A stretch of DNA of 50,527 nucleotides from Kaiparowitsia implicata GSE-PSE-MK54-09C (GTDB lineage Bacteria > Cyanobacteriota > Cyanobacteriia > Elainellales > Elainellaceae). The translations under genes and the position numbers were made by a program. Position 1 is the first letter of the stretch. Every line of letters begins with the position of its first letter. Of the stretch, positions 1 to 50,527 are shown one piece after another. Below the pieces are notes generated by a model that searched no databases, was not told the DNA's origin, and worked only from the letters and a program-made list of their open reading frames with translations. The stretch spans positions 1 through 50,527 of the forward strand of contig JAHHHI010000060.1 in the NCBI GenBank assembly GCA_019359435.1, read 5' to 3'.

Positions 1-179
1 GCTGCACGGTCGAGCACGTCTTCGGCACCATCAAGGGCTGGATGGGTGCCACCCACTTCCGAACGCGGGGGCTCAAGAACGTCGCCACCGAAGCCAGCCT
101 GGCAATCCTGGCCTACAACATAAAGCGCGCCATCGCCGTTGCCGGCGTCGGTCCAATCCTCGAAGCGTTGAGGGGATGA
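1..179 (+). CDS. Transposase, C-terminal fragment (window edge)
   Basis: The frame is open from the window edge and ends with TGA at 177-179, giving about 58 residues. It includes the stretch CTVEHVFGTIKGWMGATHF followed by an LAYNIKRA-like end. This matches the C-terminal end of DDE transposases of the IS5/IS1182 type, in which the last catalytic glutamate lies in a V-E-H-x-F-G-x-I-K context. The 5' part of the gene lies outside the window, so completeness cannot be judged. It marks the left side as a mobile-element boundary next to the metal-resistance genes. Confidence 0.8.
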   Translation, partial: CTVEHVFGTIKGWMGATHFRTRGLKNVATEASLAILAYNIKRAIAVAGVGPILEALRG

Positions 180-411
180 AGCGCGGTCCCGCTGATGCCA
201 TCGCATCACGCTCAGGCCAGACGCTGCCGCGAGTTCTCACACAGCCTCGGGTGGGAAGGCGACAGTCTGGTTTTGGTCAGCTTGGTGGTGAAACGGACAC
301 TTTGTCATCTGGAAATGCTCTGGATGCCGGCCATGTTCGATTCCTAGGCGTGGCAGTGGGCCTGCTGCCATAGAAAGGCCGCCGTCACCGACCACAGGCC
401 ATGGTGATGAG
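180..411. other. Intergenic stretch, probable end of the insertion sequence
   Basis: No credible gene is seen here. Around 233-250 the sequence contains gttctcacacagcctcggg. A motif of this kind (tt-ctcacacagcct) often ends alphaproteobacterial DDE elements shortly after the transposase stop. The matching left end is outside the window, so the terminal repeat is inferred and not demonstrated. Confidence 0.3.
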
Positions 412-690
412 GTGCCGTCGCTGCTCGCCACTCCGGTGGTGGCAGCCAACGCGCATTCGCACGCCATCGGCGCCGTCGTCGAAGCGGTCGGTACCCATGG
501 CCATGTGCATGACGACCTGGGCGGCGATGTCCATGATGCCATCGACCATGCCCACGACGTACCCCACCTTCTGCTGGAGCTGATCCTCCCCATCGACAGC
601 TGGCAGCCCGCCTGGCCCGCCAACGTCGCGTCGCGGATCGATAGCTCGCCTCGATCCAATCCAGAGCGACCACCCAGATCCCTGCTGTGA
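412..690 (+). CDS. Small His-rich hypothetical protein, possibly 5'-damaged
   Basis: This 92-residue frame has a short hydrophobic alanine-rich start, a His/Asp-rich middle (several H-x-H groups around residues 13-50) and a C-terminus with an ERPPR motif. Small exported proteins with His-rich centres and an ERPP-type end are common just upstream of HupE-like and metal-efflux genes. The start is uncertain. An ATG-initiated arginine-rich start exists in another frame at 401, suggesting a frameshift between a signal-peptide start and this body. It precedes the broken HupE gene on the same strand. No biochemical role can be assigned. Confidence 0.35.
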   Translation: MPSLLATPVVAANAHSHAIGAVVEAVGTHGHVHDDLGGDVHDAIDHAHDVPHLLLELILPIDSWQPAWPANVASRIDSSPRSNPERPPRSLL

Positions 691-773
691 CCTGACCAGG
701 GGACAAGCGTCCCTTTCGTTCACATGCACGGACCTATTCTCATGAACCCGACCTCTCGCGGGCGAGCTGGCTA

Positions 774-1459
774 TTGAAGCCAATTGCGACCGCCTTGCTT
801 GCGCTGACGGCCCTGCTGGCCCTTGGTGTCGCCGCCCGTGCCCACGGCGTCGATACGTCGGACGCTGGCTATATCGCCGAAATCTCCGGCATCAACCTGC
901 TGCCCTACGTCTATCTGGGCGCCAAGCATATGATCACCGGCTACGACCACATCCTATTCCTGCTCGGCGTCATCTTCTTCCTCTACAAGATGGAGCATAT
1001 CGGCATCTATGTGTCGCTGTTCGCCATCGGCCACTCCACCACCATGCTGCTGGGCGTCTACTTCAACTGGGCGATCAGCTCCTATTTCATCGACGCCATA
1101 ATCGGGCTTTCGGTGGCCTACAAAGCACTCGACAATTTCGGCGCCTTACAGCGCTTGCTCGGCTTTCAGCCCAATACCAAGGCGGCCACCCTGATCTTCG
1201 GCCTGTTCCACGGCCTGGGCCTCGCCACCAAGGTGCTGGAATACGAGATGTCCGAGGATGGCCTCCTGCCCAACCTCATCGCTATGTCGGGGTCGAAATC
1301 GGGCAGTTGCTGGCGCTCGGCACCATTCTCATCGTCGTGGGTTTCTGGCGCCGCACGCGCTCATTCTGGAAGCTCGCCTATTCTGCCAACGTGGCCATGA
1401 TGTGCGCCGGTTTCGTGCTGTTCGGATATCAGCTCGTCGGCCTCGTGGTCATGCCCTAA
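774..1459 (+). pseudogene. HupE/UreJ-family membrane protein, frameshifted
   Basis: The protein begins with a signal-like segment and continues with typical HupE/UreJ_2 features: KHMITGYDHILFLLGV, an FAIGHSTTMLLG helix and IFGLFHGLGLATKVL. Near 1280 the reading frame breaks. The expected continuation, a VGVEIGQLLALGTILIV helix and a last membrane helix, lies in another frame and ends at TAA 1457-1459. The only start in the main frame is a TTG at 774. An ATG at 742 in another frame suggests a second indel at the 5' end. HupE/UreJ proteins are putative nickel/cobalt permeases, which fits the Ni/Co module downstream. Either the gene is dead or the sequence has small errors. Confidence 0.8.
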
Positions 1460-2260
1460 GGATCGACAGACAATACCGATTTTCCGGCCAAGGCCGACCT
1501 GCCCAGCACGGAGCGCCTCGTTCGCTCCACGATCACGCCGGCATCAGCGCGCTGGCCATTCCCCTCACCGTGGTCCTGCCGTCCGAATACGGCATCGACC
1601 CGACCGGTTTCGGTCGGCTGACCGGCCTCACGACGATGGGTCAGATCAAGATGCAACTTGCATTGGAGGCGGCCGCGGATGAGGCCCTGAGCGCCGCAGT
1701 GGCCGCCGGGACGGCTAGTCCAAGCCCGGTTGCAATGGCGAGTTCGCCGGACACCCAACAACTGGCGGCCCGCGTCGATGCCCTGGAAGCCCTCATCCTG
1801 GAGCTGCAGCCGGCTTAACTGCCACCCGTGGCCGCACCGATCGAACCAGCGTCGGTATCGGCTGCACTGGTTCCGGTAGCGCCGGCGCCAATGCAACAGG
1901 CAGCGGCACCCGCAGCCGTTGATACCCCGGCTCCGGTTGCCGCACCGCAAGGGCGCGACGAGGTCACCTTTACCCTCACGCCCATGGAAGGGACCGAATA
2001 CAAGCTGCATGCAGGCCGGCGCCGTCGCCACCTATGAGTTCGTGGTCGATGGGGGCGTCATCAACTTCGACGCCCATGGCGAGGGCGAGAGGCAGTCGCT
2101 GACCTATGAAGAAGGTCGCGGGGTGGCCAGCGACGCCGGTGAACTGGTCCCGCCTGTTGCCGGCACCCACGGCTGGTTCTTCCGCAATCGCGGCACCGAG
2201 GACGTCGTGGTCACCCTTCGTACCGGTGGTGATTACCAGGAGCTCCGCAAGCTCATCTGA
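1460..2260 (+). pseudogene. Membrane-anchor protein of metal-resistance loci, multiply broken
   Basis: Pieces of one protein appear in sequence in different frames. They are an N-terminal piece with TDFPAKADLPSTERLVRST (no start codon before it), a membrane segment ending in VVLPSEYGIDPTGFGRL, a coiled acidic part, an Ala/Pro-rich linker, and a C-terminal domain with VNFD/HGEG-like and GTHGWFFRNR motifs. Breaks are a lost start, a frameshift near 1530, an in-frame TAA at 1816-1818 and a frameshift near 2015. This order matches the 'transmembrane anchor protein' family found next to HupE-like genes. Its function is not established. Several independent lesions argue for true decay here. Confidence 0.75.
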
Positions 2261-2344
2261 TCACGGCCCGCAGGAACTGCTGCCGAGGAATTCGCTCTCG
2301 GCCTTAGGAGGCCGGGAGCCTCAACGCGCTATCGAGGCTTGCCC

Positions 2345-2366
2345 CATATCCCCCAGGGGGGATATG
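2345..2366. promoter_or_regulatory. G-tract palindromic operator of the RcnR/FrmR-type repressor
   Basis: Two perfect 10-bp arms, CATATCCCCC and GGGGGATATG, flank a 2-bp AG spacer, just upstream of the repressor start at 2375. CsoR/RcnR/FrmR repressors bind A/T-flanked G-tracts of exactly this kind. Autoregulation of the repressor-exporter operon is the natural inference. Confidence 0.8.
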
Positions 2367-2374
2367 CCTATCGC

Positions 2375-2665
2375 ATGACCGATATTGAATCGCAGCCGCA
2401 CCGCCACGCCACCCATCCCCAGATCGTCAAGCGACTCAAGCGCGCCGATGGGCACCTGAAATCCGTTATAGACATGATCGAAGGCGGGCGGCCCTGCCTC
2501 GACATTGCCCAGCAGTTGCACGCCGTGGAAATGGCCATCGCCCAGGCCAAGAAGACGCTGATCCACGACCATCTCGACCACTGTCTCGCCGACGCAGTTG
2601 GACCACTCGCCGATGCGGACCGGGCGCAGATCGACGAGTTCCGCGACATCGCCAGATACCTTTAG
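2375..2665 (+). CDS. CsoR/RcnR/FrmR-family metal-sensing repressor
   Basis: This small all-helical DNA-binding protein of 96 residues has the family pattern: HPQIVKRLKRADGHLKSVIDMIEGGRPCLDIAQQLHAVEMAI, with the conserved cysteine in the R-P-C-L-D segment, and a C-terminal HDHLDHCLADAV helix. The ATG at 2375 is chosen because it gives the usual length and leaves the palindromic operator outside the gene; an upstream start would place the operator inside it. It is followed after 8 bp by an MFS exporter and a NicO-type exporter, so the signal is most likely Ni or Co. FrmR-like formaldehyde sensing is the alternative, but no formaldehyde genes are adjacent. Confidence 0.88.
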   Translation: MTDIESQPHRHATHPQIVKRLKRADGHLKSVIDMIEGGRPCLDIAQQLHAVEMAIAQAKKTLIHDHLDHCLADAVGPLADADRAQIDEFRDIARYL

Positions 2666-2673
2666 GAGGCCCA

Positions 2674-3993
2674 ATGCTGGCCGTTCTCCGCAATCGCACC
2701 TATCGTCACCTCTTTTTGGCGCAGGTGATCGCCCTCATCGGGACGGGGCTCGCCACAGTGGCGCTTGGCCTGCTGGCCTTCAACCTGGCCGGCGCCAATG
2801 CGGGTGCAGTGCTGGGCACAGCCCTCGCCATCAAAATGATTGCCTATGTCGGCGTGGCGCCGATTGCCTCGGCCTTTGCCGAGAGGCTGCCGCGACGCGC
2901 CATGCTGGTCACGCTCGACTTGGTGCGAGCCAGCGTGGCGGTGATGCTGCCCTTCGTGACCGAAATCTGGCAGGTCTATATCCTTATCTTCTTACTGCAG
3001 TCAGCCTCAGCGGCGTTCACGCCGACCTTCCAGGCGACCATTCCAGACGTCCTTCCCGACGAACGCGACTATACCCGCGCCCTCTCGCTATCCCGGCTGG
3101 CCTATGACCTCGAAAGCGTGGTGAGCCCGCTGCTGGCGGCCGCGCTCCTGACGGTCATTTCCTTCAACAGCCTGTTCGCCGGAACTGTCATCGGCTTTGC
3201 CGCATCCGCCCTTCTGGTGGTGTCGGTCGTGCTGCCCAGTCCGAGGCCCGCCGCGCCCCGTGGCATCTATGATCGAACCACCCGCGGCCTTCGTATCTAT
3301 CTCAAGACACCGCGTCTTCGCGGCCTGCTGGCGCTGACCTTTGCCGTGTCGGCAGCGGGAGCCATGGTCATCGTCAACACCGTGGTCCTGGTGCAGGCGG
3401 GGTTCGGCCTGGACCAACAGTGGACAGCCTTCGCCCTTGCCGCCTTCGGCGCCGGATCGATGGGGGCGGCATTCGCGCTGCCAGCGCTCCTCGACCGGTT
3501 TCCCGACCGGGCGGTTATGCTGGTGGGTGCCGCGCTGCTCGTCGTTGCGATGCTGCTGGGCAGCCTGCTTATCGGCTACGCCAGCCTGCTCGTCCTGTGG
3601 GCTGTTATTGGCGTCGGCTACTCCGTGACGCAGACCCCCGCGGGTCGCCTGATCCGAAAGTCGTCAAACCCCGAAGACCGCCCGGCACTGTTCGCCGCGC
3701 AGTTCGCGCTGTCACATGCGACTTGGCTGGTGACCTATCCCCTCGCCGGGTGGCTGGGCGTTGCGGCTGGATTGCCGCTGACCTTCCTCGCCATGGCCGC
3801 CATTGCCGCTGCCGGACTTCTTGCGGCCTTGTATATGTGGCCAGCCCACGATCCGATGATCGTGGAGCACAGCCATGCTGATTTGCCAGAGGGTCATGCC
3901 CACATCGCCGACGCGCGACGTGCTGGCGCCGACTATGTCCACGCCCATGATTTTGTCATCGACAATGAACACGTCTCCTGGCCGGCGCGGTGA
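2674..3993 (+). CDS. MFS exporter, NreB-like, with His-containing C-terminal tail
   Basis: The protein has 439 residues and about 12 membrane helices. It opens with the RNRTYRHLFLAQVIALIG segment typical of the MFS_3/NreB-EntS group. The central loop is polar and Arg-rich. The last 45 residues form a soluble tail with repeated H-x-H motifs (HSHAD, GHAHI, YVHAHDF). His-rich tails of this type occur in nickel exporters such as NreB, where they bind or buffer metal. It lies between the RcnR-like repressor and a NicO-type exporter and shares a GTGA overlap with the latter, so a Ni/Co efflux role in the inner membrane is likely. Confidence 0.8.
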   Translation: MLAVLRNRTYRHLFLAQVIALIGTGLATVALGLLAFNLAGANAGAVLGTALAIKMIAYVGVAPIASAFAERLPRRAMLVTLDLVRASVAVMLPFVTEIWQVYILIFLLQSASAAFTPTFQATIPDVLPDERDYTRALSLSRLAYDLESVVSPLLAAALLTVISFNSLFAGTVIGFAASALLVVSVVLPSPRPAAPRGIYDRTTRGLRIYLKTPRLRGLLALTFAVSAAGAMVIVNTVVLVQAGFGLDQQWTAFALAAFGAGSMGAAFALPALLDRFPDRAVMLVGAALLVVAMLLGSLLIGYASLLVLWAVIGVGYSVTQTPAGRLIRKSSNPEDRPALFAAQFALSHATWLVTYPLAGWLGVAAGLPLTFLAMAAIAAAGLLAALYMWPAHDPMIVEHSHADLPEGHAHIADARRAGADYVHAHDFVIDNEHVSWPAR

Positions 3994-4709
3994 CAGCGAT
4001 CCTGGGCTGGCTGGTCGCGCTGCAGGCGACGATCCATGGCGCCATCGCTGAGCATATCCAGGCCTTTGCCGGCACGGGCGACTGGCTGACACTGCTTGCA
4101 GTCTTCCCCATGGGCGTGTTGTTCGGCGCAGCGCACGGGCTCACTCCCGGTCACAACAAAATTCTGCTCGCCAGCTATGTGGTGGGAGACGGTGTTCGAG
4201 CCTTGCAAGCCAGCCTGATAGCATTGGCACTCACTGCCGTTCATGTGGGCTCCGCTGTCGTGATTGCGCTGGGCGCCAGCTTCCTGGTCTCGCGCACCAT
4301 CACCAGCGCCGGACAGGCGCCGCTGCTCGAAACGACAAGTCGAATTCTGCTCGTCGTGCTTGGGTCCTGGCTGGTGCTGCGCGCCGTTCTGGGACGACCC
4401 CATGTCCATGGAGAGGGTATGGGCTTCGCGGTCATCGCCGGTCTCATACCCTGTCCATTGACGCTTTTCGTCATGGTGCTGGCTATGTCCCAAGGCGTCC
4501 CCGAAGCCGGCCTGGTATTCGCCATCGCCATGTTGGCGGGCGTCGGGTTCGTCCTCATCTCGGTTGCCCTGGTGGCCTCGTTCGGAGGCCGGGCGCTTGC
4601 ACGATCCCTCGCCCGCCATGGCTCCAATACCGCCTATGCGGCCCGGGGCCTCGAGGTGATGGCTGGAGTGGCACTCATAGGGATGGCCGGCTTTCAACTA
4701 GTCGGCTGA
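3990..4709 (+). CDS. NicO/RcnA-like nickel/cobalt exporter
   Basis: This 239-residue polytopic membrane protein carries the family signature FGAAHGLTPGHNKILLASYVVG (H-x-x-T-P-G-H), followed by VHVGSAVVIALG and an IPCPLTLFVMVLA helix. RcnA and NicO proteins export Ni and Co through the cytoplasmic membrane. A short His patch (RPHVHGEG) lies in the middle loop, although the long His loop of E. coli RcnA is absent. The GTG start overlaps the stop of the upstream MFS gene by four bases, indicating coupled translation. It ends the operon started by the G-tract-controlled repressor. Confidence 0.85.
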   Translation: MTAILGWLVALQATIHGAIAEHIQAFAGTGDWLTLLAVFPMGVLFGAAHGLTPGHNKILLASYVVGDGVRALQASLIALALTAVHVGSAVVIALGASFLVSRTITSAGQAPLLETTSRILLVVLGSWLVLRAVLGRPHVHGEGMGFAVIAGLIPCPLTLFVMVLAMSQGVPEAGLVFAIAMLAGVGFVLISVALVASFGGRALARSLARHGSNTAYAARGLEVMAGVALIGMAGFQLVG

Positions 4710-4908
4710 CGTCCGCTATCGTGCATCCCGGGCTCGGGGTATTAAGTCTAAAATGGGGTCGTCAGCGGTTCGTCGCCTGTGGGGCGGAAATCAGTCCCAC
4801 TGCTTTCCATGTTATCACGACAACGAGACTTTACGCTCAGGCGGGATCACTCCCTGTCTTTTCCTGCTGCTTATCAATTAACACTGCTTGCCATCGGCTT
4901 GGCTCTTC

Positions 4909-5278
4909 GTGGACATCCCGGAGGCGACGAACGACAGCCTGACGCCGATCAAGGCGGCCAGGCGTGCGGTGGATGCGATATGGCAGTCGGGCTTCCGTTG
5001 CTCCAAGGCCGGCATCATCACGCAGGACCTGGTGCCGCCCCCCATACCTCAGCGGGCGCTGTTCGACAAACTGGACACGAATGGGCGGCGAGGTCATGGC
5101 CGCCATGGAAGAGGCGAACCGGCGTTGGGTCGTGCCACCGTCCTACCGGCGGCGACGGTGGGCGGGCCGGCGAAGGGGCACGTTCACGACGAAGTTTGAG
5201 ATGCGGTCGCCTCGGTTTACGACCCGATGAAACGAGCTGCCAAAATGTCCGCTAACAAGACAGCGCGAAATGCTATAG
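4909..5278 (+). pseudogene. umuC: UmuC (DNA polymerase V) C-terminal remnant
   Basis: Translated pieces match the UmuC C-terminal region: VDIPEATNDSLTPIKAARR, then SGFRCSKAGIITQDLVPP and QRALFDKLD. A frame change near 5090 leads to MAAMEEANRRW, with a further frame change to TKFEMRSPRFTTR. The expected Trp of the conserved TTRWDELP ending is a TGA stop at 5228, after which NELPKCPLTRQ continues in frame. The catalytic palm and fingers are missing. No umuD partner is visible. It is a dead relic and marks an old insertion or deletion boundary. Confidence 0.8.
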
Positions 5279-5356
5279 GCTGTTAATCTCACTGACCAGT
5301 GACCCGGGCGCGGATGACTGAGAGTCGCTATTCTCGTTGCCTCTACCGGAAGCACC

Positions 5357-6505
5357 ATGTCATCCAAAGAACCGAACTTTGCGGCGGTCGAAGCCGAAGC
5401 TGCCCGCTTGGCCGCCGTGAGGCGCTACGACATACTCGACACACCGCCGGATGGATCGTTCGACCGTATCACGGCGCTTGCAGCTAATCTGTTTAACGTG
5501 CCGATCTCGATCATCAGCCTGGTTGATACAGACCGGGTCTGGTTCAAATCCCACCACGGGCTTGAGGGTGTTCAGCAGATCGGCAAAGAGCCGGGCCTGT
5601 GCGCTTCGGCGATTGTCCAGGACCAAGTGTGGGTTCTCGAGAACGCAGCGACAGACGTTCGCTCACTGGCCAATCCTCTGGTCGCCGGAGACTTCGGTCT
5701 TAGATTTTACGCAGGTGTTCCGCTGACCACGGCTGACGGTTTCAACCTCGGAACGCTCTGCGTGATTGATCGCCAGCCTCGACCAGTTACCGAAGAACAA
5801 ATCCAACAACTTCGTCATCTTGCTTCGGTTGTCATGGACCAGATGGAACTACGTTTGGCCGCCCGAAAGGCGGTGTCGGAGCTCTCCGGGGCACTAGAGA
5901 CAGCTCGGATGCTTGGCCAGGAAATCGACCATCGCGTGATGAACAGCCTGCAGCTGGTTTCCTCCATGCTTCAGCTCCAGGCAAGGCAGGTGGAGGGATC
6001 ACACGCCGCCGAACAGCTTCAAGTGGCGGCTATGCGAATGACGTCAGTTGCCCGGGTACACCAGCATATCTTCAGGAACCAGAGCGCAGGGTCGGTCAAT
6101 GCGAAGGGTTACATAGAGAACCTCATAGCCGAACTGCAAGGCACGCTGAACGCGGATATGCCCATCTTGGTCAATGTCCGCCCCGCGTCATTGGCGGCAG
6201 ACCTGCTGGTGCCTCTTGGGTTGGTCCTGAACGAGCTAGTCATCAACGCGACCAAACATGGTGGCGGTCAGATCACGGTAAGCTTCGAGGAGCTGTCCCC
6301 TGGGATGCATAGGCTCGCGGTGGCCAATTCAGGCAAACGCCTTTCCCCGGACTTCAATCCGGCAAGTACTAGCGGCCTAGGGATGAAGGTCGTCGTGGCG
6401 TTGGCCCGTCAGCTGGGCGGCATGCTCCAGTTCGGAACTCAGAAAGACGGAGCCGGCGCTAGGTTCTGGGTCGACTTCCCAGGGTCGAAAGACATCGTTC
6501 ACTGA
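5357..6505 (+). CDS. GAF-domain sensor histidine kinase, HisKA_2 type
   Basis: This cytosolic 382-residue kinase has no membrane segment. Residues about 20-165 form a GAF domain, including a GLCASAIVQD patch and an LGTLCVID strand. The phosphoacceptor H-box is EIDHRVMNSLQLV with His192. The ATPase part has an N-box VLNELVINATKHG around 289-301 and a GLGMKVV glycine motif near 340. HisKA_2/HWE-type kinases in alphaproteobacteria often feed the general stress response (PhyR/NepR/EcfG) or single response regulators. No response regulator lies next to it, so its output is unknown. It stands alone between the umuC relic and the ferritin-like genes. Confidence 0.85.
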   Translation: MSSKEPNFAAVEAEAARLAAVRRYDILDTPPDGSFDRITALAANLFNVPISIISLVDTDRVWFKSHHGLEGVQQIGKEPGLCASAIVQDQVWVLENAATDVRSLANPLVAGDFGLRFYAGVPLTTADGFNLGTLCVIDRQPRPVTEEQIQQLRHLASVVMDQMELRLAARKAVSELSGALETARMLGQEIDHRVMNSLQLVSSMLQLQARQVEGSHAAEQLQVAAMRMTSVARVHQHIFRNQSAGSVNAKGYIENLIAELQGTLNADMPILVNVRPASLAADLLVPLGLVLNELVINATKHGGGQITVSFEELSPGMHRLAVANSGKRLSPDFNPASTSGLGMKVVVALARQLGGMLQFGTQKDGAGARFWVDFPGSKDIVH

Positions 6506-6872
6506 CATCGCCAAGTGGGAAAAGCCGGAGCGGGCGGGGTAAGGGCTCGCTGCCATTTCGTTGGACAGGGCGGAAGACTGAGAAAATCATCCCGGGTCCC
6601 TATGCGGCAGGTCCAGCTGACGCGCGTCAGTCTCTGATACTTTGGCATCCGGCTCGATCAATCAATCTTGATGGAACTAAGTATCAGCCTATGCACTCGC
6701 GCGAGCTGTAAAACCAACCTAGATTACAATATTCTTCACAACTGTCATTTATTCCATTGTTATCGACTTTGCTGCGCACGAACAAATATAAATCGACGTG
6801 AGCTTTTGAAACTTCCAGTGCTGCCTCCCGTAACTGAACATAAGCGTCAGTTGCAAACACGGGAAAGTTCTC
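6506..6872. other. Intergenic region upstream of the ferritin-like pair
   Basis: No convincing gene is seen. The segment 6640-6830 is noticeably more A+T-rich than its surroundings and probably holds the promoter of the ferritin-like operon. I looked for an EcfG-type GGAAC-N16/17-CGTT promoter and did not find a clean one. Only a lone ggaac near 6672 is present. Confidence 0.4.
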
Positions 6873-7532
6873 ATGGAAATCCAGCACGACAACTCTCGAC
6901 GCCGCCTCCTTAAGTGGAGCGGTGCCGCCGCCGCTACCGTCGCCGTATCGGGCGCCTGGCTGCCCAATTTTGGTATCTCCGCCGCTCTCGCAGCCGATCT
7001 CGGCGAAGGCGACGTGGGTATCCTGAACTATGCCTATGCCCTGGAACAGCTCGAAGCTGCCTTCTATACCCAGGTGATCGAGACGCCCTACGAAGGCATC
7101 ACCGACGAAGAAACCGTCCTGCTGACCGATATTCGCGACCACGAGATCGAGCACCGGGATTTCCTCAAGACGGCGCTAGCCGACAGCGCCATTCCGGCGC
7201 TCGAAGTCGATTTCTCGGCGGTGGATTTCACCGATCGGGCGAGCGTGCTGGGCACCGCCATGGTGTTCGAAGACCTTGGCGTCTCCGCCTATAACGGCGC
7301 CGGCAAGCTGATTGAGGCTGTTGCATATCTCGCCGAAGCCGGACGAATCGTATCGGTGGAAGCGCGCCATGCCGCCGCGATCCGCGACCTGCTCAACCCC
7401 AACAGCGTGTCCTTTGCCGGCGACGATGTCATCGACGAAAACGGCCTCGATGTCGTGAACGATCCTGCGACCGTGCTGGCCGCCGCCGATCCGTTCATCG
7501 CCACCGAAGTCACCGCCAGTTCGCTGGTTTGA
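6873..7532 (+). CDS. Exported ferritin-like domain protein (Tat signal), copy 1
   Basis: The 219-residue protein has a Tat-type signal (RRRLLKW followed by an Ala-rich hydrophobic stretch ending near ALAA at about residue 41). The mature part is a ferritin-like four-helix bundle of the Ferritin_2 type: YALEQLEAAFYTQVIE, RDHEIEHRDFLKTAL, MVFEDLGVSAYNGAGKLIE and VSVEARHAAAIRDL. The E/H pairs in these helices are the expected di-metal ligands. Related proteins are periplasmic and of uncertain function, with proposals of stress or desiccation response and metal handling. It is followed after 11 bp by a paralogue, so the two form an operon. Confidence 0.85.
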   Translation: MEIQHDNSRRRLLKWSGAAAATVAVSGAWLPNFGISAALAADLGEGDVGILNYAYALEQLEAAFYTQVIETPYEGITDEETVLLTDIRDHEIEHRDFLKTALADSAIPALEVDFSAVDFTDRASVLGTAMVFEDLGVSAYNGAGKLIEAVAYLAEAGRIVSVEARHAAAIRDLLNPNSVSFAGDDVIDENGLDVVNDPATVLAAADPFIATEVTASSLV

Positions 7533-7543
7533 GGAGAGCCATT

Positions 7544-8206
7544 ATGACCATTCAAACCAATCACCTGATCGCCGATCTTAATCCCGAAATCAAGGATATA
7601 CTGGTCTCCAACCGCCGCGCCTTCTTCAAGAGTTCGGCCCTCAAGCTTGGTGCCATGGCTTCGGCCCCGGTGCTGCTGGCGATGACGGCACAGAACGCCT
7701 TCGGGCAGGAACTGCCGCAGGAAGTCGTCGACGTGCTGGTGTTCGCGCTGACGCTCGAACATATCGAAGACGCCTTCTACCGCTCGGGTCTGGAGAGCCC
7801 TGGCCTAATCCCGGACGAATATGTCGGCATCTTCAACCAGATCGGCAAGCATGAGGCGGCCCACGTGGCATTTCTTAGCGCCGCGTTGGGTAGCTCCGCC
7901 ATCGAGCGGCCAGCCCTCGACCTCACCGCCGGCGGCAAATATGCCGACGCGCTGACCAACTTCGACACCTACCTGACGCTGAGCCAGACCTTCGAAGACC
8001 TTGGTGTGGCCGCCTATAAGGGCCAGGCCGGCGTGGTTGCCGTCAATGACGACATTCTCACCGTTGCCTTACAGATCCATTCGGTCGAGGCGCGTCATGC
8101 CGCCATCGTCCGCAAGATCGGTGGCAAGAAGCCTTGGGATGGCGCCTTCGACGAGCCGATGACTAAGGAAGAGGTCCTGGCTGCCGCGGCGCCGTTCCTG
8201 GCCTAG
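7544..8206 (+). CDS. Exported ferritin-like domain protein, copy 2
   Basis: The 220-residue protein is paralogous to its upstream neighbour. The start at 7544 follows a good GAGGAG ribosome-binding site at 7531-7536. The N-terminus holds an SNRRAFFKSSALKLG Tat-like signal and a hydrophobic segment ending near AFGQE. The mature part carries the same helices: FALTLEHIEDAFYRSGLE, IGKHEAAHVAFLSAAL, QTFEDLGVAAYKGQAG and HSVEARHAAIVRKIG. The two proteins may form a hetero-oligomer in the periplasm; that is inference from their pairing. A hairpin terminator follows at 8227. Confidence 0.85.
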   Translation: MTIQTNHLIADLNPEIKDILVSNRRAFFKSSALKLGAMASAPVLLAMTAQNAFGQELPQEVVDVLVFALTLEHIEDAFYRSGLESPGLIPDEYVGIFNQIGKHEAAHVAFLSAALGSSAIERPALDLTAGGKYADALTNFDTYLTLSQTFEDLGVAAYKGQAGVVAVNDDILTVALQIHSVEARHAAIVRKIGGKKPWDGAFDEPMTKEEVLAAAAPFLA

Positions 8207-8226
8207 CGGCTCCAGGCCTGATCCCG

Positions 8227-8260
8227 AGCGTGCCCCGGTTTGCGCTGGAGCACGCTTTTT
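8227..8260 (+). terminator. Rho-independent terminator after the ferritin-like operon
   Basis: A 7-bp stem (AGCGTGC at 8227-8233 with GCACGCT at 8250-8256) runs into TTTTT, 20 bp after the stop codon of the second ferritin-like gene. The loop is long (16 nt), which lowers certainty. Confidence 0.6.
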
Positions 8261-8429
8261 GCTGAGCATGCAGCTCAAGCCAGCGCGTGTTAAGGCCGGA
8301 TCGTGGACAGCGCGGCGCCGAGTTCACCCCGACTTCCCAAAGTCCGTCCCAACGACGGTGGATGCAAGCAGATTGCTTATTTCTCGCGCCTAGTTCCTGT
8401 TTGGTCAGGCTTTCCTAGCATTGCTGGGA

Positions 8430-9037
8430 TTAACAACGCTTGAGCGGATGGTCGTGCACGGCCTGGCCGAGCCGGCGAAGATCGGCATCGGCGATGGCAT
8501 CGGTCATGGCAAAACCCATGCAGGCATCGCGCAGACGGGCAAACTCTGCACGGATGGTGGCGACGTCTTGACCTATCACATCGTAGCGAACAAGGCCGAC
8601 CCGGCGCGCCGACTGGGCGGCCATGGGGTCGACCAGGCTCGAGCGCCGCATGGGGGTGAGCGGATGATCCTTCATAGAAGAATCCTGCAGCAACTGGTTG
8701 CCAACAAACAGGTGGCCCCGATAGACCGTCCGGCCATTGGCCGGAAAAGCCGGGCAGACGACGGCAAAATGTGTGCCCAGCGCCTGGGCCAATGCATCGG
8801 CCACCGGACCGATAGTGCCGTCTTGTCCAGCGAGAGCCAGGCTGTGGCAGAATTGCCCGACGTGTCGGCCAGCCATTCAGCGAGCAACGTCGTCTTACCG
8901 AAACCTGCCGGAGCTGAGATCAGCGTCAGCTTCGCTTGGGCGCGGCGCTTCAAGCGTTCCCGAAGGTGCAGGCGCTGAACAAGGCCCCCTCGAAGCTTCG
9001 GAATGAACAACTTGGTAGCAACCAACGGGCTGGCCAT
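8430..9037 (-). pseudogene. Chimeric remnant: LuxR/MalT-like N-terminus joined to an OtnK-like kinase segment
   Basis: From the ATG at 9037 the frame encodes ATKLFIPKLRGGLVQRLHL and a Walker A motif SAPAGFGKTTLLAEW, then TAWLSLDKT. This is the start of a MalT-like LuxR regulator related to the intact one at 14.5-17.2 kb. At about 8815-8822 that similarity stops. A different frame then encodes GPVADALAQALGTHFAVVC, FPANGRTVYRGHLFVG and DSSMKDHPLTPM, which belong to the four-carbon acid sugar kinase family (OtnK/DUF1537). That piece lacks its own N- and C-terminal ends and stops at 8430. The two halves are out of frame, so no fusion protein is made. It records an illegitimate joining of two genes. 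Confidence 0.75.
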
Positions 9038-9509
9038 GACATCGCACCCTGCAACCGACCGCATGACTTAGCACCCAATTCAGGGTCGCGTCGTGCACGG
9101 TCTTGCACTGCACTTTCGCGTCCCACCGCGAAGCGGGCTAGTGCATGTGCGCATTTGGTCGTGCCCCAATTCGTTCACGATCGTTCGCGCCGGTGTTGGG
9201 CCAGAGACAATTGCCTGGTTGCGCGAAATAAGGATACCGAACTTCGGTTCAACATCGATTGTCGTTCCCGAGTTGGGCGCCGTTGAACGTGAACTCTAGC
9301 AACCCAAAACTGACGAGGCGCAGCCCCTGCTGGACGCTGTAAGCCCCAGACCTCGGGCGACGACGGGTGAAAATTCGGCCCGGATAATCACTCGGTCAGC
9401 GTGTTACCCGGAACCCGTCACGCCCATTCAAAATACCACTTGACCTTACCACCGTGGCCACCCCGACAAGGTTCGGCAGCACTTCCAGTTTGCCACAAGG
9501 TCCCTGACA
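9038..9509. other. Intergenic region, no gene seen
   Basis: I see no frame with recognisable protein similarity or a good start context, and no clear repeat or RNA gene. It separates the chimeric pseudogene from the DUF1127 gene and likely carries the promoter for the latter. Confidence 0.4.
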
Positions 9510-9842
9510 ATGAGCAATCTCAACACCAGCCTCACCACTATCGCACCGGCCGCTGCCGGCCGCGCTTCTGGCTTCGTACCTCATCCTTCCACCCTCGGAC
9601 GTCAGGGGCGGCCGCTTGCGGCCGCAGAGCCTGCCAATCTGCTTGTCGCGTTCGCGCTCTGGATCACGAAAGCGCAGACCGCACGTTCTCGCCGGGCAGC
9701 GCTATTGGGCCTGCTAGAGCTAGATCGTGCCCGGCTGGACGACCTCGGCATCTCCCGCGACGATTTGATCAATGCCATGACCTCAAACGCCCGAGCCGGA
9801 TCTATCCTCCACGCTGCTCGGGCCCGCAACTCGAGCCTCTGA
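9510..9842 (+). CDS. DUF1127-family small protein
   Basis: The 110-residue protein has a low-complexity N-terminal half and a C-terminal domain with LLGLLELDRARLDDLGISRDDL. This is the DUF1127 pattern (aromatic/leucine helix, then L-x-D-L-G-I-x-R-x-D). DUF1127 proteins are small, basic and common in alphaproteobacteria; some bind RNA or affect phosphate and stress responses. The role here is unknown. The ATG at 9510 lies 3 bases after a weak ccctgaca context with no strong ribosome-binding site. The next gene is an MFS transporter on the same strand, 150 bp away. Confidence 0.65.
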   Translation: MSNLNTSLTTIAPAAAGRASGFVPHPSTLGRQGRPLAAAEPANLLVAFALWITKAQTARSRRAALLGLLELDRARLDDLGISRDDLINAMTSNARAGSILHAARARNSSL

Positions 9843-9994
9843 TCGATCTGAGACGCGTCGGCGGGAACCCGATCCGAGCCCTGGGGGAGCTTTGCGACCG
9901 GCCCCTTCGACGGCTGACTGAAACTTTATTGTAAGGCCCCGGCGCGATTTCCCGGTCTTCAAGAAGGCCCCTTACCCGAAGACGGCGGCGAAGC

Positions 9995-11131
9995 TTGAAC
10001 GACATGTTCACCGGGATGGTCCCGGCACTGCTGCCGGTGTTCCAGTCGCGTTTCGGCCTCGAGGAAAGCTCGCTAGCGCTACTCATCGGGACGTTTGCCT
10101 TCAGCTCCTCGTTCCTTGGGCCATTCTTCGGTAGTCTGGCCGACCGATACGGCGCCAGGCTAGTTGCTGCGCTGGCCATCGCATTCGCGGCCGCCTTGCT
10201 GAGCCTGCCGGGCTTGGTGACGGAAGCATCCATCCTTCTGGGCCTGCTGGCACTTGCAGGATTGGGGTCGGCCGCATTCCATCCGGCCGGTGGTGCGATT
10301 GTGCGCGAGAGTGCCAGCACCCAGGCGGGACTGGCCCTCGGATTGTTCAGTGCCGGCGGCATGCTCGGCTACGCTCTCGGTCCGATTGTAGTCATGTTCC
10401 TCCTGGGTGGGGCTGGACTCGGGGCCGCCCCCTGGTTGGTGCTTCCCGGACTCCTAGCCGCCTTCGTGGTCTTCCGGTTCGCTCCGACACCGCCTCCTAG
10501 GGCGATGCGGCCTGCCGTATCAGGCAAGAGCCTTGGTCTGCTCAAGGGGCCAGTGGGCCTACTCACCGTCGCTGCCACGCTAAATGGGCTGGCGATGCTC
10601 ACCTTCACGAGTAGTTTTCCTCTCTGGATGGTGAGCGAGTATGGGCTCGGTGCTAATGATATCGCGCTCGGGCTGACGCTCACGATCTTCGCACTTGCCT
10701 CGGCAGTCGGCGGTATCGCTGGAGGAGCATTGGCTATTCGGTTACGTCGCGAGCGGGTGGTCGCTCTGACCATGACGGGCGCCATCTTACCGCTGTATCT
10801 CTTGTTTACGCTGAATCCGGGCACGCCGGAGTACTACGCCGCGGTAGCCGCCGCCGGCCTCTTGACCTATGCTGGCGTTCCTCTCCTGGTACACGGAGCG
10901 CAGGATCTCGCCGGCGGCCGGACCGGAGCAGCATCAGGCATGCTTTTCGGACTCGCTAGTGCCTTCGCTGCCGTAATCTACGTCGGAATGGGATGGCTTC
11001 AGACCAAACTGGGAATAGCCCCCGTCCTCGCAATCACCTATCTCGGCTTGCTGCCGGCGGCCCTCCTGGCTTACGTGACCCTGATCAGAGCACCCTACCA
11101 GCAATGTCGTCGGCAGCCCACATGGCGATAG
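9995..11131 (+). CDS. MFS transporter, probably N-terminally truncated
   Basis: The protein has 378 residues with 11-12 membrane helices. It begins LNDMFTGMVPALLPVFQSR, the end of helix 1 in fosmidomycin-resistance-like (Fsr) MFS proteins, where an H-x-x-N-D motif is usual. The loop FGSLADRYGARLVAAL between helices 2 and 3 carries the MFS signature. The only start is TTG at 9995. The frame is open back to a TAA at 9932, but the upstream codons (Arg-rich) do not resemble a normal first helix. The 5' end thus looks replaced by a deletion junction, and function is doubtful. Substrate cannot be inferred. Confidence 0.65.
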   Translation: MNDMFTGMVPALLPVFQSRFGLEESSLALLIGTFAFSSSFLGPFFGSLADRYGARLVAALAIAFAAALLSLPGLVTEASILLGLLALAGLGSAAFHPAGGAIVRESASTQAGLALGLFSAGGMLGYALGPIVVMFLLGGAGLGAAPWLVLPGLLAAFVVFRFAPTPPPRAMRPAVSGKSLGLLKGPVGLLTVAATLNGLAMLTFTSSFPLWMVSEYGLGANDIALGLTLTIFALASAVGGIAGGALAIRLRRERVVALTMTGAILPLYLLFTLNPGTPEYYAAVAAAGLLTYAGVPLLVHGAQDLAGGRTGAASGMLFGLASAFAAVIYVGMGWLQTKLGIAPVLAITYLGLLPAALLAYVTLIRAPYQQCRRQPTWR

Positions 11132-12155
11132 CGTGCAGGTGCTTTGAGGGCTTGGTCGTGGCTACCTCGCCAATCCAGGCGCCCATTAGCGAACAGGCCT
11201 GTGGCTGCGTGGAACAGCACGGTTGCGCATTGCCAGCCTAGCGGGAAGAGCGCGGTGTACTACCTACTGCGGTGACAGAGGCAAGTCCTTGGCGGCTATG
11301 AGCGGCCAGATTGAATCCATGCGGTCAGCCAGCGGTAGCGCGGGTACACTCTGCGTCCCGCATTCAGACGATTGGTTGACCTCAATCAGCCGGGCTGCCC
11401 GTCGATACTGAGGCGATGGTGACTGGCGCCGTGTGCATACAGCGCTCGCCCCTTGGGCTTCGTTCGATTTGATCACACAACGAAGTTGCCGGTACCACGG
11501 CTGCCGCTCACCGAGCGCAATCAAGACGACAATAAGCGGATGCTATACTTTACCTCCAGGTCCATCGGTGCCAATTGCGTCGCCGGGGACGTCCGTCTCT
11601 CCGCCACATTTGGAAAGTTCCGCTCAGGTCTGCCCGTTTCGAGGCCCTGCACTTCCTGATTGACCGCCAAGGATGGCCATAGGGCACGACGGTGGCTAAC
11701 TGGCTTAAGGCGAATGGATTGCCGTTTCGTATCGGTTATTCGGAACGGCGGATCACTCGGGTCATCGAAGTTCCAACAGCGAGCAGGCACAGGGACCGTT
11801 GAAAGGGCCGTGCTGCCCGCTCGACCATTTCCTAGTCTTCAACCCACCGCACATGAGCCTGGTGGCAATTGTCCCCTATGAGTTGCTGCAACTTGTCGGC
11901 TTCCACACCGATGGCTTGCGGGTGGGTATTATGACGCCCGTCGGGTCCGGAAACGGAACGGGAATTTCTGCCACCCGGCTTGGCGGGGTGGACCAGTAGA
12001 TCCTTCTGAGTGTGTATGAAGCGATTGGCCGAGTAGCCCTCCCGCTCGATGATGTCGAGCAGGTGCATCCCCACCCGATCCAGTGTCGTATGGCGACCCG
12101 GAAAGTTCGTCCGCAGAGGTGGTCACCAGCGGCGGGCCGACGCCGGTTCCGGTGA
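11132..12155. other. One-kilobase region without a convincing gene
   Basis: No intact gene is recognisable on either strand. Short open stretches look like degraded coding DNA. One is NWLKANGLPFRIGYSERRI around 11695-11755 on the plus strand. Another is GMHLLDIIEREGYSANRF around 12010-12070 on the minus strand. I cannot assign either to a family. It is best read as a graveyard between the MFS gene and the oxidoreductase cluster. Confidence 0.45.
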
Positions 12156-13208
12156 CTACTGGTGCCGGGGAGCTCTGGCCATCGCGTCGGCGACGCGCAG
12201 GACCACGCTGCCGCGCTTGCGGCCACTGTCGACGTGGCGGTGCGCCTGGGCTATCTCGTCGAGCTCGTATGTCCGGTCGATAACAGGACCTAACCCACCC
12301 TCATTGTACAGTCGAAGAGCGAAGTCGATGTCCCGGGCGGCGGGCGTAAAACTGATTGGGATGACACGCTTGCCGGAGCGCCGGCTGTGGCCTTTGGCTG
12401 CAAGTAGCGCCTGGAGATCGACGACGACCTGGAGCAGCGCCCCGCCGGGCCTCAGGACCTGGTCGACGCGCTCGAAGGGCGCGTTGCCGACGCATTCGAA
12501 AATGACGTGGTACCTGTGCTCGCCCGCCGCGAAGTCCTCCACCCGGTAGTCGATGACGCGATCGGCGCCGAGGTGGCGGAGCAACTCGGCGTTGTCCGCG
12601 CTAGTTACTGCGGTGACGCGAGCGCCGAAGTGTTTGGCCACCTGCACCGCAGCACTGCCCACCGCACCAGACGCGCCGTTGACGAGAACGTCATCACCGA
12701 CCCGGATTTCGCGGTGGCGAATGCACTCGCTGACCGTGTGACCGCCGAAGACGAGCGCCGCCGCGTTCTCGTGGCTGAGATCCTCCGGCTTCATGGCAAT
12801 CGCTGCTGTTTCCGGAAGCACGACGAACTCGGCGTGAGCCCCGAAAGCGCCGCCGGTCACCCCAACGATCTCGTTGCCCGGGGTGAAACGGGTGACGCCC
12901 GCGCCCACGGCTTCGACAGTTCCCGAGAAGTCCGTCCCGAGGACTCGCCTGCGCGGACGAAACAGCCCGACGACCGGAAGGGCGAGCAGGCCGAGGCCCT
13001 TGGGAAGATCGCGCGCCCGCATCCGGTGATCGGCCGCGCTCACGGTCGAGGCTGCTACGCGGACCAGGACGTCCTTAGGTCCCGGCCGCGGGGTGGAAAT
13101 CTCGGTCACGCGCACGACGTTCGGGCCGCCGAACCGTTCAAAGACCGCGGCCCGCATGGTCTGTGCGGTCGCACTCGCGCGTGCCGGCATGGCAGTGGAC
13201 ATGCTCAT
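12156..13208 (-). CDS. MDR-family NAD(P)-dependent alcohol dehydrogenase / quinone oxidoreductase
   Basis: The 350-residue cytosolic protein has a GroES-like half (PKDVLVRVAASTVSAADHR, GTDFSGTVEAVGAGVTRF) and a Rossmann half (GDDVLVNGASGAVGSAAVQ, RVIDYRVEDF). It lacks the cysteine/histidine set of zinc-binding dehydrogenases, so it is a zinc-independent NADPH:quinone-oxidoreductase-like member. The C-terminal HVDSGRKRGSVVLRV is nearly the same as in the enzyme at 49.4 kb. It follows a DUF4386 gene on the same strand, separated by a strong hairpin. Substrate is unknown, possibly reactive carbonyls or quinones. Confidence 0.8.
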   Translation of the reverse strand: MSMSTAMPARASATAQTMRAAVFERFGGPNVVRVTEISTPRPGPKDVLVRVAASTVSAADHRMRARDLPKGLGLLALPVVGLFRPRRRVLGTDFSGTVEAVGAGVTRFTPGNEIVGVTGGAFGAHAEFVVLPETAAIAMKPEDLSHENAAALVFGGHTVSECIRHREIRVGDDVLVNGASGAVGSAAVQVAKHFGARVTAVTSADNAELLRHLGADRVIDYRVEDFAAGEHRYHVIFECVGNAPFERVDQVLRPGGALLQVVVDLQALLAAKGHSRRSGKRVIPISFTPAARDIDFALRLYNEGGLGPVIDRTYELDEIAQAHRHVDSGRKRGSVVLRVADAMARAPRHQ

Positions 13209-13268
13209 TTCATTGTCTCTCTTGTTGGAATGGGTGAGGTGGGACAGGCCTGCCTGCGAGGCGTGGTT

Positions 13269-13304
13269 GAGGTCGGGAAGCGCCTTGGCGTCTTTCCCGA
13301 CCTC
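13269..13304 (-). terminator. Intercistronic hairpin between DUF4386 and oxidoreductase genes
   Basis: Arms GAGGTCGGGAA (13269-13279) and TTCCCGACCTC (13294-13304) form an 11-bp perfect stem. The enclosed bases can pair further as CGCC/GGCG. It sits between the DUF4386 stop and the oxidoreductase start on the minus strand. It could terminate or attenuate transcription, or protect one mRNA end. No strong T-run follows. Confidence 0.5.
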
Positions 13305-13312
13305 TTTGCCTG

Positions 13313-14092
13313 CTACTGGACAGCGGGGGTGTGCTCGAGCGCCTTCACGGCGGCGGGATTGAACCCACGGACCAGCAACCAGATGCCAAGCAGCAGTTCC
13401 CAGAAGAACTCGGGGGCAACGGAAAGGCTATGGGCGGTCGAGCCAAAGTCGAAGTAGCCGAACATCACGCCAAAGCTGCCGAGGAGGAGGGCTGGGCCAC
13501 CGATGAGACCGAGGATCGAGAGGAAGCGCGGCAGCAGCCGAGTCTTCCACATCATGTACCCAAGGATCAGTCCATTGCCAACGCCGACCACCACACCGGG
13601 CCCCATCTTGAACGTCCAGTCGTGAATGGCGACCAGAGCCTGTCCGACCACGGTGAGCGCGGCTGGGTCGGCGTCTCCGGCAGTCGCCCGCAGAGTGACA
13701 AGAGCGAGAACCGCGATGATGCCAATAGCAATGAATGCGCTCTCCATGACACGCGCGGCGACGAAGCCAAGGCTTAGCACGGGGAAGCGCCGCTTGAGCA
13801 CCGGATAGAGAGTGAGAGCCGAAGCGATGTTGGCGGCGATGAGCAGGAGCTCGAGGATGGCGCCCCACGTGACGCCGGCGTTGGACGGCCCACCGAGGAC
13901 GAAGGCCGGATCGCTCAGCGCCGGAACGTAGAGCGTCAGTACCGGCGGTATCGAGGTTGCGTACGTGATGAGAAAGAAGAGACCGGTGAGACGCGCCAGC
14001 AGCTGGGTGTCCTTCTGGTCCCCGCGGGTCGTGGCAGCGAGTCTGGCGGTGTCACCGCCGGGAGGGGTGTAGGTCGAGGCAATGGTGCTCAT
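13313..14092 (-). CDS. DUF4386 family membrane protein
   Basis: The 259-residue protein has about six membrane helices. It includes LARLTGLFFLITYATSIPP, a long second helix, YPVLKRRFPVLSLGFVAARVMES and a late MMWKTRLLPRFLSILGLIGG. This is the DUF4386 pattern (R-x-x-G-x-x-F-L near the start; E-x-x-F/A around helix 4; L-P-R-x-L-x-x-L-G after helix 5). Its function is not known. It overlaps the upstream 97-residue gene by four bases and precedes an MDR oxidoreductase. The same pairing occurs at 48.5-50.3 kb. Confidence 0.8.
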   Translation of the reverse strand: MSTIASTYTPPGGDTARLAATTRGDQKDTQLLARLTGLFFLITYATSIPPVLTLYVPALSDPAFVLGGPSNAGVTWGAILELLLIAANIASALTLYPVLKRRFPVLSLGFVAARVMESAFIAIGIIAVLALVTLRATAGDADPAALTVVGQALVAIHDWTFKMGPGVVVGVGNGLILGYMMWKTRLLPRFLSILGLIGGPALLLGSFGVMFGYFDFGSTAHSLSVAPEFFWELLLGIWLLVRGFNPAAVKALEHTPAVQ

Positions 14093-14382
14093 TTCAGGTT
14101 CCTTTGCGAGGTGGGGTCAGTGTTCGAAGGGGCGTCTGAGGCAGAAGGGACACGAATGACCGAGACCAGCGCGATACCCAGATCGCGGACCCTTTGGAGC
14201 AGGCCGTGAAGCGCGGCTTGATCCACCCCAGCGGCGCGCAGCGTCGTCGTGCCGTCGCTTTCATGGGTAAGGTTTGGGACAGCCAGGCGGGTTGCCCATC
14301 GCGGGTCGAGATGGCCGCGCAGGCGGATCTCGTAGGTCTGCCGTTCGGGCCGGTCGGGCGGGTTAGCGGGTGGGTTGCTCAT
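14089..14382 (-). CDS. Conserved small hypothetical protein linked to DUF4386
   Basis: The 97-residue soluble protein has a Pro-rich start and the core TYEIRLRGHLDPRWATRL, then DGTTTLRAAGVDQAALHGLL and RVRDLGIALVSVIRV. Short proteins with this RGHLD-x-RWA / LRG-x-VDQAALHGLL pattern are often found beside DUF4386 or membrane genes, also in actinobacteria. It resembles a one-domain alpha/beta fold. Its stop overlaps the DUF4386 start (ATGA), so the two are translationally coupled. Function is unknown. Confidence 0.65.
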   Translation of the reverse strand: MSNPPANPPDRPERQTYEIRLRGHLDPRWATRLAVPNLTHESDGTTTLRAAGVDQAALHGLLQRVRDLGIALVSVIRVPSASDAPSNTDPTSQRNLK

Positions 14383-14526
14383 CTTGTCTCTCGTTTAGGT
14401 CGCCAGCGACGTGGTTGGTCGCCGCCAGCGGTGCACTTATGAGAGGGAACTTGGTGAGCGCGCCTCACCAAGTTTGGTGAGCGGATGCGATTTATTTCTG
14501 TGAGGGAGGTCGGGCGCCGGTCGGCG

Positions 14527-17244
14527 CTATAACTTCGGCCGCGTCAACAGGTGAAGTTCTTCCGCGCGGCTCACTGCGGCGCGGCGGCTGTTGACGACCA
14601 GCTTCTCATAGATGTTCTTGGTGTGAGTGCGCATGGTATTCTCGGAGATCGCGAGCTCGCGTGCGATCTCCGGGCCGCCGAGGTCGCTGCCTAGCAGTCG
14701 AAGCACATCGAGCTCACGCTCGCTCAGCGGTTCGATCAGGTCAGCGTGCGTTGGGGGCTTGGGCTGCCTCGGGCCAAATTTCCCAAGCAACAGGCTTGCG
14801 TAATCCCTAAAGACGTTGCGTTTCGCGGCAAGTTCCAACAGCGCCTTCATTGGCGCGCCCTCACTGACGAATGTCCGCACATAACCCTCGGGCCCCGCCA
14901 GTGACAGCGCGCGCTCGAGGTGCCCAAGGGCCGCGTTCATACCGTCGTGCCGGCGCGCCAGCGCACCGAGGACGGAGAGTTCGATGACGCTGCCGTTGCG
15001 CCCGCCCCGATGGGCCGCCAGGAGCAGCCGGTCGAGGAACCGAAGTGTGCTGGCATCCGTCTTTCCGGCCCTCTTGGCCGACTCCGCGACCCGCAGCCGC
15101 CCCAGCGTTATGTGCTCGTATTCGCGCTGGTAGCTGAGTTGGTCATCGAGTCCGACGCCCGACTCGCGCTGCCAAGACGCGGCCTCGTCCAGGCGCCCTT
15201 GGGCGATGAGCAGGCGAGCACGCGTCGCCGCGACGGGCCGGACCTTAGGAAAGAAGTCCGCAACATAGACGCGAAGCGCGTCTTCGATTGCCGCACGGGC
15301 GCCATCCGGGTCGCCCTCGTCATGGCGCAGCAGCGCGTCGGCGACACGCCAGCGATAGGGGTGCTGCGGCAGGCCCGCCACGTCGCCGAGCTTAGCAGAT
15401 ACGTCTAGGTGGAGGCGCGCTGCGGCAACATCGTTGCGTTCGCGCAGCACCATGGCGAGTCCAGTATGCATGTCTGCCGTGCCGCGCAGGACCGGCTGTC
15501 CTTTTTCGTCCGACACCTGCAGCGCCCGCTCAAAGACGTGCCCGGCTTGCAGCAACCTACCGAGGGTCAAGTCGATGTCACCCAGCGCAACCGACACCCC
15601 AAGCGCATCTGCCACGTGCCCGGCGCGCATGAGGCCATCCCACCCCTTTCGCCATGCCGCGTAGGCCTCCTCCAGGTGGCCCTCAGTCCAAAGCGCAATA
15701 CCGATAAGCGAGGAGGCCGCAGCGCGGCTCAGCTCGTCCCCAGGGGGCGCCAGTTCGATGACGCGCCGAGCGTGAGCGATGCTGGCAGTCAGGTCCCCCT
15801 TCGCCTGCCCGAGTGCGGCTCGGTAAAGCGCCACCTGCGCCGGCGCGCGGGCCAACTGCGTCGTGTCGACCACCACTATGCCGTTGGGCGGCGTACCCCC
15901 TGCCGCCTCAATCATCCCGAGCCCGCACTCGACGTCGCTTAGCCTTTCTGTGAGGCCGTCGAGTTCACCGCTGGATGCCAAAGCACTGGCAAGTCCGATG
16001 CCGAGCACCGGCCGCGCCCGGACCAGCTCCGCAGGCAGCGCGCGAGACCAGTCGCGCAGCGTCGTCTCCTGACGCGTTAACAGCATCTGAGGCACCGCCA
16101 GCTCAATCAGCTCCGCCGCCCGCTCGAGGTCCTCGCCCGCGAGCGCGTAGCGGATGGCCTCGGCCCTTTGGCCGCTTGCCTCGTACCAGTCGCTGGCCCG
16201 TCGGCGCAGCAGCCGCACCCGGTCGCGGGCCGCCGCATCGAGCTGCGTCTCCAGCACATCGGCAAAAAGGTGGTGGTAGCGGTACCATTCGCGTCGGTCG
16301 TCCAGCGGCACGAGGAACAGGTTGGCGCGATAGAGCTCCTCAAGAGTCTGCCGACTCCCGCTTCCGACGGTGACCGCGTCGCAGAGGGGACCGCTCAAGC
16401 GATCGAGAAAGCATGTGTCAAGCAGGAATGCGCGCACGCTCTGGGGCTGGCGTTGCAGCACCTCCTCCACGAGGTAGTCCAATACAAAGCGATTATTGCC
16501 GGCGAACTTTGCGATGAAGCCAGCGACATCCTCCTGCCCCTCGATCGAGAGCGCCGCTAGTTGTACCGCGGCGATCCACCCTTCCGTCTGCTGCCCCAGC
16601 GCGGCGATGTCCTTTGCAGAGAGTCCGAGCCCCATGGCACCGTTCAGGTAGGCCGCAATCTCGTCGGACGTGAAGCGCAAATCAGCGGCACGGACCTCTA
16701 CCAGCTCACCTTGCGCACGGAGCCGCGCTAGCGGCAGCGGCGGGTCGGCGCGCGTTGTCATCACGATGTGCACGTTGGGCGGGAGGTGCTCGAGCAGCGC
16801 CGCAACGCCCGCATGCACGGCCGGCTGGTCGATGACGTGGTAGTCGTCGAAGACGAGCTCGAGGCTCTGGGGCAGACCGGCGAGTGTATTGACGATCGCG
16901 CCAGGGACGGCGTCGTCGAGCTGCTCGCCCGGACCGGGGATGTCGAGCGGTGGCGCGCCAATCCGCACCACGGCATCCTGAAGGGCCGCGAGTACGTGCG
17001 CCCAGAATATCGCCGGCTGGTTGTCGGTCTCATCCAGCGACAGCCATGCCGTCACCCTGCCTAGAGGGCGGGACTGCAGCCACGCGACGACAGCGGTGGT
17101 CTTGCCGAACCCCGCCGGCGCGGAAACCAGCGTGAGCTTCGCCGCCGCGCCGCGCTGCAGCCGCTCATTTAGTCGGCCGCGGTCGACAATCCCAGCACGT
17201 AGCTTCGGAACGAAGAGCTTTGTGGTGATCAGCGAGCCCGACAT
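14527..17244 (-). CDS. MalT-like LuxR-family transcriptional regulator (large ATP-binding type)
   Basis: The protein has 905 residues from the ATG at 17244. That start is preferred because TKLFVPKLRAGIVDRGRL directly follows it, as in MalT/AlkS/AcoK relatives. Walker A is SAPAGFGKTT at residues 41-50. A STAND-type NTPase with LVFDDYHVID as Walker B follows, then a long helical TPR-like sensor region. The C-terminus has a LuxR HTH: PLSERELDVLRLLGSDL then EIARELAISENTMRTHTKNIYEKL. Such proteins are ligand- and ATP-dependent activators. It lies 145 bp upstream of the small protein/DUF4386/oxidoreductase group on the same strand and may activate it. A truncated relative lies at 9.0 kb. Confidence 0.88.
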   Translation of the reverse strand: MSGSLITTKLFVPKLRAGIVDRGRLNERLQRGAAAKLTLVSAPAGFGKTTAVVAWLQSRPLGRVTAWLSLDETDNQPAIFWAHVLAALQDAVVRIGAPPLDIPGPGEQLDDAVPGAIVNTLAGLPQSLELVFDDYHVIDQPAVHAGVAALLEHLPPNVHIVMTTRADPPLPLARLRAQGELVEVRAADLRFTSDEIAAYLNGAMGLGLSAKDIAALGQQTEGWIAAVQLAALSIEGQEDVAGFIAKFAGNNRFVLDYLVEEVLQRQPQSVRAFLLDTCFLDRLSGPLCDAVTVGSGSRQTLEELYRANLFLVPLDDRREWYRYHHLFADVLETQLDAAARDRVRLLRRRASDWYEASGQRAEAIRYALAGEDLERAAELIELAVPQMLLTRQETTLRDWSRALPAELVRARPVLGIGLASALASSGELDGLTERLSDVECGLGMIEAAGGTPPNGIVVVDTTQLARAPAQVALYRAALGQAKGDLTASIAHARRVIELAPPGDELSRAAASSLIGIALWTEGHLEEAYAAWRKGWDGLMRAGHVADALGVSVALGDIDLTLGRLLQAGHVFERALQVSDEKGQPVLRGTADMHTGLAMVLRERNDVAAARLHLDVSAKLGDVAGLPQHPYRWRVADALLRHDEGDPDGARAAIEDALRVYVADFFPKVRPVAATRARLLIAQGRLDEAASWQRESGVGLDDQLSYQREYEHITLGRLRVAESAKRAGKTDASTLRFLDRLLLAAHRGGRNGSVIELSVLGALARRHDGMNAALGHLERALSLAGPEGYVRTFVSEGAPMKALLELAAKRNVFRDYASLLLGKFGPRQPKPPTHADLIEPLSERELDVLRLLGSDLGGPEIARELAISENTMRTHTKNIYEKLVVNSRRAAVSRAEELHLLTRPKL

Positions 17245-17267
17245 GATGGCGCACCATAGCAGGAGTC

Positions 17268-17412
17268 CCGCCGTCGGAAACACTCCCTGGTTCTTCCTCA
17301 ACCTCTATCTGCCGCAGATTCTGGGGCTTGTCGGCCCTTTCGAGCGGATTTGCCCTGCGGCTTATAGGGCCCGCACTGCTGCTGTTCGCCAACCTGCCGG
17401 CGCGTGCATAAT
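17268..17412 (+). pseudogene. Fragment of a DHA2-type MFS transporter
   Basis: The short plus-strand reading PWFFLNLYLPQILGLVGPF resembles the PLWFFLNLYLQQILGLSAL segment of the intact MFS protein at 38.6-40.0 kb. A different frame then gives LRLIGPALLLFANLP, matching LLLMGAALLLFANLP of the same protein. About 60 residues that separate the two segments in the intact protein are missing. This is therefore an internally deleted relic of a related transporter. Confidence 0.65.
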
Positions 17413-17486
17413 TCGCCACAAGAAATCACAACAGCCAGCGCGTCTGCCTGAATGGGGCCGGCGGAATCAGGCTGTCCAACACGGCA

Positions 17487-18434
17487 TTAATCGCATGCTC
17501 CTCGAAGGCGCACTCCAGCTCTGCCTGCGTCTAGACCTGTGTCCCGGCGAATAGAGCCCGCTGGGCTGCCAAGCCGTCCCCCTACTGTTTCCAGGAATGC
17601 CTTGATGCGCGCGGTCCCTTTGAGGTCCTCATGCGTGACGATCCATAGCTCGCGTGTCAACGACGCGATCGGATCCCTGACACCTCTGACCAAGCCCGGC
17701 TCGAGGTCGCCCAGATAACAGGGCAGTATCGCCAGGCCCATGCCCGCGCGCGCGGCGGTGAACTGGTTGATCAGACTGTTTGTGCGGTATGCAACGTTCA
17801 TTGGCCGCAAGCTTTCATTCAACCAATCCGCAGCAGCCACGCCCCGTGTCGGGTCGCTCCAGCCGACGAACGGATGTTGCCTCAGATTCGCGGGATCATC
17901 CACCGCACCCTCCCCCACTACTTCGGGGGCGCCGTAGATCGTCCAGGCGATATTGGCGAGCTTCTTACCGAAGAGTTCCGGCTCTCGCGGGCGGGTTACC
18001 CGGAGAGCGACGTCCGCCTCCCGGCGCGAAAGGTCGAATACCCTATTGTCGACCGCCAGTTCGACCATGATCCCGGGATGCAAGCTGCGGAACCGCGCCA
18101 GTTGTTCGGTGAGAACCCGGAACGCGAGCGTCTCCGATGAGGTAACCCTGAGATTGCCAACAAGTCGGGTGTCGCTGCCGGTGATGTCGCGATCGAGGGC
18201 ATGCGCCTCCGTCTCCATGCGTTCGGCGGTGGCAGCAGCCCGTTCTCCGATAGGCGTCGGCTGATAGACACCGCCGGGAAGCCGTTCAAAGAGACGTGCT
18301 CCAAGCTTTTGCTCGATCGTGTTCAAGTTGCGAAACGCGGTCGAGTGATTGATGCGGAGCAGGTCGGCTCCGCCCTTGAGTGTTCTTGCGCGGCTGATCG
18401 CCAGGATCAGCCTGAGATCGTTCCAGTTTTGCAT
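17487..18434 (-). CDS. LysR-family transcriptional regulator
   Basis: The 315-residue protein has the LysR winged HTH at the N-terminus: NDLRLILAISRARTLKGGA, INHSTAFRNLNTIEQKLGA and RLFERLPGG. An effector domain with NLRVTSSETLAFRVL and AGMGLAILPCYLGDL follows. It is transcribed away from a pair of glutathione S-transferase genes, separated by about 126 bp, the usual arrangement for a LysR regulator and its targets. The inducer is unknown. The last 25 residues are Arg/Gly-rich and may come from a shifted stop. Confidence 0.88.
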   Translation of the reverse strand: MQNWNDLRLILAISRARTLKGGADLLRINHSTAFRNLNTIEQKLGARLFERLPGGVYQPTPIGERAAATAERMETEAHALDRDITGSDTRLVGNLRVTSSETLAFRVLTEQLARFRSLHPGIMVELAVDNRVFDLSRREADVALRVTRPREPELFGKKLANIAWTIYGAPEVVGEGAVDDPANLRQHPFVGWSDPTRGVAAADWLNESLRPMNVAYRTNSLINQFTAARAGMGLAILPCYLGDLEPGLVRGVRDPIASLTRELWIVTHEDLKGTARIKAFLETVGGRLGSPAGSIRRDTGLDAGRAGVRLRGACD

Positions 18435-18560
18435 GCGAGCATTCTAACACGATACTCGCTTGCAGACATGAAAACGCGGTTGGAGAAAGCGCATCAACAC
18501 TTTCGCAGTTGCCTGAGCTATTCAAAACGCCATCGCAACATTCCAACCGAGTTCCGAAAA

Positions 18561-19166
18561 ATGAAACTCTACTATGGCGTCAACGCCTGCTCCCTCGCGG
18601 TCTTGATCACAGCACTAGAGGCCGACATTCCAGTCGAGCTGGTCAAGGTCGATATCTACCATTCGCCCCATACGACGCCGGATGGCAGCGACTATTCGGA
18701 GGTCAACCCCAAGCTCAATGTTCCCATCCTCGAGTTTTCGGACGGGCGCAGGCTTTCCGAAGTAGCTGTTCAGCTCCAGTATCTAGCCGATCAGGAACCG
18801 GGATACGGCTTGGCGCCAGATCGTCTTTCCGATGAACGCTATCGGCTCCAGGAGTGGCTGAACTACATCTCGAGCGAGCTGCACAAATCGTTCAGCCCAT
18901 GGCTTTTTCATTCGGAAGTGGGGAGACCCGCCCAGGAGGCAGCTCGGAACAAGATAGCGTTCCGTCTCCGGCTGGTCGAGGAGAGGCTACGGGATCACCA
19001 GTATCTCATGGGCGGCTACACGATCGCCGACGCGTATCTCTTCACGATCCTGGCCTGGAGCGCATTCGCAAAGGTTCCGCTCGACGAGTTCCCAAGCATC
19101 CGCACCTGGCAGGCCCGCGTCGGAACACGCCCGGCAGTGGTCGAAGCGCTGCGGCGACACGTGTGA
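18561..19166 (+). CDS. Glutathione S-transferase, beta-like
   Basis: The 201-residue protein has a thioredoxin-fold N-terminal domain MKLYYGVNACSLAVLITAL with Cys10, as in beta-class bacterial GSTs. The PKLNVPILEF strand holds the cis-proline, and the C-terminal helical domain has MGGYTIADAYLFTIL. The ATG at 18561 is chosen because it gives the standard class length; an upstream in-frame extension has no similarity. It is divergent from the LysR gene and 12 bp ahead of a second GST. The likely role is conjugation or thiol-disulfide handling of electrophiles. Confidence 0.88.
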   Translation: MKLYYGVNACSLAVLITALEADIPVELVKVDIYHSPHTTPDGSDYSEVNPKLNVPILEFSDGRRLSEVAVQLQYLADQEPGYGLAPDRLSDERYRLQEWLNYISSELHKSFSPWLFHSEVGRPAQEAARNKIAFRLRLVEERLRDHQYLMGGYTIADAYLFTILAWSAFAKVPLDEFPSIRTWQARVGTRPAVVEALRRHV

Positions 19167-19178
19167 CGGGAGTGGTCC

Positions 19179-19877
19179 ATGCGCAAGTTCACTCTCATCA
19201 GCTTCAAGCTGTGCCCCTATGTGCAGCGGGTGGCCATTTCGATGCGGGAAAAAGGCATCCCGTTCGAGCTCGTCTACGTCGACCTGGCTGACAAGCCCGA
19301 ATGGTTCAATGCCATCTCTCCTTTGGGCAAGGTCCCATTGCTTCGGGTGGACGACGGATCGGATACCGCGGTCCTCTTCGAGAGCTCGGTAATACTCGAA
19401 TACCTCGAGGACATCGGCCAGGGCCGACCCATGCATTCCGCCGAACCCGTCGAGAAGGCGCTCCAGAGGGGATGGATGGAATTCGGCTCCTCGATGCTGG
19501 CTGATATCTGGTCCCTGGAGACTGCAACGGGCGCCGCTGCATACGAGAGTGCAGTCGTCTCCCTGAACAGGAAACTGGACCGGCTGGAAAATACTCTTGG
19601 CACTGGGCCTTTCTTCACCGGCACGGAGTTCAGCTTCGTGGATGCGGTTTTCGCCCCTGCCTTTCGGTACTTCGATGTGTTCGACGGGTTCATGGAGCGA
19701 TCGTTACTTGCGCGCTTTGCAAGGGTTACAGCATGGCGCCAAGCCCTTGCTCAGCGTCCAAGCGTGGCCGCCGCAGTGGTGCCCGAATACGCCGAACTGC
19801 TGCATGACTTCCTGCGAGGTACGGGCGCTTGGCTCATCAATCCCGCCAACGGCCGCAGTGTCAGCGCTAACGCCTGA
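19179..19877 (+). CDS. Glutathione S-transferase, Cys-type (omega/lambda-like)
   Basis: The 232-residue protein starts MRKFTLISFKLCPYVQRVA with a C-P-Y-x motif at residues 12-14, as in Cys-type GSTs that act as thiol transferases or dehalogenase/reductase-like enzymes. SPLGKVPLLRV holds the cis-proline, and LFESSVILEYLED is the glutathione gamma-glutamyl binding motif (E-S-x-x-I). The C-terminal domain has TEFSFVDAVFAPAFRY. It is in an operon with the beta-like GST and presumably under the divergent LysR regulator. Confidence 0.88.
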   Translation: MRKFTLISFKLCPYVQRVAISMREKGIPFELVYVDLADKPEWFNAISPLGKVPLLRVDDGSDTAVLFESSVILEYLEDIGQGRPMHSAEPVEKALQRGWMEFGSSMLADIWSLETATGAAAYESAVVSLNRKLDRLENTLGTGPFFTGTEFSFVDAVFAPAFRYFDVFDGFMERSLLARFARVTAWRQALAQRPSVAAAVVPEYAELLHDFLRGTGAWLINPANGRSVSANA

Positions 19878-20116
19878 TAGATTAACCTTGACCTAGACGT
19901 CCACGTTACTCAGACCGCTCCTGACCAAGGGGTCGGCCTTCGGGCCGCCCCCTCGCTTAGTTGCCAAAGGCAACCTGAGCCGCCCCGCCTTTTGATCTAG
20001 GGGCGCTTGCGAATGATTTGATCTAGCGACGCTGCGCCTCGTGATCTCCTCGAACGGCTGAAAGCGTTCGTCATCCACGGTGTTGGCTCCATCACCTGGG
20101 ACCACCAAAGTTTAGC
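19878..20116. other. Intergenic region with a UUCG-type hairpin
   Basis: Between the convergent GST and Cu-ATPase genes no gene is seen. A hairpin lies at 19929-19952: CGGCC and GGCCG closing a TTCG tetraloop, extended by GGGG/CCCC with one mismatch. It may terminate the GST operon although no T-run follows. Confidence 0.45.
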
Positions 20117-22474
20117 TCATTCGATCCGCGCGGAGCGCAGCCGAAGCGAATTTCCGATGACGCTGACCGAGGAAAGCGCCATGGCCGCGGCAGCAATCGC
20201 CGGAGACAAGGTCAATCCAAAGAACGGGTAGAGCACGCCGGCGGCCACCGGGACCCCCGCGGCATTATAGGCGAAGGCAAAGAACAGGTTCTGGCGGATA
20301 TTGGCCATGGTTGCCTGCGACAGGGCGCGAGCCTTGACGATGCCCATCAGGTCGCCGTTGAGCAGCGTGACGCCAGCGCTTTCGATGGCGACATCGGTGC
20401 CAGTTCCCATGGCAATGCCGACATCGGCCGCGGCAAGCGCCGGGGCGTCATTCACGCCGTCTCCAGCCATCCCAATGATACCACCCTGTTCGCGCAAGCG
20501 GTTGACGACCTCGCTCTTGCGCTCCGGCAGGACGTCCGCTTCCACGGCCTCGATGCCCAGTTTGCGGGCGACGGCATCGGCGGTTACCTTGTTATCGCCC
20601 GTCATCATGACGACCTTGATACCCTGCAGTGCAAGCTCTGTCAGGGCAGCTGGGGTGGTCAGGCGAATGGGGTCGGAAATCCCGATGACTCCGGCGAGGC
20701 GCTTGTCGATGCCTACCAGAATCGCTGTAGCGCCATCGGCGCGAAGCGCATTGGCACGATCCGTCCAGGTGTCCGTGTCGATGCCCATGGATTTGAGGTA
20801 TTTAGCACTACCGATGTGCAGTTGCTGCCCCTCGACCATTCCGGTGAGGCCCTTGCCGACAGGCGAGTCCACGTCCGTTGGGTCCGAGAGGGTCAGGCCG
20901 CGCTCCTTGGCCGCGTTGATAATGGCGAGGCCCAGAGGATGCTCGCTTGCCCGCTCGAGGCTCGCCGCAAGGCGGAGAAGGCTTTCCTCGCCGCCGTCGT
21001 TTGCGGGAATGATGGCCGTGACGGCCGGCTTGCCCTCGGTGAGCGTGCCGGTCTTGTCGACCACCAGGGTGTCTACCTTTTCCAACCGCTCCAGAGCCTC
21101 GGCATTCTTGATCAGCAGACCGAGAGTGGCACCCTTGCCGACGCCGACCATGATGGACATCGGCGTCGCCAGGCCCAGCGCACAGGGACACGCAATGATC
21201 AGCACCGAAACCGCTGCCACCAGACCATAGGCCAGGCGCGGCTCGGGGCCCCAGATGCCCCAGGCGATGAAGGCGACGATCGCAATGCCGATCACCAGCG
21301 GCACGAACCAGCCGGACACCTGGTCGGCGAGCTTCTGGATCGGCGCCCGTGAGCGCTGGGCCGCGGCCACCATCTGGACTATCCTCGATAGCAAAGTGTC
21401 CTGGCCGATCTGCACCGCTTCCATCACCAGTCCACCGGACTGGTTGATCGTGCCACCGATCAGTCGATCGCCAACTTCCTTGGTGACGGGCATGGATTCT
21501 CCGGTGACCATGGATTCATCAAGCGCACTGCGGCCCTCGACGACCTTGCCGTCGACGGGCACCTTTTCGCCCGGCCTTACCCGCAAGCGATCGCCGACAA
21601 TGATCATTTCGATGCCGACTTCTTCATCCGATCCATCGGCGCCAATACGCCGCGCCGTCTTGGGCGCAAGATCCAACAAGGCCTTGATGGCCCCGGATGT
21701 CTGTTCGCGCGCCCGCAGTTCGAGCACCTGACCGAGCAGGGCCAACGCGGTGATCACGGCAGCCGCTTCGAAATAAACTGGCACCGCCCCACCCATGCCG
21801 CGCATGTCAGCCGGGAAGATGCCAGGCAGGACAGTAGCGATGACGGAGTAGAGCCAGGCCACGCCAATGCCCATGGCGATCAGGGTGAACATGTTGAGGC
21901 TGCGGTTGACCACGGACGCGGCCCCACGCTCGAAGAACGGCCAACCGGCCCAGAGCACCACCGGCGTGGCCAGGACCAATTGAACCCAGTTCAGGTTCTG
22001 CGGCGATATGAAGGCATGGAAATTGAAGAGATGGCTGCCCATCTCCAGCAGGAACACCGGCACCGCCAACGCCGTGCCGATCCAGAAACGCCGGGTCATG
22101 TCGACCAGTTCGGCGCTTGGACCAGTCTCGGCGGTCGGCATCTCCGGCTCCAGCGTCATGCCGCAGATCGGGCAGTTACCGGGATGATCCTGGCGGATCT
22201 GGGGGTGCATCGGACAGGTATAGACCGTGCCGGGAGCCGCCGCGGGTGGCGGCGCTTCCGCCTTGACGAGGTAGGCGGCAGGGTCGGCCACGAACTTGTC
22301 GTGGCATTTGGCAGAGCAGAAATAGAATGTGTCGCCTGCATGCTTGGCGCTGAATTTGGCCGTGGCGGGATCGACCGACATACCGCAGACCGGATCCTTC
22401 GCCTGGTGCCCGGCATGGGTCTTAGGCTGGGCGTGGTGATCATGATGTTGGGGCGTATCGGTGGTGCCGCTCAT
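20117..22474 (-). CDS. copA: Cu(I)-exporting P1B-type ATPase with YHS and metal-binding N-terminal domains
   Basis: This 785-residue inner-membrane pump exports Cu(I) from the cytosol. A His-rich start is followed by a YHS domain (residues about 26-69, [10 protein letters not shown]) and a YTCPMHP...CPICGMTL heavy-metal-binding motif (85-108). There is no classical HMA domain. Catalytic parts are the TGE motif near 324-326, the CPC metal site at 429-431, the phosphorylated Asp473 in DKTGTLTEG and GDGVND at 671-676. The YHS-plus-YTCPMHP architecture is typical of CopA2/SilP-like pumps, some of which also move silver. A MerR-type promoter lies upstream at 22505-22532. A cytochrome c and DUF305 gene follow on the other side. 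Confidence 0.92.
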
Positions 22475-22504
22475 ATCACTGTCCTTTGGTTCGATCGCCG
22501 AAGT

Positions 22505-22532
22505 GTGCGCCTTCCCACCGTGACAAGGTCAA
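22505..22532 (-). promoter_or_regulatory. MerR/CueR-type promoter of copA
   Basis: Read on the minus strand, TTGACC (22532-22527) is followed by a dyad with arms ACCTT and GAAGG over the spacer, 31 bp before the copA start. This is the layout bound by CueR/HmrR regulators. Confidence 0.75.
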
Positions 22533-22660
22533 GCCCTTTCGTCACTTCGTCGTCATCCGCTCAGCTGCGCTCGTCAGACCGACTTGTGGAGGGTATTCTC
22601 AGACGTTGGTACCTTGGAGTTCGGCGAATGGATTCGCGCATCCCTGGAGTCAGTTGCCCA

Positions 22661-23050
22661 ATGAACCTCCTGCTGGCGCTGACTGTGACGATCTTTGCGG
22701 CGAGTACAGCACTGGCGCAACCGGCACAGCCTGACGGTGAGGCGCTCTACCTGGAGTATTGCGCCAGTTGCCACGGCGCCAACCTCGAGGGCCAGCCCAA
22801 CTGGATGGAGCGGCTGCCGAGCGGACGATTGCCGGCGCCGCCCCATGATGAGACGGGACATTCCTGGCACCATTCCGACGAGCAACTGCTCAGGATCGTG
22901 CGCGATGGCCTGGCTGCCATAGCCCCCGGATACCAAACGGACATGCCCGCATTCCGGGGAACGCTCAGCGACCAGGAGATCGTGGAAATCCTCGACTACA
23001 TTAAACAAACCTGGCCCGATCGCGAGCGGGAGGTGCAGCGGAGCCGATGA
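22661..23050 (+). CDS. Exported c-type cytochrome
   Basis: The 129-residue protein has a signal peptide (MNLLLALTVTIFAASTALA) and one haem site CASCH at residues 28-32. A WHHSDEQLLRIVRDG helix and YQTDMPAFRGTLSDQE follow, where the Met of TDMPAF is the probable sixth haem ligand. This class I mono-haem cytochrome type recurs in copper-resistance islands. The ATG at 22661 is preferred since it begins the signal peptide; an in-frame ATG at 22628 adds 11 unrelated residues. It is divergent from copA. A close but frameshifted relative lies at 31.1-31.4 kb. Confidence 0.85.
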   Translation: MNLLLALTVTIFAASTALAQPAQPDGEALYLEYCASCHGANLEGQPNWMERLPSGRLPAPPHDETGHSWHHSDEQLLRIVRDGLAAIAPGYQTDMPAFRGTLSDQEIVEILDYIKQTWPDREREVQRSR

Positions 23051-23150
23051 TCTCCCTCGCACCTCGGCTCTATGCAAGGCGCTTCTGACCCGACCACGGG
23101 CAAAGCCGGACAAAGTCTGGCACGCATCCATCGTCATCTGGTCATAATGG

Positions 23151-23174
23151 AAAAGGGGCGCCGAAGCGCCCCTT
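23151..23174 (-). terminator. Rho-independent terminator after the DUF305 gene
   Basis: On the minus strand a 9-bp GC-rich stem (AAGGGGCGC/GCGCCCCTT) closes a UUCG tetraloop and runs into TTTT, just past the DUF305 stop at 23193. It also lies downstream of the convergent cytochrome gene. Confidence 0.8.
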
Positions 23175-23192
23175 AGGTCTTGCCAGTCCAGC

Positions 23193-23654
23193 TTACTTTG
23201 CGGCGGCCTGTTCTTCGAGCCACGCCAACATCTCGACGATCTCGGCCTCCTGGGCGCCGATGACCTTCAGCGCCATCGCTTTGGCCCACTCGTCGTTGCC
23301 ATGCGCCAGTTCGGCCTTGGCCATGCTGATCGCACCCTGATGGTGCGGGATCATCCCGCAGACAAAGGCCACATCGATGTCCTCAGCCTTGGCCCCGGTC
23401 ATCATGTCCCGGTTCATGGCATCCATGCCGGCCATCATGTCGGCATGGGCCTGGTCCATGTCCGGGTCCATGGCCATTGGCATCATCGGCGCCTCGCCGC
23501 CCGATTTACAGATCTCGGGAAGGATCGAGGCGACTTCGCCGCCCATGGCGGCCATGTCGTGACCGGGCATGGCGTCCTGGGCTGACGAAGAGGCAACCGT
23601 GCCGGCCAGTAGCGCGAAGGTAAGCAGTGCAGTCTTGAAGGTGTGCATTTTCAT
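23193..23654 (-). CDS. Exported DUF305 (ferritin-fold) protein with Met-rich segment
   Basis: The 153-residue protein has an N-terminal signal (MKMHTFKTALLTFALLAGT). A Met/His-rich stretch follows (MPGHDMAAMGG; EAPMMPMAMDPDMDQAHADMM), then the DUF305 core [20 protein letters not shown], with the conserved M-I-P-H-H-Q-x-A motif. DUF305 proteins are periplasmic and accompany copper genes; the Met/His clusters suggest Cu(I) binding. The start at 23654 follows an AGGA ribosome-binding site. A paralogue lies at 47.0-47.4 kb beside the second Cu module. Confidence 0.85.
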   Translation of the reverse strand: MKMHTFKTALLTFALLAGTVASSSAQDAMPGHDMAAMGGEVASILPEICKSGGEAPMMPMAMDPDMDQAHADMMAGMDAMNRDMMTGAKAEDIDVAFVCGMIPHHQGAISMAKAELAHGNDEWAKAMALKVIGAQEAEIVEMLAWLEEQAAAK

Positions 23655-23694
23655 TGTCCTGATTGGTGGCATCAAGGGCTTGCGCCCGACTCAG

Positions 23695-24054
23695 TCAGGT
23701 CAATTTCGGAGGGCGGTCCACTCCTGCATTGGCCCAGCGAAGCGCGATCTCGAAGGGATGGTGCGGATAGGCGGAGAACAGCGACACGCGGGTGGAGGCG
23801 CATGGAGGCGCGGGCAAAGGGACACCGCAATGGCCCAAACCGCAGCAACTGACCTGACCCTCGTGATGCCCCCGGCAATCCTCGCCCGGGCAATTATGCG
23901 CGGCGAGCACACTGGCAGCATGCGCCTGGGTGTCCAATTGTGCGGCATGGCCGGCATGGTGGGAAATCATGCTGAACACGACAAACATCGTCAGGGCAAC
24001 GAACCGCCGGATCGTTCCCCAAGGCGCTGTCGCATTTTTGGCAGGGCTCTGCAT
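23695..24054 (-). CDS. Small exported Cys/His-rich hypothetical protein
   Basis: The 119-residue protein has one N-terminal hydrophobic segment (RRFVALTMFVVFSMISHHA), then a Cys/His cluster: NCPGEDCRGHHEGQVSCCGLGHC. It ends in an RPPKLT motif, resembling the E/R-RPP endings of other small proteins in this island (412-690 and 35114-35440). It lies upstream of the DUF305 gene on the same strand. A periplasmic metal-binding role is plausible, but the family is not characterised. Confidence 0.6.
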   Translation of the reverse strand: MQSPAKNATAPWGTIRRFVALTMFVVFSMISHHAGHAAQLDTQAHAASVLAAHNCPGEDCRGHHEGQVSCCGLGHCGVPLPAPPCASTRVSLFSAYPHHPFEIALRWANAGVDRPPKLT

Positions 24055-24112
24055 GGTTGGCTAACTCAAGGTGGGAGCCGACGGTTCCCTCATTCGCAGG
24101 ACCAGGAGTGTG

Positions 24113-24634
24113 TCACCGCTTCGCTGCGGAGACCAGTTTGTCGAAAGCATCGAGGATTTCTGCGCCGGACCCTTTGACGCCTGCATCGATCCATTGGCGG
24201 ATTGCAGCCAGCAGCGCCCCGCTCAGCATGGCGATCATCGTAGCCCGGTGTTCATCTGGCCCGACCTCTGCTGCCACCACCTCTTCAACGATCGATCGGA
24301 ATTCGGTCTCTGCAAGCGCGCCCCCGCCGCCACCGAGGAGAGCGGCAAAGAGCCCGGCATGGGACTTTGTATGGCCAAGCAGGGCTTCCATGAACCCCCT
24401 CCGTTCTGCCGCGGTGGATTTGGGCAAGGATGTCAGTTCGTCCCGCCAGCGGTTGAAACCGAACTGCAGCAGATCCTCCTTGGCCTTGAAGTGCGCATAG
24501 AATGTAGTGCGCCCGACATCGGCTTCATCAATGAGGTCCTGGATCGAGAACCCGTCATAGCCCCTTTCGGCGACCAGCGCGACGAAGGCCGAATATAGGG
24601 CCTCCCTGGTTTTCCTAACGCGACGATCCATCAT
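24113..24634 (-). CDS. TetR-family transcriptional regulator
   Basis: The protein has about 173 residues with an N-terminal HTH: RKTREALYSAFVALVAERGYDGFSIQDLIDEADVGRTTFYAHF, then a helical ligand domain with a Gly-rich loop. The start at the MMDRRVRK segment is chosen because upstream residues show no family similarity. It is divergent from a membrane-protein gene starting at 24749, about 115 bp away. It probably represses that gene; an ACGGA/TCCGT half-site pair lies just before it. Confidence 0.85.
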   Translation of the reverse strand: MMDRRVRKTREALYSAFVALVAERGYDGFSIQDLIDEADVGRTTFYAHFKAKEDLLQFGFNRWRDELTSLPKSTAAERRGFMEALLGHTKSHAGLFAALLGGGGGALAETEFRSIVEEVVAAEVGPDEHRATMIAMLSGALLAAIRQWIDAGVKGSGAEILDAFDKLVSAAKR

Positions 24635-24748
24635 TTCCGAACACTCCGTCCAAAGCTGTTCCATACGGAATGTCGGCGGGTGGACAGTCATCCAGTTTCA
24701 GAACATTTGTTCGGTAACGGATATCTTGTCCGTCATCAAGGATCAGTC

Positions 24749-25216
24749 ATGTTCAAGACCACTCCGGCTCTCGCCTCACTCGCAACACTGGTGGCCACCC
24801 TTCTCGCCACCGGAATTCATCATATCTTCCGGTTGGGTCCGGCGCTCATTCTGCCCACCGGAGTGGGGTTGGCGGTCCCCATCGTTCTCTGGGCACTCTA
24901 CTCACGCTCCGGCAAACCCGCGTTGCTCTGGGCGTACGGCGCCTACGCCGGCCTCGTCGTGTTCTGGTTCGGCTTCCTCGACGGGTTCCTGGACCACGTC
25001 GTCAAGGCCGCCGGGCTGGAGAACATCACGTTCCTGCCCGGCAGCGAGGAGGCGGTCGTGGGGACTGCGATGCAACTCTGGTCCCAATCCGCGTCGACAG
25101 CCTTCTATGAGGGGACAGGCATCTTGAGCGCCATCCTTGCCCTCCTGACCGTCATCGCCACCGGTGTTTATGTCTATCGGGAGCTTCCCGCCCAGGCCGA
25201 GCCCCGCCAGGTTTAA
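24749..25216 (+). CDS. Membrane protein of unknown function under TetR control
   Basis: The 155-residue protein has four predicted membrane helices: ASLATLVATLLATGIHHIF, LILPTGVGLAVPIVLWALY, LLWAYGAYAGLVVFWFGFL and ILSAILALLTVIATGVYVY. The loop after helix 3 is acidic (LDGFLDH, PGSEEAVV). I do not recognise the family. It is divergent from the TetR gene and convergent with a CopZ-like gene. A C-terminal fragment of a homologous protein, again convergent with a copZ remnant, lies at 42488-42559, so this gene belongs to a copied cassette. Confidence 0.7.
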   Translation: MFKTTPALASLATLVATLLATGIHHIFRLGPALILPTGVGLAVPIVLWALYSRSGKPALLWAYGAYAGLVVFWFGFLDGFLDHVVKAAGLENITFLPGSEEAVVGTAMQLWSQSASTAFYEGTGILSAILALLTVIATGVYVYRELPAQAEPRQV

Positions 25217-25243
25217 GCAGACGAACAACCGAACCGTGCTGAG

Positions 25244-25277
25244 AATAGGGCCGCTGCGGTGTCGCAGCGGCCCTATT
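25244..25277. terminator. Bidirectional hairpin between convergent genes
   Basis: Perfect 15-bp arms (AATAGGGCCGCTGCG at 25244-25258 and its complement at 25263-25277) enclose a GTGT loop. It lies between the stop of the membrane protein (plus) and the stop of the CopZ-like gene (minus). The A/T ends of the stem give short U-runs in both directions. Confidence 0.75.
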
Positions 25278-25284
25278 GGGTAGC

Positions 25285-25485
25285 TTAGGTTCGAAGTTGC
25301 CCGGTATAGCCGGCATCTTCGATTGCCTGGGCGAACCGCTCGACCGGCTCGTCACTCTCGATCTTCACGGCGAGCGAACCTAGATCGATGTCGACTTTGG
25401 CGGCAGCGTCGACGCTTTTCACCGCCTTCTCGACCGTGGCCACGCAGTGCGAGCAGGTCATGTCGCTGACTTGGAAATTGTACAT
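25285..25485 (-). CDS. copZ: CopZ-like HMA-domain copper chaperone
   Basis: This 66-residue cytosolic chaperone consists of one HMA domain. The metal site is MTCSHC at residues 9-14 and the domain ends EDAGYTGQLRT. It would bind Cu(I) and deliver it to CopA or to CueR. The frame is open upstream into a broken MFS gene, but a strong MerR-type promoter ends about 25 bp before the ATG at 25485. An independent start there is therefore much more likely than a real MFS-HMA fusion. Confidence 0.85.
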   Translation of the reverse strand: MYNFQVSDMTCSHCVATVEKAVKSVDAAAKVDIDLGSLAVKIESDEPVERFAQAIEDAGYTGQLRT

Positions 25486-25507
25486 CCGTATCCGTCCTTC
25501 TTGTTGC

Positions 25508-25547
25508 GATGCACCTAATCTGGAGCTTCCAACAATGGGAAGGTCAA
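25508..25547 (-). promoter_or_regulatory. MerR/CueR-type promoter of copZ
   Basis: On the minus strand TTGACC (25547-25542) is followed by a perfect 5-bp dyad CTTCC-N7-GGAAG (25542-25526). The 19-bp spacer leads to CAGATT as -10. The dyad position and spacer length are classical for CueR/HmrR. Confidence 0.85.
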
Positions 25548-25548
25548 G

Positions 25549-26693
25549 GACCTTTCGACCAAGCCAAATAATCGCCAGTGCAGCGAATGCCAGCCAGGGC
25601 AGCAACGCCAGGTTCAGGCTTTGCCAGCCAATAGTATTCTGCAACATCCCAGCACTGAGCGAAGCAAGCAGGCCGACGACGAAGATCGTGAGATCGTTAG
25701 TGGCCTGCGCCTTGCCCCTTTTGGCGGTGGTGTAGGTGCGGGTGAGCAGGTTGGTCCCGCCGATATAGAGGAAGTTCCAGCCCACCCCCAGCAAGATCAA
25801 TGCTGCGGTGATGGAGTAGAACCCCGTGCCCGAGAGGCTGAACAGCACGTGTCCGGTGAGCAGGACGATGCCGGCGAACATGATGCGCAGCACGCCGAAG
25901 CGGGCGATCAACGAGCCGGTGAAGAAGGACGGCAGGAACATGCCGAGCACGTGCAACTGGATGACCGTGGCCGTGGCGCCGAGGCCATGGCTGTGGTGCA
26001 CCATGGCAAGTGGGGTCGCGGTCATGGCAAGGATCATCACGCCATAGCCGGTCACAGCGCCAAAAAGGGCCACAAGATAGGTCGGTTGCCGCACGATGTC
26101 CTTGAGCGATCGAGCCGCCGCGGTGTCTTCGGCTGTATCGAACGATCTGTGGATGTTAACGCCCCAAGGACAGCTACAGCCAGCAAGGATATGAGGGCCA
26201 GGAACAGGAACGAGGCGGTGTAAGCGGGTTGCAGGAGATCGCCACCAACGCGGCCAGGAGCGGCCCCACCAGCGCGGCGACGACGCCGCCTGCCAGCACC
26301 AGCGATATCGCTCGCGGCTTGAATGTGTCGTTGGCGACTTCGGCGGCGGCGAAGCGATAGAACTGGGCGAAGCCCTGATAGGTGCCCGCCAGAAATGTGC
26401 CGAGGCAAAGCAGCGTCAATGACGACGTGAGCATGCCGACCGCGGCGAACAGGCCGCCCAGCGTCCCGAGGCTCGCGCCAGCAATGAATCCAATCCGGCG
26501 GCCGACCCGCGTCATCCACATCGAGGCCGGTACGGTTGCCACCGCAGTGCCAAGGAACATCGCCGCGATCGGCGCTGTCGCCCATTCCGGAGATGGCGCC
26601 AGGATGCTGCCCGCGAGGCCGCCAATGGTCATCACACCGACACGGTCTGAAAACAGTGCCTGCGCCGTCGCCAGCAGGAAGCATAGGCTGCAT
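25549..26693 (-). pseudogene. MFS transporter, frameshifted
   Basis: Two frames together encode one MFS protein. The first half (GGLAGSILAPSPEW, MTRVGRRIGFIAGASLGTLG, GTYQGFAQFYRFAAAEVAND) runs to about 26225. A third frame (TASFLFLALISLLAVAVLGAL) bridges to about 26150. The second half (RQPTYLVALFGAVTGYGVM, NLLTRTYTTAKRGKAQATND) ends at the copZ promoter. At least two frameshifts are needed, and the start codon is not clear. The 3' end reads through in frame into copZ because its own stop appears to have been removed when the promoter-copZ cassette arrived. Confidence 0.75.
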
Positions 26694-26719
26694 GGATTAT
26701 GGTCTCGGTTCTTGGGTGG

Positions 26720-27379
26720 TCAGGAAGCGACGATGTTGCCGGATGCTGCCCACTCGGGCATGCCGTCTTCAAGGCGTCTGGCCCTGAAGCCTCGCTTCCG
26801 CAGGCGGGCCACTGCCTCGAAGGACATGACGCAGTAGGCACCGCGGCAATAGGCGACGATGTCTTTGTCGGGATCGAGCGTTGAAAGGCGGGTATCGAGC
26901 TCGGCAAGCGGCACGTTCAATGCTCCGGGTACGTGGCCGAGAGCGAATTCGTCGGCCGGTCGGACGTCGAGCACGGTGACCATGCCGTCGCGCAGGCGGC
27001 CAGACAGTTCTTCGCGAGTGATCGGCTCGAGGCTATCCCGCTGCTCGAAATAGCCTCTGACGATCTTGTCGACTTCGGCTAGGTTATTCTCGGCCACCCG
27101 CTGGATCGCCTGCATGGCCGCCAGGGCGCTGGCGTCAGCCAAGCGATAGACGACGTACTTGCCCTGGCGCTCTGCTGCGACCAGCCCTGCACGCCGCATG
27201 GTCTGCAGGTGCGGCGAGACATTGGCGATGGGGGAACCGAGTTTTTCTGCCAGCAGATCGACGCTGCGCGGCCCCTGGCCGAGTTGCTCGATCAGCTCAA
27301 GCCGTTGCGGGTGGCCTAGCGTCTTGGCGACCAGGGCGAACTGCCCGAACAGGGCCAGCTTGGGTGAGGGGGTTGACAT
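26720..27379 (-). CDS. ArsR-family regulator fused to a rhodanese domain
   Basis: The 219-residue protein has an ArsR winged HTH at about 10-95 (FALVAKTLGHPQRLELIEQL, NVSPHLQTMRRAGLVAAER). A rhodanese domain spans about 120-215, with the active-site loop IVAYCRGAYCVMS carrying the catalytic Cys. ArsR-rhodanese fusions are predicted to sense reactive sulfur species, as BigR-type proteins do, with the rhodanese Cys handling persulfide. It is divergent from an operon for a persulfide-dioxygenase-like protein, an MFS transporter and a DsrE protein. A palindromic operator lies between them. Confidence 0.88.
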   Translation of the reverse strand: MSTPSPKLALFGQFALVAKTLGHPQRLELIEQLGQGPRSVDLLAEKLGSPIANVSPHLQTMRRAGLVAAERQGKYVVYRLADASALAAMQAIQRVAENNLAEVDKIVRGYFEQRDSLEPITREELSGRLRDGMVTVLDVRPADEFALGHVPGALNVPLAELDTRLSTLDPDKDIVAYCRGAYCVMSFEAVARLRKRGFRARRLEDGMPEWAASGNIVAS

Positions 27380-27396
27380 CAGGACATCGCTCGATC

Positions 27397-27416
27397 ATTC
27401 AATGGAATTATTGAAT
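27397..27416. promoter_or_regulatory. ArsR-type operator
   Basis: Perfect 7-bp arms ATTCAAT and ATTGAAT flank GGAATT, in an A/T-rich stretch between the divergent ArsR-rhodanese gene and the persulfide-dioxygenase-like gene. The position fits repression of both directions. Confidence 0.7.
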
Positions 27417-27466
27417 ATAATAGCCTGGACCGATCCGCAAAGGGTTGGTCTGACCGGAGTTCCATC

Positions 27467-28202
27467 ATGATACTGCGTCAATTTCTGCACTTCGACCCCG
27501 TAGGTTTCCTACCTCTTGGGCTGTGGCGGCAAGGCATCAGCGGCCGTGATTGATCCCATCGGCGCCATCGAGCCTTACCTGGAAGCTGCTGCCGCCACCG
27601 GGATGAAGATACTCTATGTGGTCGACACCCATATCCATGCCGACCACATCTCGTCGGGGCGTGCATTGGCCGAGGCGACCGGCGCCAAGTACACCCTGTT
27701 CGCAGGTGCCAACACGAATTTCGACTTTTATGGCGTGGACGATGGCAGCGTTCTTGAGCTGGGAAACGTCCTGCTCACCGTCATGCACACGCCAGGCCAT
27801 ACCCCCGAACACATCTCGCTGCTGGTCACTGATCGGAGCCGCGCCGAGGAGCACTGGTTCGTGCTGACCGGCCATACATTGATGGTGGGCGACATGGGGC
27901 GAACGGAGCTTGCCAGCAGCGCCGAGGATGGTGCCAGGGCACTGTTTGCCAGCGTGGAACGTCTCAAGGCATTGCCTGACCATATGGAGGTGCTGCCTGG
28001 AGCATTCTCCGGCTCGGTGTGTGGGCGCAGCCTCAGCGGCAAGCCGACCTCGACCATCGGCTTCGAGAAGCGGTTCAACAAGGCATTCCGAATTGCCGAC
28101 GAGGACGAGTTCGTGGCGAAAATGGTTGCTGACATCCCACCACCACCGCCGGAAGCAGCCGCCAACCGTGCCCGCAATGCCGGGCTGGAAATCGCCGCAT
28201 GA
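27467..28202 (+). pseudogene. Metallo-beta-lactamase-fold persulfide dioxygenase-like gene with a single frameshift
   Basis: The ATG at 27467 opens MILRQFLHFDPVG, but the frame then shifts near 27505 (an extra T in ggtttcc). The rest follows in another frame: GCGGKASAAVIDPIGAIEP, the metal motif THIHADH, HTPGHTPEHISLLV and GDMGRTEL. Together they give a full-length ETHE1/Blh-like protein of about 244 residues, which would oxidise glutathione persulfide to sulfite. A TTG at 27516 could start a shortened protein lacking about 16 residues. It overlaps the next MFS gene by ATGA. The lesion could be a sequencing error, because the remainder is intact. Confidence 0.8.
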
Positions 28203-29542
28203 CCGATAGTGCAGCGTTTTCAGGCGACAATGTAGGCACGCTCACGCGCGGCATACGGGAAAACCTGACGCAATTTGTCCATCAGCTTCTCCAGGTCATG
28301 CTGGTGGGCTTTGCTCTGGGCATGATGCGGACGGTCGTACCGGCCCTGGCCGAAGCCGAGTTCGGCGTGGCCCGTGGCTCCTTCATCCTCCTGACGGCCT
28401 TCGTTGTCGCTTTCGGCATGGTCAAGGGCGTGTTGAATTTCGTTGCCGGTCGGCTGTCCGAGCGAATTGGACGAAAACGCGTGCTGCTGGCCGGCTGGAT
28501 CGCGGCGCTGCCTGTTCCGTTCATGATCTACTTCGCCCCTGACTGGAACTGGATTGTCGTGGCAACCGTGCTCCTGGGCATCAATCAGGGCCTGGCTTGG
28601 TCGATGACCCAGACCTCCAAGCTCGACATTACCCGTGCTGACCAGCGTGGGCTGACAATCGGCCTTAATGAATTTGCCGGGTATGTCGGAGTGGCGGTAG
28701 CGGGCATTGTCACCGGCTACGCAGCTTCGGCGCTCGGCGCTAGGCTGGGGCTGCTGATCTTCGGACTTGCCGTCGTGATCACGGCGCTGGTGCTCACCAT
28801 GGTCTGGGTTCGCGACACCCTGCCATGGGCCAAGGCGGAGGCTGCGACGCACGCCACTGCCAAGGCCAACGATTATCGTCCGCGCTATCCGCGCAACATC
28901 TCCGACAGCCCCACGACCTGGGAAGTGTTCACTCTGATGTCCTGGCGCGACCGGCGCATGGCCGCGATCAGCCAGGCCGGGCTGGTCGAAAAGTTTGTCG
29001 ATGCACTGGTCTGGGTCATTTTTCCGGTGTTTCTGTTCCAAAAGGGCCTGGACCTCGCCTCAATCGGCTGGATCGTCGGCGCCTATGGTTTCACCTGGGG
29101 CGGCTCACAGCTCTTCACAGGGCGACTTTCCGATCATGTTGGGCGTCATTGGCCCAATGTGCTTGGCATGTGGATTTCCGGGTTTGGCGTTGCCATGGTG
29201 GTGATGGGCAGCGGGGTCTGGTGGTGGGCCGCATCGGCCGCCATCGCCGGTTTTGGCATGGCCCTGCTTTATCCCAATCTCTCGGCGGCAGTGGCCGACA
29301 TAGCGCCGCCCAGCTGGCGCGGTTCGGCCATCGGCATCTACCGGTTCTGGCGTGACCTTGGATATAGCATCGGCGCGCTCGGACTGGGGCTCGTGGCTCA
29401 TTTCAGCGGCGCACTTGAGGTGACCTTCTGGTTCGTCGCCGTCTCCATGCTCGTTTCGGGCTTTACGCTCTGGTGGTTCGGCGAGGAAACCTATCCGCGC
29501 CTCAACCCGGCGCCATCAATTTCCTCAATCCGAAGCGAGTGA
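28199..29542 (+). CDS. MFS transporter in the sulfur-detoxification operon
   Basis: The 447-residue protein has 12 membrane helices. It shows the MFS signature loop GRLSERIGRKRVLLAGW after helix 2, a matching GRLSDHVGRHWPNVLG in the second half, and a polar central loop at about 215-250. The ATG overlaps the stop of the dioxygenase-like gene, and its own stop overlaps the DsrE start (GTGA). The three are therefore one translationally coupled operon. Transporters in this position accompany ArsR-rhodanese regulators; a sulfur oxyanion such as sulfite is a guess. Confidence 0.82.
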   Translation: MTDSAAFSGDNVGTLTRGIRENLTQFVHQLLQVMLVGFALGMMRTVVPALAEAEFGVARGSFILLTAFVVAFGMVKGVLNFVAGRLSERIGRKRVLLAGWIAALPVPFMIYFAPDWNWIVVATVLLGINQGLAWSMTQTSKLDITRADQRGLTIGLNEFAGYVGVAVAGIVTGYAASALGARLGLLIFGLAVVITALVLTMVWVRDTLPWAKAEAATHATAKANDYRPRYPRNISDSPTTWEVFTLMSWRDRRMAAISQAGLVEKFVDALVWVIFPVFLFQKGLDLASIGWIVGAYGFTWGGSQLFTGRLSDHVGRHWPNVLGMWISGFGVAMVVMGSGVWWWAASAAIAGFGMALLYPNLSAAVADIAPPSWRGSAIGIYRFWRDLGYSIGALGLGLVAHFSGALEVTFWFVAVSMLVSGFTLWWFGEETYPRLNPAPSISSIRSE

Positions 29543-29904
29543 AGCCGGTCTTGAGAACACTTATCGTTATCAACGACGCGCCTTACGGTACGGAAAGAAC
29601 GTACAATGCGCTTCGCCTCGCCCTGGCTCTCCTCAAGAGTGACACCGACGCCGAGCTGACCGTGTTCCTGATGGCGGACGCCGTGGCGGCGGGACGACGA
29701 GGGCAGACGACGCCGGAAGGCTACTACAACCTGGAGCGGATGCTTCGACGCGTCTTGGCGGGCAATGGACAGGTTTTGCTCTGCGGGAGCTGTATGGATG
29801 CGAGAGCCATCGCAGAGGCCGATGTCGTCGAGGGGGCGACCAGAAGTACCATGGATGCCTTGGCAGCGGCGACCATCGCCGCCGACAAGGTCTTGGTGTT
29901 CTAG
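29539..29904 (+). CDS. DsrE/TusD-like sulfur-relay protein
   Basis: The 121-residue cytosolic protein has the DsrE fold pattern: LRTLIVINDAPYGTERTYNALRLAL at the start, AELTVFLMADAVAAGRRG, and a C-terminal GQVLLCGSCMDARAI loop whose Cys residues match the sulfur-carrying position. The GTG start overlaps the upstream MFS stop by four bases. DsrE-like proteins bind sulfane sulfur as persulfide, which fits the dioxygenase and rhodanese neighbours. Confidence 0.82.
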   Translation: MKPVLRTLIVINDAPYGTERTYNALRLALALLKSDTDAELTVFLMADAVAAGRRGQTTPEGYYNLERMLRRVLAGNGQVLLCGSCMDARAIAEADVVEGATRSTMDALAAATIAADKVLVF

Positions 29905-29938
29905 CTCAAGCACGCACCTGTCCGTCGGCATGGCGTTG

Positions 29939-30997
29939 CTAACCGTGACGGTGGCGGTGATGTAGGTCCGGATAATGTGGATGGCTGTGTCGGAGCGGCT
30001 CGTGGCGGTGCCAGTGGGAATGCGGTTCTGATATCGGGCCGTCGTGGCTGTGCTGGTGGTGCTCGTCATGCACGTGCGCGTGGTCGTGTTCGAGCGCTTC
30101 GTGATCGTGCCCATGCTCATGGCGTTCCGCGAGATGCAGATAGAGCCCGACGGCCATGAGCAGGCCGGCCCCGACGAGTTGCAGCGTTAGTGGCTCGCGG
30201 AATAGCACAATGGCCAGAACCGCCCCGATAAAGGGCGCCAGGGAAAAGTAGGCGCCCGTGCGGGCCGTGCCGAGGTGGCGCAGGCCGAGCATAAACATCA
30301 CAAGGCTGATGCCGACGCCGAAAAAGCCCACCAGGGCACCGGCCGCCACCATGAGCACTGCGGGCATGGTTGCTCCGAGCGACAGTGCCAGGACCAGGTT
30401 CGTCGTGCCGGCGACCAGCCCCTTGATCATGGCGATCTGCACCGGATCGGCCGAGGACAGCTTGCGCGTCAGGTTGTTGTCGATGCCCCAGCTCAGGCAG
30501 GCTGCCGCGATGAACAGGCTCCCGGCATCGAACCGCATTCCATCGCCAGTCCAGGACAGCAGGATCGCACCGGCCAGAATGGCTCCTGCGCCCAGGATCA
30601 GCTTCCGATCGACGTTCTCGCGAAAAACCACCCAGGCGATCGCGATGGTGGCAAGGCCCTCGAGGTTGAGCAGCAGCGACCCGGAGGACGCCGTGGTTTG
30701 GGAGAGCCCCAGCATCAGGAACAGCGGACCGAACATACCGCCGAAGACGATCACCGCGGCCAGCCACGGCCAGTCGGCTTGCTGGAGCGAGGCTTCTGGA
30801 CTGGGCAAGCCGACCAGCGACCGCCCCCGGTGAACGATGGTGAGGCCGATCCCCGCGCCCAGGTAGAGGATGCCGGCCAGCAACCACGGGTCAACCGAGC
30901 CGATGAGCAGTTTGGACAACGGGGCCGCTGCGCCGAACAGGACGGCAGAACCGAGGGCGAGTGGCACGCCCGGCCACAAATGGGAGGTTTTGGTCAT
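29939..30997 (-). CDS. EamA/DMT-family transporter with long His-rich C-terminal tail
   Basis: The 352-residue protein has ten membrane helices in two EamA repeats (GSAVLFGAAAPLSKLLIG near the start; LSWGIDNNLTRKL opening the second repeat). After the last helix (VGLYLHLAERHEHGHDH) there is a tail of about 65 residues in which roughly a third are His, in H-x-H groups, ending HHRHRHG. Such tails bind Ni, Zn or Co and occur on metal efflux proteins. The family usually exports amino acids or other metabolites, so either metal export or metal-dependent gating is possible. It stands alone, convergent with the DsrE gene. Confidence 0.78.
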   Translation of the reverse strand: MTKTSHLWPGVPLALGSAVLFGAAAPLSKLLIGSVDPWLLAGILYLGAGIGLTIVHRGRSLVGLPSPEASLQQADWPWLAAVIVFGGMFGPLFLMLGLSQTTASSGSLLLNLEGLATIAIAWVVFRENVDRKLILGAGAILAGAILLSWTGDGMRFDAGSLFIAAACLSWGIDNNLTRKLSSADPVQIAMIKGLVAGTTNLVLALSLGATMPAVLMVAAGALVGFFGVGISLVMFMLGLRHLGTARTGAYFSLAPFIGAVLAIVLFREPLTLQLVGAGLLMAVGLYLHLAERHEHGHDHEALEHDHAHVHDEHHQHSHDGPISEPHSHWHRHEPLRHSHPHYPDLHHRHRHG

Positions 30998-31052
30998 GAG
31001 CTAAGGCTAGTTGAAGCCCGCGGTTCTGCAAACCGGGCATCGGGTAGCATGG

Positions 31053-31425
31053 TCATCGGCTTTGCTGGATGTTACGTTCGCGCTCCGGCCAGGTGCCCTT
31101 GGTGTAGTCCAGGATCGCCTCGATCTGGGCATCGTCGAGAACGCCGGCATAGGCCTGCATATCGGTTTCGTAGCCTGGCGCGAGGGCGACCAGCCCTTCC
31201 TTTACGATGCGAAAGAGCTGTTCATCCGAATGATGCCAGGTGTGTCCCGTTTCATCGTGCGGCGGCGCCGGCAGCCATTGGGCAGGCGCTGCCGTCAGTC
31301 CGGTTGCTCCTGGAGGTTCGCACCGTGGCAACTGGCGCAGAACCGTCCATCTCTTGCGGCATTCCTGCTAAGGCGGACGCCGACCAGAGCGCAAGCCTAA
31401 GCGCCGCTGCCCTACGCATGGTCAT
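31053..31425 (-). pseudogene. Exported c-type cytochrome, frameshifted
   Basis: Three frames make up one protein closely similar to the cytochrome at 22.7 kb. They are a signal peptide (MTMRRAAALRLALWSASALA), the haem site GRFCASCHGANLQEQPD, and the C-terminal part PAPPHDETGHTWHHSDEQLF through DMQAYAGVLDD. Frameshifts lie near 31355 and 31295. The start ATG overlaps the MerR stop (TGATG), so the gene was co-transcribed with the regulator. Decay or sequencing error cannot be separated from the sequence alone. Confidence 0.8.
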
Positions 31426-31844
31426 CAATGCTCTGACCGACAGTGGCTGTGATCGGCCAGAGCTTCGATGATGCGGCAATCGCAGACGCGGCCATGTCCA
31501 CATTCATCCACCATCCGGGAGAGTTCTGCCTTGAGGGCCGTCAGGCTGGCGATGCGGCGGTCGATTTCAATCAGATGGTTGTTGGCGATGCTGTCGACTT
31601 GGTGGCAGGACGATTGCGGCTGGGCTGCCATGGCCAGCAATTCGCGGATGTCGTCGATCTCAAAGCCGAGTTCGCGCGAATGGCGGATGAAATTGAGGCG
31701 ATCGACTTCGGACTTGCCATACAGTCGGCGGTTGCCTTCCGTCCGCGGTGCTTCCGGCAGCAGACCGATCTGCTCGTAGTAGCGGATCGTGGGCACTTTG
31801 ACAGCGGTCTGGCGCGACAGCTCACCAATTGGAAATTTCATCAT
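31425..31844 (-). CDS. MerR-family regulator, ZntR/CadR/PbrR type
   Basis: The 139-residue protein begins MMKFPIGELSRQTAVKVPTI with the MerR HTH (RYYEQIGLLPEAPRTEGNRR), followed by the long dimerisation helix. The metal loop has a Cys near 78 (SSCHQV) and a C-terminal CGHGRVCDCRII...HSHC cluster, as in sensors of Zn, Cd or Pb. The start at 31844 or 31841 follows a GAGGCG site. It is divergent from a P-type ATPase with the proper dyad between them, so it is the direct activator of that pump. Confidence 0.88.
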   Translation of the reverse strand: MMKFPIGELSRQTAVKVPTIRYYEQIGLLPEAPRTEGNRRLYGKSEVDRLNFIRHSRELGFEIDDIRELLAMAAQPQSSCHQVDSIANNHLIEIDRRIASLTALKAELSRMVDECGHGRVCDCRIIEALADHSHCRSEH

Positions 31845-31852
31845 GACGCCTC

Positions 31853-31883
31853 TTGCTTCTCTAGTGGCTAGAGGAAGTAGCAT
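31853..31883 (+). promoter_or_regulatory. MerR-type divergent promoter of the Zn/Cd/Pb ATPase
   Basis: TTGCTT (31853-31858) and TAGCAT (31878-31883) form -35 and -10 boxes with a 19-bp spacer. The spacer holds a perfect dyad CTCTAG-TGG-CTAGAG. The CTCTAGTGGCTAGAG core resembles known CadR/PbrR operators and differs from the CTTCC/GGAAG copper sites elsewhere in this window. Confidence 0.85.
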
Positions 31884-31911
31884 CGTACGGAATCGAATGG
31901 AAGGACCGGCA

Positions 31912-34068
31912 ATGGCTGAAGCAATCACGACGAAATACCGCGTTGGCGGCATGGATTGCGCCGCTTGCGCCAGCAAGATCGAGACTGCGGTGAGCCGTAT
32001 TCCCGGGGTGACGGAGGTCGGCGCGAGCTTCACCGCCGGGACGATGAACGTCGTTCATGACGCGGTGCCGTTTGCGGCAATCCAAAAGGCCGTCAAGTCG
32101 CTTGGATATACCGTAGCGCTGGATGGCCCGACGCCTCCTGCCGCAAGGGGCCAGGGTGACAATGCCGACCACGGCGGCAGCGACAGCCATTTCGAGATTG
32201 GAGACGGTCCGTGGTGGAAGACACGCAAGGCCGTGTTGACGCTCGCCTGTGGCATTGCTCTCGTCGTGGCCTACCTTATCGGGCGCGTGGTGCCCGAAAT
32301 CGGGCATTGGGTATTTCTCGTCGCCCTTTTGGTTGGCCTTGTGCCCGTTGGCCGTCGCGCCATCGCCGGGGCGCTCGGGGGCACTCCGTTCTCAATCGAG
32401 ACGCTTATGACCATCGCCGCCGTGGGCGCCGTCATTATCGGGGCCACCGAGGAGGCCGCCACCGTCGTGTTACTCTTCCTTGTCGGTGAGCTGCTGGAAG
32501 GCGTTGCCGCCAGCCGGGCTCGCGCCAGCATCAAGGGGCTCGCCGATCTAGTTCCCAAGACCGCTCTGCTGGTCGAAGGTGAGCATACCCGTGAAGTGCC
32601 GGCCTCCAGTCTGGCCTTGAACGCCGTGATCCTGGTGCGCCCGGGCGATCGTATCCCCGCCGATGGCGACATCCTCGAGGGCCAGAGCGCGATCGATGAG
32701 TCCCCCGTCACCGGCGAGAGCCTGCCGAAGGCCAAGCAGGTTGGTGATCAGGTATTCGCCGGTACGATCAACACCGACTCTGTCCTGAAAATCCGGGTAA
32801 CGGCTACGGCAACGAACAACACCATCGCCCGCGTGGTGCGGCTGGTCGAGGAGGCCCAGGAGAGCAAGGCGCCGACTGCCCGTTTCATCGACAAGTTCTC
32901 GACTTACTACACGCCCGGCGTTCTGGTTGTCGGTGCGCTGGTGGCCATCATTCCACCGCTGCTGTTCGGCCAATCCTGGAGTGAGTGGGTCTACAAGGGC
33001 CTTGCCGTTCTCCTCATCGGATGCCCTTGCGCCCTCGTCATCTCCACTCCCGCCGCCATCGCCGCCGCACTTTCGGCTGGGGCGCGTCGCGGGTTGCTGC
33101 TCAAGGGTGGTGCAGTGCTCGAAAGCCTTCGCTCCATCACGATGGTCGCGCTCGACAAAACCGGTACCCTGACCGAAGGCAAGCCGCAGGTAACCGACAT
33201 TGTCGGTGTCGGTCGTCCCAAGGGCAAGGTGCTGTCTTTGGGTGCGACGCTCGAAACGGGGTCAAGCCATCCACTGGCGGTCGCCATTCTGGCCAGAGCC
33301 AAGGCCGACAAGGTGCCGGTGCCGCCCGCTGCGGTCGCCAAGGCGATTGCCGGCAAGGGCGTTTCCGGCACGGTCGGCGGCGAGGAAGTGTTCCTCGCCT
33401 CGCCCAGCGCCGCCGCCGAGCGGGCGCCAATCACGCCAGAACTCCAGGCCACGATCGATGGCTTCAACGACGCGGGCAAGACCGTCTCGGTCCTGATCGT
33501 CGATGGTGAAGTTGCCGGCATTTTTGCCATTCGCGACGAGCCGCGCAATGACGCGTTGGCCGGAATTCAGGCGCTCAAGGCGGCTGGGATCGGCATCGTC
33601 ATGTTGACAGGCGATAACGAGCGGACGGCCAAGGAGATCGGTTCAAAACTCGGCATCGAAGTTTGTGCCAGCCTGCTCCCTGAGGACAAGCAGCGCATCG
33701 TCCGCGAGCTGCAGGCTCAGGGCAAGGTCGTCGCCAAGGTCGGTGACGGCATCAACGACGCTCCCGCCTTGGCTGCAGCGGATATCGGCATCGCCATGGG
33801 CGGCGGCACCGATGTGGCGCTCGAAACCGCCGACGCGGCGGTGCTGCACGGTCGCGTTCTCGACATCGCTGGGATGATCGACCTCTCCAAGGCCACCATG
33901 TGCAACATCTGGCAGAACATCGCCGTCTCGCTGGGGCTCAAGGCCGTCTTTCTGGTCACCACCATCATCGGCGTGACCGGGCTCTGGCCGGCCATCCTGG
34001 CAGATACCGGCGCCACGGTGCTGGTGACGCTTAACGCCATGCGCCTGCTGGCGTGGAAGGCACGCTGA
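31912..34068 (+). CDS. zntA: Zn/Cd/Pb-exporting P1B-type ATPase
   Basis: This 718-residue inner-membrane pump has one HMA domain with GMDCAAC (residues 13-19), the D-C-A-A-C form typical of Zn/Cd/Pb pumps. Catalytic parts are TGES near 267-270, the CPC metal site at 371-373, Asp415 of DKTGTLTEG and a late [10 protein letters not shown]. The ATG at 31912 has an AAGGA site six bases upstream; an in-frame ATG at 31897 would place the start on that site. It is divergently controlled by the MerR regulator at 31.4-31.8 kb. Substrate (Zn, Cd, Pb or Co) cannot be fixed by sequence alone. Confidence 0.9.
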   Translation: MAEAITTKYRVGGMDCAACASKIETAVSRIPGVTEVGASFTAGTMNVVHDAVPFAAIQKAVKSLGYTVALDGPTPPAARGQGDNADHGGSDSHFEIGDGPWWKTRKAVLTLACGIALVVAYLIGRVVPEIGHWVFLVALLVGLVPVGRRAIAGALGGTPFSIETLMTIAAVGAVIIGATEEAATVVLLFLVGELLEGVAASRARASIKGLADLVPKTALLVEGEHTREVPASSLALNAVILVRPGDRIPADGDILEGQSAIDESPVTGESLPKAKQVGDQVFAGTINTDSVLKIRVTATATNNTIARVVRLVEEAQESKAPTARFIDKFSTYYTPGVLVVGALVAIIPPLLFGQSWSEWVYKGLAVLLIGCPCALVISTPAAIAAALSAGARRGLLLKGGAVLESLRSITMVALDKTGTLTEGKPQVTDIVGVGRPKGKVLSLGATLETGSSHPLAVAILARAKADKVPVPPAAVAKAIAGKGVSGTVGGEEVFLASPSAAAERAPITPELQATIDGFNDAGKTVSVLIVDGEVAGIFAIRDEPRNDALAGIQALKAAGIGIVMLTGDNERTAKEIGSKLGIEVCASLLPEDKQRIVRELQAQGKVVAKVGDGINDAPALAAADIGIAMGGGTDVALETADAAVLHGRVLDIAGMIDLSKATMCNIWQNIAVSLGLKAVFLVTTIIGVTGLWPAILADTGATVLVTLNAMRLLAWKAR

Positions 34069-34135
34069 GGTCATGGTCCAGAGTGGGCCAGGGCGTCAAA
34101 ATCAGGACACGCGTGACGCGGGACAGTGTAGCCCT

Positions 34136-34915
34136 CTAGAGTGCTGCCATGGTCGAGAACGAACCGACCGAACAGTCGCCATTCAGATCGAGCGACCCGC
34201 GACCAGCATCGGCTCGATTGAAGATGTAACGCTTTGCGCACACGTCCACTATGGGCGGCACCTGGGTGGCATCGAAAATATCGGTGCCTTCCTTGAGGTT
34301 GAGCCAGAAGGATGAATGAGCGCTAGCAGCGTTGGCTGCCAGGTTCGTCTCGTTCATGCGAAACGGCAGCAGCTGCAGCTGGAAGGACCGGTTGCCGCCC
34401 TTGAAGGATTCGCGGGCCATGGCATAGATCTCCTTGATGCCTTCATCGGTCATGGCGTAGCACCCCACCGACTTGCAATCGCCATGGACCATCAGGTAGC
34501 TGCCATTGCGGCCCCATGCCTGGTCGTACTTGTTGGGGAAGCCAACCTTGAACGACAGGAAGTAGCTGGATTTAGGGTTCATCAGAGCAGGTGTGACGTC
34601 GTAAAATCCCTCTGGCGACTGGTAGTCGCCTTCCTGGATCTTCGGCCCGAGCTCGCCCGACCATTTGCAAATTGGATAGGTCTTTAGAAGCGCGTACCGA
34701 CCGGTATTGGTCCGCTTCCACACCTCCAGCTCAGAGGTCTGCTTGTAAACGCGGATCATCATCGGCTCGCCCGGGGAGGATCCAATGATCGCCATGCGGT
34801 CGACCAGCGCCTTCGGCAATGGTACGTTGTGGCGGTTGTCACCAGCGAACTGGCAACCCGTTAGGGCCGCCAAGGCCACAACGATGGAAAAGAATTGAAA
34901 GACGCGGGCAAGCAT
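34136..34915 (-). CDS. YafK-like L,D-transpeptidase lipoprotein
   Basis: The 259-residue protein from the ATG at 34915 begins MLARVFQFFSIVVALAALTGC, with a lipobox L-T-G-C. The catalytic domain is of the YkuD/YafK type: SYLMVHGDCKSVGCYAMTD, with the catalytic Cys in S-V-G-C-Y and a His in V-H-G. YafK (DpaA) in E. coli cleaves Braun lipoprotein from peptidoglycan. A role in the cell envelope is clear, while its exact bond is not. It is divergent from a small exported protein and a second L,D-transpeptidase. Confidence 0.85.
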   Translation of the reverse strand: MLARVFQFFSIVVALAALTGCQFAGDNRHNVPLPKALVDRMAIIGSSPGEPMMIRVYKQTSELEVWKRTNTGRYALLKTYPICKWSGELGPKIQEGDYQSPEGFYDVTPALMNPKSSYFLSFKVGFPNKYDQAWGRNGSYLMVHGDCKSVGCYAMTDEGIKEIYAMARESFKGGNRSFQLQLLPFRMNETNLAANAASAHSSFWLNLKEGTDIFDATQVPPIVDVCAKRYIFNRADAGRGSLDLNGDCSVGSFSTMAAL

Positions 34916-34956
34916 GGGCAGTCCTGCTGGGTTTCCCGCAACCATACCGGCCGAGG

Positions 34957-35030
34957 GTTACCCTCCGGTAACTCCCGTCCAGTTGGGTGCTACCGGAGCC
35001 CCCTGCATCATCAAGCCTAGGTGATGCAGG
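34957..35030. repeat. Two inverted repeats in the divergent L,D-transpeptidase promoter region
   Basis: GTTACC-CTCC-GGTAAC lies at 34957-34972. CCTGCATCA and TGATGCAGG at 35002-35010 and 35022-35030 form a 9-bp perfect pair with an 11-nt loop. Both lie between divergent genes and may be operator sites. No matching regulator is adjacent. Confidence 0.5.
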
Positions 35031-35113
35031 ATCGATCCAGTCGCCTTGCAGCCCAATTTAACCGTAGGTTGACGATCATCGGCTCAAATGACCGCTCAGC
35101 TGTTGGGTATCAA

Positions 35114-35440
35114 ATGAACTTACGATTTCGTCGTGGGCTGTTACCCGTCCTGTGCGCCATGATCGCGCTGATATTGTCCGTCCACCAGGCCGGCGCCTTG
35201 GAGCATGAACACTGCGTCGGCGTCGAGACGGTTGCTCATGCGGATGCCCACGACCCGAAAGACACCGCGTATGGAGCGCATCCGATCGCTTGTTGCGCGA
35301 TCGCAGTTGGTATGGCCATTTCGCATTCGGATGCAGAGTTCTTCGGCTTGCGGAGGAGCCGTTTCGCCGCCGAGGCGGCTGACTTGCTCCTATATCCCCG
35401 CCTGCGTTCTAAGCATTTCCGTCCTCCGCGCCACTCCTGA
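35114..35440 (+). CDS. Small exported hypothetical protein with RPPR end
   Basis: The 108-residue protein has a hydrophobic N-terminal segment (GLLPVLCAMIALILSVHQAGA), a His-containing middle (EHEHCVGVETVAHADAHD), a second hydrophobic patch with paired Cys (PIACCAIAVGMAI) and the ending KHFRPPRHS. It shares its architecture with the proteins at 412-690 and 23695-24054. A periplasmic metal-binding role is possible; no family function is known. The ATG at 35114 is taken because it begins the signal-like segment. Confidence 0.55.
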   Translation: MNLRFRRGLLPVLCAMIALILSVHQAGALEHEHCVGVETVAHADAHDPKDTAYGAHPIACCAIAVGMAISHSDAEFFGLRRSRFAAEAADLLLYPRLRSKHFRPPRHS

Positions 35441-35521
35441 TTCGTAGCCGCGCCATCCAGATCGACCAGTATTCGGGCGACGGGTCGGCGTTCCATGATT
35501 CTGCACGCATTGGATCGAACA

Positions 35522-36769
35522 ATGAAAAGACGAGATTTCCTTAGGCTTCTCCCCGCCGGCGCCATCGCAACCTTGCCCATCATGCAGCCCGCCCGAGCGC
35601 AGTCACTCTGGGACATGATGAACCAAAGGCAGACCTTGACCGATGCCGAGCGGGAGGCCAACAGCGCCGCCGCCATCCAGTCAATCGACACGGTCGAGCC
35701 GATATTGTCCTACGACACGGTCAACAACCTTCATATGGCCATTGCCCAGTATGAGCCCTTCGTCGCCCGGGGCGGCTGGGAGCAGGTGCCGCAAGAGACC
35801 TATGGCGTGACCATGGGCGTTTCCCGCGACGGCGTGGTGCAACTCAAGCGGCGCCTGCTTGCGTCTGCCGACATGCCGATGGTCGAGAACGTAGATCAGA
35901 CCTTCGATGCGCCGACCGACGCAGCGCTGCGCCGTTTCCAGGCGCGTCATGGCCTTCAGGTCAATGGTCAGGTCGATGAGGCCACCTGGTACGCTCTCAA
36001 TGTTCCCGCCGAGACGCGCCTGCACCAACTACGGCTCAATTTGCTGCGCGTGGAGGCCATGGCGCCGGCATTGGCGGATCGATACGTGGTGGTCAACATA
36101 CCAGCGGCCTTCATCGAAGTGGTGGAAGGCGGCATGGTGCAGCGCCGACATACCGCAGTGGTCGGTCGCATCGACCGACAGACGCCGATCCTGAAGAGCC
36201 GTATCCACCAGATTAACTTCAACCCGTATTGGAACGTGCCGGTCTCGATCATTCGCCGGGATCTCATCAAGTACATGAATGAGAACCCGAATTACCTCAC
36301 CGAGCAGCAGATCCGCATCTTCGATGCAGGCGGTCAGGAACTGCAACCGACCCAGATCAACTGGCAGACCGAGGAGGCGGTGAACTATAGCTTCCGACAG
36401 GATCCTGGGCCGCAGAACTCGATGGGGAACGTGAAAATCAACTTCCACAATCCCCACGCCGTCTATCTGCACGATACGCCGACCAAGGGTCTTTTCGGCG
36501 AGAACGCGCGCTTCTATTCGTCTGGATGCGTGCGCGTTGACCAGGTGCAGGACTTCGTCGGCTGGGTGCTGCGGGACAACGGGGACTGGGGTCCGGCTGA
36601 GATCGGCAACGTCTTCGCCACTGGCGAGCGCAAGGACGTGGAGGTCCGCAATCCCCCCGAAATTCACACCACCTACATTTCCGCCTGGGCAAACCGGAAT
36701 GGCGTGGTCAGCTTCCGCGACGACGTTTACGAGTTCGATATGGCCGGCAAGGTCAGCTTCGAGGCATGA
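35522..36769 (+). CDS. YcbB/LdtD-type L,D-transpeptidase with peptidoglycan-binding domain
   Basis: The 415-residue exported enzyme starts MKRRDFLRLLPAGAIATLP, a Tat-like signal. A PG_binding_1 domain lies at about 100-155 (VVQLKRRLLASADMP, PTDAALRRFQARHGLQVNG). The YkuD catalytic domain follows, with AVYLHDTPTKGLFG and FYSSGCVRVDQ, giving the catalytic His and Cys. It makes 3-3 crosslinks in peptidoglycan. The start is put at 35522, where the twin-arginine signal begins. It overlaps the next HMA gene by ATGA. Copper is known to inhibit L,D-transpeptidases, which makes this coupling notable. Confidence 0.9.
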   Translation: MKRRDFLRLLPAGAIATLPIMQPARAQSLWDMMNQRQTLTDAEREANSAAAIQSIDTVEPILSYDTVNNLHMAIAQYEPFVARGGWEQVPQETYGVTMGVSRDGVVQLKRRLLASADMPMVENVDQTFDAPTDAALRRFQARHGLQVNGQVDEATWYALNVPAETRLHQLRLNLLRVEAMAPALADRYVVVNIPAAFIEVVEGGMVQRRHTAVVGRIDRQTPILKSRIHQINFNPYWNVPVSIIRRDLIKYMNENPNYLTEQQIRIFDAGGQELQPTQINWQTEEAVNYSFRQDPGPQNSMGNVKINFHNPHAVYLHDTPTKGLFGENARFYSSGCVRVDQVQDFVGWVLRDNGDWGPAEIGNVFATGERKDVEVRNPPEIHTTYISAWANRNGVVSFRDDVYEFDMAGKVSFEA

Positions 36770-37026
36770 CCTCAGGCAAGTTGACTTTCGCCATTGGCGG
36801 CATGCGATGTCCCGACTGCGTCACCGCGATCGAGAATGCCGTCATGCCGCTGCCGGGCGTTCTCTATGCCGGGGCATCGCTGGCCGGCGCTACGTTGACA
36901 GTACGACCTGGTCCGGGATTCAGGCAAGCAGACTTGGTCTCTCGGGTCGTGGCCTTGGGATACACTATGTGCGACCAGGCGGATGCGATCGCACCTTCGC
37001 CGGGACCTTGCCCCTGTCGGCGGTAG
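36766..37026 (+). CDS. HMA-domain metal-binding protein with extra C-terminal cysteines
   Basis: The 86-residue protein is an HMA domain: KLTFAIGGMRCPDCVTAIE with the MRCPDC metal site at residues 13-18, then PGVLYAGASLAGATLTV. The C-terminus adds MCDQADA and PCPCRR, giving three more Cys. There is no signal peptide, so it should be cytosolic. The start overlaps the L,D-transpeptidase stop by four bases, an unusual pairing. It probably chaperones Cu(I). A functional link to the transpeptidase is inference from gene order. Confidence 0.8.
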   Translation: MTSGKLTFAIGGMRCPDCVTAIENAVMPLPGVLYAGASLAGATLTVRPGPGFRQADLVSRVVALGYTMCDQADAIAPSPGPCPCRR

Positions 37027-37043
37027 ATTCCGGGATGAGAGAG

Positions 37044-37067
37044 GGTCGGCCGATGCATCGGCCGACC
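37044..37067. terminator. Perfect 24-bp palindrome between convergent genes
   Basis: GGTCGGCCGATG is followed directly by its reverse complement. It lies between the HMA gene (plus, ends 37026) and the reductase gene (minus, stop at 37067-37069). It is most likely a two-way terminator, although a protein-binding palindrome is possible. Confidence 0.6.
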
Positions 37068-38026
37068 TAGAACCTGTCAGCAAGGATATCGTCGCACCCC
37101 AGGCCGCGCACCATTTCGGACATCGACGTTACGAAACCTGCCGGCCCGGCAATATGCACGGACCAGTTGCGCAACTGGGAGATGCAGGAAGCGATCAGGG
37201 TCTGGGGCGTCGCATCCTCGTGCATGGCCCGCGTGACGATTGACCGATAGCCTAGATTGCTGTGCCTGGCGGCCAACTCAGCGAAGTGGCGATCGAGATA
37301 TAGGTGCTGGGTCTCGCGAGCGAATGCGAAGATCCGCACCGCCCGCTGGTCGCCGCTGGCCAATAGGCCATCCACGATCGACTTGATGGGCGCCTGCCCC
37401 GTGGAGGCGGCAAGGGCAAGAAGTGGCCTATCCTGGTCGCCGCGGAAGCACGCGTCGCCGAAGGGACCCGCAAGCTGGATACGGTCGCCGATCGAAAGCC
37501 CAGCAACAAGAGAACTGGCCTGCCCGCCAGCCACCACTCTGATGTGGAACTCGACGTCCTGCGCCATCGGTTGGCTCGCGGGTGAATAGCTCCGGGTGAC
37601 GCCGCCGGGCAGAGTGATGTTGACGTATTGCCCGGGAAGGAATGACAGCGGCTGTGACGGCCGAACCAGGAGTCGTTGGATCTGGGGCGCGATCTCGTGC
37701 CGAGCCACCACAACGGCGTCGATGGGCGGCATCGGCGGCAAGGCCCCGACCGCGTCGGGCCAATACACGGTGACGTCGGAGGTCGGTACCGCCCGACAGG
37801 CCAGGACCAGGCCCTCGGTACGCTCGGGCGCTTCCAGGGCGAAGGGGGAATGCGCCAGCATCTCGACCTTGCCTTGCAGCAGCCGGGACTTGCAGGAACC
37901 GCAGCGGCCCCTTTGGCATCCATGAGGATAGGCCAGCCCCTCGCGCAACGCCGCCGCCAGGATGGTTTCACCTGGCAAGGCTATGATGGCACTAGCCGCC
38001 TGCGGAAAAAGGATGAGGTGCGCCAA
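37067..38026 (-). CDS. [2Fe-2S] ferredoxin-NAD(P)H oxidoreductase
   Basis: The 319-residue protein has an N-terminal plant-type [2Fe-2S] domain with CQRGRCGSCKSRLL and a later VLACRA cysteine. A flavin domain (RSYSPASQP, the R-x-Y-S motif) and an NAD(P)-binding domain (LLALAASTGQAPIKSIVDG) follow. This is the order of phenol hydroxylase or CDP-6-deoxyglucose (AscD-like) reductases, which pass electrons to an oxygenase or other partner. No oxygenase is nearby. It lies 2 bp after a glutaredoxin under a CueR-type promoter, so a redox repair role under copper stress is a fair guess. Confidence 0.85.
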   Translation of the reverse strand: MAHLILFPQAASAIIALPGETILAAALREGLAYPHGCQRGRCGSCKSRLLQGKVEMLAHSPFALEAPERTEGLVLACRAVPTSDVTVYWPDAVGALPPMPPIDAVVVARHEIAPQIQRLLVRPSQPLSFLPGQYVNITLPGGVTRSYSPASQPMAQDVEFHIRVVAGGQASSLVAGLSIGDRIQLAGPFGDACFRGDQDRPLLALAASTGQAPIKSIVDGLLASGDQRAVRIFAFARETQHLYLDRHFAELAARHSNLGYRSIVTRAMHEDATPQTLIASCISQLRNWSVHIAGPAGFVTSMSEMVRGLGCDDILADRF

Positions 38027-38028
38027 GT

Positions 38029-38295
38029 CTACGCTCCTCGCGGCAGCGAGAGAAGATCGGCCAGCGTCGGGCGCTGGGAGGCGAAGGTGCCATAGGACAC
38101 GTTGGTGCCGATGACCGTGATCGGCGCTACCCGCACGCCGGTTCGTGCCTTTGCCTCCTCGGCCACCGCTGGATCGGTCAGATCCCGTTCGGTGAAGGGG
38201 ACCCCCCTTGAAGTCAGCCAGGCCTTGAGTTGGCGGCAGTCAGGGCATGTGGGTGTCGTGAAGATTTCGACATCGGGGAATTCGGTGTTGGCCAT
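38029..38295 (-). CDS. Glutaredoxin-like protein
   Basis: The 88-residue thioredoxin-fold protein carries EIFTTPTCPDCRQLKAWL with a C-P-D-C active site, then the cis-Pro strand VRVAPITVIG. The ATG at 38295 is preferred, as upstream residues overlap the MerR-type promoter. It is translated just before the [2Fe-2S] reductase, which might reduce it or act on the same substrate. The C-P-D-C motif differs from the classical C-P-Y-C of glutaredoxins and occurs in NrdH/MauE-like and other variant forms. Confidence 0.82.
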   Translation of the reverse strand: MANTEFPDVEIFTTPTCPDCRQLKAWLTSRGVPFTERDLTDPAVAEEAKARTGVRVAPITVIGTNVSYGTFASQRPTLADLLSLPRGA

Positions 38296-38321
38296 CCTGG
38301 CCTCCTGTGCTTGATCACGTA

Positions 38322-38354
38322 ACGGGGTGCGGCTTCCAACGCTGGTCAAGTCAA
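38322..38354 (-). promoter_or_regulatory. MerR/CueR-type promoter of the glutaredoxin-reductase pair, degenerate
   Basis: On the minus strand TTGACT (38354-38349) and GGAAGC have exactly the same spacing as in the copZ promoter. The left half-site is poorly matched (TGACC in place of TTCC). It overlaps the end of the 56-residue gene. Confidence 0.6.
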
Positions 38355-38359
38355 GGGCG

Positions 38360-38530
38360 TTACCCCAGACGTCGACCGATCAGTTCTTCGCCGAGGCCAA
38401 TGTCGCGCCGAAGATGCGCACTGGTCGGCGCGGCCTTGGGGCGACGTGAGCGGATGGGCGCAAGCAAGCGCTGCAGCCAGTTCGGTCGTGCCAGAGGTGA
38501 CCTGAGATAGAATTCGTAGTCTTCGATCAT
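38360..38530 (-). CDS. Small 56-residue basic protein, DUF1127-like ending
   Basis: This short gene reads MIEDYEFYLRSPLARPNWL, then an Arg-rich middle and HLRRDIGLGEELIGRRLG. The LRRDIGLGE end recalls the DUF1127 signature (L-x-D-I-G-L), but the N-terminal half differs. An AAGGAG site lies 8 bases before the ATG. It is between the MFS gene and the glutaredoxin gene on the same strand and probably shares the MFS transcript. Function is unknown. Confidence 0.55.
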   Translation of the reverse strand: MIEDYEFYLRSPLARPNWLQRLLAPIRSRRPKAAPTSAHLRRDIGLGEELIGRRLG

Positions 38531-38552
38531 GGTGTGCTCCTTAAGGGGTCAA

Positions 38553-38583
38553 GGGTCGGACCGGGTTGCGCCCGGTCCGACCC
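38553..38583 (-). terminator. Strong hairpin after the MFS gene
   Basis: Perfect 13-bp arms (GGGTCGGACCGGG and complement) close a 5-nt loop, 6 bp past the MFS stop. The downstream minus-strand sequence TTGACCCCTT is only weakly U-rich, so read-through to the 56-residue gene is possible. Confidence 0.65.
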
Positions 38584-38588
38584 GAGCA

Positions 38589-40004
38589 TCAGCCGACTGG
38601 GACTTCGCGCTGCGGCGCGGAGCCACTCACGAAGACCAGTGTCGCCGCTGCGCCGAGGAAGGCTGCCACCGCGGCACCGAAGAACGCCGTCTGGAAGCCG
38701 GGCAGCAGGGCTGCCGTTTCGGCTCCGCCATGCGGCGCGACCGAGGCCGCCAGGGCCACCATGACGGCCAGGCCCACGGCGGACCCGACTTGGTAGGTGG
38801 TGTTGATGAGGCCCGAGGCGAGGCCGGTTTCTTCCGGCTTGGCGCCGGACATTCCGGACATGGTGGCGGGGATGTAGGCGAGAGCCATGCCGAGCGCGGC
38901 CAGTAGCGAGGCCGGCAGGACGTTGACCAAGAAGCTTCCGTCCGTGGGCAGGTTTGCGAACAGGAGCAGTGCCGCGCCCATCAGCAATAGGCCGATGATC
39001 AGATTGGCCTTGGGGCCGAACCGGCCGATGAGGCGGCCTGAGAACCCGACCATCACGACCATGATCATCACAGTCATCGGCAGTAGGGCCAGACCGCTGG
39101 AAAGGGCGGAGAGACCCAGGATCTGCTGCAGATAGAGGTTCAGGAAGAACCAGAGCGGGATCCAGGCAGCACCGAGCAGTGCCATGACCAGATTTCCTGC
39201 GGCAAGGTTCGGTGCCTTGAAGATGGCCAGCGGCAGCAGCGGTTCGCGGCGGGCCGCCTGGATCACGAGGAAGATCACCAGCAGAATAGCGGCAACGGCG
39301 AGCAGAATGAGGATCTGCGCCGAGGCCCAACCCACCGTCTCGGCCGTAACGATGGCATAGACCAAGGTGACGAGAGCGCCAGTAACGGTGATGGCGCCAA
39401 ACCAATCGACGCGGCCAATGCTTCGCGGAGACTTCCGCAAGACGGCCGGAATCAGGGCCAAGACCAGAAGACCAAGCGGCACGTTGATGAGGAAGGTCCA
39501 GGGCCAGGCGAGCCACTCGGTGATCACGCCACCGAGGAACACGCCAGCCGAGCCGCCCGCAGCAGCGGCAGCGCCCCAGAAGCCGAAGGCCTTGCCGAGT
39601 TCGGCACCATTGTGAGCGAAGAGGCGCATCACGATGGTGAGGGCTGAGGGAGCGATCAGTGCGGCACCGACACCTTGCAGTGCCCGGCCGGTCAGCAGCA
39701 GTTCCTGGCTGTTGGCGAGGCCGGCAAGCAGGGATGCGGCGGTGAGGATGACGAAGCCCGTGGTGAAGATGCGACGGGCGCCGAAGAGGTCACTGAGACG
39801 ACCGCCGAGCAGCAGCAGGCCGCCGAAGGCGATGACATAGGCGTTGAAGATCCAGCTAAGGCCGCCCGGGCTGAAGCCCAATTGGGTCTGGATCGCCGGC
39901 AGGGCGACGCCGATGATCGAAGTATCGAGGATGACGATGAATTGGGCGGCGCAAAGCAGCGCGAGCGCCAGCCACCTCTTGGGATCGGGTCTAGAGAGTT
40001 CCAT
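38589..40004 (-). CDS. DHA2-type MFS multidrug transporter
   Basis: The 471-residue protein has 14 predicted helices. The EmrB/QacA signature is clear: DTSIIGVALPAIQTQLGFS near the start (motif D1), GGRLSDLFGARRIFTTGF (motif A) and GAALIAPSALTIVM. These drug:H+ antiporters export hydrophobic toxic compounds through the inner membrane. It lies under a MerR-type promoter, next to CueR and upstream of a glutaredoxin and reductase, which suggests copper-induced expression. A decayed fragment of a relative is at 17.3 kb. Confidence 0.88.
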   Translation of the reverse strand: MELSRPDPKRWLALALLCAAQFIVILDTSIIGVALPAIQTQLGFSPGGLSWIFNAYVIAFGGLLLLGGRLSDLFGARRIFTTGFVILTAASLLAGLANSQELLLTGRALQGVGAALIAPSALTIVMRLFAHNGAELGKAFGFWGAAAAAGGSAGVFLGGVITEWLAWPWTFLINVPLGLLVLALIPAVLRKSPRSIGRVDWFGAITVTGALVTLVYAIVTAETVGWASAQILILLAVAAILLVIFLVIQAARREPLLPLAIFKAPNLAAGNLVMALLGAAWIPLWFFLNLYLQQILGLSALSSGLALLPMTVMIMVVMVGFSGRLIGRFGPKANLIIGLLLMGAALLLFANLPTDGSFLVNVLPASLLAALGMALAYIPATMSGMSGAKPEETGLASGLINTTYQVGSAVGLAVMVALAASVAPHGGAETAALLPGFQTAFFGAAVAAFLGAAATLVFVSGSAPQREVPVG

Positions 40005-40079
40005 TTCGAAGTTCCTTTGGGTCGTGTTCCGGGCATCCGGAACATCTTGGATCGCGCTTCAAAACCGCGACTTTCTCGA

Positions 40080-40110
40080 CGCCTAAGGCTTCCAACTCTT
40101 GGAGGGTCAA
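40080..40110 (-). promoter_or_regulatory. MerR/CueR-type promoter of the MFS gene
   Basis: On the minus strand TTGACC (40110-40105) is followed by CTCC-AAGAGTT-GGAAG with the same spacing as in the copZ promoter, then TAGGCG. The left arm has one mismatch (CTCC for TTCC). Confidence 0.75.
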
Positions 40111-40216
40111 GAGCCAAAATGGAGGTGTTTGCGGGAAAATGAACCTGACCCCGGTGGCGGCACTGAACAACGACGGGAAGCGTCGTCCATCAGCCGACCA
40201 GCAGTGGAGGAAATGC

Positions 40217-40245
40217 AAAAGGCCGCAGTGCGACTGCGGCCTTTT
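40217..40245. terminator. Bidirectional rho-independent terminator
   Basis: A 13-bp perfect stem (AAAAGGCCGCAGT/ACTGCGGCCTTTT) closes a GCG loop. The A-tract and T-tract give terminator form on both strands. It follows the cueR stop (40267, minus strand) and insulates the MFS promoter. Confidence 0.88.
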
Positions 40246-40266
40246 GGAAATGACATTGGCAGGTTG

Positions 40267-40731
40267 CTAGCCGGCGTGCGCCCGATCCGGCGCGATGTCA
40301 GTGACGCCAAAGCGCGGTTGCCGTTTCTTCGGTTCCGGCGCTGCCGCCGAGGCGAACCCTTCGATGATCGGGCAGTCGGGCCGCCCGTCGCCATGGCAGT
40401 TGTTTGCGAGATGACGCAGGGTGTCGCTCATTGCCTTGAGCGCTCTTGCCTTCTCGTCGAGGACGCGGATGTGCTCGAGGGCGATCTCCTTGACGTCTGC
40501 ACTTGCCCGGGACCGGTCCCGCCAAAGCGCCAGGAGACTGTTCATCTGATCGACCGAGAAACCGAGATCCCGCGCCTGGCTGATGAAGCGAAGAGCATGA
40601 ATTTCGTTTTCGGAGTAGACCCGGTAGCCGGACTCAGCGCGCAGCGGCGACTTTATGAGGCCGATGGACTCGTAGTAGCGGATCATCTTGGTGGAGACGC
40701 CGCTTGCCTTGGAAGCTTCGCCAATGTTCAT
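40267..40731 (-). CDS. cueR: CueR/HmrR-type copper-responsive MerR regulator
   Basis: The 154-residue protein begins MNIGEASKASGVSTKMIRYY with the MerR HTH, then the SPLRAESGYRVYSENE wing and a long dimer helix. The metal loop NNCHGDGRPDCPII has the two Cys spaced as in CueR/HmrR (C-x7-C), which give linear Cu(I) binding. The protein activates promoters by distorting a 19-bp spacer. It is the only clear CueR in the window, while several copper promoters carry matching dyads. Its own promoter at 40887-40917 carries one as well. Confidence 0.92.
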   Translation of the reverse strand: MNIGEASKASGVSTKMIRYYESIGLIKSPLRAESGYRVYSENEIHALRFISQARDLGFSVDQMNSLLALWRDRSRASADVKEIALEHIRVLDEKARALKAMSDTLRHLANNCHGDGRPDCPIIEGFASAAAPEPKKRQPRFGVTDIAPDRAHAG

Positions 40732-40856
40732 GATGCAGGCTCCAGAAGGGTCGAACCAGGTGAGGAGGAGGCACGCGACGTGCGCGCCTCGAGGGTGAAT
40801 TCAAGGGGTCCTGCTACGGGCGGGACGGGCCCGATATGGGATGTCGGAAAGCGCAT
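40728..40856 (-). CDS. 42-residue leader open frame coupled to cueR
   Basis: ATG at 40856 follows a GAAGGA site and lies just downstream of the MerR-type promoter. The frame runs MRFPTSHIGPVPPVAGPLEF through a Ser-rich end, and its TGA overlaps the cueR start (ATGA). No family is recognised. It may be a translated leader that couples to cueR, or chance. Its codons are unremarkable, and no Cys/Met metal motif is present. Confidence 0.35.
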   Translation of the reverse strand: MRFPTSHIGPVPPVAGPLEFTLEARTSRASSSPGSTLLEPAS

Positions 40857-40886
40857 TTTCGGCAGTCCTTCAACTGATTGCCGATA

Positions 40887-40917
40887 GTGATAGTCCTTCC
40901 AACGATTGTAAGGTCAA
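40887..40917 (-). promoter_or_regulatory. MerR/CueR-type autoregulated promoter of cueR
   Basis: On the minus strand TTGACC (40917-40912) and TATCAC (40892-40887) are spaced by exactly 19 bp. The spacer holds CCTTACAATCGTTGGAAGG. This is the best -10 among the copper promoters in the window. Confidence 0.85.
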
Positions 40918-41423
40918 GCGTTATTGTCGGCGTCGCTGTTGAGCAGGTTCCAGCCGTATCGAGTGAGGCCGCGCGGCTTGTAGACGGAGAGCGCAGCCGC
41001 AAGCAGCAGCACTATGAGCCCGCCACCTGCATGCAGGACGGTGGAGAAACGGGCCGACGTCCATTCAGTAGCGTCAAGAGTTTTGGGCGGAAGTGCGGAG
41101 AGCAGCCGAATGGAGTCGGTCTGCAACAGGAGGACCACGAGCGCCAGCACCGTCAGGGCCAGCTTGATAACGATCCAATAGTGCCTGAACAGCCCCCACG
41201 GGGTTGCCAGCGACTGCAGAACGCCGATCAGGAGGCCTGCCCAGGCCAACGGGATGATTGAATAGGTCGTGATAAGGTCCATCGCCTGGTAGACGGTCGA
41301 TTCTCTGGCGCCCAAGCCGACAACCGCAAGCACCAAGAAGGCCGCCACGGCGCCCAGCATGCCAACAGAGCTGACGATATGTATTGTCAGCAACATCTTG
41401 CGCAGCGGCCCCCCGATCGTCAT
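40914..41423 (-). CDS. DUF2269-like integral membrane protein
   Basis: The 169-residue protein from the ATG at 41423 has four membrane helices: RKMLLTIHIVSSVGMLGAVAAF, TTYSIIPLAWAGLLIGVLQS, HYWIVIKLALTVLALVVLLL and GGGLIVLLLAAALSVYKPRG. The conserved His in the first helix (T-I-H-I) and W-G-L-F-R-H-Y-W are typical of DUF2269/YndJ-like proteins. Its start overlaps the upstream 62-residue gene (ATGA). The pair is divergent from a TetR gene that likely represses it. Function unknown. Confidence 0.75.
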   Translation of the reverse strand: MTIGGPLRKMLLTIHIVSSVGMLGAVAAFLVLAVVGLGARESTVYQAMDLITTYSIIPLAWAGLLIGVLQSLATPWGLFRHYWIVIKLALTVLALVVLLLQTDSIRLLSALPPKTLDATEWTSARFSTVLHAGGGLIVLLLAAALSVYKPRGLTRYGWNLLNSDADNNA

Positions 41424-41608
41424 CGCGGCGACGGTTCCGCAACGCCTGCTCGAGGGAAATGCCGTCCCGGACCGTGGGATCCGCCCAGTCCCGTGACCAT
41501 GACAATCGTGATCAACACCGTCACGATCAGGGCGACAGCACCCGCGATCCTCACCCATCGCGGTGCCGCATAATCCTCGCTTCTGGGTCTCTTTCCCGAC
41601 GTTCCCAT
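41420..41608 (-). CDS. Small single-pass membrane protein with HGPGRH motif
   Basis: The 62-residue protein has a basic start, one membrane helix (IAGAVALIVTVLITIVMVTG) and the end SHGPGRHFPRAGVAEPSPR. Small proteins with a V-T-G-L-x-G-x-HGPGRH motif often pair with DUF2269-like membrane genes. Its stop overlaps the next start, so both are co-translated. No function is known. Confidence 0.65.
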   Translation of the reverse strand: MGTSGKRPRSEDYAAPRWVRIAGAVALIVTVLITIVMVTGLGGSHGPGRHFPRAGVAEPSPR

Positions 41609-41660
41609 CCACGCCTCTCAACACTCGACTGAAATTTATCAGTACACATTGTCTCCGTCA

Positions 41661-41673
41661 ATACATGTTGTAT
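41661..41673. promoter_or_regulatory. TetR-type palindrome
   Basis: ATACA-TGT-TGTAT lies in the 98-bp gap between the divergent TetR gene and the small membrane protein. An imperfect TACACATTGT half-site lies just upstream, so a TetR dimer pair could bind here. Confidence 0.6.
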
Positions 41674-41706
41674 AGTCGGCGCCGTTCCCTCTGGATTAAG
41701 GTGGTC

Positions 41707-42312
41707 ATGCCGAAGCTCTGGACCAACACCATAGAAGCCCACAAGCAGTCCGTGAGGGACGCGGCGCTCGACGCGGCGGCCTCCTTGGTCCTGCGACGCG
41801 GCCTGGCCGCCGTCACTATGTCCGAGATCGCCCAAGAGACGGGGATCGGTCGCGCCACGCTTTACAAGTACTTCCCAGACGTTCAGGCGCTGGTCCGTGC
41901 CTGGCACGAACGTCAGATCGGTAGGCACCTGACGACACTGGTTGCTATTGCCCATGGCCAAGGACCACCGCTCAATCGCCTTGATGCGGTCCTGCGGGCA
42001 TATGCGGGGATGGCGCACTCCCACCAGGAGGGCGAACTCGCCAGCATGCTGCACGCGGGTGGCCACGCGGCGCACGCCTTGGACCACCTCTCTACTTTCG
42101 TTTCCTCGATCATCACTGAAGGCGTTGCGGCGGGTGAGGTGCGCGAGGACGTGCGGGCTAAGGAACTGGCGACATTCTGTCTGGCCGCGATGTCCGGCGC
42201 CCGTGGCCTCGGGTCCGATGCCGCAGTCGTCCGACTGGTAGCGCTAACGCTAGATGCGCTTCGGCCCGGGTCGTCGACGGGAGGATCCGAAGGAACGAAA
42301 AGGGCCCCCTGA
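41707..42312 (+). CDS. TetR-family transcriptional regulator
   Basis: The 201-residue protein has the TetR HTH: RDAALDAAASLVLRRGLAAVTMSEIAQETGIGRATLYKYF. The ligand domain has VLRAYAGMAHSHQEGEL and a His-rich patch (MLHAGGHAAHALDH). The ATG at 41707 leaves the palindrome outside the gene. It is divergent from the DUF2269-like pair, its probable target. Its 3' end overlaps a copper promoter belonging to a copZ remnant, so the native C-terminus may have been replaced. Confidence 0.85.
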   Translation: MPKLWTNTIEAHKQSVRDAALDAAASLVLRRGLAAVTMSEIAQETGIGRATLYKYFPDVQALVRAWHERQIGRHLTTLVAIAHGQGPPLNRLDAVLRAYAGMAHSHQEGELASMLHAGGHAAHALDHLSTFVSSIITEGVAAGEVREDVRAKELATFCLAAMSGARGLGSDAAVVRLVALTLDALRPGSSTGGSEGTKRAP

Positions 42313-42339
42313 CCTTCCTGCGGTGGGAAGCCCCAATTG
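42309..42339 (+). promoter_or_regulatory. MerR/CueR-type promoter left before the copZ remnant
   Basis: CTGACC (42309-42314) is followed by a perfect CTTCC-TGCGGTG-GGAAG dyad (42314-42330). The sequence then runs directly into copZ coding DNA, so the leader and first codons are deleted. Confidence 0.7.
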
Positions 42340-42501
42340 CGTTGCCACCGTCGAGAAGGCAGTGAAGAGTGTCGGCGGTGCCGCCAAGGTCGACATCGAC
42401 CTGGACCCCCTTGCTGTCAAGATCGAGACCGACAAGCTGGTCGAGCGGTTCGCCGAGGTGACGCGGACTATACCGGCCAGCTTCGTAGCCCGTCGAAATG
42501 A
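42338..42501 (+). pseudogene. copZ: copZ remnant lacking its N-terminus
   Basis: CVATVEKAVKSVGGAAKVDID and PLAVKIETDKLVERFAE match the intact CopZ at 25.3 kb almost residue for residue. The start and first Cys of the metal site are deleted. Near 42460 a frameshift moves the ending DADYTGQLRS into another frame, closed by TGA at 42499-42501. It cannot make a working chaperone. Confidence 0.8.
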
Positions 42502-42559
42502 CCGTCACGAGCGCCAGGACGGCGCTCAGGATACCAGTCCACTCGTAGAATGCCGGCAC
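42488..42559 (-). pseudogene. C-terminal fragment of the TetR-linked membrane protein
   Basis: PAFYEWTGILSAVLALVTVISTG on the minus strand closely matches AFYEGTGILSAILALLTVIATG of the membrane protein at 24.7-25.2 kb. Only this helix remains. It abuts and slightly overlaps the copZ remnant in convergent orientation, the same order as at 25.2 kb. Confidence 0.75.
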
Positions 42560-42565
42560 CCCCTC

Positions 42566-43984
42566 CTAGACGTAGACCAACTCCGACATCATGCCGGTCG
42601 CCATATGGTAGAGGTTGTGGCAGTGATAGAGCCACCGCCCTGGATTGTCGGCATCGAAGGCCACTGTGACCGAGGCCATGGCAGGGACCAGGACAGTGTC
42701 GCGGACCGCTCCGGTAAGCGTCTGGCCGTTGATGTCGACCACCTGAAAATGGTGCCCATGCAGGTGCATGGGATGAGCCATCATCGAGTGGTTCATGAAC
42801 TGGAGTTCGACCCGCTGACCGGCCGAGACCTTGGGCTTGCGCCGGGTCCCCCAGGGCTGGTCGTCCAGGCTCCACAGGTAGGGAGACATCGAGCCGCCTA
42901 ACATCACCGAATGGCGTACATCGGGTGCTCTTGAGACGAGTGGGGAGTTCGACCGCAGGCGCGCTTCCAGTGACATGTCGATTGGGCCAGCCGCGACGTC
43001 GGCAATGCCGGCGAATTTCGGAATCTCGGCTCCGGGCGCCGCCAGGATCACGCCGGTTCGGACCCGGTCGCCCTCCCGCTGGGCGAAAACGGGGACGACC
43101 GCCCGGGCAGGCACGTCCACCAGCAGGTCAATGCGCTGCGCCTGGGCCAGCGGGAAACGGTTGCCGGCAACCGGCTCGACCGGATTGCCGTCGACCGCGA
43201 TGACGGTCGCCTGGTTTTCGCCCAGTTCCAGCCAGAAGGCGGTCGAGGCGCCGCCGTTGATGACCCGGAGGCGAACGCGCCCGCTCCGCTCGGTCCTGAC
43301 CACGAACGGGTCATCAAGAGTTCTGTCATTGGCCAGATAGGCGTCGAACTCAACGTCATTGAGGTCCATCCCGCCCATAGCCATCATCGAATGATCCATC
43401 GCCGCAGGCGCGCCGTGGCCGGCCCCATGATCCATGGTGGAACTACCGGTCAGACCTTCGAGGATTTCCTCCGGGGAGCGGAAGGAAAAGTCGTGCAGCA
43501 GGACGACCACTTCCTGGACGTCCGCACGGACTGCTTCAGCATCCCGCACAATGAGCGGCGCGGCCATCAAGGCCTGCTCCTGCAGGCCGTGATGGGAATG
43601 CATCCAATGCGTGCCCGGCCTGGCAGCGAAGTCGTAGCTTCGGGCTTCCCCCGCTCCGATGGGCCCGACATAGCCTGTTTCGGTGATGCCATCGGCCTCT
43701 GGTGCAGGGACCTGCCCGTGCCAATGGATGCTGGTCGCTTCCGCTGTTCGGTTCTCCAGCGTCACGTCGAACCGTTCGCCCTCATCGAAACGAAGTCCGT
43801 GAGTGCCGTCGGCCCCAGTGAGGCCAAATACGGTCGCGGACCGGCCAAGCACCTCGATCGTCCGGGTTTCGGCCACGAGCAACTGCCCCTGGGCACCGAA
43901 CGCCGAGGGCGGCAGTATTAGGCCGGACGCGCAGAGGGCGGCGGCCGATTTGAGGACGGTGCGGCGGGTTACGGGAAAGGTCAT
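42566..43984 (-). CDS. Periplasmic multicopper oxidase (CueO/CopA-like)
   Basis: The 472-residue protein has a Tat signal (TRRTVLKSAAALCASG) and three cupredoxin domains. Copper ligands are visible: IHWHG (His87, His89), THWMHSHH (129-132), HPMHLHGHHFQ and HCHNLYHM at the C-terminus, making type 1, 2 and 3 sites. A Met/His-rich insert (STMDHGAGHG, MDHSMMAMGGMD) at about 190-215 resembles the Met-rich region of CueO. The enzyme oxidises Cu(I) in the periplasm. It lies under a MerR-type promoter and beside a Cu-ATPase gene. Confidence 0.92.
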   Translation of the reverse strand: MTFPVTRRTVLKSAAALCASGLILPPSAFGAQGQLLVAETRTIEVLGRSATVFGLTGADGTHGLRFDEGERFDVTLENRTAEATSIHWHGQVPAPEADGITETGYVGPIGAGEARSYDFAARPGTHWMHSHHGLQEQALMAAPLIVRDAEAVRADVQEVVVLLHDFSFRSPEEILEGLTGSSTMDHGAGHGAPAAMDHSMMAMGGMDLNDVEFDAYLANDRTLDDPFVVRTERSGRVRLRVINGGASTAFWLELGENQATVIAVDGNPVEPVAGNRFPLAQAQRIDLLVDVPARAVVPVFAQREGDRVRTGVILAAPGAEIPKFAGIADVAAGPIDMSLEARLRSNSPLVSRAPDVRHSVMLGGSMSPYLWSLDDQPWGTRRKPKVSAGQRVELQFMNHSMMAHPMHLHGHHFQVVDINGQTLTGAVRDTVLVPAMASVTVAFDADNPGRWLYHCHNLYHMATGMMSELVYV

Positions 43985-44019
43985 GGTCGAATACCTCGAA
44001 GGATGGGATGCCTGCCGGA

Positions 44020-44051
44020 CCTTGTCCGGCTTGGCCCGGTGGCAAGGTCAA
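44020..44051 (-). promoter_or_regulatory. MerR/CueR-type promoter of the multicopper oxidase gene
   Basis: On the minus strand TTGACC (44051-44046) is followed by CTTGCC and GCCAAG as half-sites. Overlapping the expected -10 is a perfect 7-bp hairpin GCCGGAC-CTT-GTCCGGC at 44014-44030, absent from the other copper promoters. Confidence 0.7.
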
Positions 44052-44094
44052 GCGGTGAAGCACGATGTCCGGCTGCAAGGCCGGCCACCTGTTG

Positions 44095-46608
44095 TCAGTT
44101 CTTTGCAGCCTTGAACGTGCGCAACCGGAGTGCATTGCCCAGAACGAAGACGCTCGAGAGGGCCATGGCGCCCGCCGCGAAGACCGGCGAAAGCAGGATG
44201 CCATGGGACGGGTACAGCACGCCGGCGGCAACCGGGATCAACGCCGTATTGTAGGCGAAGGCCCAGAACAGGTTCTGCCGGATGTTGCCGATGGTGGCCT
44301 TCGACAGGGCTATGGCGTTCGGCACCCCCAGCAGGCTACCGGACATCAGAACGACATCCGCGGCCTCGATGGCGATGTCGGTGCCGGTCCCGATGGCGAG
44401 ACCAACATCGGCTTCCGCAAGTGCGGGGGCGTCGTTGATGCCGTCGCCGACATAGGCGACCTTGCCGTACTGGCTCCTAAGGCGGCGCACCGCGTCGACC
44501 TTGCCGTCCGGCAGCACTTCGGCAACCACTTCATCGATGCCGAGCCGGGCGGCGATCGCTTTGGCCGTGCGAGCGTTGTCGCCGGTGATCATCGCCACCT
44601 TCAGGCCGAGGTCGTGCAAGGCCTTGATCGCCGCAGGCGTGGTTTGCTTGATCGGATCGGCAACTGCGATTACTGCAGCCAGCCTACCGTCAATTGCCGC
44701 GTAGAGCGGAGATTTTCCTTCATTGCCCAGTCGCGAAGCCGTCGAGGCGAACCCGGCGACGTCATAACCCAGCTGGGTCATGTACCGGTCCGCGCCGATC
44801 TCGACACTCTTTCCGGCCACGGTGGCATTGACGCCAAAGCCCGTGACCGACTCGAACGCCGAGACGGTAGGAAACTCGAGACCTTCCTTCTGTGCGGCAT
44901 CCACGATCGCGGAGGCGATCGGATGCTCCGACTTGGCTTCGACGGCGGCAACGAGACCGAGGACCGTGGCCCGGTCGAAGCCGATCGCCAGTTCGAGGTC
45001 GGTCAAAGCCGGCTTGCCTTCCGTCAACGTACCGGTCTTGTCGACCGCAACGACCTTGGCATCCTTGAGCAACTGCAGCGCCTCACCCTTGCGGAACAGC
45101 ACGCCGAGTTCAGCTCCCCGTCCCGTTCCGACCATGATCGAGGTCGGCGTAGCGAGGCCCATAGCGCACGGGCAGGCAATAATGAGGACCGCAACGGCAT
45201 TCACCAGGGCGAATGACAGCGCAGGGGACGGACCGAAGACGAACCATGCCGCGAAAGTGAGGGCAGCTACTGCAAAGACCGCGGGCACGAACCACATGGT
45301 GATCTTGTCGACCACAGCCTGGATCGGCAGCTTTGAGCCCTGAGCTTCCTCGACCATGCGGATGATCTGGGCCAGCACGGTGTTGCCGCCCACAGCAGTC
45401 GCCTTGAATGCGAAGGCGCCCTTCTGGTTGATGGTGCCGCCCACCACTTCAGATCCCGAGGACTTCGCGACAGGTATCGGCTCGCCGGTGATCATGGATT
45501 CGTCGACATAGCTGTCGCCTTCGACCACTTCGCCGTCCACGGGGATGCGGTCGCCGGGGCGGACTTCAATAATGTCACCCGAAACCACGTCGTCGATGGC
45601 GAGATCGATCGCCTTGCCGTTCCTCCGCACGCGGGCCGTCTTGGCCTGAAGCCCAACCAGCCGTTTGATCGCTTCGGAGGTGCGGCCCTTGGCCTGAGCC
45701 TCGAGCAAACGTCCCAGCAGGATCAGAGTAACGATGACCGCTGCCGCCTCGAAATAGACGTTGACCGTGCCGGCAGGCAGGAAGCCAGGAGCGAACGTGG
45801 CCACCAGCGAATAGCCATAGGCCGCCAGCGAGCCCACCGCGACCAGCGAGTTCATGTCGGGCCCGAGCCGCCACAGGGCCGGGAGCCCCTTCTCGAAGAA
45901 GCGGATGCCGGGGATGAACAGAACAAGCGTCGTCAGGACGAACTGGAAATACCAGCTTGCCTGCATGCCGACCGTGGAGGCGATAAGGTCATGCGCGCCC
46001 GGGATGAGGTGCGAGCCCATCTCGAGGGCGAACACCGGTGCGGTAAGGAGTGCGGCGAAGGTGAAGTCGCGCTTGAGTTCGCGCTGTTCGGTTTCCTTCC
46101 GCTCTGCTCGCTCGTCGGCTTCCGTCCGCCCCGAGGCTCCGACTGTGCCGCCGACCGGCTTGGACTCGTATCCGGCATCGGCGATTGCCTTGACCAGGGA
46201 TGCGACGTCAGCGTTGCCATGAATGGTGGCACGCTCCGTCGCCAGGTTCACCGAAGCGCCGGTGACACCATCCACGGCCCTGAGTGCACGCTCGACGCGA
46301 CCCACGCACGAGGCGCAGGTCATGCCCTCGATGGCGAGCTCGACGGAGGATGCAGGGCTGGCTGCGAAGCTCGAAGATACGCTGTAGCCGGCTTTCTCGA
46401 CAGCTTCGACGAGCCTTGCACGGTCCACGGTCGAAGCGGCCGTGATGCTTGCGCGCTCAGTCGCCAGATTCACCGACACGGCGACCACGCCAGAAACCGC
46501 CTTGATGGCCTTTTCTACGCGACCCACGCAAGAGGCGCAGGTCATGCCTTCGATCGGCAGGGAAATCGCCGCGGACGTCATGTCGGCAGCTCGAACAGGG
46601 GCATTCAT
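44095..46608 (-). CDS. copA: Cu(I)-exporting P1B-type ATPase with two HMA domains
   Basis: This 837-residue inner-membrane pump has two HMA domains, each with GMTCASC (residues 21-27 and 95-101). TGEP lies near 375, the CPC site at 479-481, Asp523 of DKTGTLTEG follows, and a late [14 protein letters not shown] closes the P-domain. This is the standard Cu(I) efflux ATPase architecture, distinct from the YHS-type pump at 20.1 kb. The ATG at 46608 is used because upstream codons lie in the promoter. It is divergent from an HMA chaperone and a DUF305 gene under mirrored MerR-type promoters. Confidence 0.93.
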
Positions 46609-46650
46609 TGCCGTCTCCTTCTCGTTCAGAATTCTTGTTCGAACGGAAAG

Positions 46651-46730
46651 TGGGGCTTCCAGCCGTGGGAGGGTCAAGGCGTTGTTTTGTTTTATTTCGC
46701 CCCTTGACCCTCCAACGGCTGGAAGCCCCA
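46651..46730. promoter_or_regulatory. Mirror-image pair of MerR/CueR-type promoters
   Basis: A 29-bp sequence at 46651-46679 recurs inverted at 46702-46730 with one mismatch, around a 22-bp T-rich centre. Each arm carries TTGACC (minus 46677-46672; plus 46704-46709), then CTCC...GGAAG half-sites. The left arm faces the Cu-ATPase gene and the right arm faces the HMA chaperone and DUF305 genes. Confidence 0.88.
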
Positions 46731-46767
46731 TCTAGTGGTGCATGAGACACAAACACAGGAGATTCTC

Positions 46768-46962
46768 ATGCAGTTGCGTATCGAAGACATGACTTGCGGC
46801 GGTTGCGCCAAGTCGGTCACCGCCGCCATCAACTCGGTTGATATAGGTGCCAAGGTGGAGGCCAACCCGGCAGCCCGCACGGTCAAGGTCGAAACATCGG
46901 CGTCGGAAGACCAGATCCTGAAGGTTCTTGACCAAGCCGGATATCCGGCAACCGTCAGCTGA
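46768..46962 (+). CDS. copZ: CopZ-like HMA-domain chaperone
   Basis: The 64-residue protein begins [20 protein letters not shown], giving one HMA domain with MTCGGC at residues 8-13, and ends [10 protein letters not shown]. The AGGAGA site lies 6 bases before the ATG. It is under the right-hand mirrored promoter and divergent from the Cu-ATPase it probably serves. It differs clearly in sequence from the CopZ at 25.3 kb, so the two chaperones belong to separate lineages. Confidence 0.88.
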
Positions 46963-46975
46963 TAGAGGCGGTCCG

Positions 46976-47374
46976 ATGAACAAGCTCACCCCAATCTTCA
47001 TTGCAGGAGCCCTGGCGATCAGCGCCGGTCTTGCCTTCGCGCAGAGTCAGATGAACACGCCAGAACCGATTTCCGGTCATGCCGGTCACAGCATGTCCGC
47101 ACCGGCAACCGATGCGGACGGCCCCTCCACCTCTACCTACCGTGTCGTCAACGACAAGATGCATGCCGAAATGGCCATCGCGTTTACCGGTGATGCCGAT
47201 ATCGACTTCATGCAGGGGATGATCCCCCACCACCAGGGCGCCATAGATATGGCTCGCGTGGTTCTCGAGCACGGCGGGGACCCCGAGGTTCGCAAGCTGG
47301 CCGAAGAAGTGATCTCCGCCCAGGAGGGCGAGATTGCGATGATGAAGCAATGGCTCGCAGCACGCGGCCATTAG
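46976..47374 (+). CDS. Exported DUF305 protein, copper-island copy 2
   Basis: The 132-residue protein has a signal peptide ([20 protein letters not shown]), a His/Met stretch ([13 protein letters not shown]) and the DUF305 core [20 protein letters not shown] with E-x-x-x-M near the end. It is 13 bp after the chaperone gene in the same operon. Its Met/His content is lower than that of the paralogue at 23.2 kb. A periplasmic copper-binding role is suggested by context only. Confidence 0.85.
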
Positions 47375-47432
47375 AAACGGGGGGCGGCGTGCTGAAAGAG
47401 CATTGACCGCCCCTTCATCCCCGGCCCCCTGT

Positions 47433-48347
47433 TCAGCCCGGTTCGACAGCACTGCGGCGAGGACTGGCCAGTTCCGCGACCAGCAGGTCGAACACCACGC
47501 GGACGCGCCGGCTGGTGTCCAATTCCCGGTGCACGACCAACCAGACCGGAAGCACCAGCGGCTCGAACTCGGGCAAGACACGCCGCACCCGGGGTTCGGC
47601 GTCGCCGAATACATCATCGAGGATGCCGATCCCCAGCCCTTCCTTGACCAGCTCCCACATCACCAGGATGTTCTCGGAGAGGATTGGAAAGTTGCGCTCG
47701 GTCAGGTTGAGGCCGAGCGCGTTCAGACCTTTGAGGAACATGCCCGAGCTGTCGATGCTGATGAACTCGGCTTCCCGCAAATCGTAGGGCAGCTTCGGCC
47801 TGCCTATGCGGTCGAGATATTCTGGCGTGGCATAGAGCCGGAGGTGGGCATTTCGGACCTTCCTCGCGATCAGGTCCGGCTGGGTGGGCGGAAAGTTGCG
47901 GATCGCAATATCGGCCTCGCGCCGTTGCAGGTTGCTTGCCGCATTGGATGCCAGGATCTCGATCTTGATGAGCGGCTCATGCCTATGCAGTTTTGCTACG
48001 ATAGGGGGGAGAACGAGCGCCGCGTAAGCTTCGCTCGCCGAGATGCAGATCGAACCTTCGATGGAGTCCGAGTTTCCAGCGGCCGACAGTGACACGCGGG
48101 TGGCCGCGTCCCCCATGGCGCGGACCTGCTCAAACAGGGCCTGCCCGCTCGGCGTCAGTTGCAAGCCCTTGCCGACCCGCTCGAACAGCACAAGCCCTAG
48201 CTCCTGCTCAAGTGCGTCCACCTGACGGCTCAGGGTCGACTGCGAGAGCTTCAAGGCCCGGGCAGCAGCGGACAGGGAGCCTTCCTCCACCGTAGCGAGA
48301 AACGCCTTTGCCTGGTTCCAGTCGAAATTAACGGCCCGCCAATCCAT
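47433..48347 (-). CDS. LysR-family transcriptional regulator
   Basis: The 304-residue protein has a LysR HTH (FDWNQAKAFLATVEEGSL, LSQSTLSRQVDALEQELG, LVLFERVGKGLQLTPSG). The effector domain starts IEGSICISASEAYAALV, and EGLGIGILDDVFGD follows later. It is divergent from a DUF4386 gene and its oxidoreductase partner, about 168 bp away, and is their likely regulator. This contrasts with the MalT-like regulator beside the other DUF4386 locus. Confidence 0.88.
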   Translation of the reverse strand: MDWRAVNFDWNQAKAFLATVEEGSLSAAARALKLSQSTLSRQVDALEQELGLVLFERVGKGLQLTPSGQALFEQVRAMGDAATRVSLSAAGNSDSIEGSICISASEAYAALVLPPIVAKLHRHEPLIKIEILASNAASNLQRREADIAIRNFPPTQPDLIARKVRNAHLRLYATPEYLDRIGRPKLPYDLREAEFISIDSSGMFLKGLNALGLNLTERNFPILSENILVMWELVKEGLGIGILDDVFGDAEPRVRRVLPEFEPLVLPVWLVVHRELDTSRRVRVVFDLLVAELASPRRSAVEPG

Positions 48348-48515
48348 CCGTAAATGGATATCAGACTGCCGAATTTGGTCAATTTATCTCGGCGCGGGCC
48401 GGGCGTAAAAACCGGGCGTACCGGACGACCGGAAAAGCATCCAAGCCTGAAAGAACATATCTCACGCGAATTGTCGCGGCGGGGATCAGCGGAGCATTGG
48501 CTCCAAGGAGACGAC

Positions 48516-49250
48516 ATGACCACCGAGACATCGACGCTGAACTCCAACCAGAACAACAAGAAGAGAGCCAGGATCGCTGGCGTACTCTACCTCTGCGTGG
48601 GCATCTTCGGAGGCTTCGCGCAGGGTTTCGTGGCCCCCAAGATATACGCCGCTGGCGATGCAGGAGCGACGACGGCGAACGTGGTCGCGAATTCCGGACT
48701 GGTGCGCCTCGGCGTGGTGGCCGATCTTGCCAATCAGGTCTTCTTCATTTCGCTGGCGCTGGTTCTTTATGGCTTGGTCAAGCACGTGCGGCCCAGTGTG
48801 GCCCGAGCAATGCTCGCTCTGGTCTCTATCGCCGTTGCCATTGGCAGCCTCAACGCGGTCTTCCTGTTCGAGGGCTTGCAGGTGGCAACCGGCACCTCCT
48901 ATCTGACCGCTTGGGGACCAGCAGGCATCAACGCCATGGTCATGCTGTTGGTTGAAATGAACCACTACGGCCTGCTCATCGCCCAGATTTTCTTTGGGCT
49001 GTGGTTAGCCCCGTTGGGCATCCTGGCCTATAAGTCCGGGCTCTTCCCCAAGGCGCTGGCAGGTGTGCTGATTCTCGGAACCATCTGTTATCTGATCGAC
49101 GTGCTGGCCGCCTTTCTGGCTTCCGACATTGGCCGGATGATTCATGGCTACGTGGTCATTCCCTGCGCTGTCGCGGAAATATCCATGGTGCTCCACCTGC
49201 TTATCGTCGGTGTCAGAAACACGACGAAGCCGGTCCCCGCCGTTGCCTGA
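48516..49250 (+). CDS. DUF4386 family membrane protein, second copy
   Basis: The 244-residue protein has six membrane helices: RARIAGVLYLCVGIFGGFAQ, VADLANQVFFISLALVLYG, ARAMLALVSIAVAIGSLNAVF and GLLIAQIFFGLWLAPLGIL among them. The YKSGLFPKALAGVLILGTI segment is the DUF4386 signature after helix 5. An AAGGAG site lies 6 bases before the ATG. It precedes an MDR oxidoreductase, repeating the pairing at 12-14 kb. Function unknown. Confidence 0.82.
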   Translation: MTTETSTLNSNQNNKKRARIAGVLYLCVGIFGGFAQGFVAPKIYAAGDAGATTANVVANSGLVRLGVVADLANQVFFISLALVLYGLVKHVRPSVARAMLALVSIAVAIGSLNAVFLFEGLQVATGTSYLTAWGPAGINAMVMLLVEMNHYGLLIAQIFFGLWLAPLGILAYKSGLFPKALAGVLILGTICYLIDVLAAFLASDIGRMIHGYVVIPCAVAEISMVLHLLIVGVRNTTKPVPAVA

Positions 49251-49365
49251 GCGTCTGCTCTGTATCGGGCGATCCCAACACGGTCGCCCAATCCTCTATC
49301 CATTCTCAATCTGCGCCTTTGGTTGCCTTGCGCCCAATGCCAGATCACCATTGCAGGACCAAGAA

Positions 49366-50337
49366 ATGAAAGCCGCCACCTACCGTCGCTATGGACCACC
49401 GAGCGTGGTCACCGTGGCCCAAGTGCCCAAGCCCGTGGCAAAGCAGAATGAGGTGTTGATCCGGGTCCGGGCGACAACAGTCACCACCGGCGATTGGCGG
49501 GCGCGCAGCCTGCAGATGCCCCCGGGATTTGGGTTCATGGGGCGCCTCGTATTTGGCATCTTGGGGCCTCGGCAACCAATCCTGGGAACCGAACTGGCAG
49601 GTGTGATTGAGGCCGTCGGCGCGGCGGTATCACAGTTCAAGATAGGTGATGAGGTCTTCGCCTTTCCCGGCGCGAGATTCGGTTCACATGCCGAATACCG
49701 GACGATGCCCGAAGATGGGCTGATCGCTCTCAAGCCGGCGAACCTGTCATTCGAGGAGGCGGCCGCCCTGTCGTTTGGCGGCACGATGGTGCTTGGTCCC
49801 CTGCGTGACAGGATCGGCATCAAGCCAGGCCATAAGGTGCTGGTTGTCGGCGCCTCGGGCGGTGTCGGAACGGCGGCGGTTCAGATCGCTAAGCATCTGG
49901 GCGCCGAAGTGACCGGTGTCTGCAGCACTGCCAATGCGGATCTGGTTCGGTCAATCGGTGCTGCGCGGGTCATCGACTACACCAGTGAAGACTTCGCACA
50001 GCTGGGCGAGAGCTGGGACGTGATCGTCGACACCACAGGAAGCGCACCCTTCTTGCGCTGCGAACCAGTCCTCCGTTCGGGCGGGCACTTGCTTGTAATT
50101 CTAGGGTCGTTTGGAGATATCACAGGCCTCAGGCGGCCGTCCAAGGCGAGTACCAAAACGGTCATTGCCGGAGGAGGCAGGATCGACGCGCAGAACCTCC
50201 GCGACCTGGCCAACCTTGCCAAAATTGGCGCCTATCGGCCCGTTATCGATCGCATCTATCCACTTGAGCTGGCAGCCGAAGCCCATGCTTACGTGGATAC
50301 CGGGAGAAAGCGGGGTAGCGTGGTGCTCAGCGTCTGA
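49366..50337 (+). CDS. MDR-family NAD(P)-dependent oxidoreductase, second copy
   Basis: The 323-residue protein has the GroES-like half (NEVLIRVRATTVTTGDWRAR, GTELAGVIEAVGAAVSQF) and the nucleotide half (GHKVLVVGASGGVGTAAVQI, RVIDYTSEDF). It ends AYVDTGRKRGSVVLSV, nearly as in the enzyme at 12.2 kb, and also lacks the zinc ligands. The start at 49366 is chosen because MKAATYRRYGPP begins the domain; upstream codons show no similarity. It follows DUF4386 in the same direction. Substrate unknown. Confidence 0.85.
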   Translation: MKAATYRRYGPPSVVTVAQVPKPVAKQNEVLIRVRATTVTTGDWRARSLQMPPGFGFMGRLVFGILGPRQPILGTELAGVIEAVGAAVSQFKIGDEVFAFPGARFGSHAEYRTMPEDGLIALKPANLSFEEAAALSFGGTMVLGPLRDRIGIKPGHKVLVVGASGGVGTAAVQIAKHLGAEVTGVCSTANADLVRSIGAARVIDYTSEDFAQLGESWDVIVDTTGSAPFLRCEPVLRSGGHLLVILGSFGDITGLRRPSKASTKTVIAGGGRIDAQNLRDLANLAKIGAYRPVIDRIYPLELAAEAHAYVDTGRKRGSVVLSV

Positions 50338-50527
50338 CAACGCTGCGGCATAGGGTCTCCCAGCCGCCATGGTAGCGGCAGCGGACATGACGCTGGTGCC
50401 GCGCCCCAAGGCGAAGGTGGTTGCGGTCGTCAGAGCCAATGCAAAAAAGACGGTAGGCCGGTCGGCGTAGGACAGCCATGAGCCCAGCGCGAACCAGGGC
50501 ACCGAGTCGGCATCTGCCCTGCGCCGT
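50338..50527 (-). other. Window edge, possible end of a membrane-protein gene
   Basis: On the minus strand the stretch WFALGSWLSYADRPTVFFAL then ALTTATTFALGRGT is open to the window edge and hydrophobic, so it may be a C-terminal piece of a membrane protein. The frame continues far into the oxidoreductase gene on the other strand, so its true end is unclear. I do not recognise the family. Confidence 0.25.

Follow-up and report, generated by a model that had tools for sequence, protein, structure and literature searches.

A candidate dispersed CueR regulon on a Devosia-like contig, with predicted operators before a DHA2-type exporter and a glutaredoxin pair

Genes and operators of the window

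The window (the whole stretch of 50,527 nucleotides analysed here) harbors a series of genes that were identified by profile matches as components of copper resistance: a P1B-type copper ATPase with YHS and HMBD domains (copA1, 20117..22474, minus strand), a second such ATPase with two HMA domains (copA2, 44095..46608, minus strand), and two HMA-domain copper chaperones (copZ, 25285..25485, minus strand; copZ2, 46768..46962, plus strand). A multicopper oxidase (42566..43984, minus strand; PF07731, PF07732 and PF00394) is found in the same region, as are a glutaredoxin-like protein with a CPDC motif (38029..38295, minus strand; PF00462, 51.4 bits) and a [2Fe-2S]/FAD/NAD(P)H reductase of BenC-like architecture (37067..38026, minus strand; PF00111, PF00970 and PF00175), the top NCBIfam model of which is BenC, at a score under the cut-off. 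A DHA2-type MFS exporter (38589..40004, minus strand; PF07690) reaches 229.6 bits against TIGR00711, which has a cut-off of 230.2.

Two MerR-family proteins are encoded within the window, one more metal-type regulator than the sequence-only reading had recognized when it reported a single CueR-like protein. The first, a Cu(I)-responsive regulator encoded by cueR (40267..40731, minus strand), scores 173.9 bits against TIGR02044 (cut-off 147.4), and its translation, on which residues were counted, carries S77, C112 and C120; in CueR numbering, the two cysteines are those of the metal loop, and the serine occupies the place of a cysteine in +2 sensors. Ahead of cueR, and ending in an ATGA overlap with it, is a 42-residue leader reading frame (40728..40856, minus strand), which was delineated by alignment to the related locus L023: the 5' side of the region aligns with the copA promoter and start of that locus, and the 3' side with its copA-cueR junction, such that the frame looks like the scar of a copA deleted from a former copA-cueR operon. 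The second regulator (31425..31841, minus strand) contains Pfam MerR domains, falls under both the CueR cut-off (TIGR02044, 111.6 bits) and that of TIGR02047 (111.2 bits; cut-off 151.45), appears CadR/ZntR-like, and lies beside a P-type ATPase gene (31789-34068, plus strand).

Nine CueR-type operators, and a tenth at 9439-9461, were located in the window with a matrix built from 28 copA, copZ, cueR and mco boxes, from which the MFS and glutaredoxin sites were left out; each has a -10 element at the 19-bp position. The highest scores belong to the boxes of cueR (40896..40918, minus strand, 38.1 bits), copZ (25526..25548, minus, 36.9 bits), copZ2 (46703..46725, plus, 31.4 bits), its divergent partner copA2 (46656..46678, minus, 31.3 bits) and copA1 (22511..22533, minus, 31.2 bits), while the two sites outside the training set score 29.1 bits before the MFS (40089..40111, minus) and 22.5 bits before the glutaredoxin-reductase pair (38333..38355, minus). 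Further boxes precede a copZ remnant that was recognized by eye (42308..42330, plus, 22.0 bits) and the multicopper oxidase (44030..44052, minus), where the score drops to 18.8 bits, compared with 29-38 for strong sites, and one arm has been lost in the window (the second, which reads GGCCAAG). The tenth box (9439..9461, plus, 22.0 bits) is positioned 48 nt 5' of an open reading frame at 9510-9842, and can be aligned with the multicopper oxidase promoter. Not one match above 15 bits was returned by 40 Markov-1 simulated sequences. The earlier claim of at least seven CueR-type promoters, with an eighth before the copZ remnant, was largely borne out, with the multicopper oxidase site corrected to 44030-44052, and was enlarged by the tenth site; the shared -35 element and half-sites at fixed spacing that it described hold for the strong sites, now with a defined 19-bp spacer, but not for the degenerate second arm at the multicopper oxidase.

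Promoter geometry and its conservation among relatives

The spacing was established from 79 distinct strong boxes, drawn from fetched loci and the window without assuming the 19-bp place. With a spacer of 19 bp, 99% of them have an A as the second -10 base, whereas no other spacer from 15 to 23 bp gives more than 38%; all ten window sites carry that A. The half-sites lie at a fixed distance from the -35 element inside the spacer, with degenerate arms at the multicopper oxidase and at 9439, and the 19-bp spacer and ACCTTCC...GGAAGGT half-sites of the window boxes are those given for CueR/HmrR in the main text of Permina et al. (PMC1526738). The -10 hexamer as a whole is fair at copZ, copA2, copZ2, cueR and copA1; its remainder is poor at the MFS (TAGGCG), the glutaredoxin (CACCCC), the multicopper oxidase (GACAAG) and 9439.

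Conservation of the MFS promoter was followed through the best 80 of 156 relatives, comprising 24 loci from Pseudomonadota and 56 others. Within those 80, a box above 15 bits precedes the gene in 23 of the 24 Pseudomonadota loci, with a weak box (10.2 bits) in the remaining one (L049), and in every one of the 24 the top-scoring box is 53-84 nt upstream of the start and outscores all 200 shuffles. None of the 56 other loci reaches 1 bit; matrix scores are depressed in Bacteroidota and Bacillota by the low GC content of their loci, an effect for which the per-locus shuffles control. The A at -10 base 2 is present at the 19-bp place in all 24 of these Pseudomonadota promoters, and the -35 element is TTGAC(C/T) in 23 of them and TTGTCC in L049; these relatives share common ancestry, some with nearly the same DNA, and are not independent. 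The -10 element is GC-rich in most MFS relatives, and GACxxC-like in many. The glutaredoxin is boxed in 14 of 17 copies (seven directly and seven via an operon); a box is lacking in L028, and none is visible in L033 and L037, where the edge of the locus truncates copA. In the related genome G002, a further gene of glutaredoxin-MauE type is also boxed, fnr is boxed via an operon in only four of seven copies, and the multicopper oxidase is boxed in only five of ten (three directly, two via an operon), its box scoring 29.1 bits in L097 and 18.3 in L024. By this phylogenetic footprint, the MFS and the glutaredoxin are predicted members of the regulon.

Pattern scans extended the survey beyond individual genes. 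Across 24 related genomes, 238 forward and reverse matches, including opposite-strand shadows of the palindrome, were obtained against 49 for a reversed control. In 30 regions of related genomes, 43 of 50 boxes stand before a copper-family gene, a biased sample because the regions were picked around listed matches; the other seven are three opposite-strand shadows, one box before a glutaredoxin-MauE gene, and three unassigned boxes at L141, L145 and L153:9990. Some matches with two or three mismatches recur in identical form in several of the genomes, for example CTTGAACTT(C/G)GCCTGGTTGGAAG, and were taken as conserved coding sequence.

Origin of the contig

The assembly appears to be mainly cyanobacterial, and the contig of the window looks like a Devosia contaminant. 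The GC content of the window is 62.4%, compared with 53% in a 3-kb stretch of the contig that carries the assembly's rpoB; the top PDB matches of that gene's 1121-residue open frame are 8syi, 8h3v and 8gzg (1100-1132 residues), which we take to be cyanobacterial chains. At 96-99%, the MFS of the window matches three metagenome-assembled genomes, whose labels are Hyphomicrobiales, Alphaproteobacteria and Devosia. A 16S search of the assembly gave no match.

The chromosome of the CueR host is mostly missing from the assembly, which is no guide to the number of CueR proteins in that host. A scan of the assembly, which had been proposed as a check on the regulon, does enrich the pattern (14 matches with up to three mismatches, against five for the reversed pattern, and six of seven with up to two mismatches on the window's own contig), but was dropped as a decisive test of the whole regulon, given this mixed origin. 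As for the proposal that other MerR regulators of the genome might match subsets of the sites, the three candidates in the assembly all look unlike CueR on inspection. One (C10) lies in a 3-kb stretch of 53.6% GC, and so probably comes from another organism; a second (C73) is a 135-residue frame running off a contig end; and the third (C92) falls below the cut-off.

The exporter family in other phyla

Elsewhere among its relatives, the MFS is often followed by HMA (CopZ-like) genes. Pfam HMA domains were found in 20, and CsoR domains in six, of 101 scored genes at the +1 and +2 positions (110 were called, and nine short frames of 60-97 residues were left out), with 108 of 267 distal genes serving as a control; these Pfam counts are cleaner than those from small HMA and CsoR profiles, as three proteins from the tested set had gone into the seed of each profile.

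Among the best 80 of 156 relatives, all 11 Bacillota loci, several of them near-copies, display a G-tract promoter under a pattern written after the sequences had been viewed, while an earlier and broader pattern matches six of the 11 and two of the 69 other loci. This promoter was likened to a CsoR-type operator; in L084 the match is at 19 nt under the pattern and at 15 nt by eye. No palindrome over the G-tract was found in four Bacillota loci searched, except for a partial one in L095. A CsoR-family gene with Cys and His-x3-Cys lies no more than two genes downstream in five of the 11 (L074, L080, L083, L095 and L098), and the three proteins tested score 70-74 bits against the RicR model, the cut-off of which is 175. 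That the family is associated with copper control genes in other bacterial phyla too, whether apparently controlled by them or next to them, suggests a so far unstudied copper-stress transporter.

Residue comparisons yielded no Cys or His specific to the CueR-linked clade relative to other relatives. Met382 and Met415, considered as clade-specific copper ligands, are enriched (1.00 versus 0.27), but were set aside as a weak signal. Cys18, Met310, Met315, Met318 and Met373 are kept across the family, and Met310, Met318 and Met373 differ in EfpA, which, at 191 bits, is the nearest solved relative (followed by a QacA-type antiseptic resistance protein at 120.7 bits and EmrB at 111.4).

Interpretation and alternatives

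The arrangement is best read, with a probability of roughly 0.8, as a Devosia copper-resistance island in which dispersed units, the MFS and the glutaredoxin pair included, would be governed by CueR operators within 19-bp spacers. The poor -10 elements raise the alternative that the MFS, glutaredoxin and multicopper oxidase boxes bind the regulator without activating, either as repress-only or as decaying sites. Such elements, and the GACxxC-like hexamers of many MFS relatives, are compatible with that view, and repress-only CueR sites without a promoter were proposed for V. cholerae in the text of Permina et al. (PMC1526738). That alternative is nevertheless judged quite unlikely, as the near-invariant A and -35 element described above are maintained over a clade with branch support of 100/98; weak -10 elements are, moreover, frequent in GC-rich alphaproteobacteria. 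It is a good deal less probable still that some of the boxes are driven by the CadR/ZntR-like protein: it is a MerR-family metal regulator within the same window, but nothing above 7.2 bits was found by the CueR matrix near its gene, and the boxes agree with the consensus for CueR/HmrR and stand before copper genes. Nor is one CueR likely to be in charge of every site, as had been claimed. Only one of the window's two MerR proteins exceeds the CueR cut-off and the assembly's other MerR matches look unlike CueR, yet that assembly is mainly cyanobacterial, and at least two CueR proteins above the cut-off are encoded in 21 of 24 genomes with an MFS relative, the closest genomes among them (G001 with three, G002 and G024 with two each). 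A second CueR type in the fetched regions, with a near-identical helix-turn-helix and similar boxes, adjoins its own boxed copA.

For the exporter, the odds are closer. At about even odds, it would belong to a copper-stress exporter family, undescribed so far, with members in Pseudomonadota, Bacillota and Bacteroidota that became linked separately to CueR boxes, CsoR-like promoters or CopZ-like genes; the cargo of such a family would be copper itself, a complex of copper, or a thiol compound damaged by copper. A serious contender, if a slightly weaker one, is an ordinary drug pump that has borrowed copper control in the manner of MexPQ-OpmE; consistent with this are the identity of its nearest solved relatives, the lack of a Cys or His particular to the CueR-linked clade, and the Bacteroidota locus tested (L059), in which the MFS comes after an RND of multidrug type and a protein resembling TolC. 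Against the drug pump stand the recurrence of the copper link with unrelated sensors, the HMA genes that adjoin the MFS elsewhere when compared with control genes, and the family-wide Cys18 and methionines, three of which EfpA does not share.

Under the preferred reading of a CueR-governed island, Cu(I)-CueR would distort each promoter and thereby switch on its target unit, with binding and copper induction inferred. The predicted targets comprise two CopA exporters, two CopZ chaperones, CueR itself, the multicopper oxidase, the glutaredoxin and [2Fe-2S] reductase pair (which may act in cytosolic thiol repair) and the DHA2 MFS, which appears to be a long-standing member rather than a stray, and is probably a copper-stress exporter, its substrate being inferred. 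In the host, these sites would probably be served by the CueR of the window together with a second one encoded elsewhere. Site quality and conservation among relatives both lend good support to the prediction of a large, dispersed CueR regulon with the MFS and the glutaredoxin pair as members. Such regulons are commonly portrayed as small sets of copper genes; if CueR is tied across a clade to a glutaredoxin and a DHA2 exporter, the reach of the copper response would widen to thiol repair and the export of small molecules. The presence of this exporter family under an apparently different copper sensor in another phylum makes what was an anonymous drug-type pump a copper-stress transporter candidate open to testing, and points to a concrete path to the co-induction of an efflux pump by copper.

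Comparison with known systems

Breadth of this kind, which the sequence-only reading had considered unusual against known regulons of two to four members, has precedents. The CueR table for P. aeruginosa (PMC7922089) holds five entries (copZ1, copZ2, copA1, mexPQ-opmE and PA3515-3519), and thus describes likewise dispersed units that include a multidrug pump, which in that species is an RND tripartite system rather than a DHA2 MFS; a glutaredoxin-[2Fe-2S] reductase pair is absent from the CueR entries of that table. In Bordetella pertussis, CueR controls copZ-prxgrx-gorB (PMC7794356) and likewise brings together a copper chaperone, an enzyme with a glutaredoxin domain and a reductase that uses NADPH, there as a fused peroxiredoxin-glutaredoxin and a glutathione reductase in one copZ operon. 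In the window, by contrast, the CPDC glutaredoxin is a separate protein, and it shares a box of its own with a [2Fe-2S] reductase of BenC-like architecture. Neither a drug-type pump nor a glutaredoxin and reductase under CueR is therefore without parallel.

The regulons that Permina et al. described for CueR/HmrR in 2006 (PMC1526738) likewise contain copper exporters, chaperones and a multicopper oxidase; additional members named there are a GST, cytochromes and glutaminase/transporter genes, and the words 'glutaredoxin', 'major facilitator' and 'MFS' occur zero times in the main text. The titles and abstract openings that were searched, a set outside which most subscription journals fall, report no DHA2 MFS under CueR or CsoR. 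The MerR-linked MFS YfmO of Bacillus is a possible further precedent. EfpA, the QacA-type protein and EmrB match the MFS of the window in sequence over most of its length; what sets the MFS apart from them is its association with copper-sensor-linked promoters and neighbors, along with the family-wide residues listed above.

CueR-type promoters of the window

Ten CueR-type promoters were located in the window by a genome pattern search and a position matrix, and these included all of the promoters named in the sequence-only reading. Both methods recovered predicted CueR operators (boxes) before the copper ATPase genes copA1 (22511-22533, minus strand) and copA2 (46656-46678, minus), the copper chaperone genes copZ (25526-25548, minus) and copZ2 (46703-46725, plus), cueR (40896-40918, minus), the glutaredoxin-reductase pair (38333-38355, minus; 22.5 bits), the DHA2-type MFS exporter gene (40089-40111, minus; 29.1 bits), and the copZ remnant, where an eighth site had been suspected (42308-42330, plus; 22.0 bits). 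The multicopper oxidase box also exists, near rather than at the position first assigned to it (44030-44052, minus; 18.8 bits); one of its arms is degenerate, and it was detected by the matrix alone, being beyond the pattern search. The matrix further returned a tenth box, absent from that reading, at 9439-9461 (plus; 22.0 bits). Training relied on 28 distinct boxes before copA, copZ, cueR or mco genes (five being window boxes, and none belonging to MFS or glutaredoxin genes), and the boxes for which scores are quoted lay outside that set.

The -35 element shared by these sites is TTGACC, with TTGACT before the glutaredoxin gene and CTGACC before the remnant, and their fixed spacing corresponds to a 19-bp spacer, with A in the second position of the -10 hexamer at all ten. 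That spacer was initially assumed and later tested against spacers of 15 to 23 bp: of 79 distinct strong boxes, 99% had A as the second -10 base at 19 bp, against at most 38% at any other length. Both the geometry and the half-site are those described for CueR/HmrR by Permina et al. (PMC1526738). The window boxes exceed chance; in forty Markov-1 simulations of the window, no match exceeded 15 bits and on average 0.075 matches exceeded 13 bits, while the pattern, with up to three mismatches, matched 238 times in 24 related genomes versus 49 times for a reversed control.

The 9439-9461 site aligns with the multicopper oxidase promoter both across the box and outside it, and is therefore probably a copy of that promoter; it lies upstream of an ORF at 9510-9842 (no Pfam match) and of a second MFS gene at 9995-11131. 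A 56-aa ORF between the MFS and glutaredoxin genes (38360-38530, minus) likewise lacks a Pfam match and stops a few bases short of the glutaredoxin box. Two DUF305 proteins are encoded within the copper island (23193-23648, minus; 46976-47374, plus), and a DUF305-like gene in related genome G018 (locus L155) also carries a CueR-type box.

Conservation of the MFS and glutaredoxin promoters

Judged from promoter conservation, the MFS gene (38589-40004, minus) is a fixed member of the predicted CueR regulon. The comparison set consisted of the best 80 of 156 MFS relatives together with their flanks, comprising 24 Pseudomonadota loci and 56 others (Bacteroidota, Bacillota, Chloroflexota and archaea), and the 300 nt before each MFS start were scored. 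Scores above 15 bits were found in 23 of the 24 Pseudomonadota loci (the other, L049, reached 10.2), versus a top score of 0.7 in the 56 others. In every Pseudomonadota locus, the best box lay 53-84 nt before the start, outscored all 200 shuffled versions of its sequence, and had A as the second -10 base; a CueR-like gene (at least 50% identity) was also present in 21. These 24 loci share ancestry and do not constitute 24 independent tests; in a maximum-likelihood tree their MFS rows fall on one side of a single branch (support 100/98).

The glutaredoxin gene (38029-38295, minus) also keeps its proposed place: among 17 copies in the 24 loci, seven have their own box and seven apparently share an operon with a boxed copA upstream; the remainder are L028, without a box, and L033 and L037, whose copA is truncated at the end of the locus. 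The reductase (37067-38026, minus in the window) falls within a boxed operon in four of seven copies, and the multicopper oxidase (42566-43984, minus in the window) is boxed in five of ten. In related genome G002, a CueR-type box (L149:3425 = G002:C51:61402) precedes a separate gene for a 264-aa protein in which Pfam recognises glutaredoxin and MauE domains.

The MFS family outside Pseudomonadota

For the first two genes downstream of the MFS in each of the 56 other loci, testing covered 101 of the 110 called (nine short ORFs being excluded), and Pfam identified 20 HMA and six CsoR-family proteins. Self-built profiles, each using three tested proteins as seeds, gave 27 and six. The same profiles matched one HMA and one CsoR protein in 108 distal control genes (of 267), on which a Pfam scan was also run; P-type ATPases accounted for five of those 108, indicating that these loci are generally copper-rich.

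In all 11 Bacillota loci (L045, L046, L074, L077, L080, L081, L083, L084, L095, L098 and L099), the MFS promoter reads TTGACA, some 15-16 nt containing a G-tract, and TATA(C/G)T; the G-tract sequence is TAGGGTAGGGG in eight. From its form, this tract is a putative CsoR operator. The pattern, composed after the sequences had been viewed and with several of the 11 loci being near-copies, was absent from all 69 remaining loci and from 500 shuffles of each; a broader pattern tried earlier matched six of 11 and two of 69. A CsoR-family gene with Cys and His-x3-Cys lies within two genes downstream in five of the 11, and the best NCBIfam model for the three tested was RicR (70-74 bits, under its cut-off).

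In Bacteroidota, the MFS is often preceded by genes of approximately 1034 and 450 residues; those of L059 match multidrug-type RND (1035 bits, short of the 1250 cut-off) and TolC models. L059:1469-8007 and similar loci show an apparent RND-TolC-MFS row, followed in many by an HMA-domain gene.

Host genome and number of CueR proteins

The assembly looks mainly cyanobacterial: its rpoB frame (1121 aa, on a contig with roughly 53% GC over the part measured) best matches PDB chains 8syi, 8h3v and 8gzg, all cyanobacterial. At 62.4% GC, and with an MFS that shares 96-99% identity with its counterparts in three MAGs (labelled Hyphomicrobiales, Alphaproteobacteria and Devosia), the window's contig most likely represents contamination by Devosia. 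Two other contigs of the assembly, C67 and C73, with about 60% GC where inspected, are probably Devosia-like contaminants as well. C67 carries an isolated two-mismatch box (35281-35303) downstream of a cytochrome c-like ORF resembling one at window positions 22700-23050.

The absence of another CueR from this assembly thus says nothing about the contig's host. Every one of the 24 related genomes encodes at least one CueR scoring over the TIGR02044 cut-off; 21 encode two or more (the exceptions being G015, G019 and G020; the closest, G001, G002 and G024, have three, two and two). In the fetched regions, the second CueR type adjoins a boxed copA and has a nearly identical helix-turn-helix segment, so that command of every box by one CueR, as originally envisaged, is unproven and unlikely. 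The window itself does encode a second MerR protein (31425-31841, minus), which is CadR/ZntR-like; at 111.6 bits it falls under the CueR cut-off of 147.4, leaving a single CueR there, and the matrix found nothing above 7.2 bits nearby.

In an alignment with locus L023, the cueR box and leader match the copA promoter up to and including the copA start codon, and the last part of the leader matches the junction between copA and cueR there. copA was therefore probably lost from a copA-cueR operon in the window's lineage, leaving a 42-aa scar ORF and cueR (40267-40731, minus) with its own box; that ORF (40728-40856, minus) overlaps the cueR start. Together with the copied oxidase promoter and the copZ remnant, this scar suggests that boxed cassettes have undergone duplication, relocation and loss.

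Proposed mechanism and known systems

On the favoured interpretation, Cu(I)-CueR would activate genes from distorted 19-bp promoters, its targets comprising exporters, chaperones, an oxidase, thiol-redox repair and the MFS exporter. The remaining -10 bases are weak at the MFS, glutaredoxin and oxidase boxes, which leaves room for these being repress-only sites. A copper, copper-complex or damaged-thiol substrate for the MFS would fit its recurring company. Cys18, Met310, Met315, Met318 and Met373 are conserved in at least 95% of 81 MFS rows, and EfpA has other residues at the positions of Met310, Met318 and Met373. The main rival to a copper-related substrate is that the MFS is an ordinary drug pump placed under copper control, for which MexPQ-OpmE provides a precedent (PMC7922089).

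A literature search, with most subscription journals outside its reach, turned up neither the DHA2 MFS nor its apparent connection with two unrelated copper sensors among the entries listed. Already known are CueR-controlled systems of both kinds: a drug pump in P. aeruginosa, MexPQ-OpmE (PMC7922089), and a glutaredoxin enzyme with a reductase in B. pertussis (PMC7794356).
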